A DNA stretch of 64,000 bases from Mixia osmundae IAM 14324 (Eukaryota > Basidiomycota > Mixiomycetes > Mixiales > Mixiaceae). Below are positions 1 to 64,000 of this stretch, piece by piece. Made by a program: the position numbers and the translations under genes. Every line of letters begins with the position of its first letter. Positions within the stretch are counted from its first letter, which is position 1. The stretch lies in assembly GCF_000708205.1 (NCBI RefSeq), contig NW_014575557.1, positions 248,001 through 312,000 of the forward strand. Direction: 5' to 3'. The notes under the pieces are model-generated. The model searched no databases. It was given only the letters and a program-made list of their open reading frames with translations, and was not told the DNA's origin.

Positions 1-343
1 TCTCTTGGGCAAGTCTCTTTTGGACGTCTCGCACCATCAGACCCAGAGCAAAAGGCCTGCCATCGATCGTCTTGCTCTCGATAAACCACGTACTGTCAGT
101 AGCCCCACCAGAAGCCGGTTTCGATTCGAGCAACATGGCTTTGCCGCGTCCCTCATCGACGTCGCCCATCCACAGTGCCCCGTCGTCTGGCGAGGTTGCG
201 CCGGGATTGGGGTACCAGCCTACTTGCCATGTCATCACATGTTTGGTCAAAACTTCCAACGAGAGCGTAGCAGCGTTCTTATGCTCGATAGCGGCGCCGA
301 GCACAGATGCCCAGAGCGGTAGTACAGCAATAATGCTGCGCAT
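1..343 (-). CDS. Secreted protein, N-terminal part (gene runs off the left edge)
   Basis: The frame is open from an ATG at 343 to the window edge, giving 114 residues. The start MRSIIAVLPLWASVLGAAIE is a textbook signal peptide: short basic start, hydrophobic core, and small residues at the probable cleavage point near residue 17. The mature part holds a Trp-rich stretch (MTWQVGWYPNP, then ALWMGD) and no cysteine in the visible part. I do not recognise the family. The next gene to the right is on the same strand. Start and secretion are well supported; function is unknown. Confidence 0.6.
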   Translation of the reverse strand, partial: MRSIIAVLPLWASVLGAAIEHKNAATLSLEVLTKHVMTWQVGWYPNPGATSPDDGALWMGDVDEGRGKAMLLESKPASGGATDSTWFIESKTIDGRPFALGLMVRDVQKRLAQE

Positions 344-443
344 ATTTACCAAACAGGCGAGCGAGACAATCTATCGCTGCTGTATGCGTCGACAAGTGAG
401 TTGCTATGCAGCAACAAGGTCCCTTCGCGCTTCGAGCGGAGCG

Positions 444-1452
444 TTACAGACTCGCAAGCATAGCAGCCAGTTCTGGCGGTACGCTGTAGTTCTCCAATTC
501 GGCCAGATCGCTCGCGGTCAGCTGGGGCACAAACGATGTTGACGACTGCCCCGGAGCGTTTGCGTCTGCTGTCAGCGTTGGCAGGTGCGCTTTTGAGTTG
601 AGGGGTGGTGCAGGAGCAGTGAGCGTATTGTCAAGCGGTATGGAAGGTAGCATAGCGAGAAGCGCGTCATAATCTGCCGCGGCTGCCGCTGCAGCTGCAG
701 CTGCGGTACCGGCTTGTGCGCCGTTGGGATTCGGCAGAGCAAAGTCATTGCTGGCATCGCCAAAGACTGCAGACCCGCCGAGAGGCAGGATAGGTTGACC
801 TTTCTCGCCTAGCGTCATATTCGGTGTACCTTGCCGCACGTCCGACTTGAGCGTGTGGCCGAAAGTAGATAGCAATTCTTGCTGATGCTGCGCCTGACGC
901 TCTTGTTGCGTCAGTCTCGTCGTTGATCTGCCTTGCGTAGGCTTAGCGATCTGGACCACATCATCATCGTCATCGTCTTTGATCTCGATGACTTGTCGCT
1001 CCGGTTGCGCTGCCTCGACAGCACTCGTCGCAGGGGTCACTTGTGGATCTAACCGGGCTTCGACCGCATGAAGCGACGAGGTTCCTCGTTCTGTATCTCT
1101 TTGGATGACGGCTTTGGCTACGAGAGCTTCATGTTCGATGCAATCGCAAATGGCTTGATACCGCTCACAAGCTTGTTCGAGCGCTTCGTTGAGTTGTAAC
1201 GGTACGCGAGAGACGTAGCCCTGAGCTTGCAATGCTCTCACGTCCCTGATGAATGATAAAATCTTGCCCATAGCGAGTAGTGCACTCTGTAGATGTGCTA
1301 TCAGCGCAACATGTAGCTACAGTGAGGACGTAGCATGCCTTGAGAGCGTCGGACAGAGCAAGCGTACGCTGCTGCGTGAATGTGTCGGGAGGACCCGGAG
1401 CTGGCTTGTAGACCAGCTTGCCTTCGTGGCGTTCGAAGGCTCGTAGATCCAT
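444..1452 (-). CDS. Unrecognised protein with helical N-terminus and acidic, low-complexity tail
   Basis: Two exons, 1452..1339 and 1286..444, give 318 residues. They join in frame only if the 52-nt intron has a GC donor (AAG|GCATGC) and ends CTACAG, with CTGAT as branch point; the join makes one continuous predicted helix (LALSDALK-SALLAMGKIL). After about residue 110 the protein is low complexity: a run of six Asp flanked by VIEI and VVQI, which looks like a SUMO-interacting motif, and a nine-residue Ala run. The build (short helical head, disordered acidic tail) is seen in nuclear accessory proteins such as Mediator tail or TFIID subunits, but I see no specific match. An alternative start at 1271 inside exon 2 would give 275 residues without any intron. 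Confidence 0.5.
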
Positions 1453-3431
1453 GTCGCTGTCGGCTCACGAGCGTGATCGACAGGGGTCGAATGCCGGCGC
1501 CAAACTAGTCGATTAGTCGACGTATCGACGCGAATTCGCAAATGCGACCGAACTGGCTTGGAAATGAAGTAGCTGCCTATCGCGCGATCAAGTCATGATT
1601 CCACTCTCCATGTCACGATCGTCACACTCGAATCCTGAGCCTGACCCTCACTCGGAAACTGAGTGTTCAGCAATCCGAGTCTCGTCCTTCCGCCTATCTC
1701 ATCTCCCTAAAGTAACAGAGACTTTGCCAGATCTGCAAGCCAACCTTTGCTATCTGCTTTCTTCCTGCCGGATGAGCGACACTGTGAACGCAGAAGCTAT
1801 AGCTTTACCACCCACGTCTATGAATGGCTGACTGGAACTTTTACCCTCCTTGCCAAAAGTTAGCACTCTTGATTTTATACACTAACATTTAGGTCTATCC
1901 ACTCTCGCGACACGTCAGGCCAAAGGATTCGGTCTTGCCGACGCCATCCAACGCATTCACATCAGAAATCACGAGGCCAATTGAGTGCCACAGGTGATTC
2001 GCGTCCCCAGTGGCTGGACTCATGTTGAGATTTTGTCCATCCACGTACATCACTCAACACCGTCCAAGAGGCCCGATCCCGCCCTCAGCAGCCTTCAAGC
2101 AAAGGCAATGAGCAGTACCATCCGTCATTACCATCTGACGAGGTTCTACATCGACATCGGCCTAGAAATAGTGTCTCTTCTCAGCACTGGCGCATGGAGC
2201 AGCTCGTTGCGAGGGCTGGTCCTCATGGCAACAGTCGACACGTACAGCCCCAGAGCACTATTGGCATCACACGTTGATACGCTCGAGAGACTGTCTTGTC
2301 GAGTCTATGGCAGAGTTGCTGACGTTCTTCGTCCTCTGCCGCTCGAGCTTCGCAAACTGAAATATCTCAACATCACGAGGGCTTCCTCGAATTCACCGAG
2401 GACCAGAAGATGTCCGTGCCAAATGTGCACGATGTCCACCTCGTGACGATGATTGATGTGTTAGAAATTATGCGGTCTCTCGAAACGCAGCCAGATAGTA
2501 TGCCGTATCTGTCAGTCGTCGCTTTCGATACGGATCAACTACTACGATGTACGGATCAATTACTACGGTGTCATCTTGGTCGGCATGGAACTGCATCCGC
2601 CCACGATGCAATGTGCATACTTATCTAGTATTGCTTTGAAAATGGCACTCCGCCGAAAAGGAATTGGGAGCTTGTTCGGCGTACTGGTGGCATCGACGAG
2701 CCTCGCACTCGGCTCGATCGACGCAATTCCTACGGACTGAGAAGAGAGGCAAGACAGGTCAAACGCTAGCTCATCGAATTGTGCTCTGGCAATGCACTGT
2801 TCCCTTTGGCATACGACGGCGCTTGCAAGTCTATCAGCGCTTCGAATGACATTTACCTGTTCACGACACGGTCCTATCAGGTATGCCGGACTACATGCCT
2901 TTGCAAATGTGTACAGGCACTCGTTGACTCACCCGATGACGAGCTATTTTGTATTGCATGCCCTGGTCGTTCAATCGCGTTTGAGCAGCAACAAGGTTGG
3001 CGCGCGCGTGTTCGTCGCGAGCATTCGACCAATCAAATTGGATGTCTCAGAAAGTTGCCGAGGGCGTTGCCGCGAAGGAGTACTCCACAAATCAGGCACC
3101 GACCGAGGGACTCGCAAAGAGGTGTGTGCAAAGCTCTTCATCTCCCGCGCAAGGCTTGCGTACTCGTGGTCATTCGTCTGCGACCATCGACGAGGACTCC
3201 ACAAGGGACGGCAAAAGCGTTACCCCGCGGTGCAGCCACCGTTTCCTCGAACTCTCGTTGTCGTGCTTGCATTGCGCACCGCGAAGATCGAGGAGCAGCA
3301 GCTCGTTCCTTGCCATCATTTTCGATCCCAATCTCAATCGTTGACGACCGATCTTCGGGGACGAGGCTGACACGCTCCGGTTTGGCAGGAAAAGCGATCG
3401 TATCTCTACTGCACAACTCGATCGAGAAGCA
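1453..3431. other. Poorly coding stretch upstream of the fumarate reductase gene
   Basis: About 2 kb. Many overlapping short frames on both strands in 2.7-3.4 kb look like chance. The only part with a protein-like composition is 1595-2628, listed separately. A 20-bp direct repeat (tacggatcaaYtactacgRtg) sits at about 2529-2571. The last few hundred bases should contain the fumarate reductase promoter; no clear TATA box was seen. Confidence 0.4.
1595..2628 (+). pseudogene. Possible decayed or intron-split LRR/F-box-like gene
   Basis: Three plus-strand frames (about 1595-1828, 1985-2446, 2410-2628) share a leucine-rich composition like the C-terminal part of fungal F-box proteins, with segments such as LERLSCRVYGRVADVLRPLP and LRKLKYLNI followed in another frame by MPYLSVVAFD. 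A plausible intron end (CTAAC then TTTAG, near 1893) separates the first two pieces, but the second has no ATG at its start and the second and third overlap in different frames near 2410 without an obvious intron. Either a fast-evolving gene whose introns I cannot place or a decayed copy. No F-box itself was recognised. Confidence 0.3.
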
Positions 3432-5709
3432 ATGGCAAAAGCAATCGTCGTCGGTCAGTCAAACCTCCTTCCCCTGCTTTCTCGTCCTCTTGCGGCAGCG
3501 ATGAAGGCCAGCATCGACATGGCTCGAGCGCATTACCCCGCGCCCGATTGCTCAGCTGTACAGTATGCTAACGCGCTCGACGAGCAGGCGGTGGTCTCTC
3601 TGGTCTTTCGGCCGCACACACGCTCTACGAGCGAGGCGCAAATGTCCTCTTGCTCGACAAGGTGAGCCGTGCACGTTCTGTTCCGGCGTGCACAGGACTT
3701 ACGTAGAGATGTGCAGAATGGCTTCATGGGCGGTAACTCGACCAAGGCGACATCGGGCATCAACGGTGCAGGCACCAACACCCAGTCAGAGGCTGGCATC
3801 CCTGATTCTGCAAAGACCTTCTTCGAAGACACCAAAAAGTCTGCACGAGAGCTCGCTCGTGACGACCTCATCAAGGTCCTCACCGGTCGATCTGGCGATG
3901 CTGTCAACTGGCTCCAGGTATGTCTCTCCGCCTTTACGAACGATGTAGGCTGAATATCTTTCTGTAGGACCGATTCGCGCTCGACTTGAGCAAGGTTGCA
4001 CGTCTGGGTGGTCACTCTCAGCCGAGAACACATCGCGGCGGTGCTCAGTTCCCAGGCATGACGATCACCTATGCTCAGATGGAGAAGCTTGAGGACCTCG
4101 CGGAGAATGACCCCGAGCGTGTTCAGATCCTCAAAAAGGCAAAGGTCACCAAGCTCTTGCAGGACTCCGAGGGCGCTGTTACTGGTGTCGAGTACGAGCA
4201 CGATGGCAAGACATACAAGGAAAACGGTGCCGTCATCCTTGCAACCGGTGGCTATGCTGCCGATTTCAGCGCGGATGGTCTGCTCAAGCAGTACCGCCCT
4301 GAGCTGCTCCCACTTTCGACCACCAACGGCGATCACTGCACGGGTGATGGCCACAAGATGATCCGCTCGATCGGCGGTGCCCTCATCGACATGGAGAAGG
4401 TGCAGGTTCACCCAACTGGTGAGTATCACGTTACGACGCAATGGACATCGCTAATCTCAGTATGTAGGCCTGGTTGACCCCAAGTCGCCAGACGACAAGG
4501 TGAAGTTCTTGGCTGCCGAAGCTCTTCGAGGTGTTGGTGGCATCTTGCTCGACAACGAAGGTGAACGCCTCGCTGACGAGCTCGGTCACCGTGATTACGT
4601 TACTGGCATGATGAACAAGCGCAACAAGTTCCCGGTCCGCCTGATTCTCAACGGCGCGGCTTCTGACGAGATTCTCTGGCATTGCAAGCACTACACCGGC
4701 CGTGGCCTCATGAAGAAGTTCGACAGCGGAGCCGACCTCGCAAAGGAGATGGGTATTCCAGAATCGAAGCTCAAGGGCGCTTTCGACGATTATACGTCTA
4801 TCGCAAAGGGCGAGAAGAAATGCCCCTTCGGCAAGAAGTTCTTCAACGGCAAGGCTTCCGAGTTCACGATGAACGACCACTTCTATGTCGCTCATATGCA
4901 GCCCGTCCTGCATTACACCATGGGCGGTGCTCAGATTGATGACCAATCTCATGTCATCGACTCGAACGGCAAGCCCATTCCCGGTCTTTTCGCATCTGGC
5001 GAGATCGCAGGCGGTGTGCACGGTGCCAACAGACTCGGCGGTTCCTCATTGCTCGGATGTGTCGTCTTCGGCCGTGTTGCCGGCGACAGTGCAGCCCAAT
5101 ACCTCATGAAGGGTATCTCGAGCGGTAAGATCGCAGCCGGCCGTCTCGGCCAGGTTGCGAACCACCTCGAGACAAAGATTGTCTTTGACGGTCAGAAGCT
5201 CACGCTCGAATACAACGTCGCTGGCGGCTCGCAGTCTTCCTCTGCTGGTAATGCTGCGCAGTCGAGCCCACCCTCCCAAGCTAGCAACTCTGCTGGTCCC
5301 GATCTTGGCCCGAAGGGCAAGGAGGACAAGCCTCAGCAGCCAAAGTTGAAGCCTTTCACGATGGATGAGGTCGCGAAGCATCAAGAAAAGGGCGACATCT
5401 GGGTCGTCGTGTCCGGCCAAGTGCTAGACGTCACCAACTTCCTCGAAGATCACCCAGGTGGTCCCAAGGCTGTAAGCTCCTCTCGCTGGTCGCACCTGGC
5501 AACCTGCTGATTCATACCCGCAGATCCTGCTTTATGGCGGACGTGATGCCACCGAAGAATTCCTCAGTATGTCACCTTCTCAATCTTGCAGCCGACAGGG
5601 CTGACCGAGCATAACAGTGTTGCACGACCCATCGGTCATTCCAAAGTACGCTGCCAGCTGCGTCATTGGCTATATCGAAGGATCTGCCGCAGCACCCGCT
5701 TCGACCTAG
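3432..5709 (+). CDS. OSM1: Soluble fumarate reductase with C-terminal cytochrome b5 domain
   Basis: Seven exons (3432..3453, 3588..3661, 3717..3917, 3968..4418, 4468..5471, 5524..5566, 5618..5709) encode 628 residues. The protein reduces fumarate to succinate with FAD, as in the yeast Frd1/Osm1 family. The FAD-binding start reads AIVVGGGLSGLSAAHTL with the acidic ribose-binding end LLLDK, then NGFMGGNSTKATSGINGAGT, all hallmarks of the family. LFASGEIAGGVHGANRLGGS is the second FAD contact. From about residue 540 the chain becomes a cytochrome b5 domain with the haem motif HPGG; budding-yeast Osm1 lacks this fusion. There is no mitochondrial or secretory leader, so a cytosolic enzyme is inferred. 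The first intron (134 nt) is long for this region. MED31 follows on the same strand. Confidence 0.9.
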
Positions 5710-5884
5710 ACATCGCAGCCTGATTCATGTTCACGATCGCTTGGGGCTATATTGAGGGCCTGTCCATTCTACTTCATTGCACACATTTTGGCATCTTTTC
5801 CCTTGCCGCCGCCGTCTTCTCGATTCTGCGGCTGTGCGACGCGTAGCACTAGCATGCTAGTACGAGCACGCTAGGTCGCGCGCT

Positions 5885-6376
5885 ATGGATGAGGGCAAAG
5901 CAGATGAGAGCAGCAGTAAAGCCAGGCTGGAGCTAGAGCTCGAATTTGTGCAGGCGCTAGCCAATCCTCTGTATCTACAACGTGGGTACTCGCATGCAAG
6001 CCGAGCCGTCACAGAGAAAGCTAAAGAGGGATGCGCAGACATTGCGTCTCAGGCATATTTTGCTGACCCGGCGTTCGTCAAGTCTGTATTGCAGCGTTGC
6101 AGGGCGGACGTGGGCTCATGCAGGCGTGATAGTTACTTGGCCTACTTGAAAGAGCACTACTGCAGGCCAGAGCGTGCCAGATTCGTGCAATATCCACAAG
6201 CGCTCCAGCTGCTCGAGCTGCTACAGGTAAGTCTGACTATTGAGCTAAGATGCGTATGCTCATGATGATGGACATTGCAGAAGAAGGAGTTCAGGGAGAG
6301 AATAGCTACAGAGACGATCTCGCGAGACGTAGCGATGCAGCAACTCGCTCATTGGACTAGCTCTTCAGAGCTGTAG
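5885..6376 (+). CDS. MED31: Mediator complex subunit 31 (Soh1)
   Basis: Two exons (5885..6226, 6281..6376) encode 145 residues. The core carries the strongly conserved MED31 pattern: FVQALANPLYLQ, then YFADPAFVKSVL, then ARFVQYPQALQLLELLQ, and after the intron the FRERI helix. MED31 sits in the middle module of Mediator and links activators to RNA polymerase II. The polymerase's largest subunit is at the other end of this window. The protein is a little longer than yeast Soh1 because of an N-terminal Ser/Glu-rich stretch. It converges on the malate dehydrogenase gene with 67 bp between stops. Confidence 0.9.
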
Positions 6377-6443
6377 CAGAACAGACGGTCAAGCCATGTT
6401 GTGTGTTGTAGCACTTTGCATTTGTGTTCGATGATGGATTCCT

Positions 6444-7542
6444 TCAGAGCTTAGCTTCTACGAAAGAGACACCCTTGACGATATTGCCCTTGAGTTCCTC
6501 GACGGCCTTCTTCATGAGCGTCTGTTCGTACTCAGACAGCTCGCCGATGGGCAAGATCTTCTTGACGCCTTCCGGACCGAGCTCGACAGGCACGGAGAAG
6601 TAGTCAAGCTCGACGTTGTCGGTGTGCTTGAGGAGCTCCTTGGATCCGCTCGCATCTGCCTTGAGGAGGATGTAGGAGTCCTCGACGACGCCAGATTTGC
6701 CATTGAAGGCTGCATCGATCAGTCGTTCGACGAATCGGAAGCCAGCTGCTGCCATGGAGAGCGTTGCTGAGCCTGCGCCTGCCTTTGCCTGCACAACCTC
6801 GTCACCGCCAAATTGGATGCGTTTGGTGAGGGCTTCGATCTGCTCTTGCGAGACGCCCTTGAGCGGTGGCTTCGATTGAGACAGCAGGGGCAGGATGGTG
6901 ACGCCAGAGTGACCGCCAATGACGGGCACGTTGAACGTAGACGAGGCATTGGATTGACCGATTATCTCGGCCGAGAAGGTCTGAGCTCGCAGGATGTCGA
7001 GTGTGGTGACGCCAAAGAGTCTCTTTGGGTCGAATACGCCTGCCTTTTTGAGGACTTCTGCTACGATGGGCACGGTCGAGTTGACAGGGTTGGAGATGAC
7101 GCAGATGAAGGCTTTGGGGCAAGTGGATGCAATCGATTGGGCGAGGTCCCTGACGATGCTGGCATTGATGTTGAAGAGATCGTCCCTCGACATGCCTGGC
7201 TTACGGGGAACGCCGGCAGGGATGACGACGATGTCTGCATCCGTCAAGGCCTTGACGAGTCCGTCATCCTCCTTGTCGTAGCCGGTGACGATCGAGGGCG
7301 TGGAGATGTGGGAGATATCTACCGCGACACCCTTGACGACGGGAGCGATATCGAAGAGCGCGAGGTCGGTAAGGTGCGGAGACTGCTTGAGCAAGAGTGC
7401 CAGTGGTTGACCAATACCTGCCTCCGTCGAGCTCAACGTGGACGAAGCAAGTGGTCAGGAACGATGGCATACCTCCTGCTGCGCCCAACAAGGCTGCTTT
7501 GATCTTCTTTGTCGGCTCCTTGCCTCCCATTGCTTGTGCCAT
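6444..7542 (-). CDS. Malate dehydrogenase, probably peroxisomal
   Basis: Two exons (7542..7473, 7417..6444) encode 347 residues. The enzyme interconverts malate and oxaloacetate with NAD. Visible family marks are the dinucleotide fold [18 protein letters not shown], the substrate loop [15 protein letters not shown] with its two arginines, [12 protein letters not shown], and the catalytic His region [14 protein letters not shown]. The exon junction falls inside the glycine motif, as in other fungal genes. No cleavable mitochondrial leader is seen, and the chain ends AKL, which fits the peroxisomal PTS1 consensus, so I infer the glyoxysomal/peroxisomal isoform (Mdh3 type); a cytosolic form is the alternative. 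It faces the Lon gene across a 402-bp shared promoter. Confidence 0.88.
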
Positions 7543-7944
7543 CTTTGCTGCTGAGTCGCTGAGCTGACTTTCAAGCTTTATACTCGAGACGAGACAGTCG
7601 GCCGGCAAGAGCCGCGTAAAGCTTAAAACTATTGACGTGCCGGCTATCGCTGACGTGTGTGCACCTCGCCGTCATCACGACGACGCCAAACTAGGTCAGT
7701 CGAGTGTGTCTTGACCATAGACCCGACTTGCAAGCTTGAGCAATCTGTCACGCTTGCACGCACAAGTCAGCAGCGTAACTATCGAGCACTGCTGAGAAGG
7801 GCATCGCGTCGATCGGCATTGTCAGCGCACTTGGAGCATCGCCCCTGCTCCGATAGCTCTTGACGATCTCTTATCGAAAGCTGACCAGAGGCCTTCGTAC
7901 AGCTCAACTGAGCTACTCATCGGTGGATCAATAGCATCGCCATC
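7543..7944. promoter_or_regulatory. Divergent promoter between malate dehydrogenase and Lon
   Basis: The 402 bp separate the two start codons and hold no coding frame of note. Both flanking proteins lack mitochondrial leaders and end in PTS1-like tripeptides, so shared control is plausible. I could not identify a specific factor-binding site by eye. Confidence 0.45.
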
Positions 7945-10900
7945 ATGGCCAGTCGCTCAAAGGTTACCATCGCCTTGCCATCTCGGCTCGGCGTACTCGT
8001 CCTGCCTCCCGGGCAGATCCTCTTCCCCTCGCTCTTGCTCTCGATCCAACTCAACCGGAAAGACTCGATCAACCTCGTCCAGAGCGTGCTCAAATCGGTA
8101 GAAGAGTCAAAGAAAGCTGGCAATCTGTCGCCCGATGGAGCGGGCATGGCTCTCGTTGGCGTTGCTCCCCTCAACGCTGCTGCTGCCGATAGAGCTAGAT
8201 CGCTTGCGAGCACGACAAAGGACGACGAGAAGCGAAAGGCTTCGGAGCTGCAGGTCATTCGTTTGCCTGCCGACGATCGCACGGGCAATGGCCAATCGAC
8301 CAAGCGACCTACTGTCCAAGATATCTTTGACTGTGAGCTCGGATGGTAAAGCGATTGTGTCACGCTGATAGACTTACAGGGGGCTGTCTGGCTCGTATCG
8401 TTCGACTTGAGCGCACATCTATCGGCTACATCGTCGTTGTTGAGGGACTTGCCCGGATCAGGTTAGACAGGTTTACGCAGGTCGGATCACCCTACTTTGA
8501 AGCCTTTGTATCTTCTTTCATCGAAGAGCCCCTCGACAGCTCACAAGACTCCATCAAGCTGCTTGATGAGCTCAAGGAACTCGCTGAATCGCTCTTGTCG
8601 ACCTTTACCTCGCTCAGATTAGCCTTGCCACCGGGCATCGCCAAGCGCATCAAGTCTATGGTGTCCTCAGTCGATGTAGACACTGCAGGTCTTCTGGCTG
8701 ATGTGCTCATCTCCACCTTATCGCCTTTGCAGTCAGACAAGCTCGACATTCTCTCGCTTGTGCCGACCAGAGATAGACTGGTCAAGGCGACAACGCTGCT
8801 GTCTCGCGTCAACGAGGAGACCAAAGCCACCAAGTCGATCGGCGAAAGAGTGGAAGGCAATCTCTCGCGCAGACAGCGAGAGTTTTTCCTGCGATCACAG
8901 ATGGAAGCTATCGCGCAAGAACTCAAAGATCTCGACCGGGCTGAACGCAATACTACCCCTCGCGCGCCCACGACACCCACTGGTAACAGGGGCGGCTTCA
9001 TCGTCGACGGTGGAGAGGGGGAGGAAGACGAAGAGATGAAGGAGCTCGAGAACAGATTGGAGAAGGCTGGTCTGCCTACAGACGCTCATAAACTCGCCCA
9101 GCGCGAGTTCAAACGGCTGAAGAAGATCCCTCAGCAATCAGTCGAACATGGTGTCATTCGTAATTACCTCGATTGGCTCGCCGACATGCCCTGGTCCACT
9201 TCGACCCCATTGACGCTTGACAGGGACTTCTTGCAGACGGCTCGTAAGCAGCTCGATGAGGATCACTTTGGTCTTGACAAAGTCAAACGACGTCTCATAG
9301 AGTATCTAGCCGTTCTGCGACTGCGACAAGAAGTCTCAGAAGCGAATGACCAAGCCAGCTCGAAGAAGCAGCAGGATCTGCTCCTGAAAGATGCCGGCGA
9401 CAAGCGTGTTCTTGCCGACGTTCTCACTGGTCAGGACAGCATGGCTCTATCCACGACAGAAATGACCGAGCAAAACGAAGACACGCCAATGGAGGTCGAG
9501 TCCGTCAAGCCCAAGGCAGTCGTCCGAGCCCCGATTTTGCTGCTCGTCGGTCCACCGGGCGTAGGCAAGACGTCCATTGCTAGATCGCTCGCGACTGCCA
9601 TGGGCAGACAGTTCCACCGTGTCTCGCTAGGCGGATGCTCGCACGAAAGTGACATCCGGGGTCATCGCAGAACATACGTTGCTGCCATGCCAGGCCTGAT
9701 CTGCACAGCACTTCGCAAGCTCGGTGTCAACAATCCCATTATGCTACTCGATGAGATCGATAAGCTAGGCGCGGGAGGATTCAACGGTAATCCCGAAGCA
9801 GCTCTGCTCGAAGTACTCGATCCCGAGCAGAACTCTGCTTTCCAAGACCACTATATCGGCACGCCTTTCGATCTGAGCAAGGTCCTCTTTGTTGCCACTG
9901 CTAACTCACTCGAGACTATCTCTGCGCCGCTCAGAGACCGTATGGAGATCATCGAAATTCCGGGCTATGTCTATGACGAGAAGATCGCCATTGCGAAGAA
10001 GTATCTCTTGCCCGAGCAGATGGAGCACAACGCACTCGCGACCGGACAGATCCAGATCTCAGACGACGTGCTCGCCACCGTCATCACGTCTTACACCCGC
10101 GAAGCTGGCGTCAGGACGCTCGAGCGAGAGATCGGGGCTATTTGCAGAGCCAAAGCCGTCCAGTATGCAGAGATAAGAGATTCGGCTGATCCTTCGGCTT
10201 ACGATGCCAACGTTCTCGAAGCCGATCTCGAGACCATCCTTGGCCTGCCAAAGTTCGATCCAGAAATTACAGACTTTGATGCGCGACCTGGCGTTGCTAC
10301 TGGCTTGGCCTATCAAGGTTCAGGCAACGGTGGTATCCTTGTAAGTCTCTTCAGGCGCGTGAACACGCACTTTTCTGACCAGCCGTGCAGCATATCGAGA
10401 GCACGGCTATGCCTGGGAAAGGTGGCAGTATAAAGCTCACAGGATCTCTGGGCGATGTCATCAGCGAATCTGCTCAGCTCGCTCTTTCGTGGATCAAGAC
10501 CCATGCTTGGGAACTCGGTCTGGTATCTGAGCGTGGCGACGAAGTGCTGGACAAGACGAACATCCATTTGCATCTGCCGAGCGGATCGATCAAGAAGGAC
10601 GGCCCATCTGCGGGTATCGGGATGGTCGTCTCCCTCGTCAGCTTGCTCAAAGACGTTGCTGTCGATCCCAAGCTCGCCATGACGGGCGAGATCACGCTCC
10701 GCGGTCTCGTGACGCCTGTGGGCGGTATTCGAGAGAAGGTGCTAGGCGCTCATCGAGCGGGTATCACGAAGATCTTGTTACCCACTCGCAATCGTAAGGA
10801 CGTCGAGGCGGATGTGCCTCAGCGCGTCAAGGACGATATCGAGTTTGTGTACATCGCTACGATCCAGGAGGGTCTCATGGCCGCCTTTGAAGGCGAGCTA

Positions 10901-10957
10901 TGGACACACGATGGACATGCAAAGCGCAACCGCTTCATCGAAGGCCCTCGCTTGTAG
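7945..10957 (+). CDS. ATP-dependent Lon protease, probably the peroxisomal type
   Basis: Three exons (7945..8332, 8380..10340, 10391..10957) encode 971 residues. Lon is a ring-shaped AAA+ serine protease for damaged proteins. It begins almost at once with the substrate-binding Lon domain (GVLVLPPGQILFP) with no mitochondrial presequence. The AAA+ module has Walker A GPPGVGKTS near residue 520 and Walker B IMLLDEIDKL. The protease domain has the catalytic Ser in KKDGPSAGIGM near residue 853 and the catalytic Lys in GAHRAGITKILLP near residue 900. The last residues are GPRL; PRL is a weak but known PTS1 variant, which with the missing leader suggests the peroxisomal LonP2 class. Mitochondrial Pim1 is the alternative and is usually longer. 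Confidence 0.92.
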
Positions 10958-11033
10958 ATCTGCACGCAGCTTTCCTTGCTGCTTTTTTCCTTTCTTATTG
11001 ATTGTACAACATGCATGCTCTGTTGCCTTCCCC

Positions 11034-11924
11034 TCATCGCCTCGGATGTCTATCCCGTTCGCGGTACCTATCGCTATCGTCTCTATCCCTGCGCGAATTG
11101 CGCTCATCCCAATGTGAATTTGGGCGGTGGCTATCCCTTCGCTCGTCGCGGTATCTGTCCTCCCGCGGATCTCTTGGCCGTTTGTCGTGAGCTTGCGACC
11201 GTTCGTGTCTGTCTCGCGCTTCTGATTGCTTTGAAAATCGAGGCGGAGACGGTCGACGATCTCTCGGACGCGCTTTGGTCTTTGTCTCCTCAACCGGCGG
11301 TCGCGGTTTTGCGCCCAAACCGAGCAACTGTGGTCGCTGTACAGGCACGAAAGCCTTTGCAGGTCCCTTGCGATTGTTCTTCGAGACCGCTTGGCCCTCT
11401 TTCCAGCCCATGCCTCTCAGCAGAGCAGCGCCAAAATCAGCAATGGGCACTCTCGAATAATCCTCGGCAGTCATATCGTCTGCGCGTGTCTCGATATCCG
11501 CCCTGAAAGCTTCCACCTCTGTTGCGTCGGGATCTCGGGTACGTATGAGAGCTATCGTGAGAGGCTCGTCTGCTCTTTCGGGCCCTTCGCCTAATAATTC
11601 GGCCAACGCCTTTTGATCGTCTGTCGAACCGGCGTGAAGAGCGCGTTGGCTGGCATTGCTGCTCGTGCGTGTCTCTGCTGCACTTTCTACTTGGCCGGGA
11701 ACGTAGATCTTCCGCCGCTTGGCTCGGTTGTCTGCGGGTGTGACGATGGTGATGGGCTCCCGAGATGGTGATCTGCTGTGGCAAAGGTTCAGCAGCTACA
11801 GACTCACTTTGAGGGTCTCAACTGACTCTGAAGGGTCGGGGATGGCGCCGTATTCTCCTATGAGCTCGTCTGGACGACCATCTTCGTCGTCCTCGTCGCG
11901 CAGTAGCCGCTGTCTGAATGACAT
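11034..11924 (-). CDS. SPP2: Spp2/GPKOW-like G-patch splicing factor
   Basis: Exon 1 is 11924..11808 and exon 2 about 11756..11034, giving about 279 residues. The key block YSRVPIADFGAALLRGMGWK matches the Spp2 G-patch, in which the patch activates the DEAH helicase Prp2 for spliceosome activation. A second conserved piece, RPQLLGLGAKP, follows. The C-terminal third is an Arg/Asp/Ser-rich low-complexity tail. The intron acceptor is chosen by frame (ends GGGAG) and is the weak point of the model; a better-looking CAG acceptor 15-20 bases upstream puts the exon in the wrong frame. Starts head to head with the rhodanese gene, 108 bp apart. Confidence 0.75.
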
Positions 11925-12032
11925 GAGGTGGTATCGATGATGACGGCCGGCCAAGGCAAATCGCTAAGCGCGTGATGAGCTCATTCGCTGATCATTCGAC
12001 TGGCAAACGAGCGACTGCCAACAGCTTCGACG

Positions 12033-12671
12033 ATGCTTCGAACAGTCAGCAGCAGAGTCGTACGAGCCTCCTTCCTCAAAGCAAGTCGTTCTGCTCCCTC
12101 AGCGCTCCGTGCGCCTCAATGGCAAGCTCGCCCATCCGTACAACTCCGTCAGCTATCAGTCAGCGTTGCCCGCTCTCGAGCACTGCCGCTGTCCTTTGCG
12201 AAAGACAAGCTCAATCAGGACGTGACGTACGATGAGCTCAAGCCGCTCACTGAGCAACCGTCAGACGATGTCCTCCTCGTAGGCCAGTCTCAACGCGCAA
12301 CATGACCCCGACAGCGTGCTGAGGGGGTAGATCGAGCAGATGTGAGGGAGATTGATGAAGTCATGCAAGGCAATATCCCTTCTTCGGTCAACTTGCCCTT
12401 GTCCGACTTGGGCAAGACGCTCGAGCTCGATTCGGGCGAGTTCACGAGGTTGCACGGATTCTATAAGCCCACAAAGGAGCAGCCCATGGTCTTCTACTGC
12501 CGTACTGGCAAGAGGTCAGAAGCGGCCAAGCAACTCGCAGAGAAGAAAGGCTACCAGTTTGTACGCAACTACAAGGGATCCTGGGCAGACGTAAGCCCTC
12601 CTACGCTGATCGGTCGACGGAAGCTGATGAGGAAAGAGCAGTGGGTCGCGAACGAGAACAAGTCGAGCTAG
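12033..12671 (+). CDS. Mitochondrial single-domain rhodanese (thiosulfate sulfurtransferase)
   Basis: Three exons (12033..12282, 12340..12590, 12642..12671) encode 176 residues, like yeast Rdl2. About 55 N-terminal residues are rich in Arg, Ser and Ala and lack acids, a mitochondrial leader. The rhodanese domain has LLVDVREIDE, then IPSSVNLPLSDL and the active loop VFYCRTGKRSEAA with the catalytic Cys. The first intron must use a GC donor (GTAG|GCCAGT) to restore the VDVRE motif; the GT two bases earlier breaks the frame. The second intron removes a frame that would otherwise read through; the chain then ends GSWADWVANENKSS. Confidence 0.85.
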
Positions 12672-12708
12672 TGATGTATGCACTCGGAGAATGCAATCAT
12701 GTATACGG

Positions 12709-15700
12709 TCAGTGCAGGAAGACGTCCAGTCGAGTGAGCTGGGTGTACGTCTCCGATCGCAGTGCAAATCGCAACATGCCAGAGAAAGTCATCACCGCTC
12801 TCGCATACCGCTTCATCTGAGCGATCTTACTCTGCCGGCCTTCGTCTCCGTAGGGCGATTCTTTCAATCGAGCGTTGAGCTTGTACAGGGTATTCATCAC
12901 CGTCAGAATGACGACATCGAAGTTGCGCGTGATCGCATCGTCGAGCTGCTTGAATTCTTCTGCCCTTCGAATCAGAGTGTTCATATCGCCTTCGAGCGGA
13001 ACAATATTGAGCTCCTCGAAGATCTGTGATTATCGTCAGCTTGGCAACGTGATACATCGAGCGAAACTAACACTGAGAGCACGCTCAAGCTGATCTTGCT
13101 CGTAAAGAGTGATCGCTTCTTTCAAGTTGACCAGAGTGATACTGGCTTCTTTCAGTCTTCTGGAAATCTTGCTAGAGATGACAATCGATTTTTCGAAGTG
13201 GCCGATGATGCTCTTCGCCGTGCCGACTGGATCCTCCTGCACTGCGAATTGCGTACTGGCGTTTGGCGCTTTGCCTGCGGTTGAGGCTGCGCTCGAACTG
13301 GGCCGAGACAGCGAGGCGCCTAGTTCGGCATTGAGCACTCGCAGAACAGCGTCGTACTCTTCTGCGAGGTTGAAGAGTAGAATGGAATCCCCAAAGCGCC
13401 TTTCTCGATCTGCTTGCGCCGCTGCCGCTCTGACGATATTGGCCAGATAGTCAGAATTGCTACTCAAGCCAATCAGTTTCAAGTCTTTCTCTATTTGACC
13501 GGGCTGTCAGTACGCAAATGTTGATCAGCAGCTAGTCACTGGTTTCGGAGAGTACCACTGACCACTTTGGAGCCATCAGTGCGGATATCGCCGAGCAATT
13601 GGCTGTACGCTTTGCTGTCCATGACCAGCTCGCGAAGATAGTCATAGCAGATCGCCTTCTGTTCTCGATCGATCGGCGAGGGACATTTGATGTTCAGGCA
13701 GATGAGATAGATGTATTGCAGAGCTTCCGTGGGATCCGACCGCGCAAAGAGTCGGTAGTATCGGTAGATCAGTCGCGAGAAATTGAGCGTCGCGTTCTGC
13801 TGCGTTTTGCTGACTTGCTCGACCGTCACTGCAGAACGCTCTCAGTCTAGTACTGCACTCAATGATACGGACTTACAGAGATCGACATCGGAGACTTGAT
13901 CCTTGCGAGGCAGGCGCAGGAGACCATAGTAAGCCAGGATGATCGCAAAGTGAACTGCATCGACTTGATATTGCGAGCGACCGTAGAGGAACGCAACGGC
14001 CTGCGCAGTCAATGTCTGAGCACACAGAGACGCTCAGAGAGAAGGCAGTCTAACCCTTTCATAGTTGCCGGATAGCAAGAGCAGCTGAAAGTAGAGAAGC
14101 GGACGACTGCCTTTTGGGTCAAAGTGAGCCTCGCCATACTTGACGAGAAGCGCTCCTAGATCTTGCAGGGTGTAGCTCTCTTGCTCTGCTTGCTCGCTTT
14201 CTCTGATCATCTGTAGCTGGAACCACATCCAGTCTTCGGCAGTGTCGGTCACGCCAGGCACGCTCCTCCTCGATAGTTCAGAACGGCCCATGAGTTTGTA
14301 GAGAGCGTATTTGAACGGGTCTTGCGATTCTGACGAGAAGCGAATCTTTTGCTGGTACTCTGTCAGGAAGCGGTCGCGCAGATGACGAGGCAGTCGACGG
14401 TCTGGAGAGTCTAGCCATGCTTTGAAGTAAGGTATAAAGGACCTTTCGAGCTTCTGTATGCTTTGCTCGTTTTCTAGTGCGAAGGAGAGTGCTTCTTGGG
14501 GATGGCCCGCTCGCAAGAGAAAGAATATCCTTGCCCACACTGGCGTGTTATTGGCGAGCTAGACTCTGGGAATGAGCTTGAGCCTGAAGCATGCAAAAGA
14601 TTCTCACCTGCAGATCAGGAACGGTCCATTGGCCCATTTTGCTGTACCTGAGGCTGACGAAAGCCCTGATCTTGTTCTGCAGTGATGGCACGCCGCCTAA
14701 GTTGGCTTCTGTCGGCTTTGCAGCAAGCATTCTCTCCACGTAGCGCATGAACCTATACAGCCCAATGTGAGTACGGCGTGAAGCTCAGCAGAGTGGTCAC
14801 TGACTGGTCCTGTAGAAAGTCTGTGCCGCCTACGATGATCTGATGACGATACGCTCTGCTTTCGACGGTGTCACGATCAGGATCCCAGTAGCCTTTCAGG
14901 TAGGCGCCTTGGGGAAGCTGAACACGAGTGAATTGGGCCTGTCCATCTGTCGATACTGCCGTTTCGTGAAGAAGCTTGGCCATTAGTGAGTAAGTCTCGT
15001 TGAGCTGCGCAGATTTCTGCAGCAGGAACTTGCGAGTTCAGCTTGTTCCAGCTGCACATCAGAGAACAAGACTTGCCTGATCAGTTGAGGGACCGGTAGA
15101 AGAAGCAAGTGCAGCATCTGCAAAGAGCCGGATGATGCCAATGGGTTCTTCCGCCTTTCTGGCCTCGTTAAGTTTTCGAACGGCTTGATCGTACTTCATC
15201 ATGCGACTGTGCATCTGCAATTGACCCGACTTGGCGGGTGTGGCACCGGACAATGAAGCGGGGACTAGCGAAGCAGTCGAGGGATCGACGAGGACGGAAT
15301 TGCCGAAAGTGCTCTCGTCTTGGCCTAGCAAATTCGTCCGTCGAGTGCTTCCTAGACGGGAAGTAGACGCGGAGAAAGAATCGTCGCCAGACTCGAACGT
15401 GAGCGTGCGACTTTGTTGATCTTGTGCATTGGCAGTCGTCGCGGCCTGGTGCGCTCCGAGCTCGTCCCAGAGCGTCGCGCGCATCTTATCCCATGAGCGT
15501 TTCAATCCCTGATCGATGACTTTCTGAGAGTCCCTGAGGGTCTGAGCTCTGGTTAATTCGATGATGCCCACGATGGACTGTTCGTGCATGTGTTGTAGCA
15601 AAAGCGGCAGGTCGCCCGCAGGAGTGCTGCTGACAGTATCGTTGACGGGTTGAGCTTGCCTGCCCAACTGTCTCGGCAAGCTGGAAAGCATATTCTCGAG

Positions 15701-16090
15701 ATTGTCAGTGTCGATCTGAGCGCCGGTCGCGAGGAAGTAGGCTCCTGCTCTGTCGGCATCGCCGCCTGGCACGGGCTGAGCAGAAGTAGGTTGATTTTGA
15801 ACCGCCTTGAGTGCAAGTCGACGGGAGTAGGCCTCAATCTGGTCAAGTCCGAGCTCTATGCGCGGTAGCTGAGCTGTACTGCCTGACTGGGCAAGAGAGG
15901 GCATGCTCTGTGAGCTCGAAGGGCCGCTTGCAGGTGGGAGATTGCGAGTAAGGAGCGAGCTTGAGCCAGAGCCATTTGCAGCTCGTGAAGAGGACGGACG
16001 AGCGCTCGAGGCAGCCAATTTGCGCGAGCGGTGGAGGAGGTCAGTCAGCGAAGCCGGGCCGGAGCCATTGAGGCCATCTTGCGAGGCCAT
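12709..16090 (-). CDS. NIC96: Nucleoporin Nic96/Nup93
   Basis: Eight exons (16090..15077, 15028..14805, 14752..14608, 14558..14055, 14000..13877, 13828..about 13556, 13490..13072, 13023..12709) give about 1005 residues. Nic96 is a linker nucleoporin of the inner ring of the nuclear pore. The first 330 residues are Ser/Ala-rich with a short helical anchor; the rest is the all-helical ACE1 solenoid, with family-like pieces VWARIFFLLRAGHPQEAL, LLLLSGNYERAVAFLY and LNFSRLIYRYYRLFARSDP. The first intron needs a GC donor (CAG|GCAAGT). The donor of intron 6 is uncertain by a few bases. Its stop lies 37 bp from the rhodanese stop. Confidence 0.85.
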
Positions 16091-16577
16091 GGTCGTCACA
16101 CTCGGCAGTATAGATTCAACAGGACTGAGCTAACAGGCGCGACGGAGGTCTCACAAACTTGAATTACGACAGCGCGCCAACTCGAACACTCGAAGCCCAA
16201 GCGAGCCCTCAAGGCCTCACGTACAGGTAAGATCATCGCAGCTCTGTCTTCGTGCTCTCCGTGTCGCCGCCGTCGACTGCTCTGCGCATCTCTAGACTTG
16301 CTGCTTTGGCGCGCTTCGTTGAGCAAGTCGACGTGACCTAGGCCAGCAACATCGGATCTCCTGACGGTACCCGAGACAACTTCTGCCGAGGTAGCGCAAG
16401 CGAGTAGCGGCTGATGCTTCTGCTTCTTGGTTGCAGAACTACTCCTCGGACAAAGGCCGCGTCTTCGGTCAGCAAGTACCAGTCAGCACGGTCAAGCGTG
16501 CGCCCAAACCAACAACTGCCTCACGGTGCACAGCGACCTCGCCAGCCTGAAGATTGACAAGGAGCGAAGGACACAAG
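16091..16577. promoter_or_regulatory. Divergent promoter between NIC96 and SEC4
   Basis: A 487-bp stretch between two start codons. Short chance frames occur on both strands; I see no conserved coding segment and no recognisable site. Confidence 0.35.
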
Positions 16578-17419
16578 ATGGCACCGAATGGGCAGTATCA
16601 CATCCTGCTCAAGATGCTCTTGATTGGCGACTCCGGTCCGTTGCGCCTTGCCGCGTGTCACGGGTCTTGAGCTGATTGAGCATCATACGACGACAGGCGT
16701 GGGCAAGTCATGCTTACTGCTGAGATTCTGTGATGACGCCTGGACGCCATCCTTCATCACGACGGTCGGCATCGACTTCAAGATCCGGACTATCGAGCTC
16801 GACGGAAAGAGAATCAAGTTGCAGATCTGGGACACGGCAGGACAGGAACGCTTCAGGACCATCACGACGGCCTACTATCGAGGCGCAATGGGTATTCTGC
16901 TCGTGTACGATGTCACAGACGAGCGAAGCTTTAACAGTGCGCCTTTTGCCGCGCACTTAGCGGGCCGTAAGCTGAATGCCCGGCTCATAGATATCCGGAC
17001 ATGGCATGCAAACATAGAGCAGCATGCATCCGAAGGTGTCAACAAGCTCCTCATCGGCAACAAATGCGATTGGACAGAGAAGAAGGTGCGTCCATCTGCT
17101 CCCAACATGATGCTGAGCTTACGCGACCAATGCAGGTCATCACTGAGCAACAAGGAAGGGAACTAGCAGACGAGCTCGGCGTTGGCTATCTCGAGACTTC
17201 CGCAAAGACCAACATCAATGTCGAAGAAGCTTTCTTCACGCTAGCAAGGCAAGTTCGCCCAGTGTGCCTGTGCTCTCTGTAAACTCATACCATCGAAATG
17301 GCAGGGAAGTGAAGAACAGATTAGTAGATACTGCGGGACCAGACGCAGCTGCAGGTGCCAACAGACCAGGAGCGGTCAATTTCAACAGTGGCCCATCAGC
17401 AAAGGCTGGCTGCTGTTGA
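16578..17419 (+). CDS. SEC4: Rab GTPase of the Sec4/Rab8 class
   Basis: Five exons (16578..16635, 16697..16936, 16991..17085, 17136..17248, 17305..17419) encode 206 residues. Sec4 delivers secretory vesicles to the plasma membrane. G1 GDSGVGKS spans the first intron; the effector loop [19 protein letters not shown]3 [14 protein letters not shown]4 GNKCDW and G5 ETSAK are complete, and the chain ends in a double Cys for geranylgeranylation. The [13 protein letters not shown] and [12 protein letters not shown] segments place it in Rab8/Sec4 rather than Rab1. The last intron has the GC donor AAG|GCAAGT, required to read AREVKNRL across the junction. Confidence 0.93.
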
Positions 17420-17592
17420 ACTTTTTTTTGCCCTTCGCATCACACCGTATGCAAGGCCATTCTGTCCGTCTAGGCACCGCGCTGCTATTGTCCCTGCGCT
17501 CTATCTCTGTAATGGCTTATCATCGTGTATGAACAAAACGTGCATGTCGTTCGTCATACATCTCTTGCGACTTTATGCTCCTCCGTAATTCA

Positions 17593-20500
17593 TCAGTCGA
17601 GGTCCATTCTATTAGAACCTTTCCTGAAACCATTCGTCTTGCTCTGAGCAACGAGCAGCTCCTTCCACTGTGCGACATTCCATTCCTCAGTCAATGCATC
17701 AAGACAGATAGCGTGAGGTCTCACAGTATCTTTGTACTTTGCTTCTGCGCTTGTCTGATCGACGACCTGTTGGAACTTTGGCGTTGTTGCTGCGCTCGAG
17801 ATACGGCTGAGGCTGGCGAGTGCGCGAAGGGCAGACTTCTGCGAGGCGTCCAGACGGTCGAGCTCCTGCTTGACCGCGCTTTCCTTGGCCTTTTCCTGCA
17901 GAATGAGCGTCCATGCTGGCGCCGTCTCGTCGAGACCTATTGCCGCCGCAGGCACGTCAGCACCCGATCGCATTGCAGAGCTAGGTCACGCACGTCGGAC
18001 TACGATACTTGGTACTTCATTGGCAAGACGAGTGAGCATGAGGAAAGTGAGTGCCCTGATTTCGATCTCATCCGACATGCCCTCGATGAGTCGACTCATG
18101 AGGGCCTGCAAATCGAGTCTCGACAGACAGGCATCGAGCGAGCTGTACATACAATCGAAAGCGGCCTTGCGACATTCGAGGCCCTCGTCGACTTTCATCT
18201 TGAAGGGTCCCATCTCGACGTGTCGTATCAAGCCAGTATCGATCTTGCTTCGTTCGTAGATCTGGGCTTGGATTTCGCTGATGATCTGACGAAGGATTGC
18301 AGGCTTGTGATGCGCTAGAGAAGCGAGCGTGACGAGGATGTACTTGCGCACTTCCAGATCGTTATCACTCAGCGATTGTGCCATCGAGCGCAAGACCGGT
18401 GTCAGATAAGGATCGCACGCGGAGCTCTCGTCGATCAGTGTGAAGCGAACAGCCGATACGACTGCAGCGCGCACGCCGGCCAATTGATCAGTGAGCTTCT
18501 GCTCGACCATCGGGAAGAATCGGCGAGGATCGCTGAGCGCTAGCTTGCCTAAGCACTCTGCTGCATTGTTGCGCGTAGCTTCGGTCTCTGTCCAAGCGGC
18601 GCGAATTGGGTGATCTTGAGCGTACATCTCATTTGCCAACTCTTCTCGTTCCTTTTCCTTTGTCGGATCAGTCGCGGCAGGCGGCGGCAAACGCGGTCCT
18701 GGAATGGCGCAAACTTCGAGCAGAGGCGTCCAAAGCTTGTCTGCTTCGGAACTCAAACTTGCGACCGGTGAATGGCTGATAAATGCCTTGAGTGCGAGCA
18801 GCGCCTGCGTGCGTTTCTTCGCATCCGAGATACTTTGTACGATGACAGGCAGGTACTTCTGAGCGTCGCCGACTGCTAGATTACCGATGGCAAAGGCTGC
18901 ACTCGCTCTGACCTCCTCAGACGTGGCATCATTAAGCTTTGTAGCAAGCTCGACTGCTTTTTCTCGCTTTGGGAAGCTTTCCAACCGACCGATCTCGCCG
19001 AGCACGAGAAGACTGAAGCTTTGCACCGGACCCGCCGATTTGGAGCCCGAGAGCTGCGTGAGGAAAGGCGCGCTGGCATCATCTGCTTTGGTTGGGTCTT
19101 GCGCAATGATAGCGCCGATGACGCGTGCAGTAACAGAAAAGGCCATTCTGATAGAGGCACTGCTCGTCTTGGCATCTGAATTCGCTGCTGTCGTACCGGC
19201 GAGTTCGGCTTGACGAGTGACAAGCGGCAACGGCTGCACGCCTTCGCGAACGAGAGTTCCGAAGAGATCGCAGAGCCTGTCGAGGGCGACGCCGTGTACA
19301 TCCGGACTGATACCAAGAACTTGCAAGGGAGCAAGGAGCTCAGACAAGTTGCTCTTGTTCGTCATAAGCTCGGGCTTGACTTCTAGTATGGCACGCAGAG
19401 TCGTCAGAGCCAGCGGCATCAACGGGAGATCTTCTGTCGAAGCAAAGGGCAACACGGCGCGCAGAAGGCTGAGGATGATGTTGTCCGATAGATCAGGTCC
19501 GCCGCGCAGGATGAGAGTTGGCAAGCAGGTCATCGCATCGACTTTGAGCGTGCGATTGCTCTGACGCAAAAAGGTAGAGATGGGTAGCAAGCTCGACTCT
19601 GTCCATTCGTCAAAGTCTGTGCCTACGTTGGTCCTTGCCTGCGCGATACTCGTGATCGTCTTCAGTGTGACACTTCGGGTAACTTCTCGCTGTATCAGCT
19701 CAGCCAAGAGCGCGAGTCCCTTCTTCGAATCTGCTCCTAAGCTATCGCCAGCGTGCAGAAACACGTTGCCAAGGCAGACGATGGCAGGATCTCTGACTTC
19801 CTGGTCCAACGAGCCTGACAAGCGGGCGAGTACACTGGCATAGATCTTTGCGATTGCTGCGCGAACTGTTGAATCGAGAGGGGCGGCTTTCTGACCAACG
19901 GGCGTAAGAGGTCGACCGGTTTTGATAAAGGCTGAGCTCGTTGCGAAAGCTTGCGCTGCGACCGGACTGAAAGAGTCGGAATGAACATCAACGAGACGAG
20001 CGATGAGTTCTTCTAGCGATCGCTCATAGACTCTGACAGGGTGATACGTCACAAAGGCGGTGAGGAATTGCAGCGTCTCTATCTTGAGCGCTGATGCCAT
20101 GGCATTGACGCCTCCGGCGGATGTGGCCAGCGCTCTACAAACGGCTGTAGCGAGCTGAGGCGCGTAAGATTCCAGACTGCCCTCGAGAACAAGGACAAGG
20201 GCTTTGAGAAGCTCGAAAGCGTGTTGTCTGACAAGAAGCGATTTCGATTCGAGGTGAGACAGCAGAGCTTTCATCATCTGGCTCGATTGGCTTTCAATGA
20301 GGCTGTAAGGGCCGCCGTCTAAGTTCATTGCTTCTTGCGTACGCTTGCGCTTGAGGCGGGCCTGTGACTCTGACGATGGAGGCGAAGAAGCGGAGGCGAT
20401 ACGGTCACTTGAAGTTCTGACGAGATCGAGGAGATGCGTATAGGCTTTCCATACATCCAGTCGAACCGTCTCTTCTCGTTCTGTAGCTCTCTGAGCGAGC

Positions 20501-22029
20501 GTAGGCGAGATGAGCTTAGCGAGCAGGGGTAGTTGCTCGCTGTAGGTATCGACGCTGGCCGCGAGCAGCTTGATGGCTGCCTTGCGTACTTTCCACGTTA
20601 CATCATCGTCGTCCGAGTATTCATCTTCGTATTCGTCGTCCATGGCATCGTCTTCGTCATCAGCTGCCATGTCGGCATCGCCGTCATCGTCGCCAGCATA
20701 ATTCGGATCGTATGAACATAGCTTTGTTGCAATTTCAATGCTCGTCGAGAGGTGCTCTGTAAATTCTGCAGGGCACTTGACCAGCAGCGTTTGCAGTGTC
20801 TGGCATATATCACCACCTTAGCCTGATAGCTACTGATCCATAAACAGGACGCACGTTCAATGCTTGCTCTTTCAGCTCGTCATCGTCTGCCGAGATGGCG
20901 GCCTTTTGCACACGCGCAGCGTAATAATTCATTCTGGCTTGAGTGACTTCACGCGGTGCTTTACTGTGTTCATCGTTCCGTCAGCATGCACAAGTGGGAA
21001 CGTACAGAAAGCGACACTGACTTTGCAAGCGAGATGACGAGCCCCATGCCGGTCTTTGTGACTTCTACATCGCCCGAGTCCAAAGCGGGCATGACGGTCT
21101 TTTCGACGAGTGTAGCAGCAACGCTATCTGAAGAGGAAGCGATGAGAAAGCCGAGAGCATCGACCGTACGCTTTCTGACGGCCGGTCGAGCATGATCGAG
21201 CAAGGGTGCGAGGACCTGAAGGATCTGAGTCTGAAGTGCGGGCGTTGCTCTTACGATAGCTTCGAAGGAGATGAGTATCTCGCTCAGTAGCTCCGTGCAG
21301 CCTAGGAGGGTATCTTGGGCCTGAGTAGCACCTGAGGAGCTGGAGGCCGTTGCAGGCTTCCCGTTGGTCGGTGCAGGCGGCAGACCGCTCGAAAGCTGGG
21401 CGCAAAGTTTGGGTATGAGCTTATGGCATGCGCTCGAGGCTAATTTGCCTGTCGAAGGGAGCTCGCGAATGACGGTACGAAGGCCAAGGTTGGCAATATC
21501 ACGATCGGAACCCTCTTTGCTATTCGTCAGAGCGATGAGTGAGTCGACGATGCTGAGCAAGCTCTGCTCTGTCAATTTGGGGATCAAGCATCCAATCCTA
21601 ATTTACCGCCTCAGTCAAAACGCGCCTGGAGCAGCGAAAGAGAGAAAGACCGACGTGGTGACGGCATTGTTCTTGACTTCTGTGATCCCGTCGGAGAGCA
21701 TACCGACGACGGCATCGACGACTTTCTTCTCGGTATGATAGTCAAGCGAACCTGATCTCGCGCCATAGTATGATCCTGCACTGCTGCCCGAGCTTGCAAA
21801 GGCGGTTGCGTTGGAAGGCGTCAGACGGTTGATCTCGGTCTGGAGATCATTGAGGGCCATGAAACGCAGATCTTGGTCTGAGCTCTTGAGCTGCAAGGTG
21901 AGCAAAGGCGCATCAAGTTAGAGACGAGCCATGGACGTCAGGGTTCTGCCTGGTCAGTGCTGCCTCGATGACGAGCTTATGTAGCACACGGACCTTTCCC
22001 AGTAGCTGTGTGACATTGTAAGAGTCCAT
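17593..22029 (-). CDS. CAND1: CAND1 (TIP120), cullin exchange factor
   Basis: Six exons (22029..21994, 21890..21655, 21597..21022, 20963..20855, 20799..17994, 17936..17593) encode 1368 residues, slightly above the usual 1230. CAND1 wraps around unneddylated cullins with HEAT repeats and exchanges their substrate receptors. Family segments include SSDQDLRFMALNDL at the start, the acidic DEYSDDDDVTWKVRKAAIK hinge, VRKAAFD-like repeats, and near the end the AVKQE...KSALRALASLS segment of the last helix pair. The 103-nt first intron is long here. Its start is only 125 bp from the MFAP1 start on the other strand. Confidence 0.93.
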
Positions 22030-22154
22030 ATTGAGCCAAGCCAAGGGGCCAGCAGCACGGCGGTCACAGAAATCTTGCAGGCACGCGAATTTGTTCGAGG
22101 AGCCTTTGGAACTGCTCGGGCTTGCCTGGCTTGCCTTGGCTACAGTCGACCACC

Positions 22155-23559
22155 ATGTCGTCCGGTCTGGCGACGGAGCGCAGGGGCCATGCAGCTCTCA
22201 AGCCATCGAAGCCTGTCGGACGCTACAGGCCAGGTATCGCACCTCAAGGCCAAGCACTCGCATCAGATTCGGACTCTGATGAGGAGCACGAGCAAGCTGC
22301 TCAAGCTGAAGAGGCCGCATTGGAAGCAGAAGAAGCAGAGGATCTAGGCCGACAAGATCTAGCTGTACCCGCCAAAGCAGCCAAGCCGTCCATCAGACTA
22401 CGAGATGTCACGCTGCCCGCTGCTCAAGCTCAAGTGGACGGTTCCTCGTCGAGCGAGTATGAGACAGACTCAGAGGCGGAAGCTGCTGCCACGGCAAAGA
22501 CAAGCAAGGTCGCACCGACGGCTGAGTCATCCTCCGAGTACGAGACAGATTCTGAAGATGATGTCAAACCGATCTACAAGCCCGTCTTTGTACCCAAACG
22601 TCAACGCGAGAACGGAGCTACCAATCTGCCTGGAGTCATGTCAATCGAAGAACAAGAGCTGGACCATCAGGCCCGACTCGAAGCGCAGAGAAGAGAGTCA
22701 CACGCTCTGATTGCCCAATCGATCCAACGAGAACTGGCCTCGAAAGAGAAAGAGGAGGTCTTTCCCGGATTTGACGATAGAGATGGGGTGGATCCGACTG
22801 CCGAATTCGAAGCCTGGAAGCTGAGAGAGCTATTGAGGCTTCAACGCGATCAGGCAGCCCGGTATGCTCGCGAGCAAGAGAGAGAGGAGATCGAACGACG
22901 ACGCGCTATGCCGGAAGAAGTCAGACTGCGAGAAGATCTCGAGCGAGCCGAGCAATCTCGTCAGGAGAAGCCCAAAGGATCTCAAGCCTTTTTGCAAAAG
23001 TACCACCACAAAGGCGCTTTCTATGCGGTGCGTAAGATGTCCTTCGTCTGCTCTAGCGCTGACGGGGTGCCGCTCTCTTGCCCAGGACGACGAGATACTC
23101 AAGCGGCACGACTATACCCAAGCCACGGGCGCAACGATCAAGAATGCCTCGAGCTTACCCGCCGTCATGCAGAAGAAGAATTTTGGCAAAGCTCATCAGA
23201 CAAAGTACACGCACTTGCGAGATCAAGATACCTCTCGGCCGGATGCTGCAGGAGGTGGCTCATCAGATCGAGCTTGCTTCCTCTGCGGACAACCTGGTCA
23301 TGTCAAATCGGAGTGTCCAAACGCAGAGAGCATGTCGAAAGGACCGAGTGGTGCCAACGCTATGCCTTCTCTGAGACCTTTCGGCGCTCGTCCGAGCAAC
23401 GACCACGATCGAGACGATTCTTTCCGAGATCGATCGAATGGGGAGAGAAGACGGGATCAAAGGCCGGGCGCTTACCGAGACGGACGAAAAAGAAGCGCGA
23501 GCCCAAGAGAGCGATACGAAGATCTAGATTACGACAAGCGCCGGAGGAAGAGAGACTGA
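22155..23559 (+). CDS. MFAP1: MFAP1 spliceosomal protein with an extra C-terminal CCHC zinc knuckle
   Basis: Two exons (22155..23027, 23086..23559) encode 448 residues. MFAP1 is a spliceosome B-complex protein. Family marks are the repeated SSSEYETDSE acidic boxes, KPVFVPKRQRE, long charged helices, then FLQKYHHKGAFYADDE and VMQKKNFGKAHQTKYTHLRDQDT at the C-terminal core. After the core come about 100 residues not present in animal MFAP1 as I know it: a zinc knuckle CFLCGQPGHVKSEC (C-x2-C-x4-H-x4-C) and a basic Arg/Asp/Ser tail ending RRRKRD. The knuckle suggests extra RNA contact. The exon junction falls inside the conserved core, so the fusion is in one reading frame of one exon. Confidence 0.9.
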
Positions 23560-23913
23560 TGAGTCTCAGCAAGCAAAAGCAGTGAGTTGTACGTATGCAT
23601 GATGTTGTCACGCTCCCTCGGCGAGGCGAGCCTCCTCGACGCGTCTTCGGTCAAGCGACTACCTCACTCGACTCGCTTTGCTCATCTCATCAGCCAGACA
23701 AAACGACTCCGACAGCTTGCGCGAATCTCACCCTCGTCATTCCTTCATCGCATACACGCAAGCTACGCCGAAGCTCGGCCGTCAAGTCTACCACGACACT
23801 AACGATCTGTCAAACACGACACTACCGATTGGCCGAACCGATCCCTGAGGGCAGACACAACATTCCTTTGTGCTGGTTCTTACAGCCCCCTTACAACTGA
23901 TAGCGATCAGCTC
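23560..23913. other. Intergenic spacer between MFAP1 and the GH17-like gene
   Basis: A 354-bp stretch between two plus-strand genes; presumably 3' end of one and promoter of the next. Short chance frames only. Confidence 0.35.
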
Positions 23914-26900
23914 ATGGCAGACAAAGAACGACTAGCTCGAAGCGATTCGCTACAGACGGCCTGGCCCATCCGAACAAGATCGGACCGTTCCTCGCAGCAA
24001 ACAGTCAAAGTCTACCAGCGCACTCGTCCTACATTTTCGCGTCGATCGGCACAGTACAACAGCAAGCTGATCGAGCCAGAAACCGAGTCAAAGTCTGCTA
24101 AAGCTCTCAAAGCTGACATACTCGATTCACTCTCGTCCTTGACACTCTGCGAAACACCGTCCCTGTCAGCTTCTCTCTCGTCGTCGATCTACCTTTCCCC
24201 GGGCTACGATGATGCTGCGCTCCCATGTCAGCCGAGACGAGCCGGTATCAGGGAGCGACTCAACAGCTCTCTCTCGTCTTCAGTGCTCGCCCTCAGTCCT
24301 CCCTCTCGCAACAAGATGCAGCGCGCAAAATCGGCCCAGATGTCGTTGGCGTCTGCCGCTACCACCATACATAGCGAAGAGAATTCCAGTCAGGTCTTCG
24401 GAGTTGCGTTCAGTCCCGACAAGATCACACTGAGGTCGCCTAAAACTCTTAACGGCACGACGGCGTCACGCACAGGCAGGAGAGGTTTCAGCCTATTCAG
24501 TCCTCCACGCACAACAAGATCACAAATGTCAAACGTCACGCCGCAGGTCGATCTGCCACCGTCCTTCTCGCAATTACTTGACACCGATCTTCGCACTGAG
24601 CTCGAATCCGTTTCGGTCAGTGTCACCGGTGGCTGACGGGTTTTAGCTGACATTGACGTAGATGTACCGCCGTCACATGTATCCTCAATCGGCGAAAGGG
24701 CTCAAAGCGTCAAAGTCGTCTGCAACATTGCTGACTCGTTCAGCAAAAGGCCAGATCACCAAAGCGCCTTCGAGCAGACGCGCGACCATCTCGTCAGCTA
24801 TCAATGCGCTCAGTAACTTCTCGAGCTCAGTGCTCGCGCTTGCACCTTTTCCTGACACGAACACCCACGCCGACAAAGCGCTCGAACAAGACCAGGCAAC
24901 GCAAGATCCGGACCTGTCGCTTGCTTCGTCTACCTTTCCAGCATGGCATGTTCGCACCGGATCTGGCTCCGGCTCGCTCGCGGCCGGACTCGATCGTGAC
25001 TTGCCGGCCCTGCCTCAGGATGTACATGTGACGGACCCTGCGGTCCAAGCAAAGCACCAGGCGCTCGAGCGATCACTCAGCGATCTGATGCTTGCAGCTG
25101 CAGACATCTTCGAGCCACTCCCTTTACCTTTGCGCTCCTCGCATCGAGTCCGTCATGCTGCCGGCACGCCTCGTTTGATCCCTGCAAGATCGCTGAACGT
25201 TTCGCCCACGCCAAGGAAGTCACACGGAAATGGCATGCCGCTTCGCAAGTACGCTTCTGCTCAGCAACTCTATCATCGCCGTTTCGACTCTGGCTCATCA
25301 GCAAATCACGAAAAGGCAATCAGACGTCAGATCTCGCTCGATCAGCTCCTCTTGTCAGACAACACGCCTTCCCGGGCTGATAGGGAAGCCGGCATTCAGC
25401 GTGAGAGTCAGCTCTATTCGACACCGTTTCAGTCAATGCCTACTGTCGACGATCATCAACGCGGTAGCTCTTTCAGCGGCTCGCACATGAGTCTCATGTC
25501 CTTTGCGCAGCCAGCACGGGTCACGGAGCCTGCTAAGGCGCATACTAGACCTACTCGTGAGCGCAAGCCAACTTACCTTTCCATCGCAGAAGAGTCGACT
25601 CCGATCAATACGCTTGAAAGATTGCAGCAGGTGCAGACAAGGCCAAACTCCTACTTTGCTCATTCGCCTTCCAACCCTTCCGTCTGGACGCACCCCGGCG
25701 TCATTTCGCCTTCACCTACTTGCCGATTCACGTCAGAGATAGATAATGCGCGTCTGAGTCCTTTCTGGACGGAGGATTCGCGAGACAACTCTCAAAGCAA
25801 GTCACGATCCCATTGGTTGCGTCTCAAGGTTGCTCTACTTGCTCATGCAAGCACCGCTCTTGCGGTCGTAAAGAGAAGCGTGGGAACGCAGACCGCCAAG
25901 CAGGATGAGGAGAAAAGGGTCGAATTCAGCACGCCTAAACGAGGACCCGGTCTGACTACGAAAACCACATCAAAGAATCTAGCCCGCACGATGACTATGC
26001 ATCCGGGCGACAAGGAAAAAGCTACCTACAACCACCTTGGCGATAGCAGACAGTCTGACTACTTCAGAGATTCGCAGGGCAGGCTTCGTAAGCTCAAAGT
26101 TCGTTGACTCAGCTTGCTAAGGGGCGCACGTCTGATTCGTGGAGCAGATTGCTGGTCTTGCGCTGATCGTACTCGTTGTGGCCTTGGCCATTGTGGCGGT
26201 ATCACTTGCGATTACTCGCGGGGCACGAGTAGGCGCTGGCGATATGCCGATGGCGACGAACGTCTCTACAGCATCACTACAGTCTACACAGAGACCTTTT
26301 TACGCGATCGGCTATGACGCACCGGGCGCTGGCAACTTCAATTGGTGCAATGTATCATACGCGCAGATCTATCGCGACGTTCAGCAGCTTGCACAATTTA
26401 CCACACGCCTTCGCACGTACTCCAGCGATTGCGGTCAGCTAAGCATGCTCCTGCAAGCCATCGACACCAGCAAAGTCAACCTCACAGTCGAGGCGGGCGT
26501 CCTGATGGACGCTCAAGAGTCTACGTTCGACCGACAGCTCGCTGCCGTCAATGCAGCAATGTCGAAATACAAAGGCCGCCACATCTCGTCCATCATTGTG
26601 GGCAGCAACTATCTCTCGACGAGCATTCGATCTAACACAACGTCTGCCACTCAAGAGCTCGTGCGCGCCATGACGGTCACCGCGACGGAGATCAAACCGT
26701 TTGTCGAAGCCTTCGGCATAGCCTCCATTCCAATCGGCACGGCACAAGTCGCGGGCTGCATTGATCCGGTCTTCGGTGCAGCAGCCGACTTTGTCATCGC
26801 AAATCTTCCTCCTGTACGTCTTTGAATGCGAGCGTTCACGCAGGCTGACTTTGCTGTGAATAGGCTGCGTCGAGCACAGATGTCGCACAGACATATGCCA

Positions 26901-27121
26901 ACCTCGTCAAAACCCTAGGCAGTACCGGCCCGTCTGTCTATCTCGGCATGGCGAGCTGGCCGAATGCGAGCAACGCGACGGCTCTCGATCAGTTCATACA
27001 ACGGAATCTGTGTGCACCTCGGGCAGATCGCATGATGTGGCCAATCGCTCAAGATGCGCCGGCCGGGCTCTTCACTGCGTCATTCGGCGAAGTTGACGCG
27101 GCTTGTGCTGTCGGGCCCTGA
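23914..27121 (+). CDS. Type II membrane protein with long disordered cytosolic part and GH17-like ectodomain
   Basis: Four exons (23914..24615, 24662..26098, 26148..26813, 26864..27121) encode 1020 residues. The first 713 are Ser/Thr/Arg-rich and disordered. Residues about 714-735 (IAGLALIVLVVALAIVAVSL) form one transmembrane helix. The last 290 residues resemble the TIM barrel of GH17 glucanases: YAIGYDAPGAGNFNWC, then RTYSSDCGQ. The ectodomain piece has no ATG of its own before the membrane helix, and a 49-nt intron links it in frame to the long exon, so I join them. The usual GH17 acid VGNE reads VGSN and the usual ExGWP reads MASWP, so catalysis is doubtful. The alternative is two genes, with the second lacking a start. 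Confidence 0.7.
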
Positions 27122-27257
27122 GGCGCACAGACCGCAATGACGCAGATCGGCAATGCAATTCTTCTTCATGCCAAGTACGCGAGGCTTGCATAGCCGGCTT
27201 GAGCGGCTTTATCCTAGTCAAGTAGCGTACGCACAGAGTACACTTTGTTGCTACAGG

Positions 27258-27608
27258 ATGAAATCGGTCGCTTACGTCTTTGCTCTTGCGCTGTCGGTCT
27301 CTTATGTAGTTGCGGCACCGGTATGCTGATGTCTGAGCGACATTTGATGGGCTGATGATGCCTGCGCAGATGCCTGCCACGACGGGCGGTAAACAGACTC
27401 GGGGCGATAGTGCGAACAATCAGCAGCAGTCTGCCGGCGTACGTCTCGCTGCAAGCATCACCAAGACGGCCAGCGCTTCTTCTGTGACCCTGAAATGGTT
27501 CTGTCGCTGATATGGAGACAATAGGCAATCAGTGGCGCGATGGGTGACGCGAGAGGCCTGACGTCGGGTATCACTGGCATTGTAGCGGCTTCGCAGCAGC
27601 TTGCGTGA
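27258..27608 (+). CDS. Small secreted protein (71 residues)
   Basis: Three exons (27258..27320, 27370..27438, 27525..27608). Exon 1 is exactly a signal peptide, MKSVAYVFALALSVSYVVAAP, ending at the predicted cleavage site. The mature part is short, with a Gln/Asn-rich stretch, no Cys, and a Gly/Ala-rich C-terminus (GAMGDARGLTSGITGIVAAS). Both introns have standard GT-AG ends and CTGA-type branch points, and all three exons are phase 0. No family recognised; it could be an effector-like or wall-linked peptide. Too short to stand out as an open frame, but frame and splice signals agree. Confidence 0.6.
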
Positions 27609-27780
27609 ACGTACAGCAGTCTGAATTGCACGCTACGGTGCGACAAGATCGAGACCATTGCAGGCGCAGGGAGATGCACAGAGCAAAGGATTGACAAGCT
27701 CAGGTGATGTCGTCATCGCGTCTACTATCGCTCGAATTCTCGTAGCTTGACGACGCGTGTATCTGTCAGAGTGAAGCAAG

Positions 27781-28127
27781 ATGAGCTGTGAGTGTTCGTA
27801 CGCCGATGCCCCCTACTGTTCGTTAAACGTTTTCACCAGCCTATATCGTGATGTTCCATGACGACACGTCAGACGACGTGGTCAAGCAGACCAAGAAGGA
27901 GATTACCGACTTTGGCGGCAAGATTAAGTATGTAGACATATCGTATTTCAGGCCGAGCTGACACATGTGCTCGCAGCAAGGAAGACTTTGGCTTTGTTCT
28001 CCCCGGCGCATTCGAAGCGACAATACCCGATCAGACTTTCCAAAAGCTGCAGTCGTCCATCTCGACGAGCGCAACTTCAGGTCTCAAAGTGATCGAACCC
28101 AACGGGACAGTGAAGATCCAAGCATGA
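27781..28127 (+). CDS. PBI2: Proteinase B inhibitor-like (I9 inhibitor domain) protein
   Basis: Three exons (27781..27787, 27840..27927, 27977..28127) encode 81 residues. The first coding exon is only seven bases (ATGAGCT). The product reads MSSYIVMFHDDTS, then a helix VVKQTKKEITDFGGKI, then FVLPGAFEATIPD and a final strand ending KVIEPNGTVKIQA, which is the I9 propeptide-like fold of yeast Pbi2, an inhibitor of vacuolar subtilisin. No signal peptide, as in the yeast protein, so a cytosolic/vacuolar role is inferred. Tail to tail with ferrochelatase, 61 bp apart. Confidence 0.82.
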
Positions 28128-28188
28128 TGATGCTCATTGGGACAACAATATGCGGCTCGAACCACGAGAGAGAGAGGAATAGGAGGGT

Positions 28189-29944
<1,756 letters not shown>

Positions 29945-30156
29945 CACGACTTCTCTCAAGATGGAGGTGCGTTCGATTTCGAAATTCGACCGACGCGATT
30001 CGCCGCAACACACGTACACGTACCCTTGCCACGCAACATCAGCTCCTTCAACACTCAGCTCAGCGTTCAGCAAGGTCTGCCGCTGATCTGAACAGCCAAA
30101 TTTAACATAAGCGCAGGAAATGAAGTCAATGCATCTCTCATGCCATGTAAGATTGA

Positions 30157-30990
30157 TCACGATTCGACATCGACGCCGAATTGGTACGTCGTGAAGGTTG
30201 CCTGACCAATGAATGCTTCTGTGCCTGCTTCGACAGCGTTGAGAATGAGCTCATCGTTGAGACCGTTGACGTTCTCGACACCCCATCGCACAAAGTCGAG
30301 CACGTCGCCTTGGTACTGCTCAATGTTGTCAGGGGCAACGAAGGAGATACAGGTCCAATGTGACACCGGGCCCGCATGTACTGTCCAAGTCGTCCCTTGC
30401 AGGGTGACAGTACCGATCTGTGGTCCGACCGGCGCAGCATTCTGATGGCCAGTCCAGACCATGATCTCGAAAGCGCTGACAGCAGATGAGCCGCCATCAT
30501 TGGGAGCTGTGCCGAGCCAGATATCGAAAGAGACGTCCCAGTGAGCGTCTGCTGGCCCTTCGACAGTCCAGGACCAGCTGGACTGTAATGATTTGTAGTT
30601 CGAGATGGGCTGCTGTAAGCTGTTCTGGGTCGATTTGAGAGCGACGCTGGAGTATGTTTTGACTTGGTCTTGCGCATTCTGCCATTGCCACTGGGACGCG
30701 AAGGCAGCCTTGCCCGCGTTGCACTCGTATACTTGGGTGCTCTGACTGCCAGAGCCAGAGTCTTGGTTCCATTTGTCGGCCATGACCGTGTACTTGTTGT
30801 CGCAGACATCTTGTGTAGCCCATTGATCGGTGAGCAATTTTGTAGCCAGTCCGAGTTTCCGTTCACCAAATTCGCGGCGTGAGAATCGGCGGTCATCAAC
30901 TTGGCCGGCAAGTCGATGAGGACCTCTCTTGATATGGGTGGCCATGCATAGCTGAGCGCACAGCGCAAAGAGGGCGAACAGACCGATCAT
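30157..30990 (-). CDS. Secreted GH12 glucanase (endoglucanase/xyloglucanase)
   Basis: A single exon gives 277 residues. The start MIGLFALFALCAQLC is a signal peptide, followed by THIKR, a likely Kex2 site. The GH12 jelly roll is complete: YTVMADKWNQ near the start, SWSWTVEG, the nucleophile Glu in SAFEIMVWTG, VLDFVRWG, and the acid/base Glu in EAGTEAFIG. GH12 enzymes cut beta-1,4-glucan or xyloglucan of plant cell walls, fitting a plant-associated fungus. Upstream frames in phase lack an ATG, so the start at 30990 is preferred. A GH12-like relative lies at 37 kb. Confidence 0.9.
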   Translation of the reverse strand: MIGLFALFALCAQLCMATHIKRGPHRLAGQVDDRRFSRREFGERKLGLATKLLTDQWATQDVCDNKYTVMADKWNQDSGSGSQSTQVYECNAGKAAFASQWQWQNAQDQVKTYSSVALKSTQNSLQQPISNYKSLQSSWSWTVEGPADAHWDVSFDIWLGTAPNDGGSSAVSAFEIMVWTGHQNAAPVGPQIGTVTLQGTTWTVHAGPVSHWTCISFVAPDNIEQYQGDVLDFVRWGVENVNGLNDELILNAVEAGTEAFIGQATFTTYQFGVDVES

Positions 30991-32807
30991 CTTTGGATGT
31001 ACACGGAGCTGACCGACAGCTTGGTACACGATCGACGTCTACAGGCAGACTATATTTCGATCCGCGCGAGCAAATCAGAACCAGTCTGAGCTACTGTCGG
31101 CTTGCGACTGGGAGTGATGGCGGCAGTATGGCGATGCGTTGGCACGCAACCGGCGGCAAGAACCTCGCAACGCGTCAAGGCGACGCAATCGCTATGCTCG
31201 CCGCCGAGGGGGTCAGAGTCGCCCTGACTAGAGTCCGAGCGCGAGTCTGGCGGATGCTCTTATCCCGGCGATCGTATGTAACCTCGCGACCGACTTGCAT
31301 GGCTTGGCCTGCAAATTGTGAACAGAGAAGCGACGCGCTTGAACGCATGACGGTCGTCATAGCATGATTGCTATCGCTCGGTAGCATATCCGACATGTGT
31401 TGTCGGCGGACGCAAGCATGGCGGTGAAGAGCGAGTTCGGATCAACGTCGCTTGGTCAGCCAGTGCGGCGCATGATCTCACGATGACCAACGCATCACAC
31501 GTATAACGCGTGCACAGTCGAGCTGAGTACCATGCGGACAGATCAGGTCTGCTGGCAGCATTGCGCTCGGATTTAGCGGGGAACACGTCGCGAAGTCAGC
31601 TGCTTGATGATAAGATAGCATAGACGACACGGAGATCGATTGATAGCTTTTGCGGAGATGGAGCAGCACGAGGATGCTGAGAGGTCCCGACACAGCAGTC
31701 CAGCCGATATCTGCCGAAATCGAAAAAGCGTTCGGCGATGCTTGTACGCATGGCAGGCTGAGGCTGATCAGCACGAGCGAATTTTGGTTCAGCTAACACG
31801 CGACACAGAAAGCTGGATGTTTTTTATGACATAGCAGAGTCGAGCAGATCCCCTCATTGGAGCTCGCTGATGTGGCTGACGAATGCGATAGGGACAGCAA
31901 GGGAATCTCGGGACATCGTGTGTGCCGTGCATGTGGAATCATCGCAGGCGCCGACGAGGCGAGACCTTTGCGTCTTCGAAATGCAGAAAGGCGTGAAAAA
32001 TCGAGGATGAATAAGGGTAAATTACGATTGCTTAGCCAAAGCGTGGAGGTTTCGATCGCAGTCGAGAATTGTGCGCCTCGCGCGAATGAAATCGGCTGTA
32101 TTGTCGCGCGAAGGTCGTCACGGGCCGAGCAGGAGACTGGCCTAGGAGAGCTCCGTCGTGGAACTGTCTGTGAGATCTTCGGAAACGCGCAAAGAGTCGA
32201 CATTGCCAAGGGGATAGCGAGAAACACGAAGCTGTCCAGAAGAGAGTCGAAGAGTGGGCAGGCCGCACGATATAGACGTAAATCAGCTTTCGCTCTTCGC
32301 ACAGCGCAGAGGTAGACAGCAGCTTCGCCAGCCGAGTACGATCGACTGTAGAGAACATTGATAGAGAACAGCACTGTTGACAACGCCAGCTCGTCGTCAT
32401 CACTATCAGTCGCCGGACAGACGAGGCACGCTCAGACGGGCGACATAGACGCTCGGTCGCACCAGAAGAGCTCTTTCAGGCCGGGCAGATTGCCGTGCCT
32501 AGCCGAGTGACGGACCAGGCTATCATCGCATCTAGACTGTTGCTCGTTCAGCGCCGCAGACTGGCGGTCACTAGGGAAGCTGGACAAGCTCTGTAGGCGC
32601 CCCTTGCCACACTCCCGTCGATAGGGTTCACAGGCACTCTGTGCACTACACAGCGACGCTCTCGCGCAGCCCATTTGAGCCAGTGCGCCCACAAGCACGC
32701 TTGCAGTCGGGCCGCGCAACACGCTAAGGACGTCTCACGCGAAAGGGGCCAGCACGGACATTCAGCTTGTCGTCTAGCAGTGGGACGGCAGGCTGCTCAG
32801 ATCAAGC
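30991..32807. other. Long spacer between GH12 and SRPK genes
   Basis: About 1.8 kb between two divergent genes. Frames of 100-200 residues occur on both strands (31.8-32.4 kb) but begin without ATG, are low in hydrophobic structure, and mirror each other, so I treat them as chance. It should hold both promoters. It is the longest non-coding stretch in the window and could hide a short multi-exon or non-coding gene. Confidence 0.35.
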
Positions 32808-35498
<2,691 letters not shown>

Positions 35499-35579
35499 TT
35501 ATTCGCATTATAGACTGTACTGTTGCGTGGTTTATTGGAGTTCATGTTCGTTTTGCTAGATCGATGCTGGATGCTGTCA

Positions 35580-36815
35580 TTACAGTTTACTGTCGGTGTC
35601 GACGAGAGCCATGCCTGCTTCTCGGCCGGTCCTGTGGGCGTCTGACCATCGTTGGGTCGAGTTGCTTTCGAACGAGCTCAGTACGTCAACGAGAGGATCG
35701 CCTTTGTTGAGCGCATTTGCAAGAGCCTCGCCAAGCTTAGCTCCGTCGACCAGAGCATGGCAAGCACCGCCTTCGCTCACGAGGAGCGGTATCGAGTGCC
35801 TGGCATCGCCCAGCAAAGCAACACGATCTTCGTGTACTTTGCTTTGCGTAGGGTCCATTGACCGCATCAGCCAGTTGTAGATCCTGTCCCCCTTGTCCGG
35901 CTTGATGCTCTGTAGCAGCTGGTGCCAAGGCTCCGATGTTTCTTTCGAGAAAGCATCAGTCTCCGTGTAGAGTGCGTCGGGTATCTTCTGTGCATCTTCA
36001 AGCGTTCGTTCTGGCTTCCACAGCGGATCGTCTTCCTTTGAGTTTTGCGGCCTTCGTCCATAGCTGCTCGAGCAGTCAGTCTTGGCTTGCAACTGGACGA
36101 ATGGGTCACATACGCCCATTGGAGCCTCGTATCACCCTCTTCGAGGTTATTGAAGCTGTACCATGCATACCTGCCGTTTTGTCGTAATGTCTGGCTGGTC
36201 GTACTCGAGGTCATGTAAGGCTTTGCTTCTTCGATCGACATGAGTCTTTGACCGGAATACATGACGACGTCGAGGATCTCGTGCTTCAGGTTGGGCAAGA
36301 AGGCTCTTCGCACGATGGAATGCACGCCATCGCACGCAATGACGACGGACGCTCTGATCTTTTCCCCGGATTCGAGCAGGACCGACACGCCGTCAGCATC
36401 CGTCTCGATCGTCTTGACAATCTTCTCGTGCTCTACTTTGTCCTTCCAGCCGGCCTGCAAGAGGTCTTGTAGTCTAGCCCGATTGAGTCGTAGCTTGGAT
36501 TGATCTGGCGGAGCAGATGATGGGTTTCGCAAGGCCGGCGACAAGAGCGCATCGACTGTTGCCGACTTCCAGTCCAGCTTTTCCCCAAGCGCGCTATCGA
36601 GTGAATCCATGGCCCAGTCGTGTAGGGTCAGCGAATGACCCTGCCGATCTTCATACTTGGCTCTTTCTAGGATCCTGCAATGCTTTGCCAGGCCGTGATG
36701 ATGCAACACTCGGACCAACGCAGCTCCTCTGCTCGAACAATCAGTGAGAATATCGCGCTGGACAAGAAGATGCGTACGCTATGCCTGAGCCGCATACCAC
36801 GATGGGTGTCGTCAT
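35580..36815 (-). CDS. FAD-dependent monooxygenase
   Basis: Three exons (36815..36778, 36728..36114, 36063..35580) encode 378 residues. The start IVVCGSGIAGAALVRVLHHHG is the FAD dinucleotide fold, split by the first intron; ILERA ends it. The middle has VVIACDGVHSIVRR, the DG motif that contacts FAD and NAD(P)H, and the second FAD motif VALLGDARHSIPLLVSEGG follows. This is the salicylate/kynurenine hydroxylase-like class; the substrate cannot be told from sequence. No signal peptide. It faces the GH12-like gene across 167 bp and converges on SRPK with 81 bp between stops. Confidence 0.85.
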
Positions 36816-36982
36816 TGCTCGAGGATGCGTAAAGAACAAAACGAACGCGTTTCGATGATTATTCCTTCCGATCGTCACTTGCGCCACACGTCACAACTCA
36901 TGTAACACTCCGCCTGTTGTCTCCTGTCTCGGCAACTGTTCATCGCCATGCCCTGCTCAGCTCAATTCCTTGAGTGGACAAA

Positions 36983-37901
36983 ATGTTTGCGCGTGCTATC
37001 GTTGTTGCCGGACTCGCTTCTTCTGCTATCGCCGCCAGCCAACAGTTCACGGATGTCTGCGAAAAGGGCGAGTTGCCAAGCATGCCAAACAGACACGGTA
37101 GCTGAAGAACATAGCAGGCTATGTCGTGGAAAGCTTGGAGCTCGCCAATAACGGAGGCAAAGGTTTGACCTCCCTGCATCTTCGTCCTTGCCCCGCTACA
37201 GGCGAAGCTGCCTTTGGTGCCATCTTTGACTGGTCTGGCGCCGATCTCACCGTCAAGGTGAGCCGTGCTGGATCTCAGACCAACAGACAGGTTGACACTT
37301 CGCAGTCGTATCCCAATGCTGCAATTACCGTCGGACTCAACAAGCCCATCGCGAGCTACAAGTCGATCCCGCTCTACATGAACTGGAACTGGCTCAAAGA
37401 TCCCTCTGCCATTCAAGCGTTCACCGGTCTCCAGATCCATCACAGCGGTATCCAGATCAAGATCACTCTGTCGTATCGAGGCGCAATGGCACCCGGCCAA
37501 CTCGTTGCTACCCCTGTCATTGGTGGCAAACAATTCAAGCTCTACAAAGACGAGCCATCGCAGACGTGGTCTTACCTCAATGATGGCTTCACTGGTACTG
37601 ATTTCTATGCCGAAGGACTCGTAAGTCGCACCAGCTCAGCAAGCTGACCAGAGCTGATGGAACAGTTGTAGGATTTTGTCAATGTACGGCTGTGAATCTC
37701 GCGATCAGCGCTGGCTGATCATCAGAAACAGGATGCCGCCAAACAAGGTGCGGCTCTGACAGGCGATCTGACGGCCGTCAGTGCGGGCACGGAGATCTTC
37801 AAGGTGCGAGCTTTGCATGCCTATAGGCCATGCTCTGATCACTCGCTTTGCAGGGCGAAGGCATTTTCTTGCTCAACGCTTTCACTTGTGTGCCATACTA
37901 G
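36983..37901 (+). CDS. Secreted GH12-like protein, probably not catalytic
   Basis: Five exons (36983..37067, 37118..37620, 37672..37683, 37732..37803, 37854..37901) encode 239 residues. MFARAIVVAGLASSAIAAS is a signal peptide. The fold matches GH12: SIPLYMNWNW, KQFKLYK, EGLDFVN and the acid/base block SAGTEIFKGEG. The strand that carries the nucleophile Glu in the 30-kb GH12 protein (FEIMVW) here reads IQIKITL, with Lys in place. Exon 3 is a 12-nt micro-exon coding DFVN, itself conserved in the GH12 at 30 kb. The first intron (50 nt) appears to use a GC donor, AAGG|GCGAGT; a second GC further right would give a 38-nt intron and is less likely. Confidence 0.72.
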
Positions 37902-38061
37902 CCGCTCTCGTAGCAATGCATTAATGTCTGGATCTCAATGAATTGCGATGCGATAGACTCGGTCCTGGTCATGCCTTCCCTCCTGTCGACATGTCGACGT
38001 GTCAACATGTCAACGCACGCGTCGTCTTCGTCGTGGTCTGGCTCGACATCCTGAGCGAACA

Positions 38062-38358
38062 ATGAAGCTCGTCAACGAGCCGTATGTCTATCCTGAGCCG
38101 GCCAAGACAAAGGCAATCTATCAAGTACAACATGGCTTGATGGGGCAGAAGCTAGAGGTGACCTTGAGCGATGGAAGGAGAATCAATGGCGTCTTTGCCG
38201 CTCTGAACCAAACGAGCGATATCATCCTCGTCGACGCAACAGAGACTGTGCAAGAAGGAGACAGTGTGCGTACGAGGAGCGTGGGAACGGTCATGCTTCC
38301 TGGCCAGCACCTCGTCAGAGCAACGAGCCGATCTCAGATGCATCTCGACATCGCATGA
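38062..38358 (+). CDS. NAA38: Sm/LSM-fold protein, NAA38 (LSMD1)-like
   Basis: A single exon gives 98 residues. Sm1 reads LEVTLSDGRRINGVFAALN...DIILVDA, and Sm2 reads SVGTVMLPGQHLVRA. The PG-x-HLV end of Sm2 is closest to the LSM subunit of the NatC N-terminal acetyltransferase (NAA38/LSMD1), as I know the family; Lsm8 is the alternative. Upstream in-phase codons have no ATG. It ends 96 bp from the AMPK gamma gene, tail to tail. Confidence 0.68.
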   Translation: MKLVNEPYVYPEPAKTKAIYQVQHGLMGQKLEVTLSDGRRINGVFAALNQTSDIILVDATETVQEGDSVRTRSVGTVMLPGQHLVRATSRSQMHLDIA

Positions 38359-38454
38359 CACGCGGCAGGATGCTTGCAGAGGATGCAATATACAGTACAA
38401 GGCGCTGGATCTACAGAGTATCTACACAATTACGACTCGTGCCGGGGAGATCGT

Positions 38455-40257
38455 CTACGTTTGCTGTATCGGCATGTCAGTCGGCGCAAGTTCGGCATGC
38501 TCTGTCGCGCTTGGCGGAGCGATGGAAGTAGGCGACAGGGGATCGACCAGATTGAACGCAGGAGGAGGAGGGGCACCTCGGTAGTCCGACCGCAAGAGCG
38601 AGAGACCTTGCAAGTTTCGTCCGGTTGGCGGAACGAGATGTCGGAGCACATCGCTCAAGCTGAGCACGCCGATCAATCTGTGCTTGGTCGTCAAAGGTGA
38701 GGCAGTCGCGCTTGTTGTGTTCGATGCCACAGCCGATGACCGCCTTGTCCGTGCTGGCATGGGTGAATCGTCTACAATGACCATCCGATGGACTCGCTTG
38801 TCTTTGATATATTTGAGTATGCTCGCCATTGAATCGTCAGGACTGCAAACGACCACGCCGGGAAAGTCCGGACTCCTCCGAGTGAGCGCTTCGCCGATGG
38901 TCAGATCGAGATTGGTATATGCGCCCGTTCTGATGAGATCGATAACGTCAACGGTCTCGTAGAGGTTGATGACCTCGCCCGTCTGTGGGTCGACGACGGG
39001 TACAGCAGAGATTGCAGCTTCGGAGAACATGTGAACGACATCGTATACCGTCGTTTCCAGTGTTGCTACCGCTAGCGGATGAAAGGGAGAATCGGGCTGT
39101 ACTGACATTGCAGATGGCCGTCGAGCCGCAGAAGAGCCAGACGAGCTCGTCGACACAGCTGAGCCTCGCCGTTCGTCTGTAGGCGAGACTTCTTCGCCTG
39201 AGATTGCCGACTCGGACTGGCCGGACGGTCTCCGAGAGGGCGGTGGCGGTAGACCAGGCGCGCTCGTAGACGCTTTGGGTTGATAGGATGAGATATAAGT
39301 CCCCACGCCGAGCGAACCGATCGAATCGCACAGCTTGGCAGTATCGGATGCACACTATCCGCCTGATCAGCTCACGCCCGACTTACTTTCTATGACGACA
39401 AACATTGATGGCAATAAACTTGAGCACGCGATATTGCGTCAGTACGCTGAGTATCGTGTCTTTGCCAGATTGGTCATCATAATCTATCAGGGGTATCCGC
39501 CTTGCGTGAGTCCGAACGATTGCTGCGCAAGCTGCAAAGAGTGACTGATCAGGGTGGATGGATATCATCGGCGGAGGCGGTACGCCAATTGCTGTTTCTA
39601 TGTCTACCAATCCATCACACTGTGAGCTCATTGTCGTTCTGACACGCTTGTGACCGACCTCGTAGTCCTGCCAGATTAACGTCTTCGACTTGTGAGATAT
39701 CGAGACCGTAAGTGCCTGCTTTGGAATAGTAATATTGTATGAGATGGATGACGCTGTCCGGCTCAGATCAGGCACATGCGGCATCAGCATAGCAAGAGCA
39801 CGCACTCTGTCAGAGTGAACATGCCGCCAAAGTTGAAGGTACTAGAATCGTACAGAGGCGCAGAGACTGTGCCTGTTGCGATCAAAGCCGCCACTGCGCG
39901 TTTGACAGTGATCTTTGAGTCAAACACTTGCAGCCGACAAGATTCGGGCAAGATGTCGTACGTCGAGTGGGCTCTCATGAAGGCTCTGATAGATTCCAAA
40001 GCTTCCAAGTGGGCCTGCGAATAATCTGGTCGAGCGACTTGAGCGGGCGCCAAGGATTCCTCTTGTGACATATCCTGCGCGATCGAGAGAGACGCCATCT
40101 CGTCTTCCCCTACATCCTCTGCAGCGGACAGCGTCGTGTCCGCAGACGGGGAGGCAGACTCGATGGCAGCGTCAGTTGCTGTCGCTGAGGTGGTTGGCAC
40201 AGAGTCGCTGATGTCATCGGACGGGTTGCCAAACAACGGCGGCTCGCTCGCGCTCAT
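38455..40257 (-). CDS. SNF4: AMPK/SNF1 complex gamma subunit (CBS-domain protein)
   Basis: Four exons (40257..39806, 39753..39659, 39603..39404, 39333..38455) encode 541 residues. The gamma subunit senses AMP/ADP/ATP for the Snf1 kinase. Four CBS units are visible: SAPLYDSSTFNFGGMFTLTD with IHLIQYYY; ISIHPDQSLFAACAAIVRTHARRIPLID; SAVPVVDPQTGEVINLYETVDV; and SILKYIKDKRVHRMVIVDD with LIGVLSLSDVLRHL. LCDSIGSLGVGTY joins CBS2 and CBS3 as in the family. A Ser-rich insert sits between CBS2 and CBS3 and another low-complexity loop in CBS4. The N-terminal 75 residues are acidic and disordered. Intron 3 ends CCAAG. Confidence 0.92.
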
Positions 40258-40471
40258 GACCGTTGAGTAGATCACCTAGCGCTATAGGGTATCGTTGTAT
40301 TGTCCTGGCATGCTAAGGCTCTGAACTGCTTCAAAAGCTGTCTGCTTGCTCGCGTGCCGCCAAGAACAAGAGACTGTGGGGAAGCGTGGGGCGAGTCAAG
40401 TTCCATTCACGCAAATGGTCGCGGCCGGGTCGGCTTGAGGCCTCCGTGACGTCCATTGCGGCCGCCGTGGC

Positions 40472-41452
40472 ATGAAGCGGACGGCCAAGGTCGTGCTGAT
40501 CGGAGCGAGCTCATGCGGCAAGACTTCTTTGCGAGACCAGTACGCCCACGGACGGTTTCATGCGAACTACAGAGCCACGCTGGGCGCAGACTTTATCAGC
40601 ATCAATCAACCTGTCGCTCAAGCCGGCTCGTCCACTGAGGTATCGCTATCCGTATGGGATACTGCCGGTCAGGAACGCTTTCGCGCCATCGCATCGGCAT
40701 TCTACCGAGGAGCTGACGCCGTCGTGCTTGTGTTTTCGCTGATCTCAAGGGATTCTTTGCTCAGCCTCAAGTTCTGGCTGCAGGAGTTCATAGAACGGTG
40801 TCCTGTCTTGCCAGGAGAGAGCGATCGCTTCACGTTTCTTGTGCTTGGGAACAAGGCGGACCTGGAGGACGGACAACTAGAGCAGAGGGAGATAGATACG
40901 GTTCTCCGCGAATTGCACACGTTACTGGCCGGACAGCCATCGAATGAGGCAGCAGCATCGAGCGCCTTTACCTCGGCCGAAAAGACAGCGAGTCTGCTGC
41001 CCGGCTATGACCATACAGCAGCCCTGAAAGCAACATCTGCGAGCGCATTGGACTCCTTAGAAGCCGACGAGAGTGCGTCTCGACAAGTCAACGTCGACCA
41101 GCTCGATAGCGACTACGATGATGACTCGCTGGACAGCTTGTCAGGTTCGCCTCCCCCTCCACTTTCTACTTTGGCCAGTCGAACACGGGCCTCTCGAGCA
41201 TCACCAGAGGGCAGGCTTCAGTACTTGGCCACATCTGCAAAGACGGGCGAGAATGTCAAGCGAGCCTTCGAGATGATAGCAGAGCAAGTCCTGCTGCGAC
41301 AACAACGCAATGAGGGGCCTGACAGATCCAGTTCGTCCTCTGCCGTCGGTCATATTGACAATATCACGTTTGGCGCTCCTGGCGATTCTCTCACCGTAGG
41401 CAACAAGACCGGACCTAATGAGAGCAAGGGCTGGCTATCACCGTGTTGCTGA
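40472..41452 (+). CDS. Divergent Rab7-like GTPase with a long insert before G5
   Basis: A single exon gives 326 residues, over 100 more than a normal Rab. G1 is GASSCGKTSL, the switch I Thr lies in NYRATLGADF, G3 is [22 protein letters not shown]4 GNKADL and G5 ATSAKTGENV; the chain ends CC for prenylation. AFYRGADAVVLVF and LVLGNKADLE are nearest to Rab7/Ypt7. Between G4 and G5 there are about 115 residues instead of about 30, mostly Ser/Ala/Asp-rich with an acidic run and a PPPP stretch. It has no introns, unlike SEC4. Probably a fungal Rab7-related paralogue of the late endosome/vacuole; that role is inferred. Confidence 0.82.
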   Translation: MKRTAKVVLIGASSCGKTSLRDQYAHGRFHANYRATLGADFISINQPVAQAGSSTEVSLSVWDTAGQERFRAIASAFYRGADAVVLVFSLISRDSLLSLKFWLQEFIERCPVLPGESDRFTFLVLGNKADLEDGQLEQREIDTVLRELHTLLAGQPSNEAAASSAFTSAEKTASLLPGYDHTAALKATSASALDSLEADESASRQVNVDQLDSDYDDDSLDSLSGSPPPPLSTLASRTRASRASPEGRLQYLATSAKTGENVKRAFEMIAEQVLLRQQRNEGPDRSSSSSAVGHIDNITFGAPGDSLTVGNKTGPNESKGWLSPCC

Positions 41453-41541
41453 ACGATGCCATAACTGCACTGTTGCTTGTAACATAATGCAAGATCGAGT
41501 CCACGAGCTAGCGAGTCGGTCGAATCCGTGCGGGAGCTGAC

Positions 41542-42228
41542 TTACTTGAAGTCTTTTGACTGCCAGATGTCAGCCTTGATACCGTTGAACCAGCAGCTCA
41601 TGCCACTGCGGCGCGTTGCGTCAGGCAAAAGTAAGGAGAGCCAACGTGCGCCTACACAGGAGGATCTGCAAGCCCGTCAGCAAAGCCAACGAGTTAGCAA
41701 ACGATTGGACACACTAAGTTGCATAGCTCCATTGACAGTATAGAAGCTCACGTCGAAGAAGACGAAGCCGTTGGGAGCATTCGTGCCGATTTCCAGGCGA
41801 ATGCCATAAAAGTCGCCCTGCCACATGTTGACTACCCATCTGTCAGTAGGAAGTGGCCGAGGGGACTTAGCCACGAACTCTGGACTGCCTGGCGCTGAAC
41901 ATTTGCGAAGCCATGATAGTCGGCAAGAACGCCATCAGGGTAGATGTTTGCGCCGCTCTGCTGTGCTGGGCCTCCTCCAGTGTTCGGGAGGACATTGAAG
42001 ATCGACTCGATGCCCTGCCCGTGCCGTCAGTCGGAGCTCATGAAAAGCGTCTACTGGCCTCACGATGCCGTTGGCGTTGAGCTGCACCCCAAAAGTAGCG
42101 ATGACTTTGCTTTTGTCGATATTAAGCACGCAATAGTCTACTCCGCGCTCGCTCACAGCGGTCGGATCGATCACGGCAGCTGTCGCAAGAGCCGCAAAGC
42201 CAACGAGTGCGCCAATCGACTTCATCAT
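41542..42228 (-). CDS. Small secreted protein with an 8-nt micro-exon
   Basis: Five exons (42228..42064, 42014..41879, 41831..41752, 41665..41658, 41605..41542) encode 150 residues. MMKSIGALVGFAALATAAV is a signal peptide. The mature chain has only a few Cys and Trp-rich patches (NMWQGDFYG, SCWFNGI, DIWQSKDFK). Exon 4 is ATCCTCCT; skipping it shifts the frame, and including it gives one frame from signal peptide to stop with GT-AG introns of 47-86 nt. I do not recognise the family; a plant-fungus effector or wall protein is possible. Its stop is 89 bp from the Rab7-like stop. Confidence 0.65.
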
Positions 42229-42662
42229 AGTTGCTGAGAAGGCGAGCGGTCGGCCGCACAATGGAACGAGGAGTGCACGACGGATATTGATGAAACGAAA
42301 TGAAATGTCAAGGCGACAGTGCACTGGACACTTTTTGCCACCCAATAACAACAAAAGCGCGTGCCAATTATGCGCGAGCGCGCGCGTGCAATCTCGTCTC
42401 GAGACTGACTTTGCTAATCAAGCAAAGTGCCTGTGTAGCGTCAACGTGTTCGCAAAGAAGCTTGCTGTGCGTGGCAACCAGGAATGCGCTCATCACGCAC
42501 TGACAGTGAAGGCCTCTTGCCTCAATGCAGTACCATCAGCGTGGTACTGCCTCGCTCACTTCGGCGGGTCCACACGCTGCCTACTGCACTTCTCCCGGTC
42601 ACAGAAGAGCTTCGCGCTTCGACACTACCTCTCCCATCTCCGCTTGATCTCTATCTACGGCA
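42229..42662. promoter_or_regulatory. Divergent promoter, secreted protein / disordered protein
   Basis: A 434-bp stretch between two start codons. It has alternating GC/CG tracts (gcgcgagcgcgcgcg near 42371) and chance frames only. Confidence 0.3.
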
Positions 42663-44633
42663 ATGAGCCGGCAGGGGACCACTATGCGCGCCTCGGAGAA
42701 TCCGGCGCCGGTGAGCAAGGCAATGGCTGCGGGAGTCAACGCGAAGGAGGCCCTCGTGCGAGTCTCGCGCGCTCCTCTGGCCTCATTGAATGCCAACGGT
42801 GCCAATGTACCGCTCACGTACGCGCAAGAACAGCCCAGCCTGTTCGACGCGTCATGCGCACCTCTCTCGAGCCCGCTCAAACATGGCGCGGAGCATCGTA
42901 GCAAGACACATGGCGCGCAAGGTTGCGAGAATTGCCCTGCTTGCTTGTCCTCCGCTGCCAAGAGAGCTCAGCTGTCATCTCCGGCTCAACGCGCAGTGAC
43001 GGGTACGCCTGCACCTGTTGCAAAATCCATCCTTGGCGCCCGCATGAGTCCCTTGGCGACGCGTCAGGATGCGCACAGCCTGACGAGCACATCTATGGAC
43101 GACATTGTCGAGAGGACAGTCTCACGACAGAGTTCGCTGGCTTATTCGACTCCCCGCAAGCCAGGCGAAATGCAGCCATTGCAGGAGTTGGAGGTTTCAG
43201 CTGCCGGCATGGTCATGCCACCCTTGCGATTCCAGCCCACACACTCTTCGCCGAGCATACCCCTGACAAGCTCGCGAGTACGCATGACCCCGAGCAGTTC
43301 ATCAAAATCGATGGAAGCCGTCATGGCTGCCTCTGATGCCCGAAGGCGACGCTTATCAATTTCGCACTCGCGCAGCGGCTCAGTCCAGGCTTCGCCCGCC
43401 CACGAGCCTACGAGCTATGCGACGGCAAGCAATCCGGCATACTATCTCAAGACCCATCCGGGCAAGTCCCCCGCCGCACTCAGGGCAGCCAAAGACAAGG
43501 CGCTCATCGAGGAACTCGAGCCTCACGCTCTCGAGCTCGTCTACGCCTCTGCAACACCTTCGAAGGCAGCAGCCAAGCAGACACGATATTCCGAGCCATC
43601 ACGCTTGCATGTTCATCGCGATGAGCCCGCTCAGACTGATGCCCAGAAACGTCAGAGATCGATGAGCAATATTGTTGCGGTCGAAGAAGCGCCGCGCGCC
43701 AAGCGCAAATATACCAAGCGTCAATCTGCTGGTGGCAAAATTATCAATACGGATACAGTCGCTTCATTCGCACAGCACCGCGCGGCTCAATTGAATGTCC
43801 CAGGCGCTCAACGACCCGGCGCTGCGCCAACTGGTCAGGCGCGATCCTACTCAACCTCTGATGTTTCGACTGCGAGCTCAAATTCTGTTCACCAGCTCGT
43901 TCGGTCTCAATCTTCGTCGTCGTTGGCTGGCTGGGCAAACATAGGCTCTCAACCCGACATCGTCGCGCCTTCTATGAGCCAGTCGTTCTCAGCTCCGGAA
44001 TCGACATGGATGGATTCCGTGCCAGAAGTCAAGACAGACATGATGGACGACATCTCATTCGTGCAACCTCCTGCGCCTTATCGATCGTATGCCGAGTACT
44101 ATGCGGCTGCAGGTCAGCAGCACGACAGCCTTTCCTACATGTTGCCCACACCGCCACTCACCGAACTTACCGAGAAGTTCGATTTTGCCACGCTGTCTGT
44201 ACCTAACCTATCTGTCTCTCGCGCAACGTCAGAGATCAGCTCGAATGAGACATACCCACATTCGCGGAATCGAAGTCGAAGCCCACTCTTGCATGCCCGT
44301 TCCAGAAGCCCATCCGCTACCCCTTCTGCAGGCTCAAAGGGCGACAATGCGACGTTGACTGCTGCGGAAGTATGGACAGATCTGCTCGAGCGGATGGCGA
44401 GCTTGACCTCGCGCTCGCATCTGGTCGGTTCGAACGATATGCGTGACTTGCGCGAAAAGATCAACGCAATCACCAAGTCGGTTGGCGGTCCTTATGATCC
44501 TCTTCGCGAGTCCCTCGTGCCCGAGATGGACGACGAAGCTATCATGGCAGCTGCGAATATCGACTATGGTCTCACATTCGTCTACGAAGATGGAAAGGTC
44601 GGCTCATCCTTTGTCACACTCAGGATGCCTTGA
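42663..44633 (+). CDS. Large disordered, probably nuclear protein of unknown function
   Basis: A single exon gives 656 residues, rich in Ser, Ala and Pro. A short cysteine pair motif CENCPACL lies near residue 90. A basic stretch APRAKRKYTKRQ near residue 345 looks like a nuclear localisation signal or AT-hook relative. RRRLSISHSRS and similar sites suggest basophilic-kinase or 14-3-3 targets. The last 90 residues look folded and helical (EVWTDLLERMASL, LREKINAITKS, ANIDYGLTFVYEDGK) and may be the conserved part. No family recognised. Converges on the transporter gene with 119 bp between stops. Confidence 0.7.
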   Translation: MSRQGTTMRASENPAPVSKAMAAGVNAKEALVRVSRAPLASLNANGANVPLTYAQEQPSLFDASCAPLSSPLKHGAEHRSKTHGAQGCENCPACLSSAAKRAQLSSPAQRAVTGTPAPVAKSILGARMSPLATRQDAHSLTSTSMDDIVERTVSRQSSLAYSTPRKPGEMQPLQELEVSAAGMVMPPLRFQPTHSSPSIPLTSSRVRMTPSSSSKSMEAVMAASDARRRRLSISHSRSGSVQASPAHEPTSYATASNPAYYLKTHPGKSPAALRAAKDKALIEELEPHALELVYASATPSKAAAKQTRYSEPSRLHVHRDEPAQTDAQKRQRSMSNIVAVEEAPRAKRKYTKRQSAGGKIINTDTVASFAQHRAAQLNVPGAQRPGAAPTGQARSYSTSDVSTASSNSVHQLVRSQSSSSLAGWANIGSQPDIVAPSMSQSFSAPESTWMDSVPEVKTDMMDDISFVQPPAPYRSYAEYYAAAGQQHDSLSYMLPTPPLTELTEKFDFATLSVPNLSVSRATSEISSNETYPHSRNRSRSPLLHARSRSPSATPSAGSKGDNATLTAAEVWTDLLERMASLTSRSHLVGSNDMRDLREKINAITKSVGGPYDPLRESLVPEMDDEAIMAAANIDYGLTFVYEDGKVGSSFVTLRMP

Positions 44634-44752
44634 CTGATCAGGAAAAGCAGTCTGCCTCGTTTGGAAAAGGCACAAAGTCGTTTGGGCCTCGCTAGATCGC
44701 TCTGCACTATATCAATACATCACAACAGTATGCGTGTACACAAGCGATTGCA

Positions 44753-46906
44753 TCACGGTGATTCATCTTGAGGGTCTATAATGCCATTGCCGGTCGACTT
44801 TGTTCCGGAGCCTTCCCAGGCCATTTGCCACTCCTCATCATCGGAGCTCCGAGTCGTGTCTGATGCCTCGTGATGAATGCCTTGATCTAGTGATCGCTCG
44901 AGCTTGGCCTGTGCCGCGTCTAGTCGTCGGATTGCGGGATCGCGCTCTAGCTCTTCTTTGAGGTTCGGTATTGGGTGCTCGGGCTCACGCACCGCCCTAT
45001 GCAGATGTGCAGCTTCATCATCGCTGTCGTCGTCTCCGAGTGTATGCGCACCCGCAGACGGCGCATCGTATGCGCTCCTGTTTGCAGAAAAGATTGTCTC
45101 TTCTCCTCTGTTTGCGAGGAACAGAGTTTCTTCGGGGCTGGCGCAAAGTATTAGTTTGGCATGAGCACTGTTGCGCTGGACGAACCTCGATTGCGACAGA
45201 GCCACATGTCCTCGTGAATTCGGCCGATCGGTCATGCTTGCATCTTCACCAGTGGCTAGCTTTTGATCGTAGGCTTTGTACTTGATCCAATTGTAAAGCG
45301 AGATGCCTGGTCAGGGTATGCGCGATAAGTAGAGGAACCTCATTGCGCATTCTGCTGACCTCCAATAGTGATGATAAGGCCAGAGATATTGAGCGGCATG
45401 AGTTCATCACCAAAAATGATGGTCGACAAGAAGATTGTCGCAGTCTCCTTGAAGATACCGGCGACGGATCTGCATCGTTCATCAGTTTAGCGCAGATCTG
45501 AAAGAAACAGACGTACAAGGTGACGACAGACGTCCGCTTGATCAGTCCAAATTCGGCGACGTTCATGCAAAATGCGAGTATGCCAGGAAAGATAGAGATG
45601 CCAATCGTATTGAAAGTGAGCTGTGTGGACCCGAAAAACTTCTCGTTGCCGAAAATGTTGCCCCATCCTTCGAATATGATCGAGCAGAGAGCCAGACTGA
45701 CAGCCATGACGGGTGCGAGCCAGAAGAGCGTGGCAATAGGGTTGCCCATGCCCATCGAGTCTTTGCGAGATTGGAGTAGGATCTGGGTGAGTGCCCATCT
45801 AAATCCTGACAGTGCCGAAGCGGTGAGGACCTCGATCATGCCTACCAGGTGGAATTGAGTCTCTGTGGAGACCATGAGGATCACACCGGCGGTGATGATG
45901 ACGATGACGGCGCAGAGCTTCCAGGTCGGTTTCTCAAGCCGGAACAGGAACGCAAAGAGCAGCACGAATCCCAGCGTTGAAGACTTGCACATTGCTGCCG
46001 GTCCACACGGGTTAAGCTGAGATAAAGTGAGAGGATCCAATAGACCTACTGTAAAAGGAGAGCGTGATTGTCTTGAGGGAGAGATTGGACAGGCCAATAT
46101 CCATGCCTGTTGCCACCGCACAAGGCACGACCTTTGTCCTGTTCCATCTTCGCTCAGATCATTTTCACCGATCAAGAGACAGTACCGAACCCGTAGTCTA
46201 CTAGAGCAGGTCTGTTCTTCGGCCGTAATGAGGGTACGACGGCCATGACGAGCGAGCAGAGACCGAATTGAATGCACATGTGGATTGACGTTACGAAGAG
46301 CGGGTACGGGAACCCATAATGCTCTGGTGAGAACATCCATTTGTCTGTATTGCGCGTGTCAGCTCTTACCACAGCATCATTGAGCGAGCCAGCATACTGT
46401 AGACTGAGATCAAGGTCGAAAAGGTGTACCTGTCAAACAGCATCCAGGTCAGATACTGTCTATCTGACTGACGGATGCAAAGCGGACCATAGAAGGATGA
46501 AGATGACATTGATGATGGCTGTACGCCAATAGAGTCTCGTCCGTTCGGCTTTGGACAAGCCAGCTTGCGTCGAGGCATTCGAGCCAATCTGCGCGTATTT
46601 GCCCTCTGCATCGTCTCTCTTGCCGGAAGTCGCTCTTGGTGTGTTATCCCAATGTAGGGCATCCACATCGTCCTCCTCCTCCTCGTCTTCCCCTTCTACC
46701 TCATGCTGAGTCGAAAGCCTATGCCTATCTGAGTAACCTGGCGGCGCTCGCCTGGGCGCTGTGCTGCCTGCCGGTGGAGTGTGCGACTTGAGCGAGGAGA
46801 GAAGTTGTCGTTCTTCGTCTATGAGCTCGATATCGCTCTCTAAACCTCGAGAGCCCGCTGTGTCCTCGCTCACGAGTGCTGATGCCTTGGTAGGATCTGC
46901 TACCAT
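44753..46906 (-). CDS. TPT/DUF250-family solute transporter (SLC35C2-like)
   Basis: Eight exons (46906..46488, 46429..46398, 46344..46191, 46138..46050, 45994..45517, 45469..45360, 45306..45186, 45137..44753) encode 595 residues. Hydrophobic helices match the ten-span triose-phosphate/nucleotide-sugar transporter fold: YTFSTLISVYNKWMF, TGMDIGLSNLSLKTITLSFYT, SGFRWALTQILLQ, then SVAGIFKETATIFLSTIIFGD and SLYNWIKYK. A 120-residue acidic cytosolic head and a 150-residue acidic tail flank the core. The last intron (48 nt) keeps the frame if retained, so two protein forms are possible. Substrate unknown; ER or Golgi membrane inferred from the family. Confidence 0.88.
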
Positions 46907-47622
46907 ATTGGCTCGCAGCAATCGCTTCGACGAGCTTGTGCTACAACCAACTTGGCGAACTGATCATCGCATGCCCTTCTTGCTGCTCGCTAAGGTCTGT
47001 AGTCACCTGTGCTCCCTGCCACTGATCAGTTGTCGTGGGCGCCGACGTGTCAATGGCACGCGTAGCGCAACTCGCGCAAAGATCGGCTTGCTGACTTGGG
47101 GCCATGGAAAAGGTCGCGCATCTCCCGCGCTCACTGCCTACCCTTCGCATCCAACACCCCGTCCCTGCACCGGCATGATCATTCCCAGTCATGATATCGT
47201 AGTAGCGCTACTGTTTGCAAGCTTGACTACATTGCCCATACAACGAAGAACTTCAGGCGGAATGGGGGCACAGGTAGCATGATTGCACTACCGCAGAGCG
47301 CTAATACTGCTCTTCAATGTAAATATGGACAGCCTCCTCCTTGACGCTACCTGCGAGAGTCTGGGTCCGACTTTGAGCAGCACCGACAACGCGCGTCAAA
47401 GCTTTTGCGGATGGTCAATTCCTGCCTCCTCGTGCTCTAAAGCTTTCATTCCAATGCGATCTGAGCTCTTCATCTTGGGCGCAATATCTGGGTCATGCGA
47501 GCGCGTCGTGCAAGATGCGATCGACCACGACGCTCTGAAGGGCAGGGTTATGCCGCTAGACTGGCAAATCGCTATCACAATGCAGATGCTCATCTTTCCG
47601 CGAGCCTGGTTCGTGCGACAGG

Positions 47623-47892
47623 CAGGAGATGTGCATGCGTGCTAAAGGCTTCGTCCTTACTACCACTATCATACTCGCAATTTCCATCGGTGAACGTAAG
47701 GGCTACTGCTACTGCGTCAAGTGCAAGCGACCGAATAGCAGCGGCATATATGTCCACCGATCTACAAGACAGGCACATCTACACAAAGCCGAGCTTGCAG
47801 CTATACAGGCAGTCGTAGCAGCCAAAGCAGCCGAGGCAGCCACGCCAGAAAGCGCGCTACGCTCGGAAGCAAAGTTGCAAACCCTGTTTTGA
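47623..47892 (+). mobile_element. Possible DNA-transposon fragment (N-terminal zinc motif of a Plavaka/CACTA-type transposase)
   Basis: A plus-strand frame of about 87 residues contains YCYCVKCKRPNSSGIYVHRS followed by TRQAHL. The C-x-C-x2-C...G-x-V...T-x3-H-L pattern is the motif found at the start of many basidiomycete Plavaka-type (CACTA-like) transposases, as I know them. An Ala-rich helix follows and then a stop. No transposase core, terminal repeat or target duplication was seen nearby, so this would be a remnant or a host protein using the motif. Confidence 0.35.
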
Positions 47893-48016
47893 CATCGGGC
47901 GGCAGCTTTGGAGCGCTGGGAGGAACACGAAGCAATGATCGAGTCGTGATCATCTTACTCGGCTGCTGAGGGCGCCACAAGAACTCAACAGAAGCTATCC
48001 GCTCGGCTGAAACATT

Positions 48017-48370
48017 ATGATCGCCACGATAGATCTATATCTCGAAGTGGTGCCTCTCGAGCGGCTTTTGCTCAATGCAGACACTGATGTCCCTACTTGG
48101 ACCATCAACTGTGAGCAAAGTACCAGATACGCCCAGGCTGTTGTCGATGAGATCCCATCAGCAAAATTCAGGCAAATGTACGACACGATGACGATTGCGC
48201 AAGTGCACCACGCCCATTATGCTCGCAACCTTATGCTTCTCTTCATTCGAGCTTGTCACTCTTGTTATGGCTGTCAGATTCACTATGCATCTTCATTGGG
48301 CCTTACGGCATCGCGAATCTGTCAAATAGCTGTGACCTCGAATGAATCACATGTAAGTACAGACAAATAG
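48017..48370 (+). CDS. Orphan open frame, unrecognised
   Basis: An ATG-started frame of 117 residues, with six Cys and several His clustered in the second half (HSCYGCQIHYA). No signal peptide; no homologue recognised. It lies just downstream of the transposase-type motif and just beyond the stop of the AN1 zinc-finger gene on the other strand (48433). Composition is less biased than neighbouring chance frames, but coding status is uncertain. Confidence 0.25.
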   Translation: MIATIDLYLEVVPLERLLLNADTDVPTWTINCEQSTRYAQAVVDEIPSAKFRQMYDTMTIAQVHHAHYARNLMLLFIRACHSCYGCQIHYASSLGLTASRICQIAVTSNESHVSTDK

Positions 48371-48432
48371 CGCTGCATGACAGAAAAGATCCAAGAACGA
48401 TACAACGACATGATGTGCTAGTCTAGATGTGA

Positions 48433-49498
48433 TCAGAGTACGATGCAGTGCTCTTTGCTTGTTCCGGCCAATTTGAGCCTCTCACTTTCGCTCAAACCGG
48501 CCTTGTACTCTGCAAAAGCTACCTTTTCTTGCTCAGTAAGCAATCTTCACTCCTACATAGTCAGCAAGCTATCTGCAAATCGCTAAAGGGAGAGCTGACC
48601 CTTTGGCCGCACGATGCTCAAGCGCTTTCATGGCGCTTTCTCTTTCGCTATCCGCCCGTCGGGTTGCTTTGTTAGTCCAAGCAGGCGGACAGACTTGCTT
48701 CACTGTTGCCGCCGCACTCTTTCTTTGGGCAGTCTTGCTTGCCGTTGTCTCGAGTGAAGACGCAGGAACTTGGGCAGGAACTTCTGGAAGAGATGATGCA
48801 GTAGGCTTGGCATTCGCTGCCGGCGCAGGCTTGCTCGAGCTAGCGGGCGCATTGGCTTTGAAGCGCGCCAGAGCAGCAAGACCAGCTGCACTGATGGTCT
48901 TTTGCCCTGGTGCTGGCCGTACTGCTTGGGTATCTAGTGATGGACATTGATGGTCTTTCTCAAAGCGATGCGATGGACAGAAGGACGCTTTGCACCTGTG
49001 TGATTCAAGGCAGTAAGCACCCTGACGAACTAAGTGCTCATTCCACTGTGCGCACCCCTTGCAGACCATGGGAACGATCATCTTCGTCTTACAAGCTCGC
49101 GCGTGACACTGGTTGGCTGGTCTGGCTCGCTTGATAGGATGACCGTCTTGCATCAGACCATCAGCAGCGAGAACTCTACATCGAGTCTGGAGATGTTGTT
49201 CCATTGCGATGTTGGGATCTTGGCCTTGCGGGGAGCTGACTGGCGTCGAACAGAGCGGACAGGGCGGCACAGTACGATCTTGTGATGTATAGGCCTGACA
49301 AGCATGACCATCTGATCCTGTAGGATGCCAGTGATGCGAGCAGAAGGACTGTTGACAGTGTGTACATCTGAAGGGTAGGACTGAGCGACCAGTGAGCTCT
49401 CAACGCAACAGTAACAGCGCCGTAGACATACAGTCGAGTTGGGAGCAGCTGGGTTCTGAACAGTGCGCCCCCCACTCTTCCATCTGAGCAGACACCAT
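48433..49498 (-). CDS. AN1-type zinc-finger protein (ZFAND2/Cuz1 family)
   Basis: Four exons (49498..49432, 49380..49056, 48995..48600, 48544..48433) encode 299 residues. AN1 finger one reads HCSEPSCSQLDFLPFRCTHC and then SFCSHHWH...HAC; a CPLCSTPV linker with PNIAMEQHLQTRC follows; finger two reads CHARACKTKMIVPMVCKGC and then SFCPSHRFEKDHQC. This finger-linker-finger order is the ZFAND2/Cuz1 layout, proteins that link Cdc48 and the proteasome under arsenite or misfolding stress. An Ala/Ser/Lys-rich region and a short C-terminal helix end the protein. The 60-nt second intron keeps the frame when retained but splits the Cys pair. Confidence 0.87.
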
Positions 49499-49819
49499 CT
49501 AGTAGAGTGTGACGCAAGCTTGCACGCCGTTCTGAAGCTTGGACGCAGATCTTGCCGTCGCCACTGGCAGCAGCGCTCCAAGCTCCAATGACGCGTCAGT
49601 TTCTTGTCAGCCTGCTGACTGAACGACTGGAATTTCCAATCTTTGTTCTCGCTCGCATCTGCAACGCGTTTGTAGCGCCCTCAGCCCTCCTCTCAGCGTA
49701 TCGTCGAGAGTCTGCCGCCTTGCCTCGAATCTTTGCGTGCTCGGCATCCGTCTTGCTTGCTCAATTGCCCCGTCTTGCCTCGCAAATTTTCACGCTTGTG
49801 ACGATAGACTCAGCTCTAG
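49499..49819. promoter_or_regulatory. Divergent promoter, AN1 protein / secreted paralogue 1
   Basis: A 321-bp stretch. Its right part (about 49715-49765) resembles the region just upstream of the second secreted paralogue (about 50945-50995), so the tandem copy included upstream DNA. Confidence 0.4.
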
Positions 49820-50677
49820 ATGAAGGCGGCACTTCTCGCCTTCTTAGGCCTCGTCGCCAACGCTGCGGCTCCGAGGCCCGGCCCTACTGATTCGACCTAC
49901 TGCTGTGGCATGAATCGACACCTCGTGACATGCTCAGGGGCGTTGCAAGTCGACAATATTGAGTCCTACCCTTTCGTATTCACCGCCAGCAGCCCAAACA
50001 TGCTCTGGGCACTCAGGATACATCCTCGAGGAAATTATGAGCCGCTCTACTGTACTGCAGCTCAAGGCGGACCCAAGCCGTTCTGTAGAATGTCCGCGCG
50101 AACGGAAATGTCGACAGATGTGATCATCTGGCATGCGCACGCCGTCCGGAACTACGAGATCGCCGACATATTTTCGACGAGCGATGAGGTTGCTCGTATC
50201 ATACGAGCGTGCTGTTCGGTCATGTGGTCCATGTCGATGGCAGCCTCAGTCGGCATGAAAGATCGTTTGTGACCTCTGCTTCTTACGAGCCTATTTGCTC
50301 AATCGGTATGAGCAGGCTTTTTCAAGATGACGAAGCCTGCTACGACTTTCATGTGCGGCCCTCGCAAAGATCCAGACGACATGACGCCAGTTCCTGGTAT
50401 GAGCTTGACGTGCCGAGATATTTATCCGGTCACTGTAGAGGGCACGTGCGAGGAGGATCATCAGCTCAGAGCTGTATGGACAAAGCGTTCTGGCGGCCTC
50501 TGCACCTGGTCGCCTCAGGAACAGCCAAGGTATGAGCTGATCATTAACCAGCTGCATCGCAAATTCAGCGAATGCGCAGACAAGCGGCATGGTGACGACT
50601 CAAATGTCACGTTGTGTCTCGCCGAGCAATGCAAGCAAGGGTCTGGCAGGGACGGAAGCAGCGAAAAGACACGGTGA
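49820..50677 (+). CDS. Secreted cysteine-rich protein, tandem copy 1
   Basis: Two exons (49820..50264, 50316..50677) encode 268 residues. MKAALLAFLGLVANAAAPRP is a signal peptide. The mature chain starts with YCCGMNRHLVTCSGALQVD and has further Cys in YCTAAQGG, FCRM, RACCSV, and after the intron FMCGP, LTCRD, GTCEED and GLCTW, spacing typical of disulfide-bonded fungal secreted proteins. Copy 2 lies 0.36 kb to the right; exon 1 is exactly 445 nt in both. The two differ most in their last 50 residues. Function unknown; effector-like is my inference. Confidence 0.7.
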
Positions 50678-51034
50678 ATCGGCCACAAGGCAGGAAAGCA
50701 AGCACGACCAACCATTGGAGTATGTGTGATTTAGCCTGGACACCTGAGTCGAAGCCTGAGCTAGGAGCTCACTGTCGCTGCTGGACGTGTCGAACGTCCT
50801 TCGAATCGGTCATGCTGAACGCGTTATCGGTGTGTCGTTCACTGACTCGATGGTCAATTTCGTGTCCGCATGCTGGCTAGGAGGAAAAAAGGGGAATTTC
50901 CGATCGTTGTCTTCTCACAGAGCAACGCGTTCGAAGCGCACTCCTGTCCATGCCTTGCCTCAGATCTTGCCGTACTTGGCATCTGTCTCGCTTTCGCAAA
51001 CCCCCCTTCGTACTACGCCGATAGGCTCCATTTA
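50678..51034. promoter_or_regulatory. Spacer between the two tandem secreted genes
   Basis: A 357-bp stretch. Part of it (about 50945-50995) matches the DNA upstream of copy 1, marking the left part of the duplicated unit. No separate gene seen. Confidence 0.4.
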
Positions 51035-51871
51035 ATGAAGGCAGCAGTCTTATCCTACGCAGGTCTGATCGCCAACGCTGCGGCACCAAAACCCGCCGCC
51101 ACTGAGTCGATGTACTGCTGCGGCATGAACGCACACAAGGTGACGTGCTCAGGGGCTCTGCAAGTCGACGATCTCGTGGCCTATCCCTTCAAAATGACCG
51201 CGAGCAGTCCAGACATGCTTTGGGCACTCCGGATTCAACCTAGAAAAAACACCGAGCCGGTCTACTGCACCTCCGCCAAAGGCGGACCCAAACCGTTATG
51301 CAGAGCCTATAAACAAACAGAAATATCGACGGATGTGATCATATGGCACGCACACGCCGTCAGAAATTACGATTTTGGCGACATAGAGTCAACGAGCGAC
51401 GAGGTCATTCGCATCATTCGGGCGTGCTGCTCAGTCATTTGGTCGATGTCAATGGAGGCTTCCGTTGGATCGAAGGATCGTTCGTCACTTCTGCTTGTGC
51501 TTACAACGTTGCGTTCTCAACCGCTACGAGCAGGCCATTTCAGAATGACTGATCCTGCTACGACTCTTATGTGCGGTCCTGGCGAAGACCCGAGGGACAT
51601 GACGCCAATAGTAGGCACGAGCTTGACCTGCCGAGATGTCTATCCGGTCACTGTAGAGGGCACGTGCGAGGAGGATCATAAGCTCAGAGCGGTATGGACA
51701 AAGCGTTCCGGCGGCCTGTGCTCCTGGTCACCTCAAGAACAGCCAAGGTACGAGCTGGTTGCCGACCAGCTGCATTACAAATTGAAAGCTTGCGCAGGCA
51801 AACGGCAAAGTGACGAGCAGATTGCACATCGTGTCTCGCTGAGCGGTGTCACTAAGCGTATGAAAGCTTGA
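51035..51871 (+). CDS. Secreted cysteine-rich protein, tandem copy 2
   Basis: Two exons (51035..51479, 51534..51871) encode 260 residues. MKAAVLSYAGLIANAAAPKP is a signal peptide. YCCGMNAHKVTCSGALQVDD, ALRIQPRKNTEPVYC, STDVIIWHAHAVRNYD and VYPVTVEGTCEEDHKLRAVW match copy 1 closely. The intron of this copy lies at the same codon and can be read through in frame for its whole length (54 nt), whereas in copy 1 it carries a stop; the shared junction favours splicing in both. The C-terminus is shorter and more basic than in copy 1. Confidence 0.7.
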   Translation: MKAAVLSYAGLIANAAAPKPAATESMYCCGMNAHKVTCSGALQVDDLVAYPFKMTASSPDMLWALRIQPRKNTEPVYCTSAKGGPKPLCRAYKQTEISTDVIIWHAHAVRNYDFGDIESTSDEVIRIIRACCSVIWSMSMEASVGSKDRSSLLLVLTTLRSQPLRAGHFRMTDPATTLMCGPGEDPRDMTPIVGTSLTCRDVYPVTVEGTCEEDHKLRAVWTKRSGGLCSWSPQEQPRYELVADQLHYKLKACAGKRQSDEQIAHRVSLSGVTKRMKA

Positions 51872-52273
51872 CGGCAGGGCCCAGGAGTGCTGCCATGGGT
51901 CGGAACCCAAAGATAAAAGTCTTGCTGCTAAGCATGGGCATAACCACCTTGTTGGAAGAGAAGAACAGAAAGCTTACTCCTGCGACCGTCTTGGTACTTA
52001 CTGAGGCGGCTCTGACCATCATCTCGATTCGCTTGATCTATATAGATTTTCTGGGAGAAAGCTGCTTGATAGTGCGTTGGGAGTTGGGCCAGAAGCAGAG
52101 CAGAACACCTCGGACGTAATGCCTCGATCCCACATGAAGTATGCTTCAACACTGGTCGGCTCCGCGAGGTGCAAGCGATCGGTCAATGGCATTGCATCGA
52201 ATGACAAAGTTTCACACGGCCTGCAAAAAGCGAGCGAGAGTCGCATTGGGATGGATTGAGAAGCAACGCGAAA
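51872..52273. other. Spacer between secreted copy 2 and VDAC
   Basis: A 402-bp stretch between two converging genes; short chance frames only, no recognised feature. Confidence 0.35.
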
Positions 52274-53598
52274 CTAGCTGCTGAACGAGAACTTTGCGCC
52301 GAGTTTGTGCGTGCCAGACTTGCTTGCATCGCCCGTTTCGCTAAGCTTCTGCGTATCGAGCAAGAGACCCCACGAAGCGATGACACCCGGTCGGAGCGCT
52401 TGCGTGTATCCCAATGCGAGAATACCGGCATTGTTGATCTTGGCCTCTGTGACGAATGCGAATGAGAAGATGTGTCGAGCACATGCAGTGCGTACACTTA
52501 CTGACGAAAGTAGCATTGTCGAGGAAGGTCTTTGCGCCTACTTCTATTGAGACTTTGTTCGAGGGCGACTTGTTGTCGTAGATTGCCTGCTCAGCGCATC
52601 AGCCGGCGCAAGGTCACGTGTCAGCATGAGAAATACCTTTGCACCGGCTTCGACATCGATGTTGACCTTGTGGTAGTATGAAGCAGAGTAGACCGACAGG
52701 TTGTTGAGAGCATGGAGCGTGACGTTGTATTCGGGCGCAGAGTAGCCAATTGCGCCGGACCATTTCTGGACCTTTGCAGCCTGAACGTCGTAAGACAGAT
52801 CACCTCCGACGAGGTATCCATCGCGTCTGGCGTTTCAAACTAAGCGAGTGCTTGCCAGTTGCAAATGCTTAGCGACTGACCCAGTGACGACATCAGCTGT
52901 GAAGGTGGGGCCCTTGAAGAGGTCGAGGTTGGCACGACCGTGGACACCAGCCTGCTTGTAGATGGCCATGATGGCCGCAGTCTTCTTTCCAGCATCAGGT
53001 TGTAGCGAGGTCTGGACGTCCAGCTTCAAGCCTGCTCTCTTGCGCGTTCAGCGTGAGGCGCAGGTTCGAGCAAACCTGCGCACCCTTGGACACGAGGCCC
53101 TCGAGCTCGATCTGGGACTTGAGCAGGTTGTTCGTCGTCCAGGCTTGGGTGAAAGTGAGGCCGTTCTTGGGCTGAACATATTTGCCTTCGATATCGCTGC
53201 ATTATTTTGCAGAGTTAGCATGCCACATTGGCTTGGAGGAGACGACGTGCCCTGTGATCACATTTGACTTGGCGTCCTTGATACCTCCGACCTGCAAGAC
53301 CAGGTCAGTCGACTGAGACACCCTTAAACATCGAGTGAGGAGCAGCGACTTGCCTTGAAGGTAACGCCATTCGGTGCGCGAGTCTTTACTTCGAGCTCTG
53401 TGCCGGCTGTTGGAAAGTCCTGCGAACAGCTTCGACATGAGACGGACAACGCCTTCGCGAGCTTGACGGCTCGCCTTGTTGAGGAGGTCGTTGGAGGCCT
53501 TGGCCAAGTCCTACAGAGCAAAAGAAAGAGGTCAGCCAGGCACATCGCATGAACGGTTGGCGACGCGCTTTGAAGGAAGGTGGCACGCCGACAGACAT
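52274..53598 (-). CDS. POR1: Mitochondrial porin (VDAC)
   Basis: Nine exons (53598..53569, 53510..53475, 53419..53354, 53291..53251, 53196..53084, 53031..52881, 52826..52637, 52586..52502, 52446..52274) encode 294 residues, the usual porin length. VDAC is the outer-membrane beta-barrel for metabolites. The N-terminal helix reads PPSFKDLAKASNDLLNKDF; strands include GLTFTQAWTTNN, LDLFKGPTFTADVVTG, DGYLVGGDLSYD, GYSAPEYNVTLHA and NNAGILALGYTQALRPGV. The first four introns all need GC donors (GCGCGT, GCGAGC, GCAAGT, GCACGT), and each junction falls inside a conserved porin segment, so the calls are firm. The later four have GT donors. Confidence 0.93.
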
Positions 53599-53840
53599 TC
53601 TGCTGTAGCTTCAGCGTGAGCTATGCAGAACAAAACAAGATCGCCAATGGCTTACGTTGCTTCAACAAGGAGTTGATTTGGCGGCAGCGCACGACCTGGC
53701 AAAGACCTGCGATGCGGCACTTACTGAGCCATCCCCGACGCGACGCCGACTCGCTTCTCGCCTGTCGCAGCCGCGGTGCTCTACAGTCGACATGAGCAGG
53801 CGTTTCGTCTGGCTCGATTGAGCCCCCGTCACAGTCCTGG

Positions 53841-54493
53841 ATGGCATTGGCCGTGCCGGTGCATTTTCAAGAGGTGCACACGGACTTGTACAGATCAAGC
53901 GCCATCTTGCCCGCTCATCTCAACTTCATCCGCACACTCAAGCTAAAGACACTCGTCATCTTATCCCCCGAACAAACCTCGAAGCCCTTGTGCACCTTTT
54001 GCGAGCAAGAGCAAGTGGAGATTGTTTCGTTGGGCCTGCAGAGTATCCTGCCTGGACTTGGCGGTGTTACGCTTGGACAGACGGCGAGCTGGCGACCGTT
54101 TAGCGATGAATTGATGAAGGATGCTATTGAGCTTGCGCTCGATAGGGACCGGTATCCGATCATGTTGATGGACTCGTTCGTTTTGCCGACTCTAGCACGT
54201 CTCGCGCGCGCTGAAGCCCGGCAGGCGTACAGATCTGGCATACACGTGACGGGCGTCATGTTTGCCATCTTGCGTAAGCTGGAGCATTGGTCCTTCTCTG
54301 CGGCCATAGCAGAGTATATCTCCTTTGCAGCTTCGAAAGCCCGTTTTCAAGCAGAGGTATGTTCTCGGAAACGATTGATCGACATCGCTCAAGGGAGGAG
54401 CAGCAATACGTCGAGCTGTTCGATACGTCACTGATCGCGATACCTCAAAACCCACCACAGTGGTATGCGGACATGGAGGACTCGCTCACATGA
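53841..54493 (+). CDS. OCA4: Oca4-like tyrosine-phosphatase-family protein lacking the catalytic Cys
   Basis: Three exons (53841..54175, 54233..54356, 54404..54493) encode 182 residues. The start PVHFQEVHTDLYRSSAILPA and HLNFIRTLKLKTLVILSPE is the Siw14/Oca family. The active loop, HCxxGxxRTG in true members, here reads MDSSGIHVTG, with Ser in place of Cys and Val in place of Arg, followed by the usual ILRKLEHWSF and EYISFA. Yeast Oca4 has a similar loss, so this is probably a structural or inositol-pyrophosphate-pathway partner rather than an enzyme. The second exon edge was placed by frame and a CTGAA branch point. Confidence 0.82.
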
Positions 54494-54554
54494 TGAGACG
54501 TGCGACAATCTATCGAGGTTGCAAGTACAACATCTTTGCGATAGCCGGGGGGTA

Positions 54555-56857
54555 TTAGTCCAACGTATGCAAGCCAGATCTACGTCGACGGGCCTCTTCG
54601 AATCCGCCCACGGTCAAACCCGTTATCCAATCTCGGTAGAGAACCCAGCTTGCTCGCAGATCGGCCAGCGTCTCTGCAAACAGTAGACCGCGGTGCCAGA
54701 GCTGGAAGCCAAACCAAGAAGAGACGGATCGTCGGATGAGCGAGAGGGAAAGACCGGTCGAGACTCGTTCTTCCGATAGTTGACGTTGATCGTCTTGCCA
54801 TACTGCTCTCGTGCAGAACTCTGCCACGATGAGCCAGATGCGATAGGGAGGATGAGTTGGCTTCAATGCAGTATCGAGCGATCTTGTCAGATCACTGTGC
54901 TTCGTGATCAGCATGAGTCGAATTGAGAATCGATGGGCACTGACTTGAGTTTGAGAACCATAAGTAGACGCCGAGGAACCCGTCTGAGCAGGTCAAAGAT
55001 ACTCGTGAGCAGACCTTCTTCGACTACTGCAACTCTGATGCGATGTGCTTCTTCTGGCGTCTGGTTGGCCAGATCCATCATACTCCCTCCTCCTGCTTTG
55101 CCCAACGATGCTCTCCCGGTGATGGCGGATTCAAAGATGGGGTAAAGGTCGTCATCGATATTGCCCACGAGTTTGGCGTACTTTCTCCGATCTGCTTCTG
55201 TCTTTGCCGAGGGACGAGCGATGAGCGATAGCCAGAGTCTGGCGTAATTCGTTCTGAGCGCTCTGTCGACATCGAAGTAGAGACCTGCAGAGTCTTGAGA
55301 CGATGCGTGTTGCGCAAGGCAAGAAGAACATACCATGATCAAGCAGGACGATTTCAAAGTTGTAAGGGCTTCGTGAGTGAGGCTGGGCAGGTCGGATGAG
55401 GAGATTACCACCGTGCTGCTCGACTGTGAGCTCGGTCGTTATGGGAGAAACGAGAGACGGACAGGATCACCGTGGAAGAAGCCGTTGATGTAGAGCATCT
55501 GAGAGAAGATCCTGCTGAGTTCTTGCGAGACGCGATTGCGATCGATGTTGTGATCGTGGAGATACTTGAGATCGTCTACTCTGCCGCCTTGTATATCTGC
55601 ACGTCACAGGACCGATTCGTGAGCAGGGAGCGCTCAGGGAGTGAATGAGCTTGCACTCCATGACCATGACACGGCGCTCTGACCAGAGAACTTCGGGGAT
55701 GACGAGAGAGGTCGTTTTGAGATCTTGGAAATCTCTCGTTGCTCTTCGTGCGTTTGCCGCTTCATGACCTATTAGCATGAGGTGGATTCAGCTCGAAGCG
55801 TTTGCAATGCCGAGCCAGACCACTGACGGAAGTCCATCTCGAGCGGAAGGTTCTCTTCCATTTCTTCGCCTAGCCATGTGAACTGCTCGACGGTCTTGGA
55901 TCATGGCTTGACACCCAACACGCTGGCTGGACAAACCTCGAAATCAGGAAAGAAGGATTTGACCACGCGGAGCATGAATGTCGTCGTCTTCATGTCGACA
56001 TAGGCAAAATCCTCGAGATCGGGATGCATGAGTTTGATGGCCACCCTCTTGCCCGATCTCTTATCTGTGCCCACATGGACTTGAGCCAGCGATGCCACGC
56101 CGATAGGATCCGGATCGAAATCTGTGAATTGGTCTTGGAGTGTGACGCCCAGATCTGTGAGAAAGAGTTGTTCTATATCCCTCACCGGTGTAGGATTGCA
56201 CTGATCTTGCAGGGGCACCATCGTCGAACTCCAGGCGGTGGGTATGAGTTGGACAGACGAGAGATGTTGACCCAATTTGATATAGATGCCACCGTTGGTC
56301 TTGAGGACTTCGAGTATCCTCTCGGCGCATTTCTTATGGCAGGCTTCGTAAGCCTGATGGCGCTCTTCCTTGTCGGTGAAGGTGCGTCGGAAGAGGAGCT
56401 TGTAGTCGACAATACAGTGTCCTACTGCTATTCCAACGAGAGTGCATCGTCCTATTGCCAGCGTGAACAATCGGAAAGGTCGAACAGTCTCATAGGCAAC
56501 AAAGCCAACGCTCAAGACGATAGCCACCGTCAGACCGAGCCGTCTCCACTGTCTCTTTCGTCGAGATCGTTTCTTCCTCTCTGCTTGCGATTCTGTTGTA
56601 CCGACAGGCGCTTGCTCGGCCAGAGGCGTGACGCTGTCCGTCGCAAGAGCAACAGACCATCGTGTGGAAGTATTCAGTCGGGCTACGGATGGCGGTACGG
56701 CTGTGCGGGTGGAAGGACGAGAGGACGAGTGCAAAGACCGTTGTCGGCTGTACGTGTCGCTGTCGAACCGAGGAGCGGCGCAGGCCCACTGGTTGATAGC
56801 GTGCGGTGGTCTGAAGCGTACGACATGGCCCGATAGCGCTCTTGTGGCCAGCTGCAT
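54555..56857 (-). CDS. ABC1/ADCK (UbiB) family kinase-like protein, mitochondrial
   Basis: Seven exons (56857..55937, 55882..55828, 55768..55655, 55596..55463, 55415..55334, 55284..54945, 54894..54555) encode 661 residues. The N-terminus is Arg/Ser-rich with one membrane helix (LGLTVAIVLSVGFVAYET). Family motifs are the KxGQ block GIYIKLGQHLSSV, GVASLAQVHVGT in place of the P-loop, VAIKLMHP, GFFHGDPHGGNLLI and LLDHGLYFD. LDHGLY is typical of the ADCK1/yeast Cqd2 (Mcp2) branch, which handles coenzyme Q distribution and membrane lipids. Intron 3 needs a GC donor (GAGT|GCAAGC) to give VMEYIQGG. Confidence 0.88.
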
Positions 56858-56968
56858 CCGCCCTCAGGCCAGGCCAAGCACGTCGTCAATCGACCGAATC
56901 AGCCGAGTCGCGTGTCGTTTGCTCAGCAGAAAGGCGCAGAGGGCAGGCCAGCCAGGCAGCAAGGGGGC

Positions 56969-57412
56969 ATGTCGCTCGTGGGCGAAGATGGCTACCTGAA
57001 TGCGGACAGGCTCAGAGCCTACTTAGCGACTCATCAGCCCGCTTCGACGGTTCGTCATCATCGAGCACAGTCTGATCTCTCCTCCTCATCCTCCCAATCC
57101 GATTCGGTCACTTCGAGTGAGACGAGGCGATGGCTACAGGAGGATCTGGAGAGGGAAGAAGCAAAGGAAGAGCTATGGCGCCAGGCTCAGCTAGTGATCA
57201 ATATCGTCATCCTGCCTTGGTATGGCAAGTATAGAGGCAGGAAATTCGCTTATTGGGGTCAGTCGAACCAGACCTTTCCGCTCCGAGCCGAGCTGACGCC
57301 GTGACTTGACTCGACAGCGTACGATCGATATCTGCACCTCGGTCTGGGCTGGTCCTTCTTCGGTCTGGCTGACGGACTCGGTGGTCTGTTCGCCTTTCTA
57401 CGACGCGCATGA
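56969..57412 (+). CDS. Small mitochondrial-type membrane protein, possibly Mim2-like
   Basis: Two exons (56969..57257, 57318..57412) encode 127 residues. A Ser-rich, acidic first half is followed by LVINIVILPWYGKYRGRKFA and, after the intron, a second hydrophobic stretch LGWSFFGLADGLGGLFAFL ending in RRA. Acidic cytosolic part, one or two short helices and flanking basic residues fit a small outer-membrane import component such as Mim2, but I give that only as a possibility. It starts 111 bp from the ABC1-family kinase start on the other strand. Confidence 0.55.
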
Positions 57413-58967
57413 TCCTTGCCGATGAGGGGGGCGGAACAAGACAACAGGGCACAGCAAGCCCAGTCACAGCGAGCTCGCTCGTACGGCCGTCTGAGCCGCG
57501 TACTATAGTCGGAGCCGACTCTGACTGCGCAAGGCTAAGCGATAGAGACCACCCCTCATGTCAGGATCAGTGGTGTAGGAGCACAAGATGATGATGTTGT
57601 TGTTGTTGTCAATGATGCAGTGAACAACGTGCGTGACTAGCTTCTAAGCTATACTGGTCGGCTTCCTTTTTGTGCTCTTCTTGACCGTGTTCAGCTTGAC
57701 TTGACTTTGCCTTGCATTGCTCAGATGGCAGTCGAATCAGCGTTGGCTGCAGCTTCCAGGCTGGCAGTGAACTTGCTCGCGCTCTGATTCTGGGATGGTC
57801 CGTCTGCGTTCTGTCCACAGCCTTTCGACGGTCAGTGGTCCAGCAGAGACTGATTCGATCAAGCGGCGCACCAGTACGTCCACTTGGTCTGCAGGACCTG
57901 AATCCTCGCGTGTGTCCGGATGAGCATCGGCATCATCTGCATGGCTCTGTGCAGACCGTATTGCGCATCAGTGCACGTGCAGCATGCGTCAATTGGGACG
58001 TACGAATCCACCCGTGCTGGCTTTAGTTCGCTCGTGCGATGCGTCACTCGTCGAGTAGACGGGATCCTTGGGCAATCCCGACGGACTGTGGCACAAGAAG
58101 TGATCAGCCTCAAGACAGGCCGGTCAAGCTAGGGGTTCACTCTGTGATCTCGCCCTGAGGTTCAGAGGTCGTGAAGCCGACGACGGGCTCGCCGTCGATC
58201 TTGCCTGCATCTTCACCTGCATTCGCCTATGTGAGGCGGATGTCATCATCAGCAAGGGTTCCAAGCATGGAAGGCAACACGACGCACGCCTTGCGAGGGT
58301 ACGTCTCGGCCTCCTTGAGCACTATCGAGCGACATTGTATCTAGCCTGAACGTCCAATCTGACCTGGTGGACGATGGCGGAGCACGCGTCATCAGGATTC
58401 GCGTGAGAGTTTCATGATGACCACCCTCATGTCAGAGCAGTGCGTCTGGTTCGCGAACCGAGGGCGAGGACGAGTCAGCTTAGCCGCAAAGCCGTCAGCG
58501 AGCCGTCAGGGAGTCGTACAGAGGAGAGCAGGATTCCGATCTCACTGGGCAGTGCGAGCGGTCTTTCAGCGGCGATACGAGAGAGGGCAGTCATCCTGTC
58601 AGCTCGGTCGACGAGAACCTTTTGATCAAGATCTGGAGCGGTTCCTGGCTTTTCTTGCTGGACACTCGCTCACGATCGCACACACTCTTTTATCTTTTCC
58701 CCCCTCCAAACGCACGCAAAGGCTGCTGCACTAGACCGGAGGCACCGTGTCCAGACATCTACACACGCTCTGCTTGATCACACGAGAGAGCATACGGATC
58801 GTCTCCCTCAAGGCCAAGAGGCGCACTTGACTAGCAAGGCAGATCTCCTCAAACCCAAAAAGGCTTTTCTATTGTAGCGATCTTGTCCCCGTGCCACTGC
58901 TGCTGTTGAGAGAACCTAGACGGATGCGAGCATAGACACACTCGGGCATCTCAGCATTTCTTTCAAG
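57413..58967. other. Long spacer upstream of RPB1
   Basis: About 1.55 kb. It contains a short GTT-repeat tract (about 57594-57608), a possible 45-residue minus-strand gene (58137-58392, listed separately) and chance frames on both strands. A pyrimidine-rich stretch (about 58684-58700) lies some 270 bp before the RPB1 start. Much of this is probably RPB1 promoter and 5' leader. Confidence 0.35.
58137..58392 (-). CDS. Possible 45-residue protein in three exons
   Basis: Exons 58392..58364, 58321..58303 and 58226..58137 join in one frame from ATG to stop with GT-AG introns of 42 and 76 nt. The product is hydrophilic, beginning MTRAPPSSTSAQGGRD and ending VVGFTTSEPQGEITE. No family recognised. 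An alternative start inside the first intron (about 58337) gives a slightly different N-terminus with the same end. Support is only frame plus splice signals. Confidence 0.3.
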
Positions 58968-61900
58968 ATGCAGAATGCATTCACGTACTCGCAGGCTCCG
59001 ATCCGTCGAGTACGACAGATCCAGTTTGGCATCCTGTCACCCGAGGAGACGCGTGCTCTCTCTGTTGCAAAGATCGACTCTCCCGAGATCTATCAGGATG
59101 TCGGCCTCGGCGCGGGCAGCTCTGTTGGCGGTCGACCCAAGGCGGGCGGACTGGCAGATCCCAGGATGGGTACCATCGATCGCAACTTCAAATGTCAGAC
59201 CTGCGGAGAGGGGATGGCAGAATGTCCCGGCCATTTCGGTCATATCGAGCTCGGCCGGCCAGTCTATCATGTCGGCTTCATGACGAAAGTCAAGAAGATC
59301 CTCGAATGCGTCTGCGTCCAGTGTGGCACGCTCAAATCTGATCTATCGTGAGTCTTGCCCAGCTTTTGATCGTTGCTCTAGATGCTGATGCGTTGACTTC
59401 CAAAGTGAGCTACCCCTCGCGGATGCGGTCAGACATACCCAAAACCCAAAGAGACGACTCAAGCTGGTCCACGAGGTCGCAGCCAAAAAGCGTCAATGCT
59501 CGCGTGACGCGCCAGATATCCAGATCATCAAGGACGATGATCTCACTGGACTCGAACGCAGAGACGAAGGACGCGCCTCCCGGCTCGCTCAAGAATACTA
59601 TGCTGGTCGACATGGCGGTTGCGGATCGATCCAACCTGTCATCCGCAAGGAGGGCCTCAAGCTCTTTCTCGTGTACGACAAGTCGACGACAGACGACGAC
59701 GGTGGCAAGGACAAGTCTCAGGAGAAAGTCCCACTTTCTGCTCGGCGGTGTCTCGAGATCCTGCGCAGCATCCCAGAGAGAGATCTCGACTTCATGGGGT
59801 TGAGCAAGGACGAGGCCAGGCCGGAATATATGATCTTGCAGATCCTACCCGTGCCGCCACCGCCCGTCAGACCTTCAGTCTCTGTCGATGGCGGCGCGAT
59901 GCGCAGCGAAGACGATCTGACTTATAAGCTTATCGAAATCCTGCGGACCAATCAGCAACTCGTCAAGCTAGAGGCCGAAGGTGCAGGCGCTCATATTCTT
60001 GACGAATTTGAGCAATTGCTACAGGCACGTCCTCGGGACTCCCCTGCTGTGTCTTGCTAACCGATAGGGGGGACATGTAGTGGCATATCGCGACCTATAT
60101 GGATAACGATCTGCCCGGTCAACCCCAAGCGATGCAAAAATCGGGTCGTGCAGTCAAGTCCATCCGAGCCCGACTAAAGGGCAAAGAAGGACGACTGAGA
60201 GGCAACTTGATGGGAAAACGAGTCGATTTCTCTGCTCGAACGGTCATCACTGGCGATCCCAACTTAGAACTAGACGAAGTCGGCGTGCCCGAATCGATTG
60301 CGAAAAATCTGACCTATCCTGAGCGGGTGACGCCTTACAACATCACGGCTCTACAGGCTTTGGTTGCCAAAGGTCCAGACGAGCTGCCCGGTGCGAGATA
60401 CGTCGTCAAAGATTCGGGAGACCGAATCGATCTGCGGTATTTGCCTTCGGGCACGAGTATCGATCTGGCCTATGGCTGGATCGTGGAGAGGCATCTGCGG
60501 AATGGCGATTATGTTCTGTTCAATCGGCAACCGTCCTTGCACAAGATGTCCATGATGGCTCATCGTGTCAAACTGCTGCCTTACTCGACCTTTCGACTCA
60601 ATCTCTCTGTTACCCCGTTTGTCACCTTCTAGTCGCCGCGACTAACGAGCTGATTGGTCTGATGAACAGACCCTACAATGCTGATTTTGATGGCGACGAA
60701 ATGAATATGCATGTGCCTCAGAGCGAGGAAACTCGCGCAGAGCTACAGCAGATCGCATGGGTTCCCCGTCAGATCGTCTCGCCCCAAGCGAACAAGCCCG
60801 TCATGGGCATCGTGCAAGATACACTTTGCGGTATTCGCAAGTTCACCTTGCGAGACTGCTTCATGGATCGCGACTTTGTTCAGAATATCATGCTCTGGGT
60901 GCCGGAATGGGACGGCTTGCTCCCGCCGCCTGCAATTGTCAAGCCGAAACCAATGTGGACGGGCAAGCAGATCCTGTCGATGTGCATCCCTCGAGGTGTC
61001 AATCTGTTCATCGACAACGAAGCGCATTCTTCCCTGCCCGATGACGATTCTGGCGTCCTCGTAGACGATGGCGAGATTTATTATGGTGTGATCAATAAGA
61101 AGACTGTGGGTGCACAGAGAGAGTCGCTCGTCGATCTCATCTTCAGAGAAAAGGGTCCAGAGATCTGTCGACTGTTCTTCACGGGCGTTCAAAAGGTCGT
61201 CAATTTCTGGCTCTTGCACAATGGCTTCAGTATCGGTATTGGCGATACGGTAGCAGACAGGGATACGATGAGAACCATTACTGACTACATCCAGACTGCA
61301 AAGGACGAAGTGGCCGTCTTCATCTCCAAAGCGCAGCAAGATTTGATCGAGCCCGAGCCGGGTATGACGATCCGCGAGACTTTCGAATCGAAAGTCACCG
61401 GCTCGCTCAACAGAGCTCGTGATACTGCCGGTCAATCTGCCGAAAGAAGCTTGGCTGCGAGCAACAACGTCAAACAGATGGTCGTTGCCGGTTCAAAGGG
61501 ATCCTTTATCAATATCTCTCAAATGTCAGCTTGTGTTGGTCAGCAGATCGTAGAAGGCAAACGGATCCCCTTTGGTTTCCGATACCGTTCCCTGCCGCAC
61601 TTCACCAAAGACGATCACACACCCGAAGCACGAGGATTCGTGGAGAACTCTTACTTGCGAGGTCTGACCCCGCAAGAGTTCTTCTTCCACGCCATGGCTG
61701 GTCGTGAAGGTCTCATCGATACTGCTGTCAAGACTGCAGAGACGGGTTACATCCAACGTCGTCTTGTCAAAGCGCTAGAAGATGTCATGGTCAATTATGA
61801 CGGCACAGTACGCAATTCGCTCGGCGATATCGTACAGTTTGTCTACGGCGAAGACGGCATGGACGGTGCCTCTGTCGAACGTCAGGTCATCGAGCCCATC

Positions 61901-64000
61901 AGGCAGTCTGATGTCGGCTTCGAGCGCATGTACCGTGTTGATATTACCGATCCGGCTTGGTCATTCAAGCCTGGTACGCTACAAGCGGGCCTACTGGAAG
62001 CGGATGCGAATTTGCAAGACTTGCTCGATGAAGAATATGCTCAGCTGCAGGAAGACAGAGCACTGCTCCGGCAATTCATCTTCCACAATAGCACTGCTCA
62101 GTGGCCTTTGCCGGTCAAGCTCTTCCGTATCATCCAGAACGCTCAACAGATCTTCAACATCAACGATCGAGAGCCTAGTGATCTCAGGCCAGCTTACATC
62201 ATCGAAGCAATTCGTGATCTATCCGAAAAGCTAGTCATCGTTCGAGGCTCTGATAACCTGACCCTCGAAGCCCAAAACAACGCTGTCTTGCTGTTCCGCA
62301 TTTTGCTGCGCTGCGAGATGGCGACAAAGCGGGTACTGCACGAGCATCATCTCAGTCGAGAAGCATTCGATTGGGTCGTTGGCGAAATTGAAGCGCGCTT
62401 TAATGCTTCTGTCGTGCATCCTGGCGAGATGTGCGGCACGCTCGCTGCACAGTCAATCGGGGAGCCTGCCACGCAGATGACGCTCAACACTTTCCATTAT
62501 GCCGGTGTCTCGAGTAAGAACGTCACCCTCGGTGTACCACGTCTGAAAGAGATCATCAACATTGCTGATAATATCAAGACGCCTTCATTGACTGTCTATC
62601 TTCAGCCGGGATATGCAAGAGATCAGCAACGGGCAAAGAGCGTATCCAATCAGCTTGGCCATGTCACACTGCGTACTATCACTGCTTCTGCAGAGATCTT
62701 TTACGATCCCGAACCGAGCCGGACGGTCATCGAGGACGACAACGACTTTGTCGAGGCTTTCTTTGCTATTCCAGATCAGGAAGTCGAAGAGAACCTCCAT
62801 CGTCAGTCCCCTTGGCTGCTTCGTTATGAGCTTGATCGTGCAAAGGTTCTCGATAAGGGTCTGACTATGGCTGGCATTGCGAGCAAGATCTCGGCGGTGT
62901 TCCAAAGCGATCTCTTCGTCATCTGGTCCGAAGACACAGCTGAGAAGCTGGTCATCCGGTGCCGGACGCTACAGTCAGAAGAAAAGGATGACGATGATGA
63001 TGCGGACGAGCAAGATGAAGTCGCTTTCCTCAAGCGTATCGAAACTCACATGCTCGATGATGTCGAGCTGGGCGGTATCAAAGGCATTCAGCGAGTTTAC
63101 ATGGTGGACCAGAAGAAGCAGGTGATCACGCCTGCTGGCACGTGGGGCAGCGAACAAGAATGGACGCTCGAAACGGATGGACTCAACCTGCGCCAAGTCT
63201 TGACTATTGACGGCGTCGATGCACGACGGACATACTCGAACAGCATCGTTGAAGTCTACAATGTGCTCGGCATCGAAGCTGCTCGTGCTGCTCTCCTTCG
63301 CGAGCTTCGATTAGTCATCGAATTTGACGGCTCTTACGTCAACTATCGCCATCTGTCGCTGCTCTGCGACCTCATGACCAATCGTGGAAGGTTGATGGCG
63401 ATTACGAGGCATGGCATCAATCGCGCAGATACCGGCGCGCTCATGCGGTGCTCTTTCGAAGAGACTGTCGAGATCCTCATGGAAGCTGCGTCAGTAGCCG
63501 AGAAAGATTACTGCACTGGCGTCGCGGAGAATGTGCTGCTTGGCCAGCTGGCGCCCATGGGCACAGGCGCATTCGACACCATGCTCGATCTTGAAGCGCT
63601 CAAGAGAGTGGTCGTCGATCATAGATTGCCAGCGATGAATATGATGGACGAAATGTTCATGCACAAGACCGGTCGCACGCCTCTGCAAGGTCAGGGCCAC
63701 AGCACTCCTTATATGGACGTGGGCGACGGCAGGACGCCAATGGTCGACATGTCCTTCGACGGCTTGTCTGGCGCTGGTCAATTCTCACCCGTCAATACCG
63801 GCGAGGTCATGCTCGATGGTTCCATGACGGCATATGGTTTTGGTAGCGGGCAAACCTCGCCGTGTAAGTATTGTGCTCGATGCGAGCGCAGCGCCTTCGT
63901 GCTGACCTTTTCCTTGCAGACTCGATCGGTGGTCCTGGAGATCTCAACACCAGTCCGCAAGGAGCATACTCCCCAACATCTCCTGGATACTCCCCCGCGA
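58968..64000 (+). CDS. RPB1: RNA polymerase II largest subunit, partial (3' end beyond window)
   Basis: Exons 58968..59347, 59406..60024, 60081..60616, 60670..63863 and 63920 to the edge. The clamp zinc site reads [20 protein letters not shown] then [26 protein letters not shown] follows; the catalytic [12 protein letters not shown] with three Asp binds the active-site magnesium; the bridge helix region [20 protein letters not shown] and trigger loop [21 protein letters not shown] are intact. The final exon starts the C-terminal domain with [10 protein letters not shown] heptads at the edge. The intron at 60025..60080 needs a GC donor (CAG|GCACGT) to read [13 protein letters not shown]. Confidence 0.96.

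Follow-up and report, generated by a model that had tools for sequence, protein, structure and literature searches.

The window analysed here is the whole stretch of 64,000 nucleotides between positions 248,001 and 312,000 of contig NW_014575557.1 (forward strand) of the basidiomycete fern fungus Mixia osmundae IAM 14324, the genome of which spans 13.5 Mb in 19 contigs. Among others, it carries the genes for RPB1, a VDAC/porin, an SRPK-type kinase, a SEC4/Rab8-like GTPase, ferrochelatase (HEM15), an ABC1/COQ8-family kinase and a rhodanese-domain protein. A sequence-only reading of this DNA had assigned a GC donor to 15 introns, and GC is indeed read at all 15 positions on the strand concerned. 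Introns were predicted with a semi-Markov gene finder, for which long open frames and the predictions of its own iterations served as training material, using equal priors for GT, GC, GA and GG donors, a flank model trained on GT introns alone and a compulsory AG acceptor; a setting without intron penalty was dropped, as it called too many introns. In this way 14 of the 15 donors were picked, 33502 being the one left out. As a measure of support we used the leave-out score, which is the number of log units lost when a given donor is forbidden, one donor at a time. The loss was at least 4 for 12 of the 15 donors. The introns are listed below (a slash marks the exon-intron junction).

1287..1338, minus strand: GC-AG intron, AAG/GCATGC; reads GC, gene finder, leave-out loss 8.2
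12283..12339, plus strand: GC-AG intron, rhodanese-domain gene; gene finder, loss 5.9, junction gapless against RDL2 (6k6r)
15017..15076, minus strand: GC-AG intron with perfect flanks, CAG/GCAAGT, in a large putative Nup93-like gene (assigned by eye); gene finder, loss 6.3
17249..17304, plus strand: GC-AG intron, SEC4/Rab8-like GTPase, AAG/GCAAGT; gene finder, loss 6.8, gapless against Rab1B
29304..29354, minus strand: GC-AG intron, ferrochelatase (HEM15); gene finder, loss 5.8, gapless against ferrochelatase 2qd2
33502..33553, plus strand: GC-AG intron, SRPK-type kinase; threading of L969DRAFT_95417, passed over by the gene finder
34651..34705, plus strand: GC-AG intron, SRPK-type kinase; gene finder and threading, loss 5.6
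34918..34974, plus strand: GC-AG intron, SRPK-type kinase; gene finder and threading, loss 5.7
37068..37117, plus strand: GC-AG intron, small gene; gene finder, loss 3.7, the lowest among the 14 picked
53511..53568, minus strand: GC-AG intron 1, VDAC/porin; threading of L969DRAFT_88777, loss 12.3
53420..53474, minus strand: GC-AG intron 2, VDAC/porin; threading of L969DRAFT_88777, loss just under 4
53292..53353, minus strand: GC-AG intron 3, VDAC/porin, AAG/GCAAGT; threading of L969DRAFT_88777, loss 13.4
53197..53250, minus strand: GC-AG intron 4, VDAC/porin; threading of L969DRAFT_88777, loss 5.7
55597..55654, minus strand: GC-AG intron, ABC1/COQ8-family kinase; gene finder, loss 9.3, junction gapless against 5yjz
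60025..60080, plus strand: GC-AG intron, RPB1, CAG/GCACGT; gene finder, loss 8.5, gapless against Rpb1 3h0g

Public proteins were threaded onto the window with an AG acceptor again compulsory and with a GT donor costing less than a GC donor. The VDAC gene model is 100% identical over 294 amino acids to the public M. osmundae protein L969DRAFT_88777, the threading of which used the GC donors 53568, 53474, 53353 and 53250 (four of the eight introns). The SRPK-type kinase of the window is a 97% match to M. osmundae L969DRAFT_95417 and was threaded with GC donors at 33502, 34651 and 34918 (three of nine introns). All seven listed GC donors within these two genes are thus used by the public proteins, including the one that the gene finder had passed over. 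For RPB1, the SEC4/Rab8-like GTPase, ferrochelatase, the ABC1 kinase and the rhodanese, the GC junction aligned without gaps to relatives of solved structure. The sequence-only reading had placed the junctions in VDAC, SRPK, SEC4, HEM15, RPB1 and the ABC1 kinase inside conserved motifs.

Introns of the GC-AG type usually make up around 1% of all introns and are regarded as weak exceptions. To specify their share in Mixia, 264 kb were surveyed, comprising the window and 20 other stretches of 10 kb each. With equal priors and no score cut, 487 introns were called (335 GT, 89 GC, 42 GA and 21 GG); GA and GG donors are imperfect controls for GC donors, and their presence among these calls implies that many of the low-scoring GC calls are false. 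At a score of at least 4, the set was reduced to 201 GT, 37 GC, 3 GA and 0 GG donors, and at a score of at least 6 to 102 GT and 16 GC donors, with neither GA nor GG. When the former set is split, the 20 stretches outside the window hold 157 GT, 23 GC, 2 GA and 0 GG donors and the window 44 GT, 14 GC, 1 GA and 0 GG, which makes the GC share of the window (14 of 58 GT and GC donors) higher than that of the other stretches (23 of 180). After adjustment of the donor shares by EM, the 20 stretches yielded 290 GT, 58 GC, 15 GA and 1 GG, equivalent to a GC share of 58/348 (16.7% of GC plus GT; 12.5-20.7% in a bootstrap over stretches). The same procedure gave 94 GT, 25 GC and 4 GA in the window, a count higher than the roughly 99 introns placed there before. 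Because the window is richer in GC donors than the other stretches, the genome-wide share will be nearer 11-17%. Allowing for false GC calls, GC-AG introns constitute about 11-17% of the predicted introns of M. osmundae, and Table 1 of PMC7072748 gives a fungal average of 1.009% in annotated genomes. On these predictions, the GC-AG excess in M. osmundae is real and genome-wide.

That the GC calls represent an artefact, being either false positives from coding sequence or sequence errors, is highly improbable. The hexamer GCAAGT is common in this DNA, with 218 occurrences in the 264 kb as compared to 141 for GAAAGT and 88 for GGAAGT; given this difference, and given that the EM procedure retains 15 GA donors among the 364 introns outside the window, some GC calls must be false, as the 42 GA and 21 GG introns obtained without score cut also suggest. 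However, GA and GG together account for just 3 of 241 introns at a score of at least 4, and the public proteins and the homologues of solved structure fit the GC junctions. Unsupervised counts of k-mers and of donor-plus-branch combinations in the 264 kb yielded no clear signal.

The best reading of the GC-AG introns is that they are ordinary short introns of the predicted U2 type. The introns have a median length of 53 nt, a CTGAY-like branch motif and an RCAG 3' end. The CTGAY-like motif scored above the model cut in 466 of the 487 introns, for all donor types, in a gene-finder model that itself rewards the motif; an exact CTGAY was present within the set range in 225 of 467 GT and GC introns. 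Introns of the U12 type have the donor consensus RTATCCTT, which was found at none of the 15 listed donors. The nonconventional introns of Euglenozoa, characterized in the passages that describe them by variable borders and the absence of U1 complementarity, do not match either: the Mixia donors are complementary to U1, and 36 of the 37 GC donors with a score of at least 4 have G at +5.

The 37 GC and 201 GT donors with a score of at least 4 in the 264 kb were compared with respect to their flanks. The combination of A at -2 and G at -1 occurs in 20/37 GC donors versus 51/201 GT donors (p=8e-4) and a purine at +3 in 36/37 versus 142/201 (p=2e-4), while C at +3 is found in 1/37 versus 51/201 (p=9e-4); no clear difference was seen for +4A, +5G and +6T. 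The strong flanks that were originally noticed at the GC donors of the window are hence a property of the larger set. Expressed in terms of U1 pairing, the GC share is 19/204 where at most four of the six flank positions match U1 and 18/34 where five or six do. The mean computed energy of the U1 duplex is -4.9 kcal/mol for GT donors and -3.9 kcal/mol for GC donors, and replacing C by T at +2 would bring these GC donors to -7.6 kcal/mol (standard RNA parameters, pseudouridine left out). Among the GT donors, +4A accompanies +3A in 30/83 cases and +3C in 42/51; among GC donors with +3A it is present in 16/25. Associations between positions of GT donors, the column-shuffle result included, can arise when introns are chosen by summed score, and considering that such a choice can produce it, the column-shuffle result does not serve as main evidence. 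When sorted by intron phase, GTAA is found in 15/80, 7/63 and 8/58 GT donors. Avoidance of GTAA on account of the TAA stop codon was dropped as an explanation, as GTAA is not low solely in the relevant phase.

The sequence-only reading had suggested, as one possible cause of the GC donors, a relaxed or altered donor recognition by U1/U6. The U6 snRNA matches the Rfam U6 model at 80.3 bits and contains ACAGAGA. The U1 snRNA was missed by an Rfam search of the genome and by two 5'-end patterns, and was identified via the ATACTTACCT sites: all six in the genome were scanned, and two gave U1 scores (32.8 bits, E 1.7e-5, under the Rfam gathering score of 69.5). These two copies are identical over 180 bases and carry the canonical AUACUUACCU; their 5' end reads AUACUUACCUUG, in which position 7, facing +2 of the donor, is A as usual. 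A genome search with the 180-base sequence recovered no further copies. A separate U1 candidate, C4:495846, was discarded for having no Rfam score. Against this background, an altered U1 snRNA (an A7G change or a variant copy) that pairs with GC donors is the least probable of the explanations considered: the two copies found are identical and both have A7, and none of the 15 ATACTTGCCT sites that were fetched and scanned, out of 18 in all, scores as U1. Moreover, a G at position 7 would spare the GC donors extra flank support, yet they possess such support. Of the proposal made earlier, the genome-wide rise in GC-AG introns is supported but a changed U1 or U6 sequence is not, as A7 is kept in the two U1 copies found and ACAGAGA in U6, the pairing stretches of both RNAs being canonical. 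LUC7, for which one locus was found, itself predicted with a GC donor, looks ordinary.

The relaxed reading of +2 could also stem from a trans-acting change outside the U1 and U6 sequences, for instance in Prp8, Prp28, Cwc24, U1C or the modification of U1 or U6. We consider this rather unlikely. It is consistent with the fact that GT donors are loose at other positions too, with GTRNGT in 104/384 GT donors of the EM set and, at a score of at least 4, C at +3 in 51/201 and C at +6 in 83/201; the one LUC7 locus found, which is ordinary, argues against it. The U1C gene lies beyond the window. Its predicted structure includes a GC-AG intron inside the zinc-finger codons, which yields the conserved THDS, and the gene seems to need this intron together with a 12-nt exon. 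Of the 151 public homologues within the length limits of the search, 120 were listed and compared, no Mixia U1C being among them, and 112 fitted the motif. Among these 112, position 11 is Val in 87 and Ile in 11, and position 12 is Phe in 84. The Ile-Phe of Mixia at positions 11-12 is therefore not unusual among the listed homologues; since the same residues are common in listed fungal homologues, and are those of most of them, these positions were dropped as a cause of the shift. His22 is unusual, as this position is Lys in 109 and Arg in 3 of the 112 homologues, and would favour a trans-acting change, but a study cited in PMC4383343 is reported there to have found that Ala at residue 22 of yeast U1C does not by itself alter growth. 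The zinc finger of the predicted Mixia protein looks ordinary.

The balance between GC and GT at perfect flanks was determined for the whole genome by a pattern count that does not involve the gene finder, i.e. CAGGYAAGT followed by CTGAY within 20-45 bases. It returned 74 rows, 67 with GC (two of which have one donor in common) and 7 with GT. The control with A or G at +2 gave 10 rows, and the one with a permuted branch motif 12 rows with GC, three of which have a donor that also occurs in the main count, and 3 with GT. The branch distance was intron-like in 52/67 GC rows and 6/7 GT rows, versus 4/10 and 1/12 control rows, and a two-part mixture of distances led to an estimate of ~48 real GC and ~6 real GT introns. 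For comparison, C/(C+T) in intron interiors is 0.54, and C already prevails over T in the background at perfect flanks, with 12 versus 3 rows for the permuted motif and 6 CAGGCAAGT versus 2 CAGGTAAGT sites in the 264 kb. Of these sites 2/6 and 1/2, respectively, were called as introns, and none of the eight has CTGAY at the range used. The reversal of the T/C preference is therefore not visible in the 264 kb sample, the numbers being too small, and is based on the genome-wide pattern and the mixture model. By these estimates, GT seems to have given way largely to GC where the remaining donor signal is perfect, and C at +2 seems to be more than tolerated there.

A simple relaxation followed by drift, in which donors with strong flanks tolerate +2C and the interchange of T and C is nearly neutral, would account for part of these observations. 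The GC share of 18/34 at five or six matching flanks is near the interior C/(C+T) of 0.54, and the called introns with fully perfect flanks in the 264 kb number 2 GC and 1 GT. Against it stand the estimated ~48 GC to 6 GT introns genome-wide at a fully perfect flank plus branch motif and the fact that GTAA is scarcer than GTCA among GT donors. Widespread drift from GT to GC, which had been put forward from the start, fits less well, with GC scarce at weak flanks and C over T exceeding 0.54 at perfect ones, and we regard it as unlikely.

We favour, with a probability of around 0.58, the explanation that these are ordinary U2-type GC-AG introns read with a normal U1, and that donor pairing with U1 is kept at an intermediate strength such that +2C is acceptable and perhaps preferred. 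Recognition of the GC donors would fall to a U1 snRNP whose 5' end is normal, the C at +2 forming an A.C pair with A7 of U1, and stronger pairing at -2, -1 and +3 would make up for what is lost at +2. In yeast, over-strong U1 pairing impedes the transfer to U6 through Prp28. If the total U1 pairing of donors is likewise kept intermediate in M. osmundae, weak pairing would fail and very strong pairing would hinder the release of U1 to U6, and +2C could then be acceptable, perhaps preferred, where the other donor positions are perfect. With respect to the A.C pair, the binding of human U1 snRNP was reported to be better for +2C than for +2A, which the authors presume to involve an A+.C wobble (PMC4383343). 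Splicing of the introns in vivo, the pairing ceiling and its cause are what we infer from these data; the argument for a ceiling draws mainly on the comparisons of GC with GT donors and on the genome-wide pattern counts (~54 introns and a background model). The ceiling may stem from contacts with U6, U5 or proteins instead of U1 release, and a trans-acting change as discussed above is compatible with intermediate pairing, as its cause. More tentatively, and at somewhat less than even odds, CAG/GTAAGT may be selected against, with a ceiling on the stability of the pairing between U1 and the 5' splice site favouring CAG/GCAAGT, in which case the GC-AG introns would serve as an adaptive counterweight rather than being errors that are tolerated.

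Among known systems, the GC-AG subclass of U2-type introns is the closest, as it shares with Mixia the strong AG/GC[AG]AGT-like flanks, the AG acceptor, an ordinary branch motif and normal U1 and U6. Introns of this subclass are known in fungi (PMC5832005, which cites a survey of Neurospora and euascomycetes). Mixia differs in its share, 11-17% versus the 1.009% of PMC7072748, and in that GC is estimated to outnumber GT where the flanks are perfect. As to other lineages covered in PMC7072748, Meyerozyma guilliermondii is given there with ~6.67% major non-canonical sites, far above the fungal average, and Eurytemora affinis and Oikopleura dioica are, like Mixia, individual lineages in which one non-canonical donor is strongly overrepresented, although this donor is GA and that of Mixia is GC, with no changed U1 found. 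The donor shifts in Saccharomycotina that are linked to METTL16 and SNRNP27K (PMC10581693) resemble the present case in that the pairing stretches of U1 and U6 are unchanged, but they concern +4, whereas in Mixia +2 is affected and +3 and +6 are loose. Mixia is not mentioned in section 3.1 and other passages of PMC7072748, and no word starting with 'intron' or 'splice' occurs in the text of the Mixia nucleosome paper (PMC3376729), which states that M. osmundae RNA-seq data were produced to annotate genes. In the literature searched, which did not extend to supplementary tables and the main Mixia genome paper, no report of a high GC-AG share in Mixia was found, and none of the papers found describes the T/C preference as reversed at perfect donors, as it appears to be here.

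For gene finders, the U1C gene, which seems to require a GC-AG intron plus a 12-nt exon, is a warning. If the findings hold true, the compact genome of M. osmundae has over tenfold the usual GC-AG share, a normal U1 5' end and an apparent reversal of the T/C preference at perfect donor sites, and would thereby provide a natural test of the degree of U1 pairing that suits a spliceosome and of whether an excess harms.

The GT donors of the window and of twenty further 10-kb stretches of the genome (L010-L029) are very loose. Only 104 of the 384 GT donors in the EM intron set of these sequences matched GTRNGT, and C was frequent at positions +3, +4 and +6. Position +5 was a G in 191 of the 201 GT donors with a score of 4 or more, the score being the loss (in log units) that the gene finder incurs when a single donor is forbidden. 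At this same threshold, two GC-AG introns were recovered in the window beyond those listed in the sequence-only reading. They are given here with the gene finder's SEC4/Rab8-like model in the window:

window 21569-21625, minus strand, GC-AG intron
window 29406-29448, minus strand, GC-AG intron
window 16578-17419, plus strand, SEC4/Rab8-like gene model

Alignment of the latter revealed an insert of around 18 residues that is lacking in relatives and is probably an in-frame intron left in by the gene finder.

Outside the window, the genes for U1 snRNA (the L044/L045 pair of stretches, contig C4) and U1C (stretch L067, contig C1) were located as follows:

C4:1086418-1086597, plus strand, U1 snRNA gene, copy 1
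C4:1110563-1110742, minus strand, U1 snRNA gene, copy 2
about C1:1194404-1194631, U1C gene (gene prediction)

The two U1 snRNA genes are identical in sequence, lie in inverted orientation with ~24 kb between them, and diverge from the Rfam U1, which both match at 32.8 bits. Each copy contains an unusual Sm-site-like stretch, AAUACUUCC. Within the zinc-finger codons of the U1C gene a GC-AG intron is predicted, followed by an exon of 12 nt; Mixia U1C was absent among the best 120 of 151 public homologues, within the length limits of the search. At L009:1501-1650, U6 carries on its 3' side a second copy of its own GCCUUCGGGC hairpin.

Elsewhere in the genome, the kinase matches at C8:628816 and C17:5676 scored equally and an identical pattern match occurred at C8:642852 and C17:19712, on the basis of which part of contig C8 may be duplicated as contig C17.
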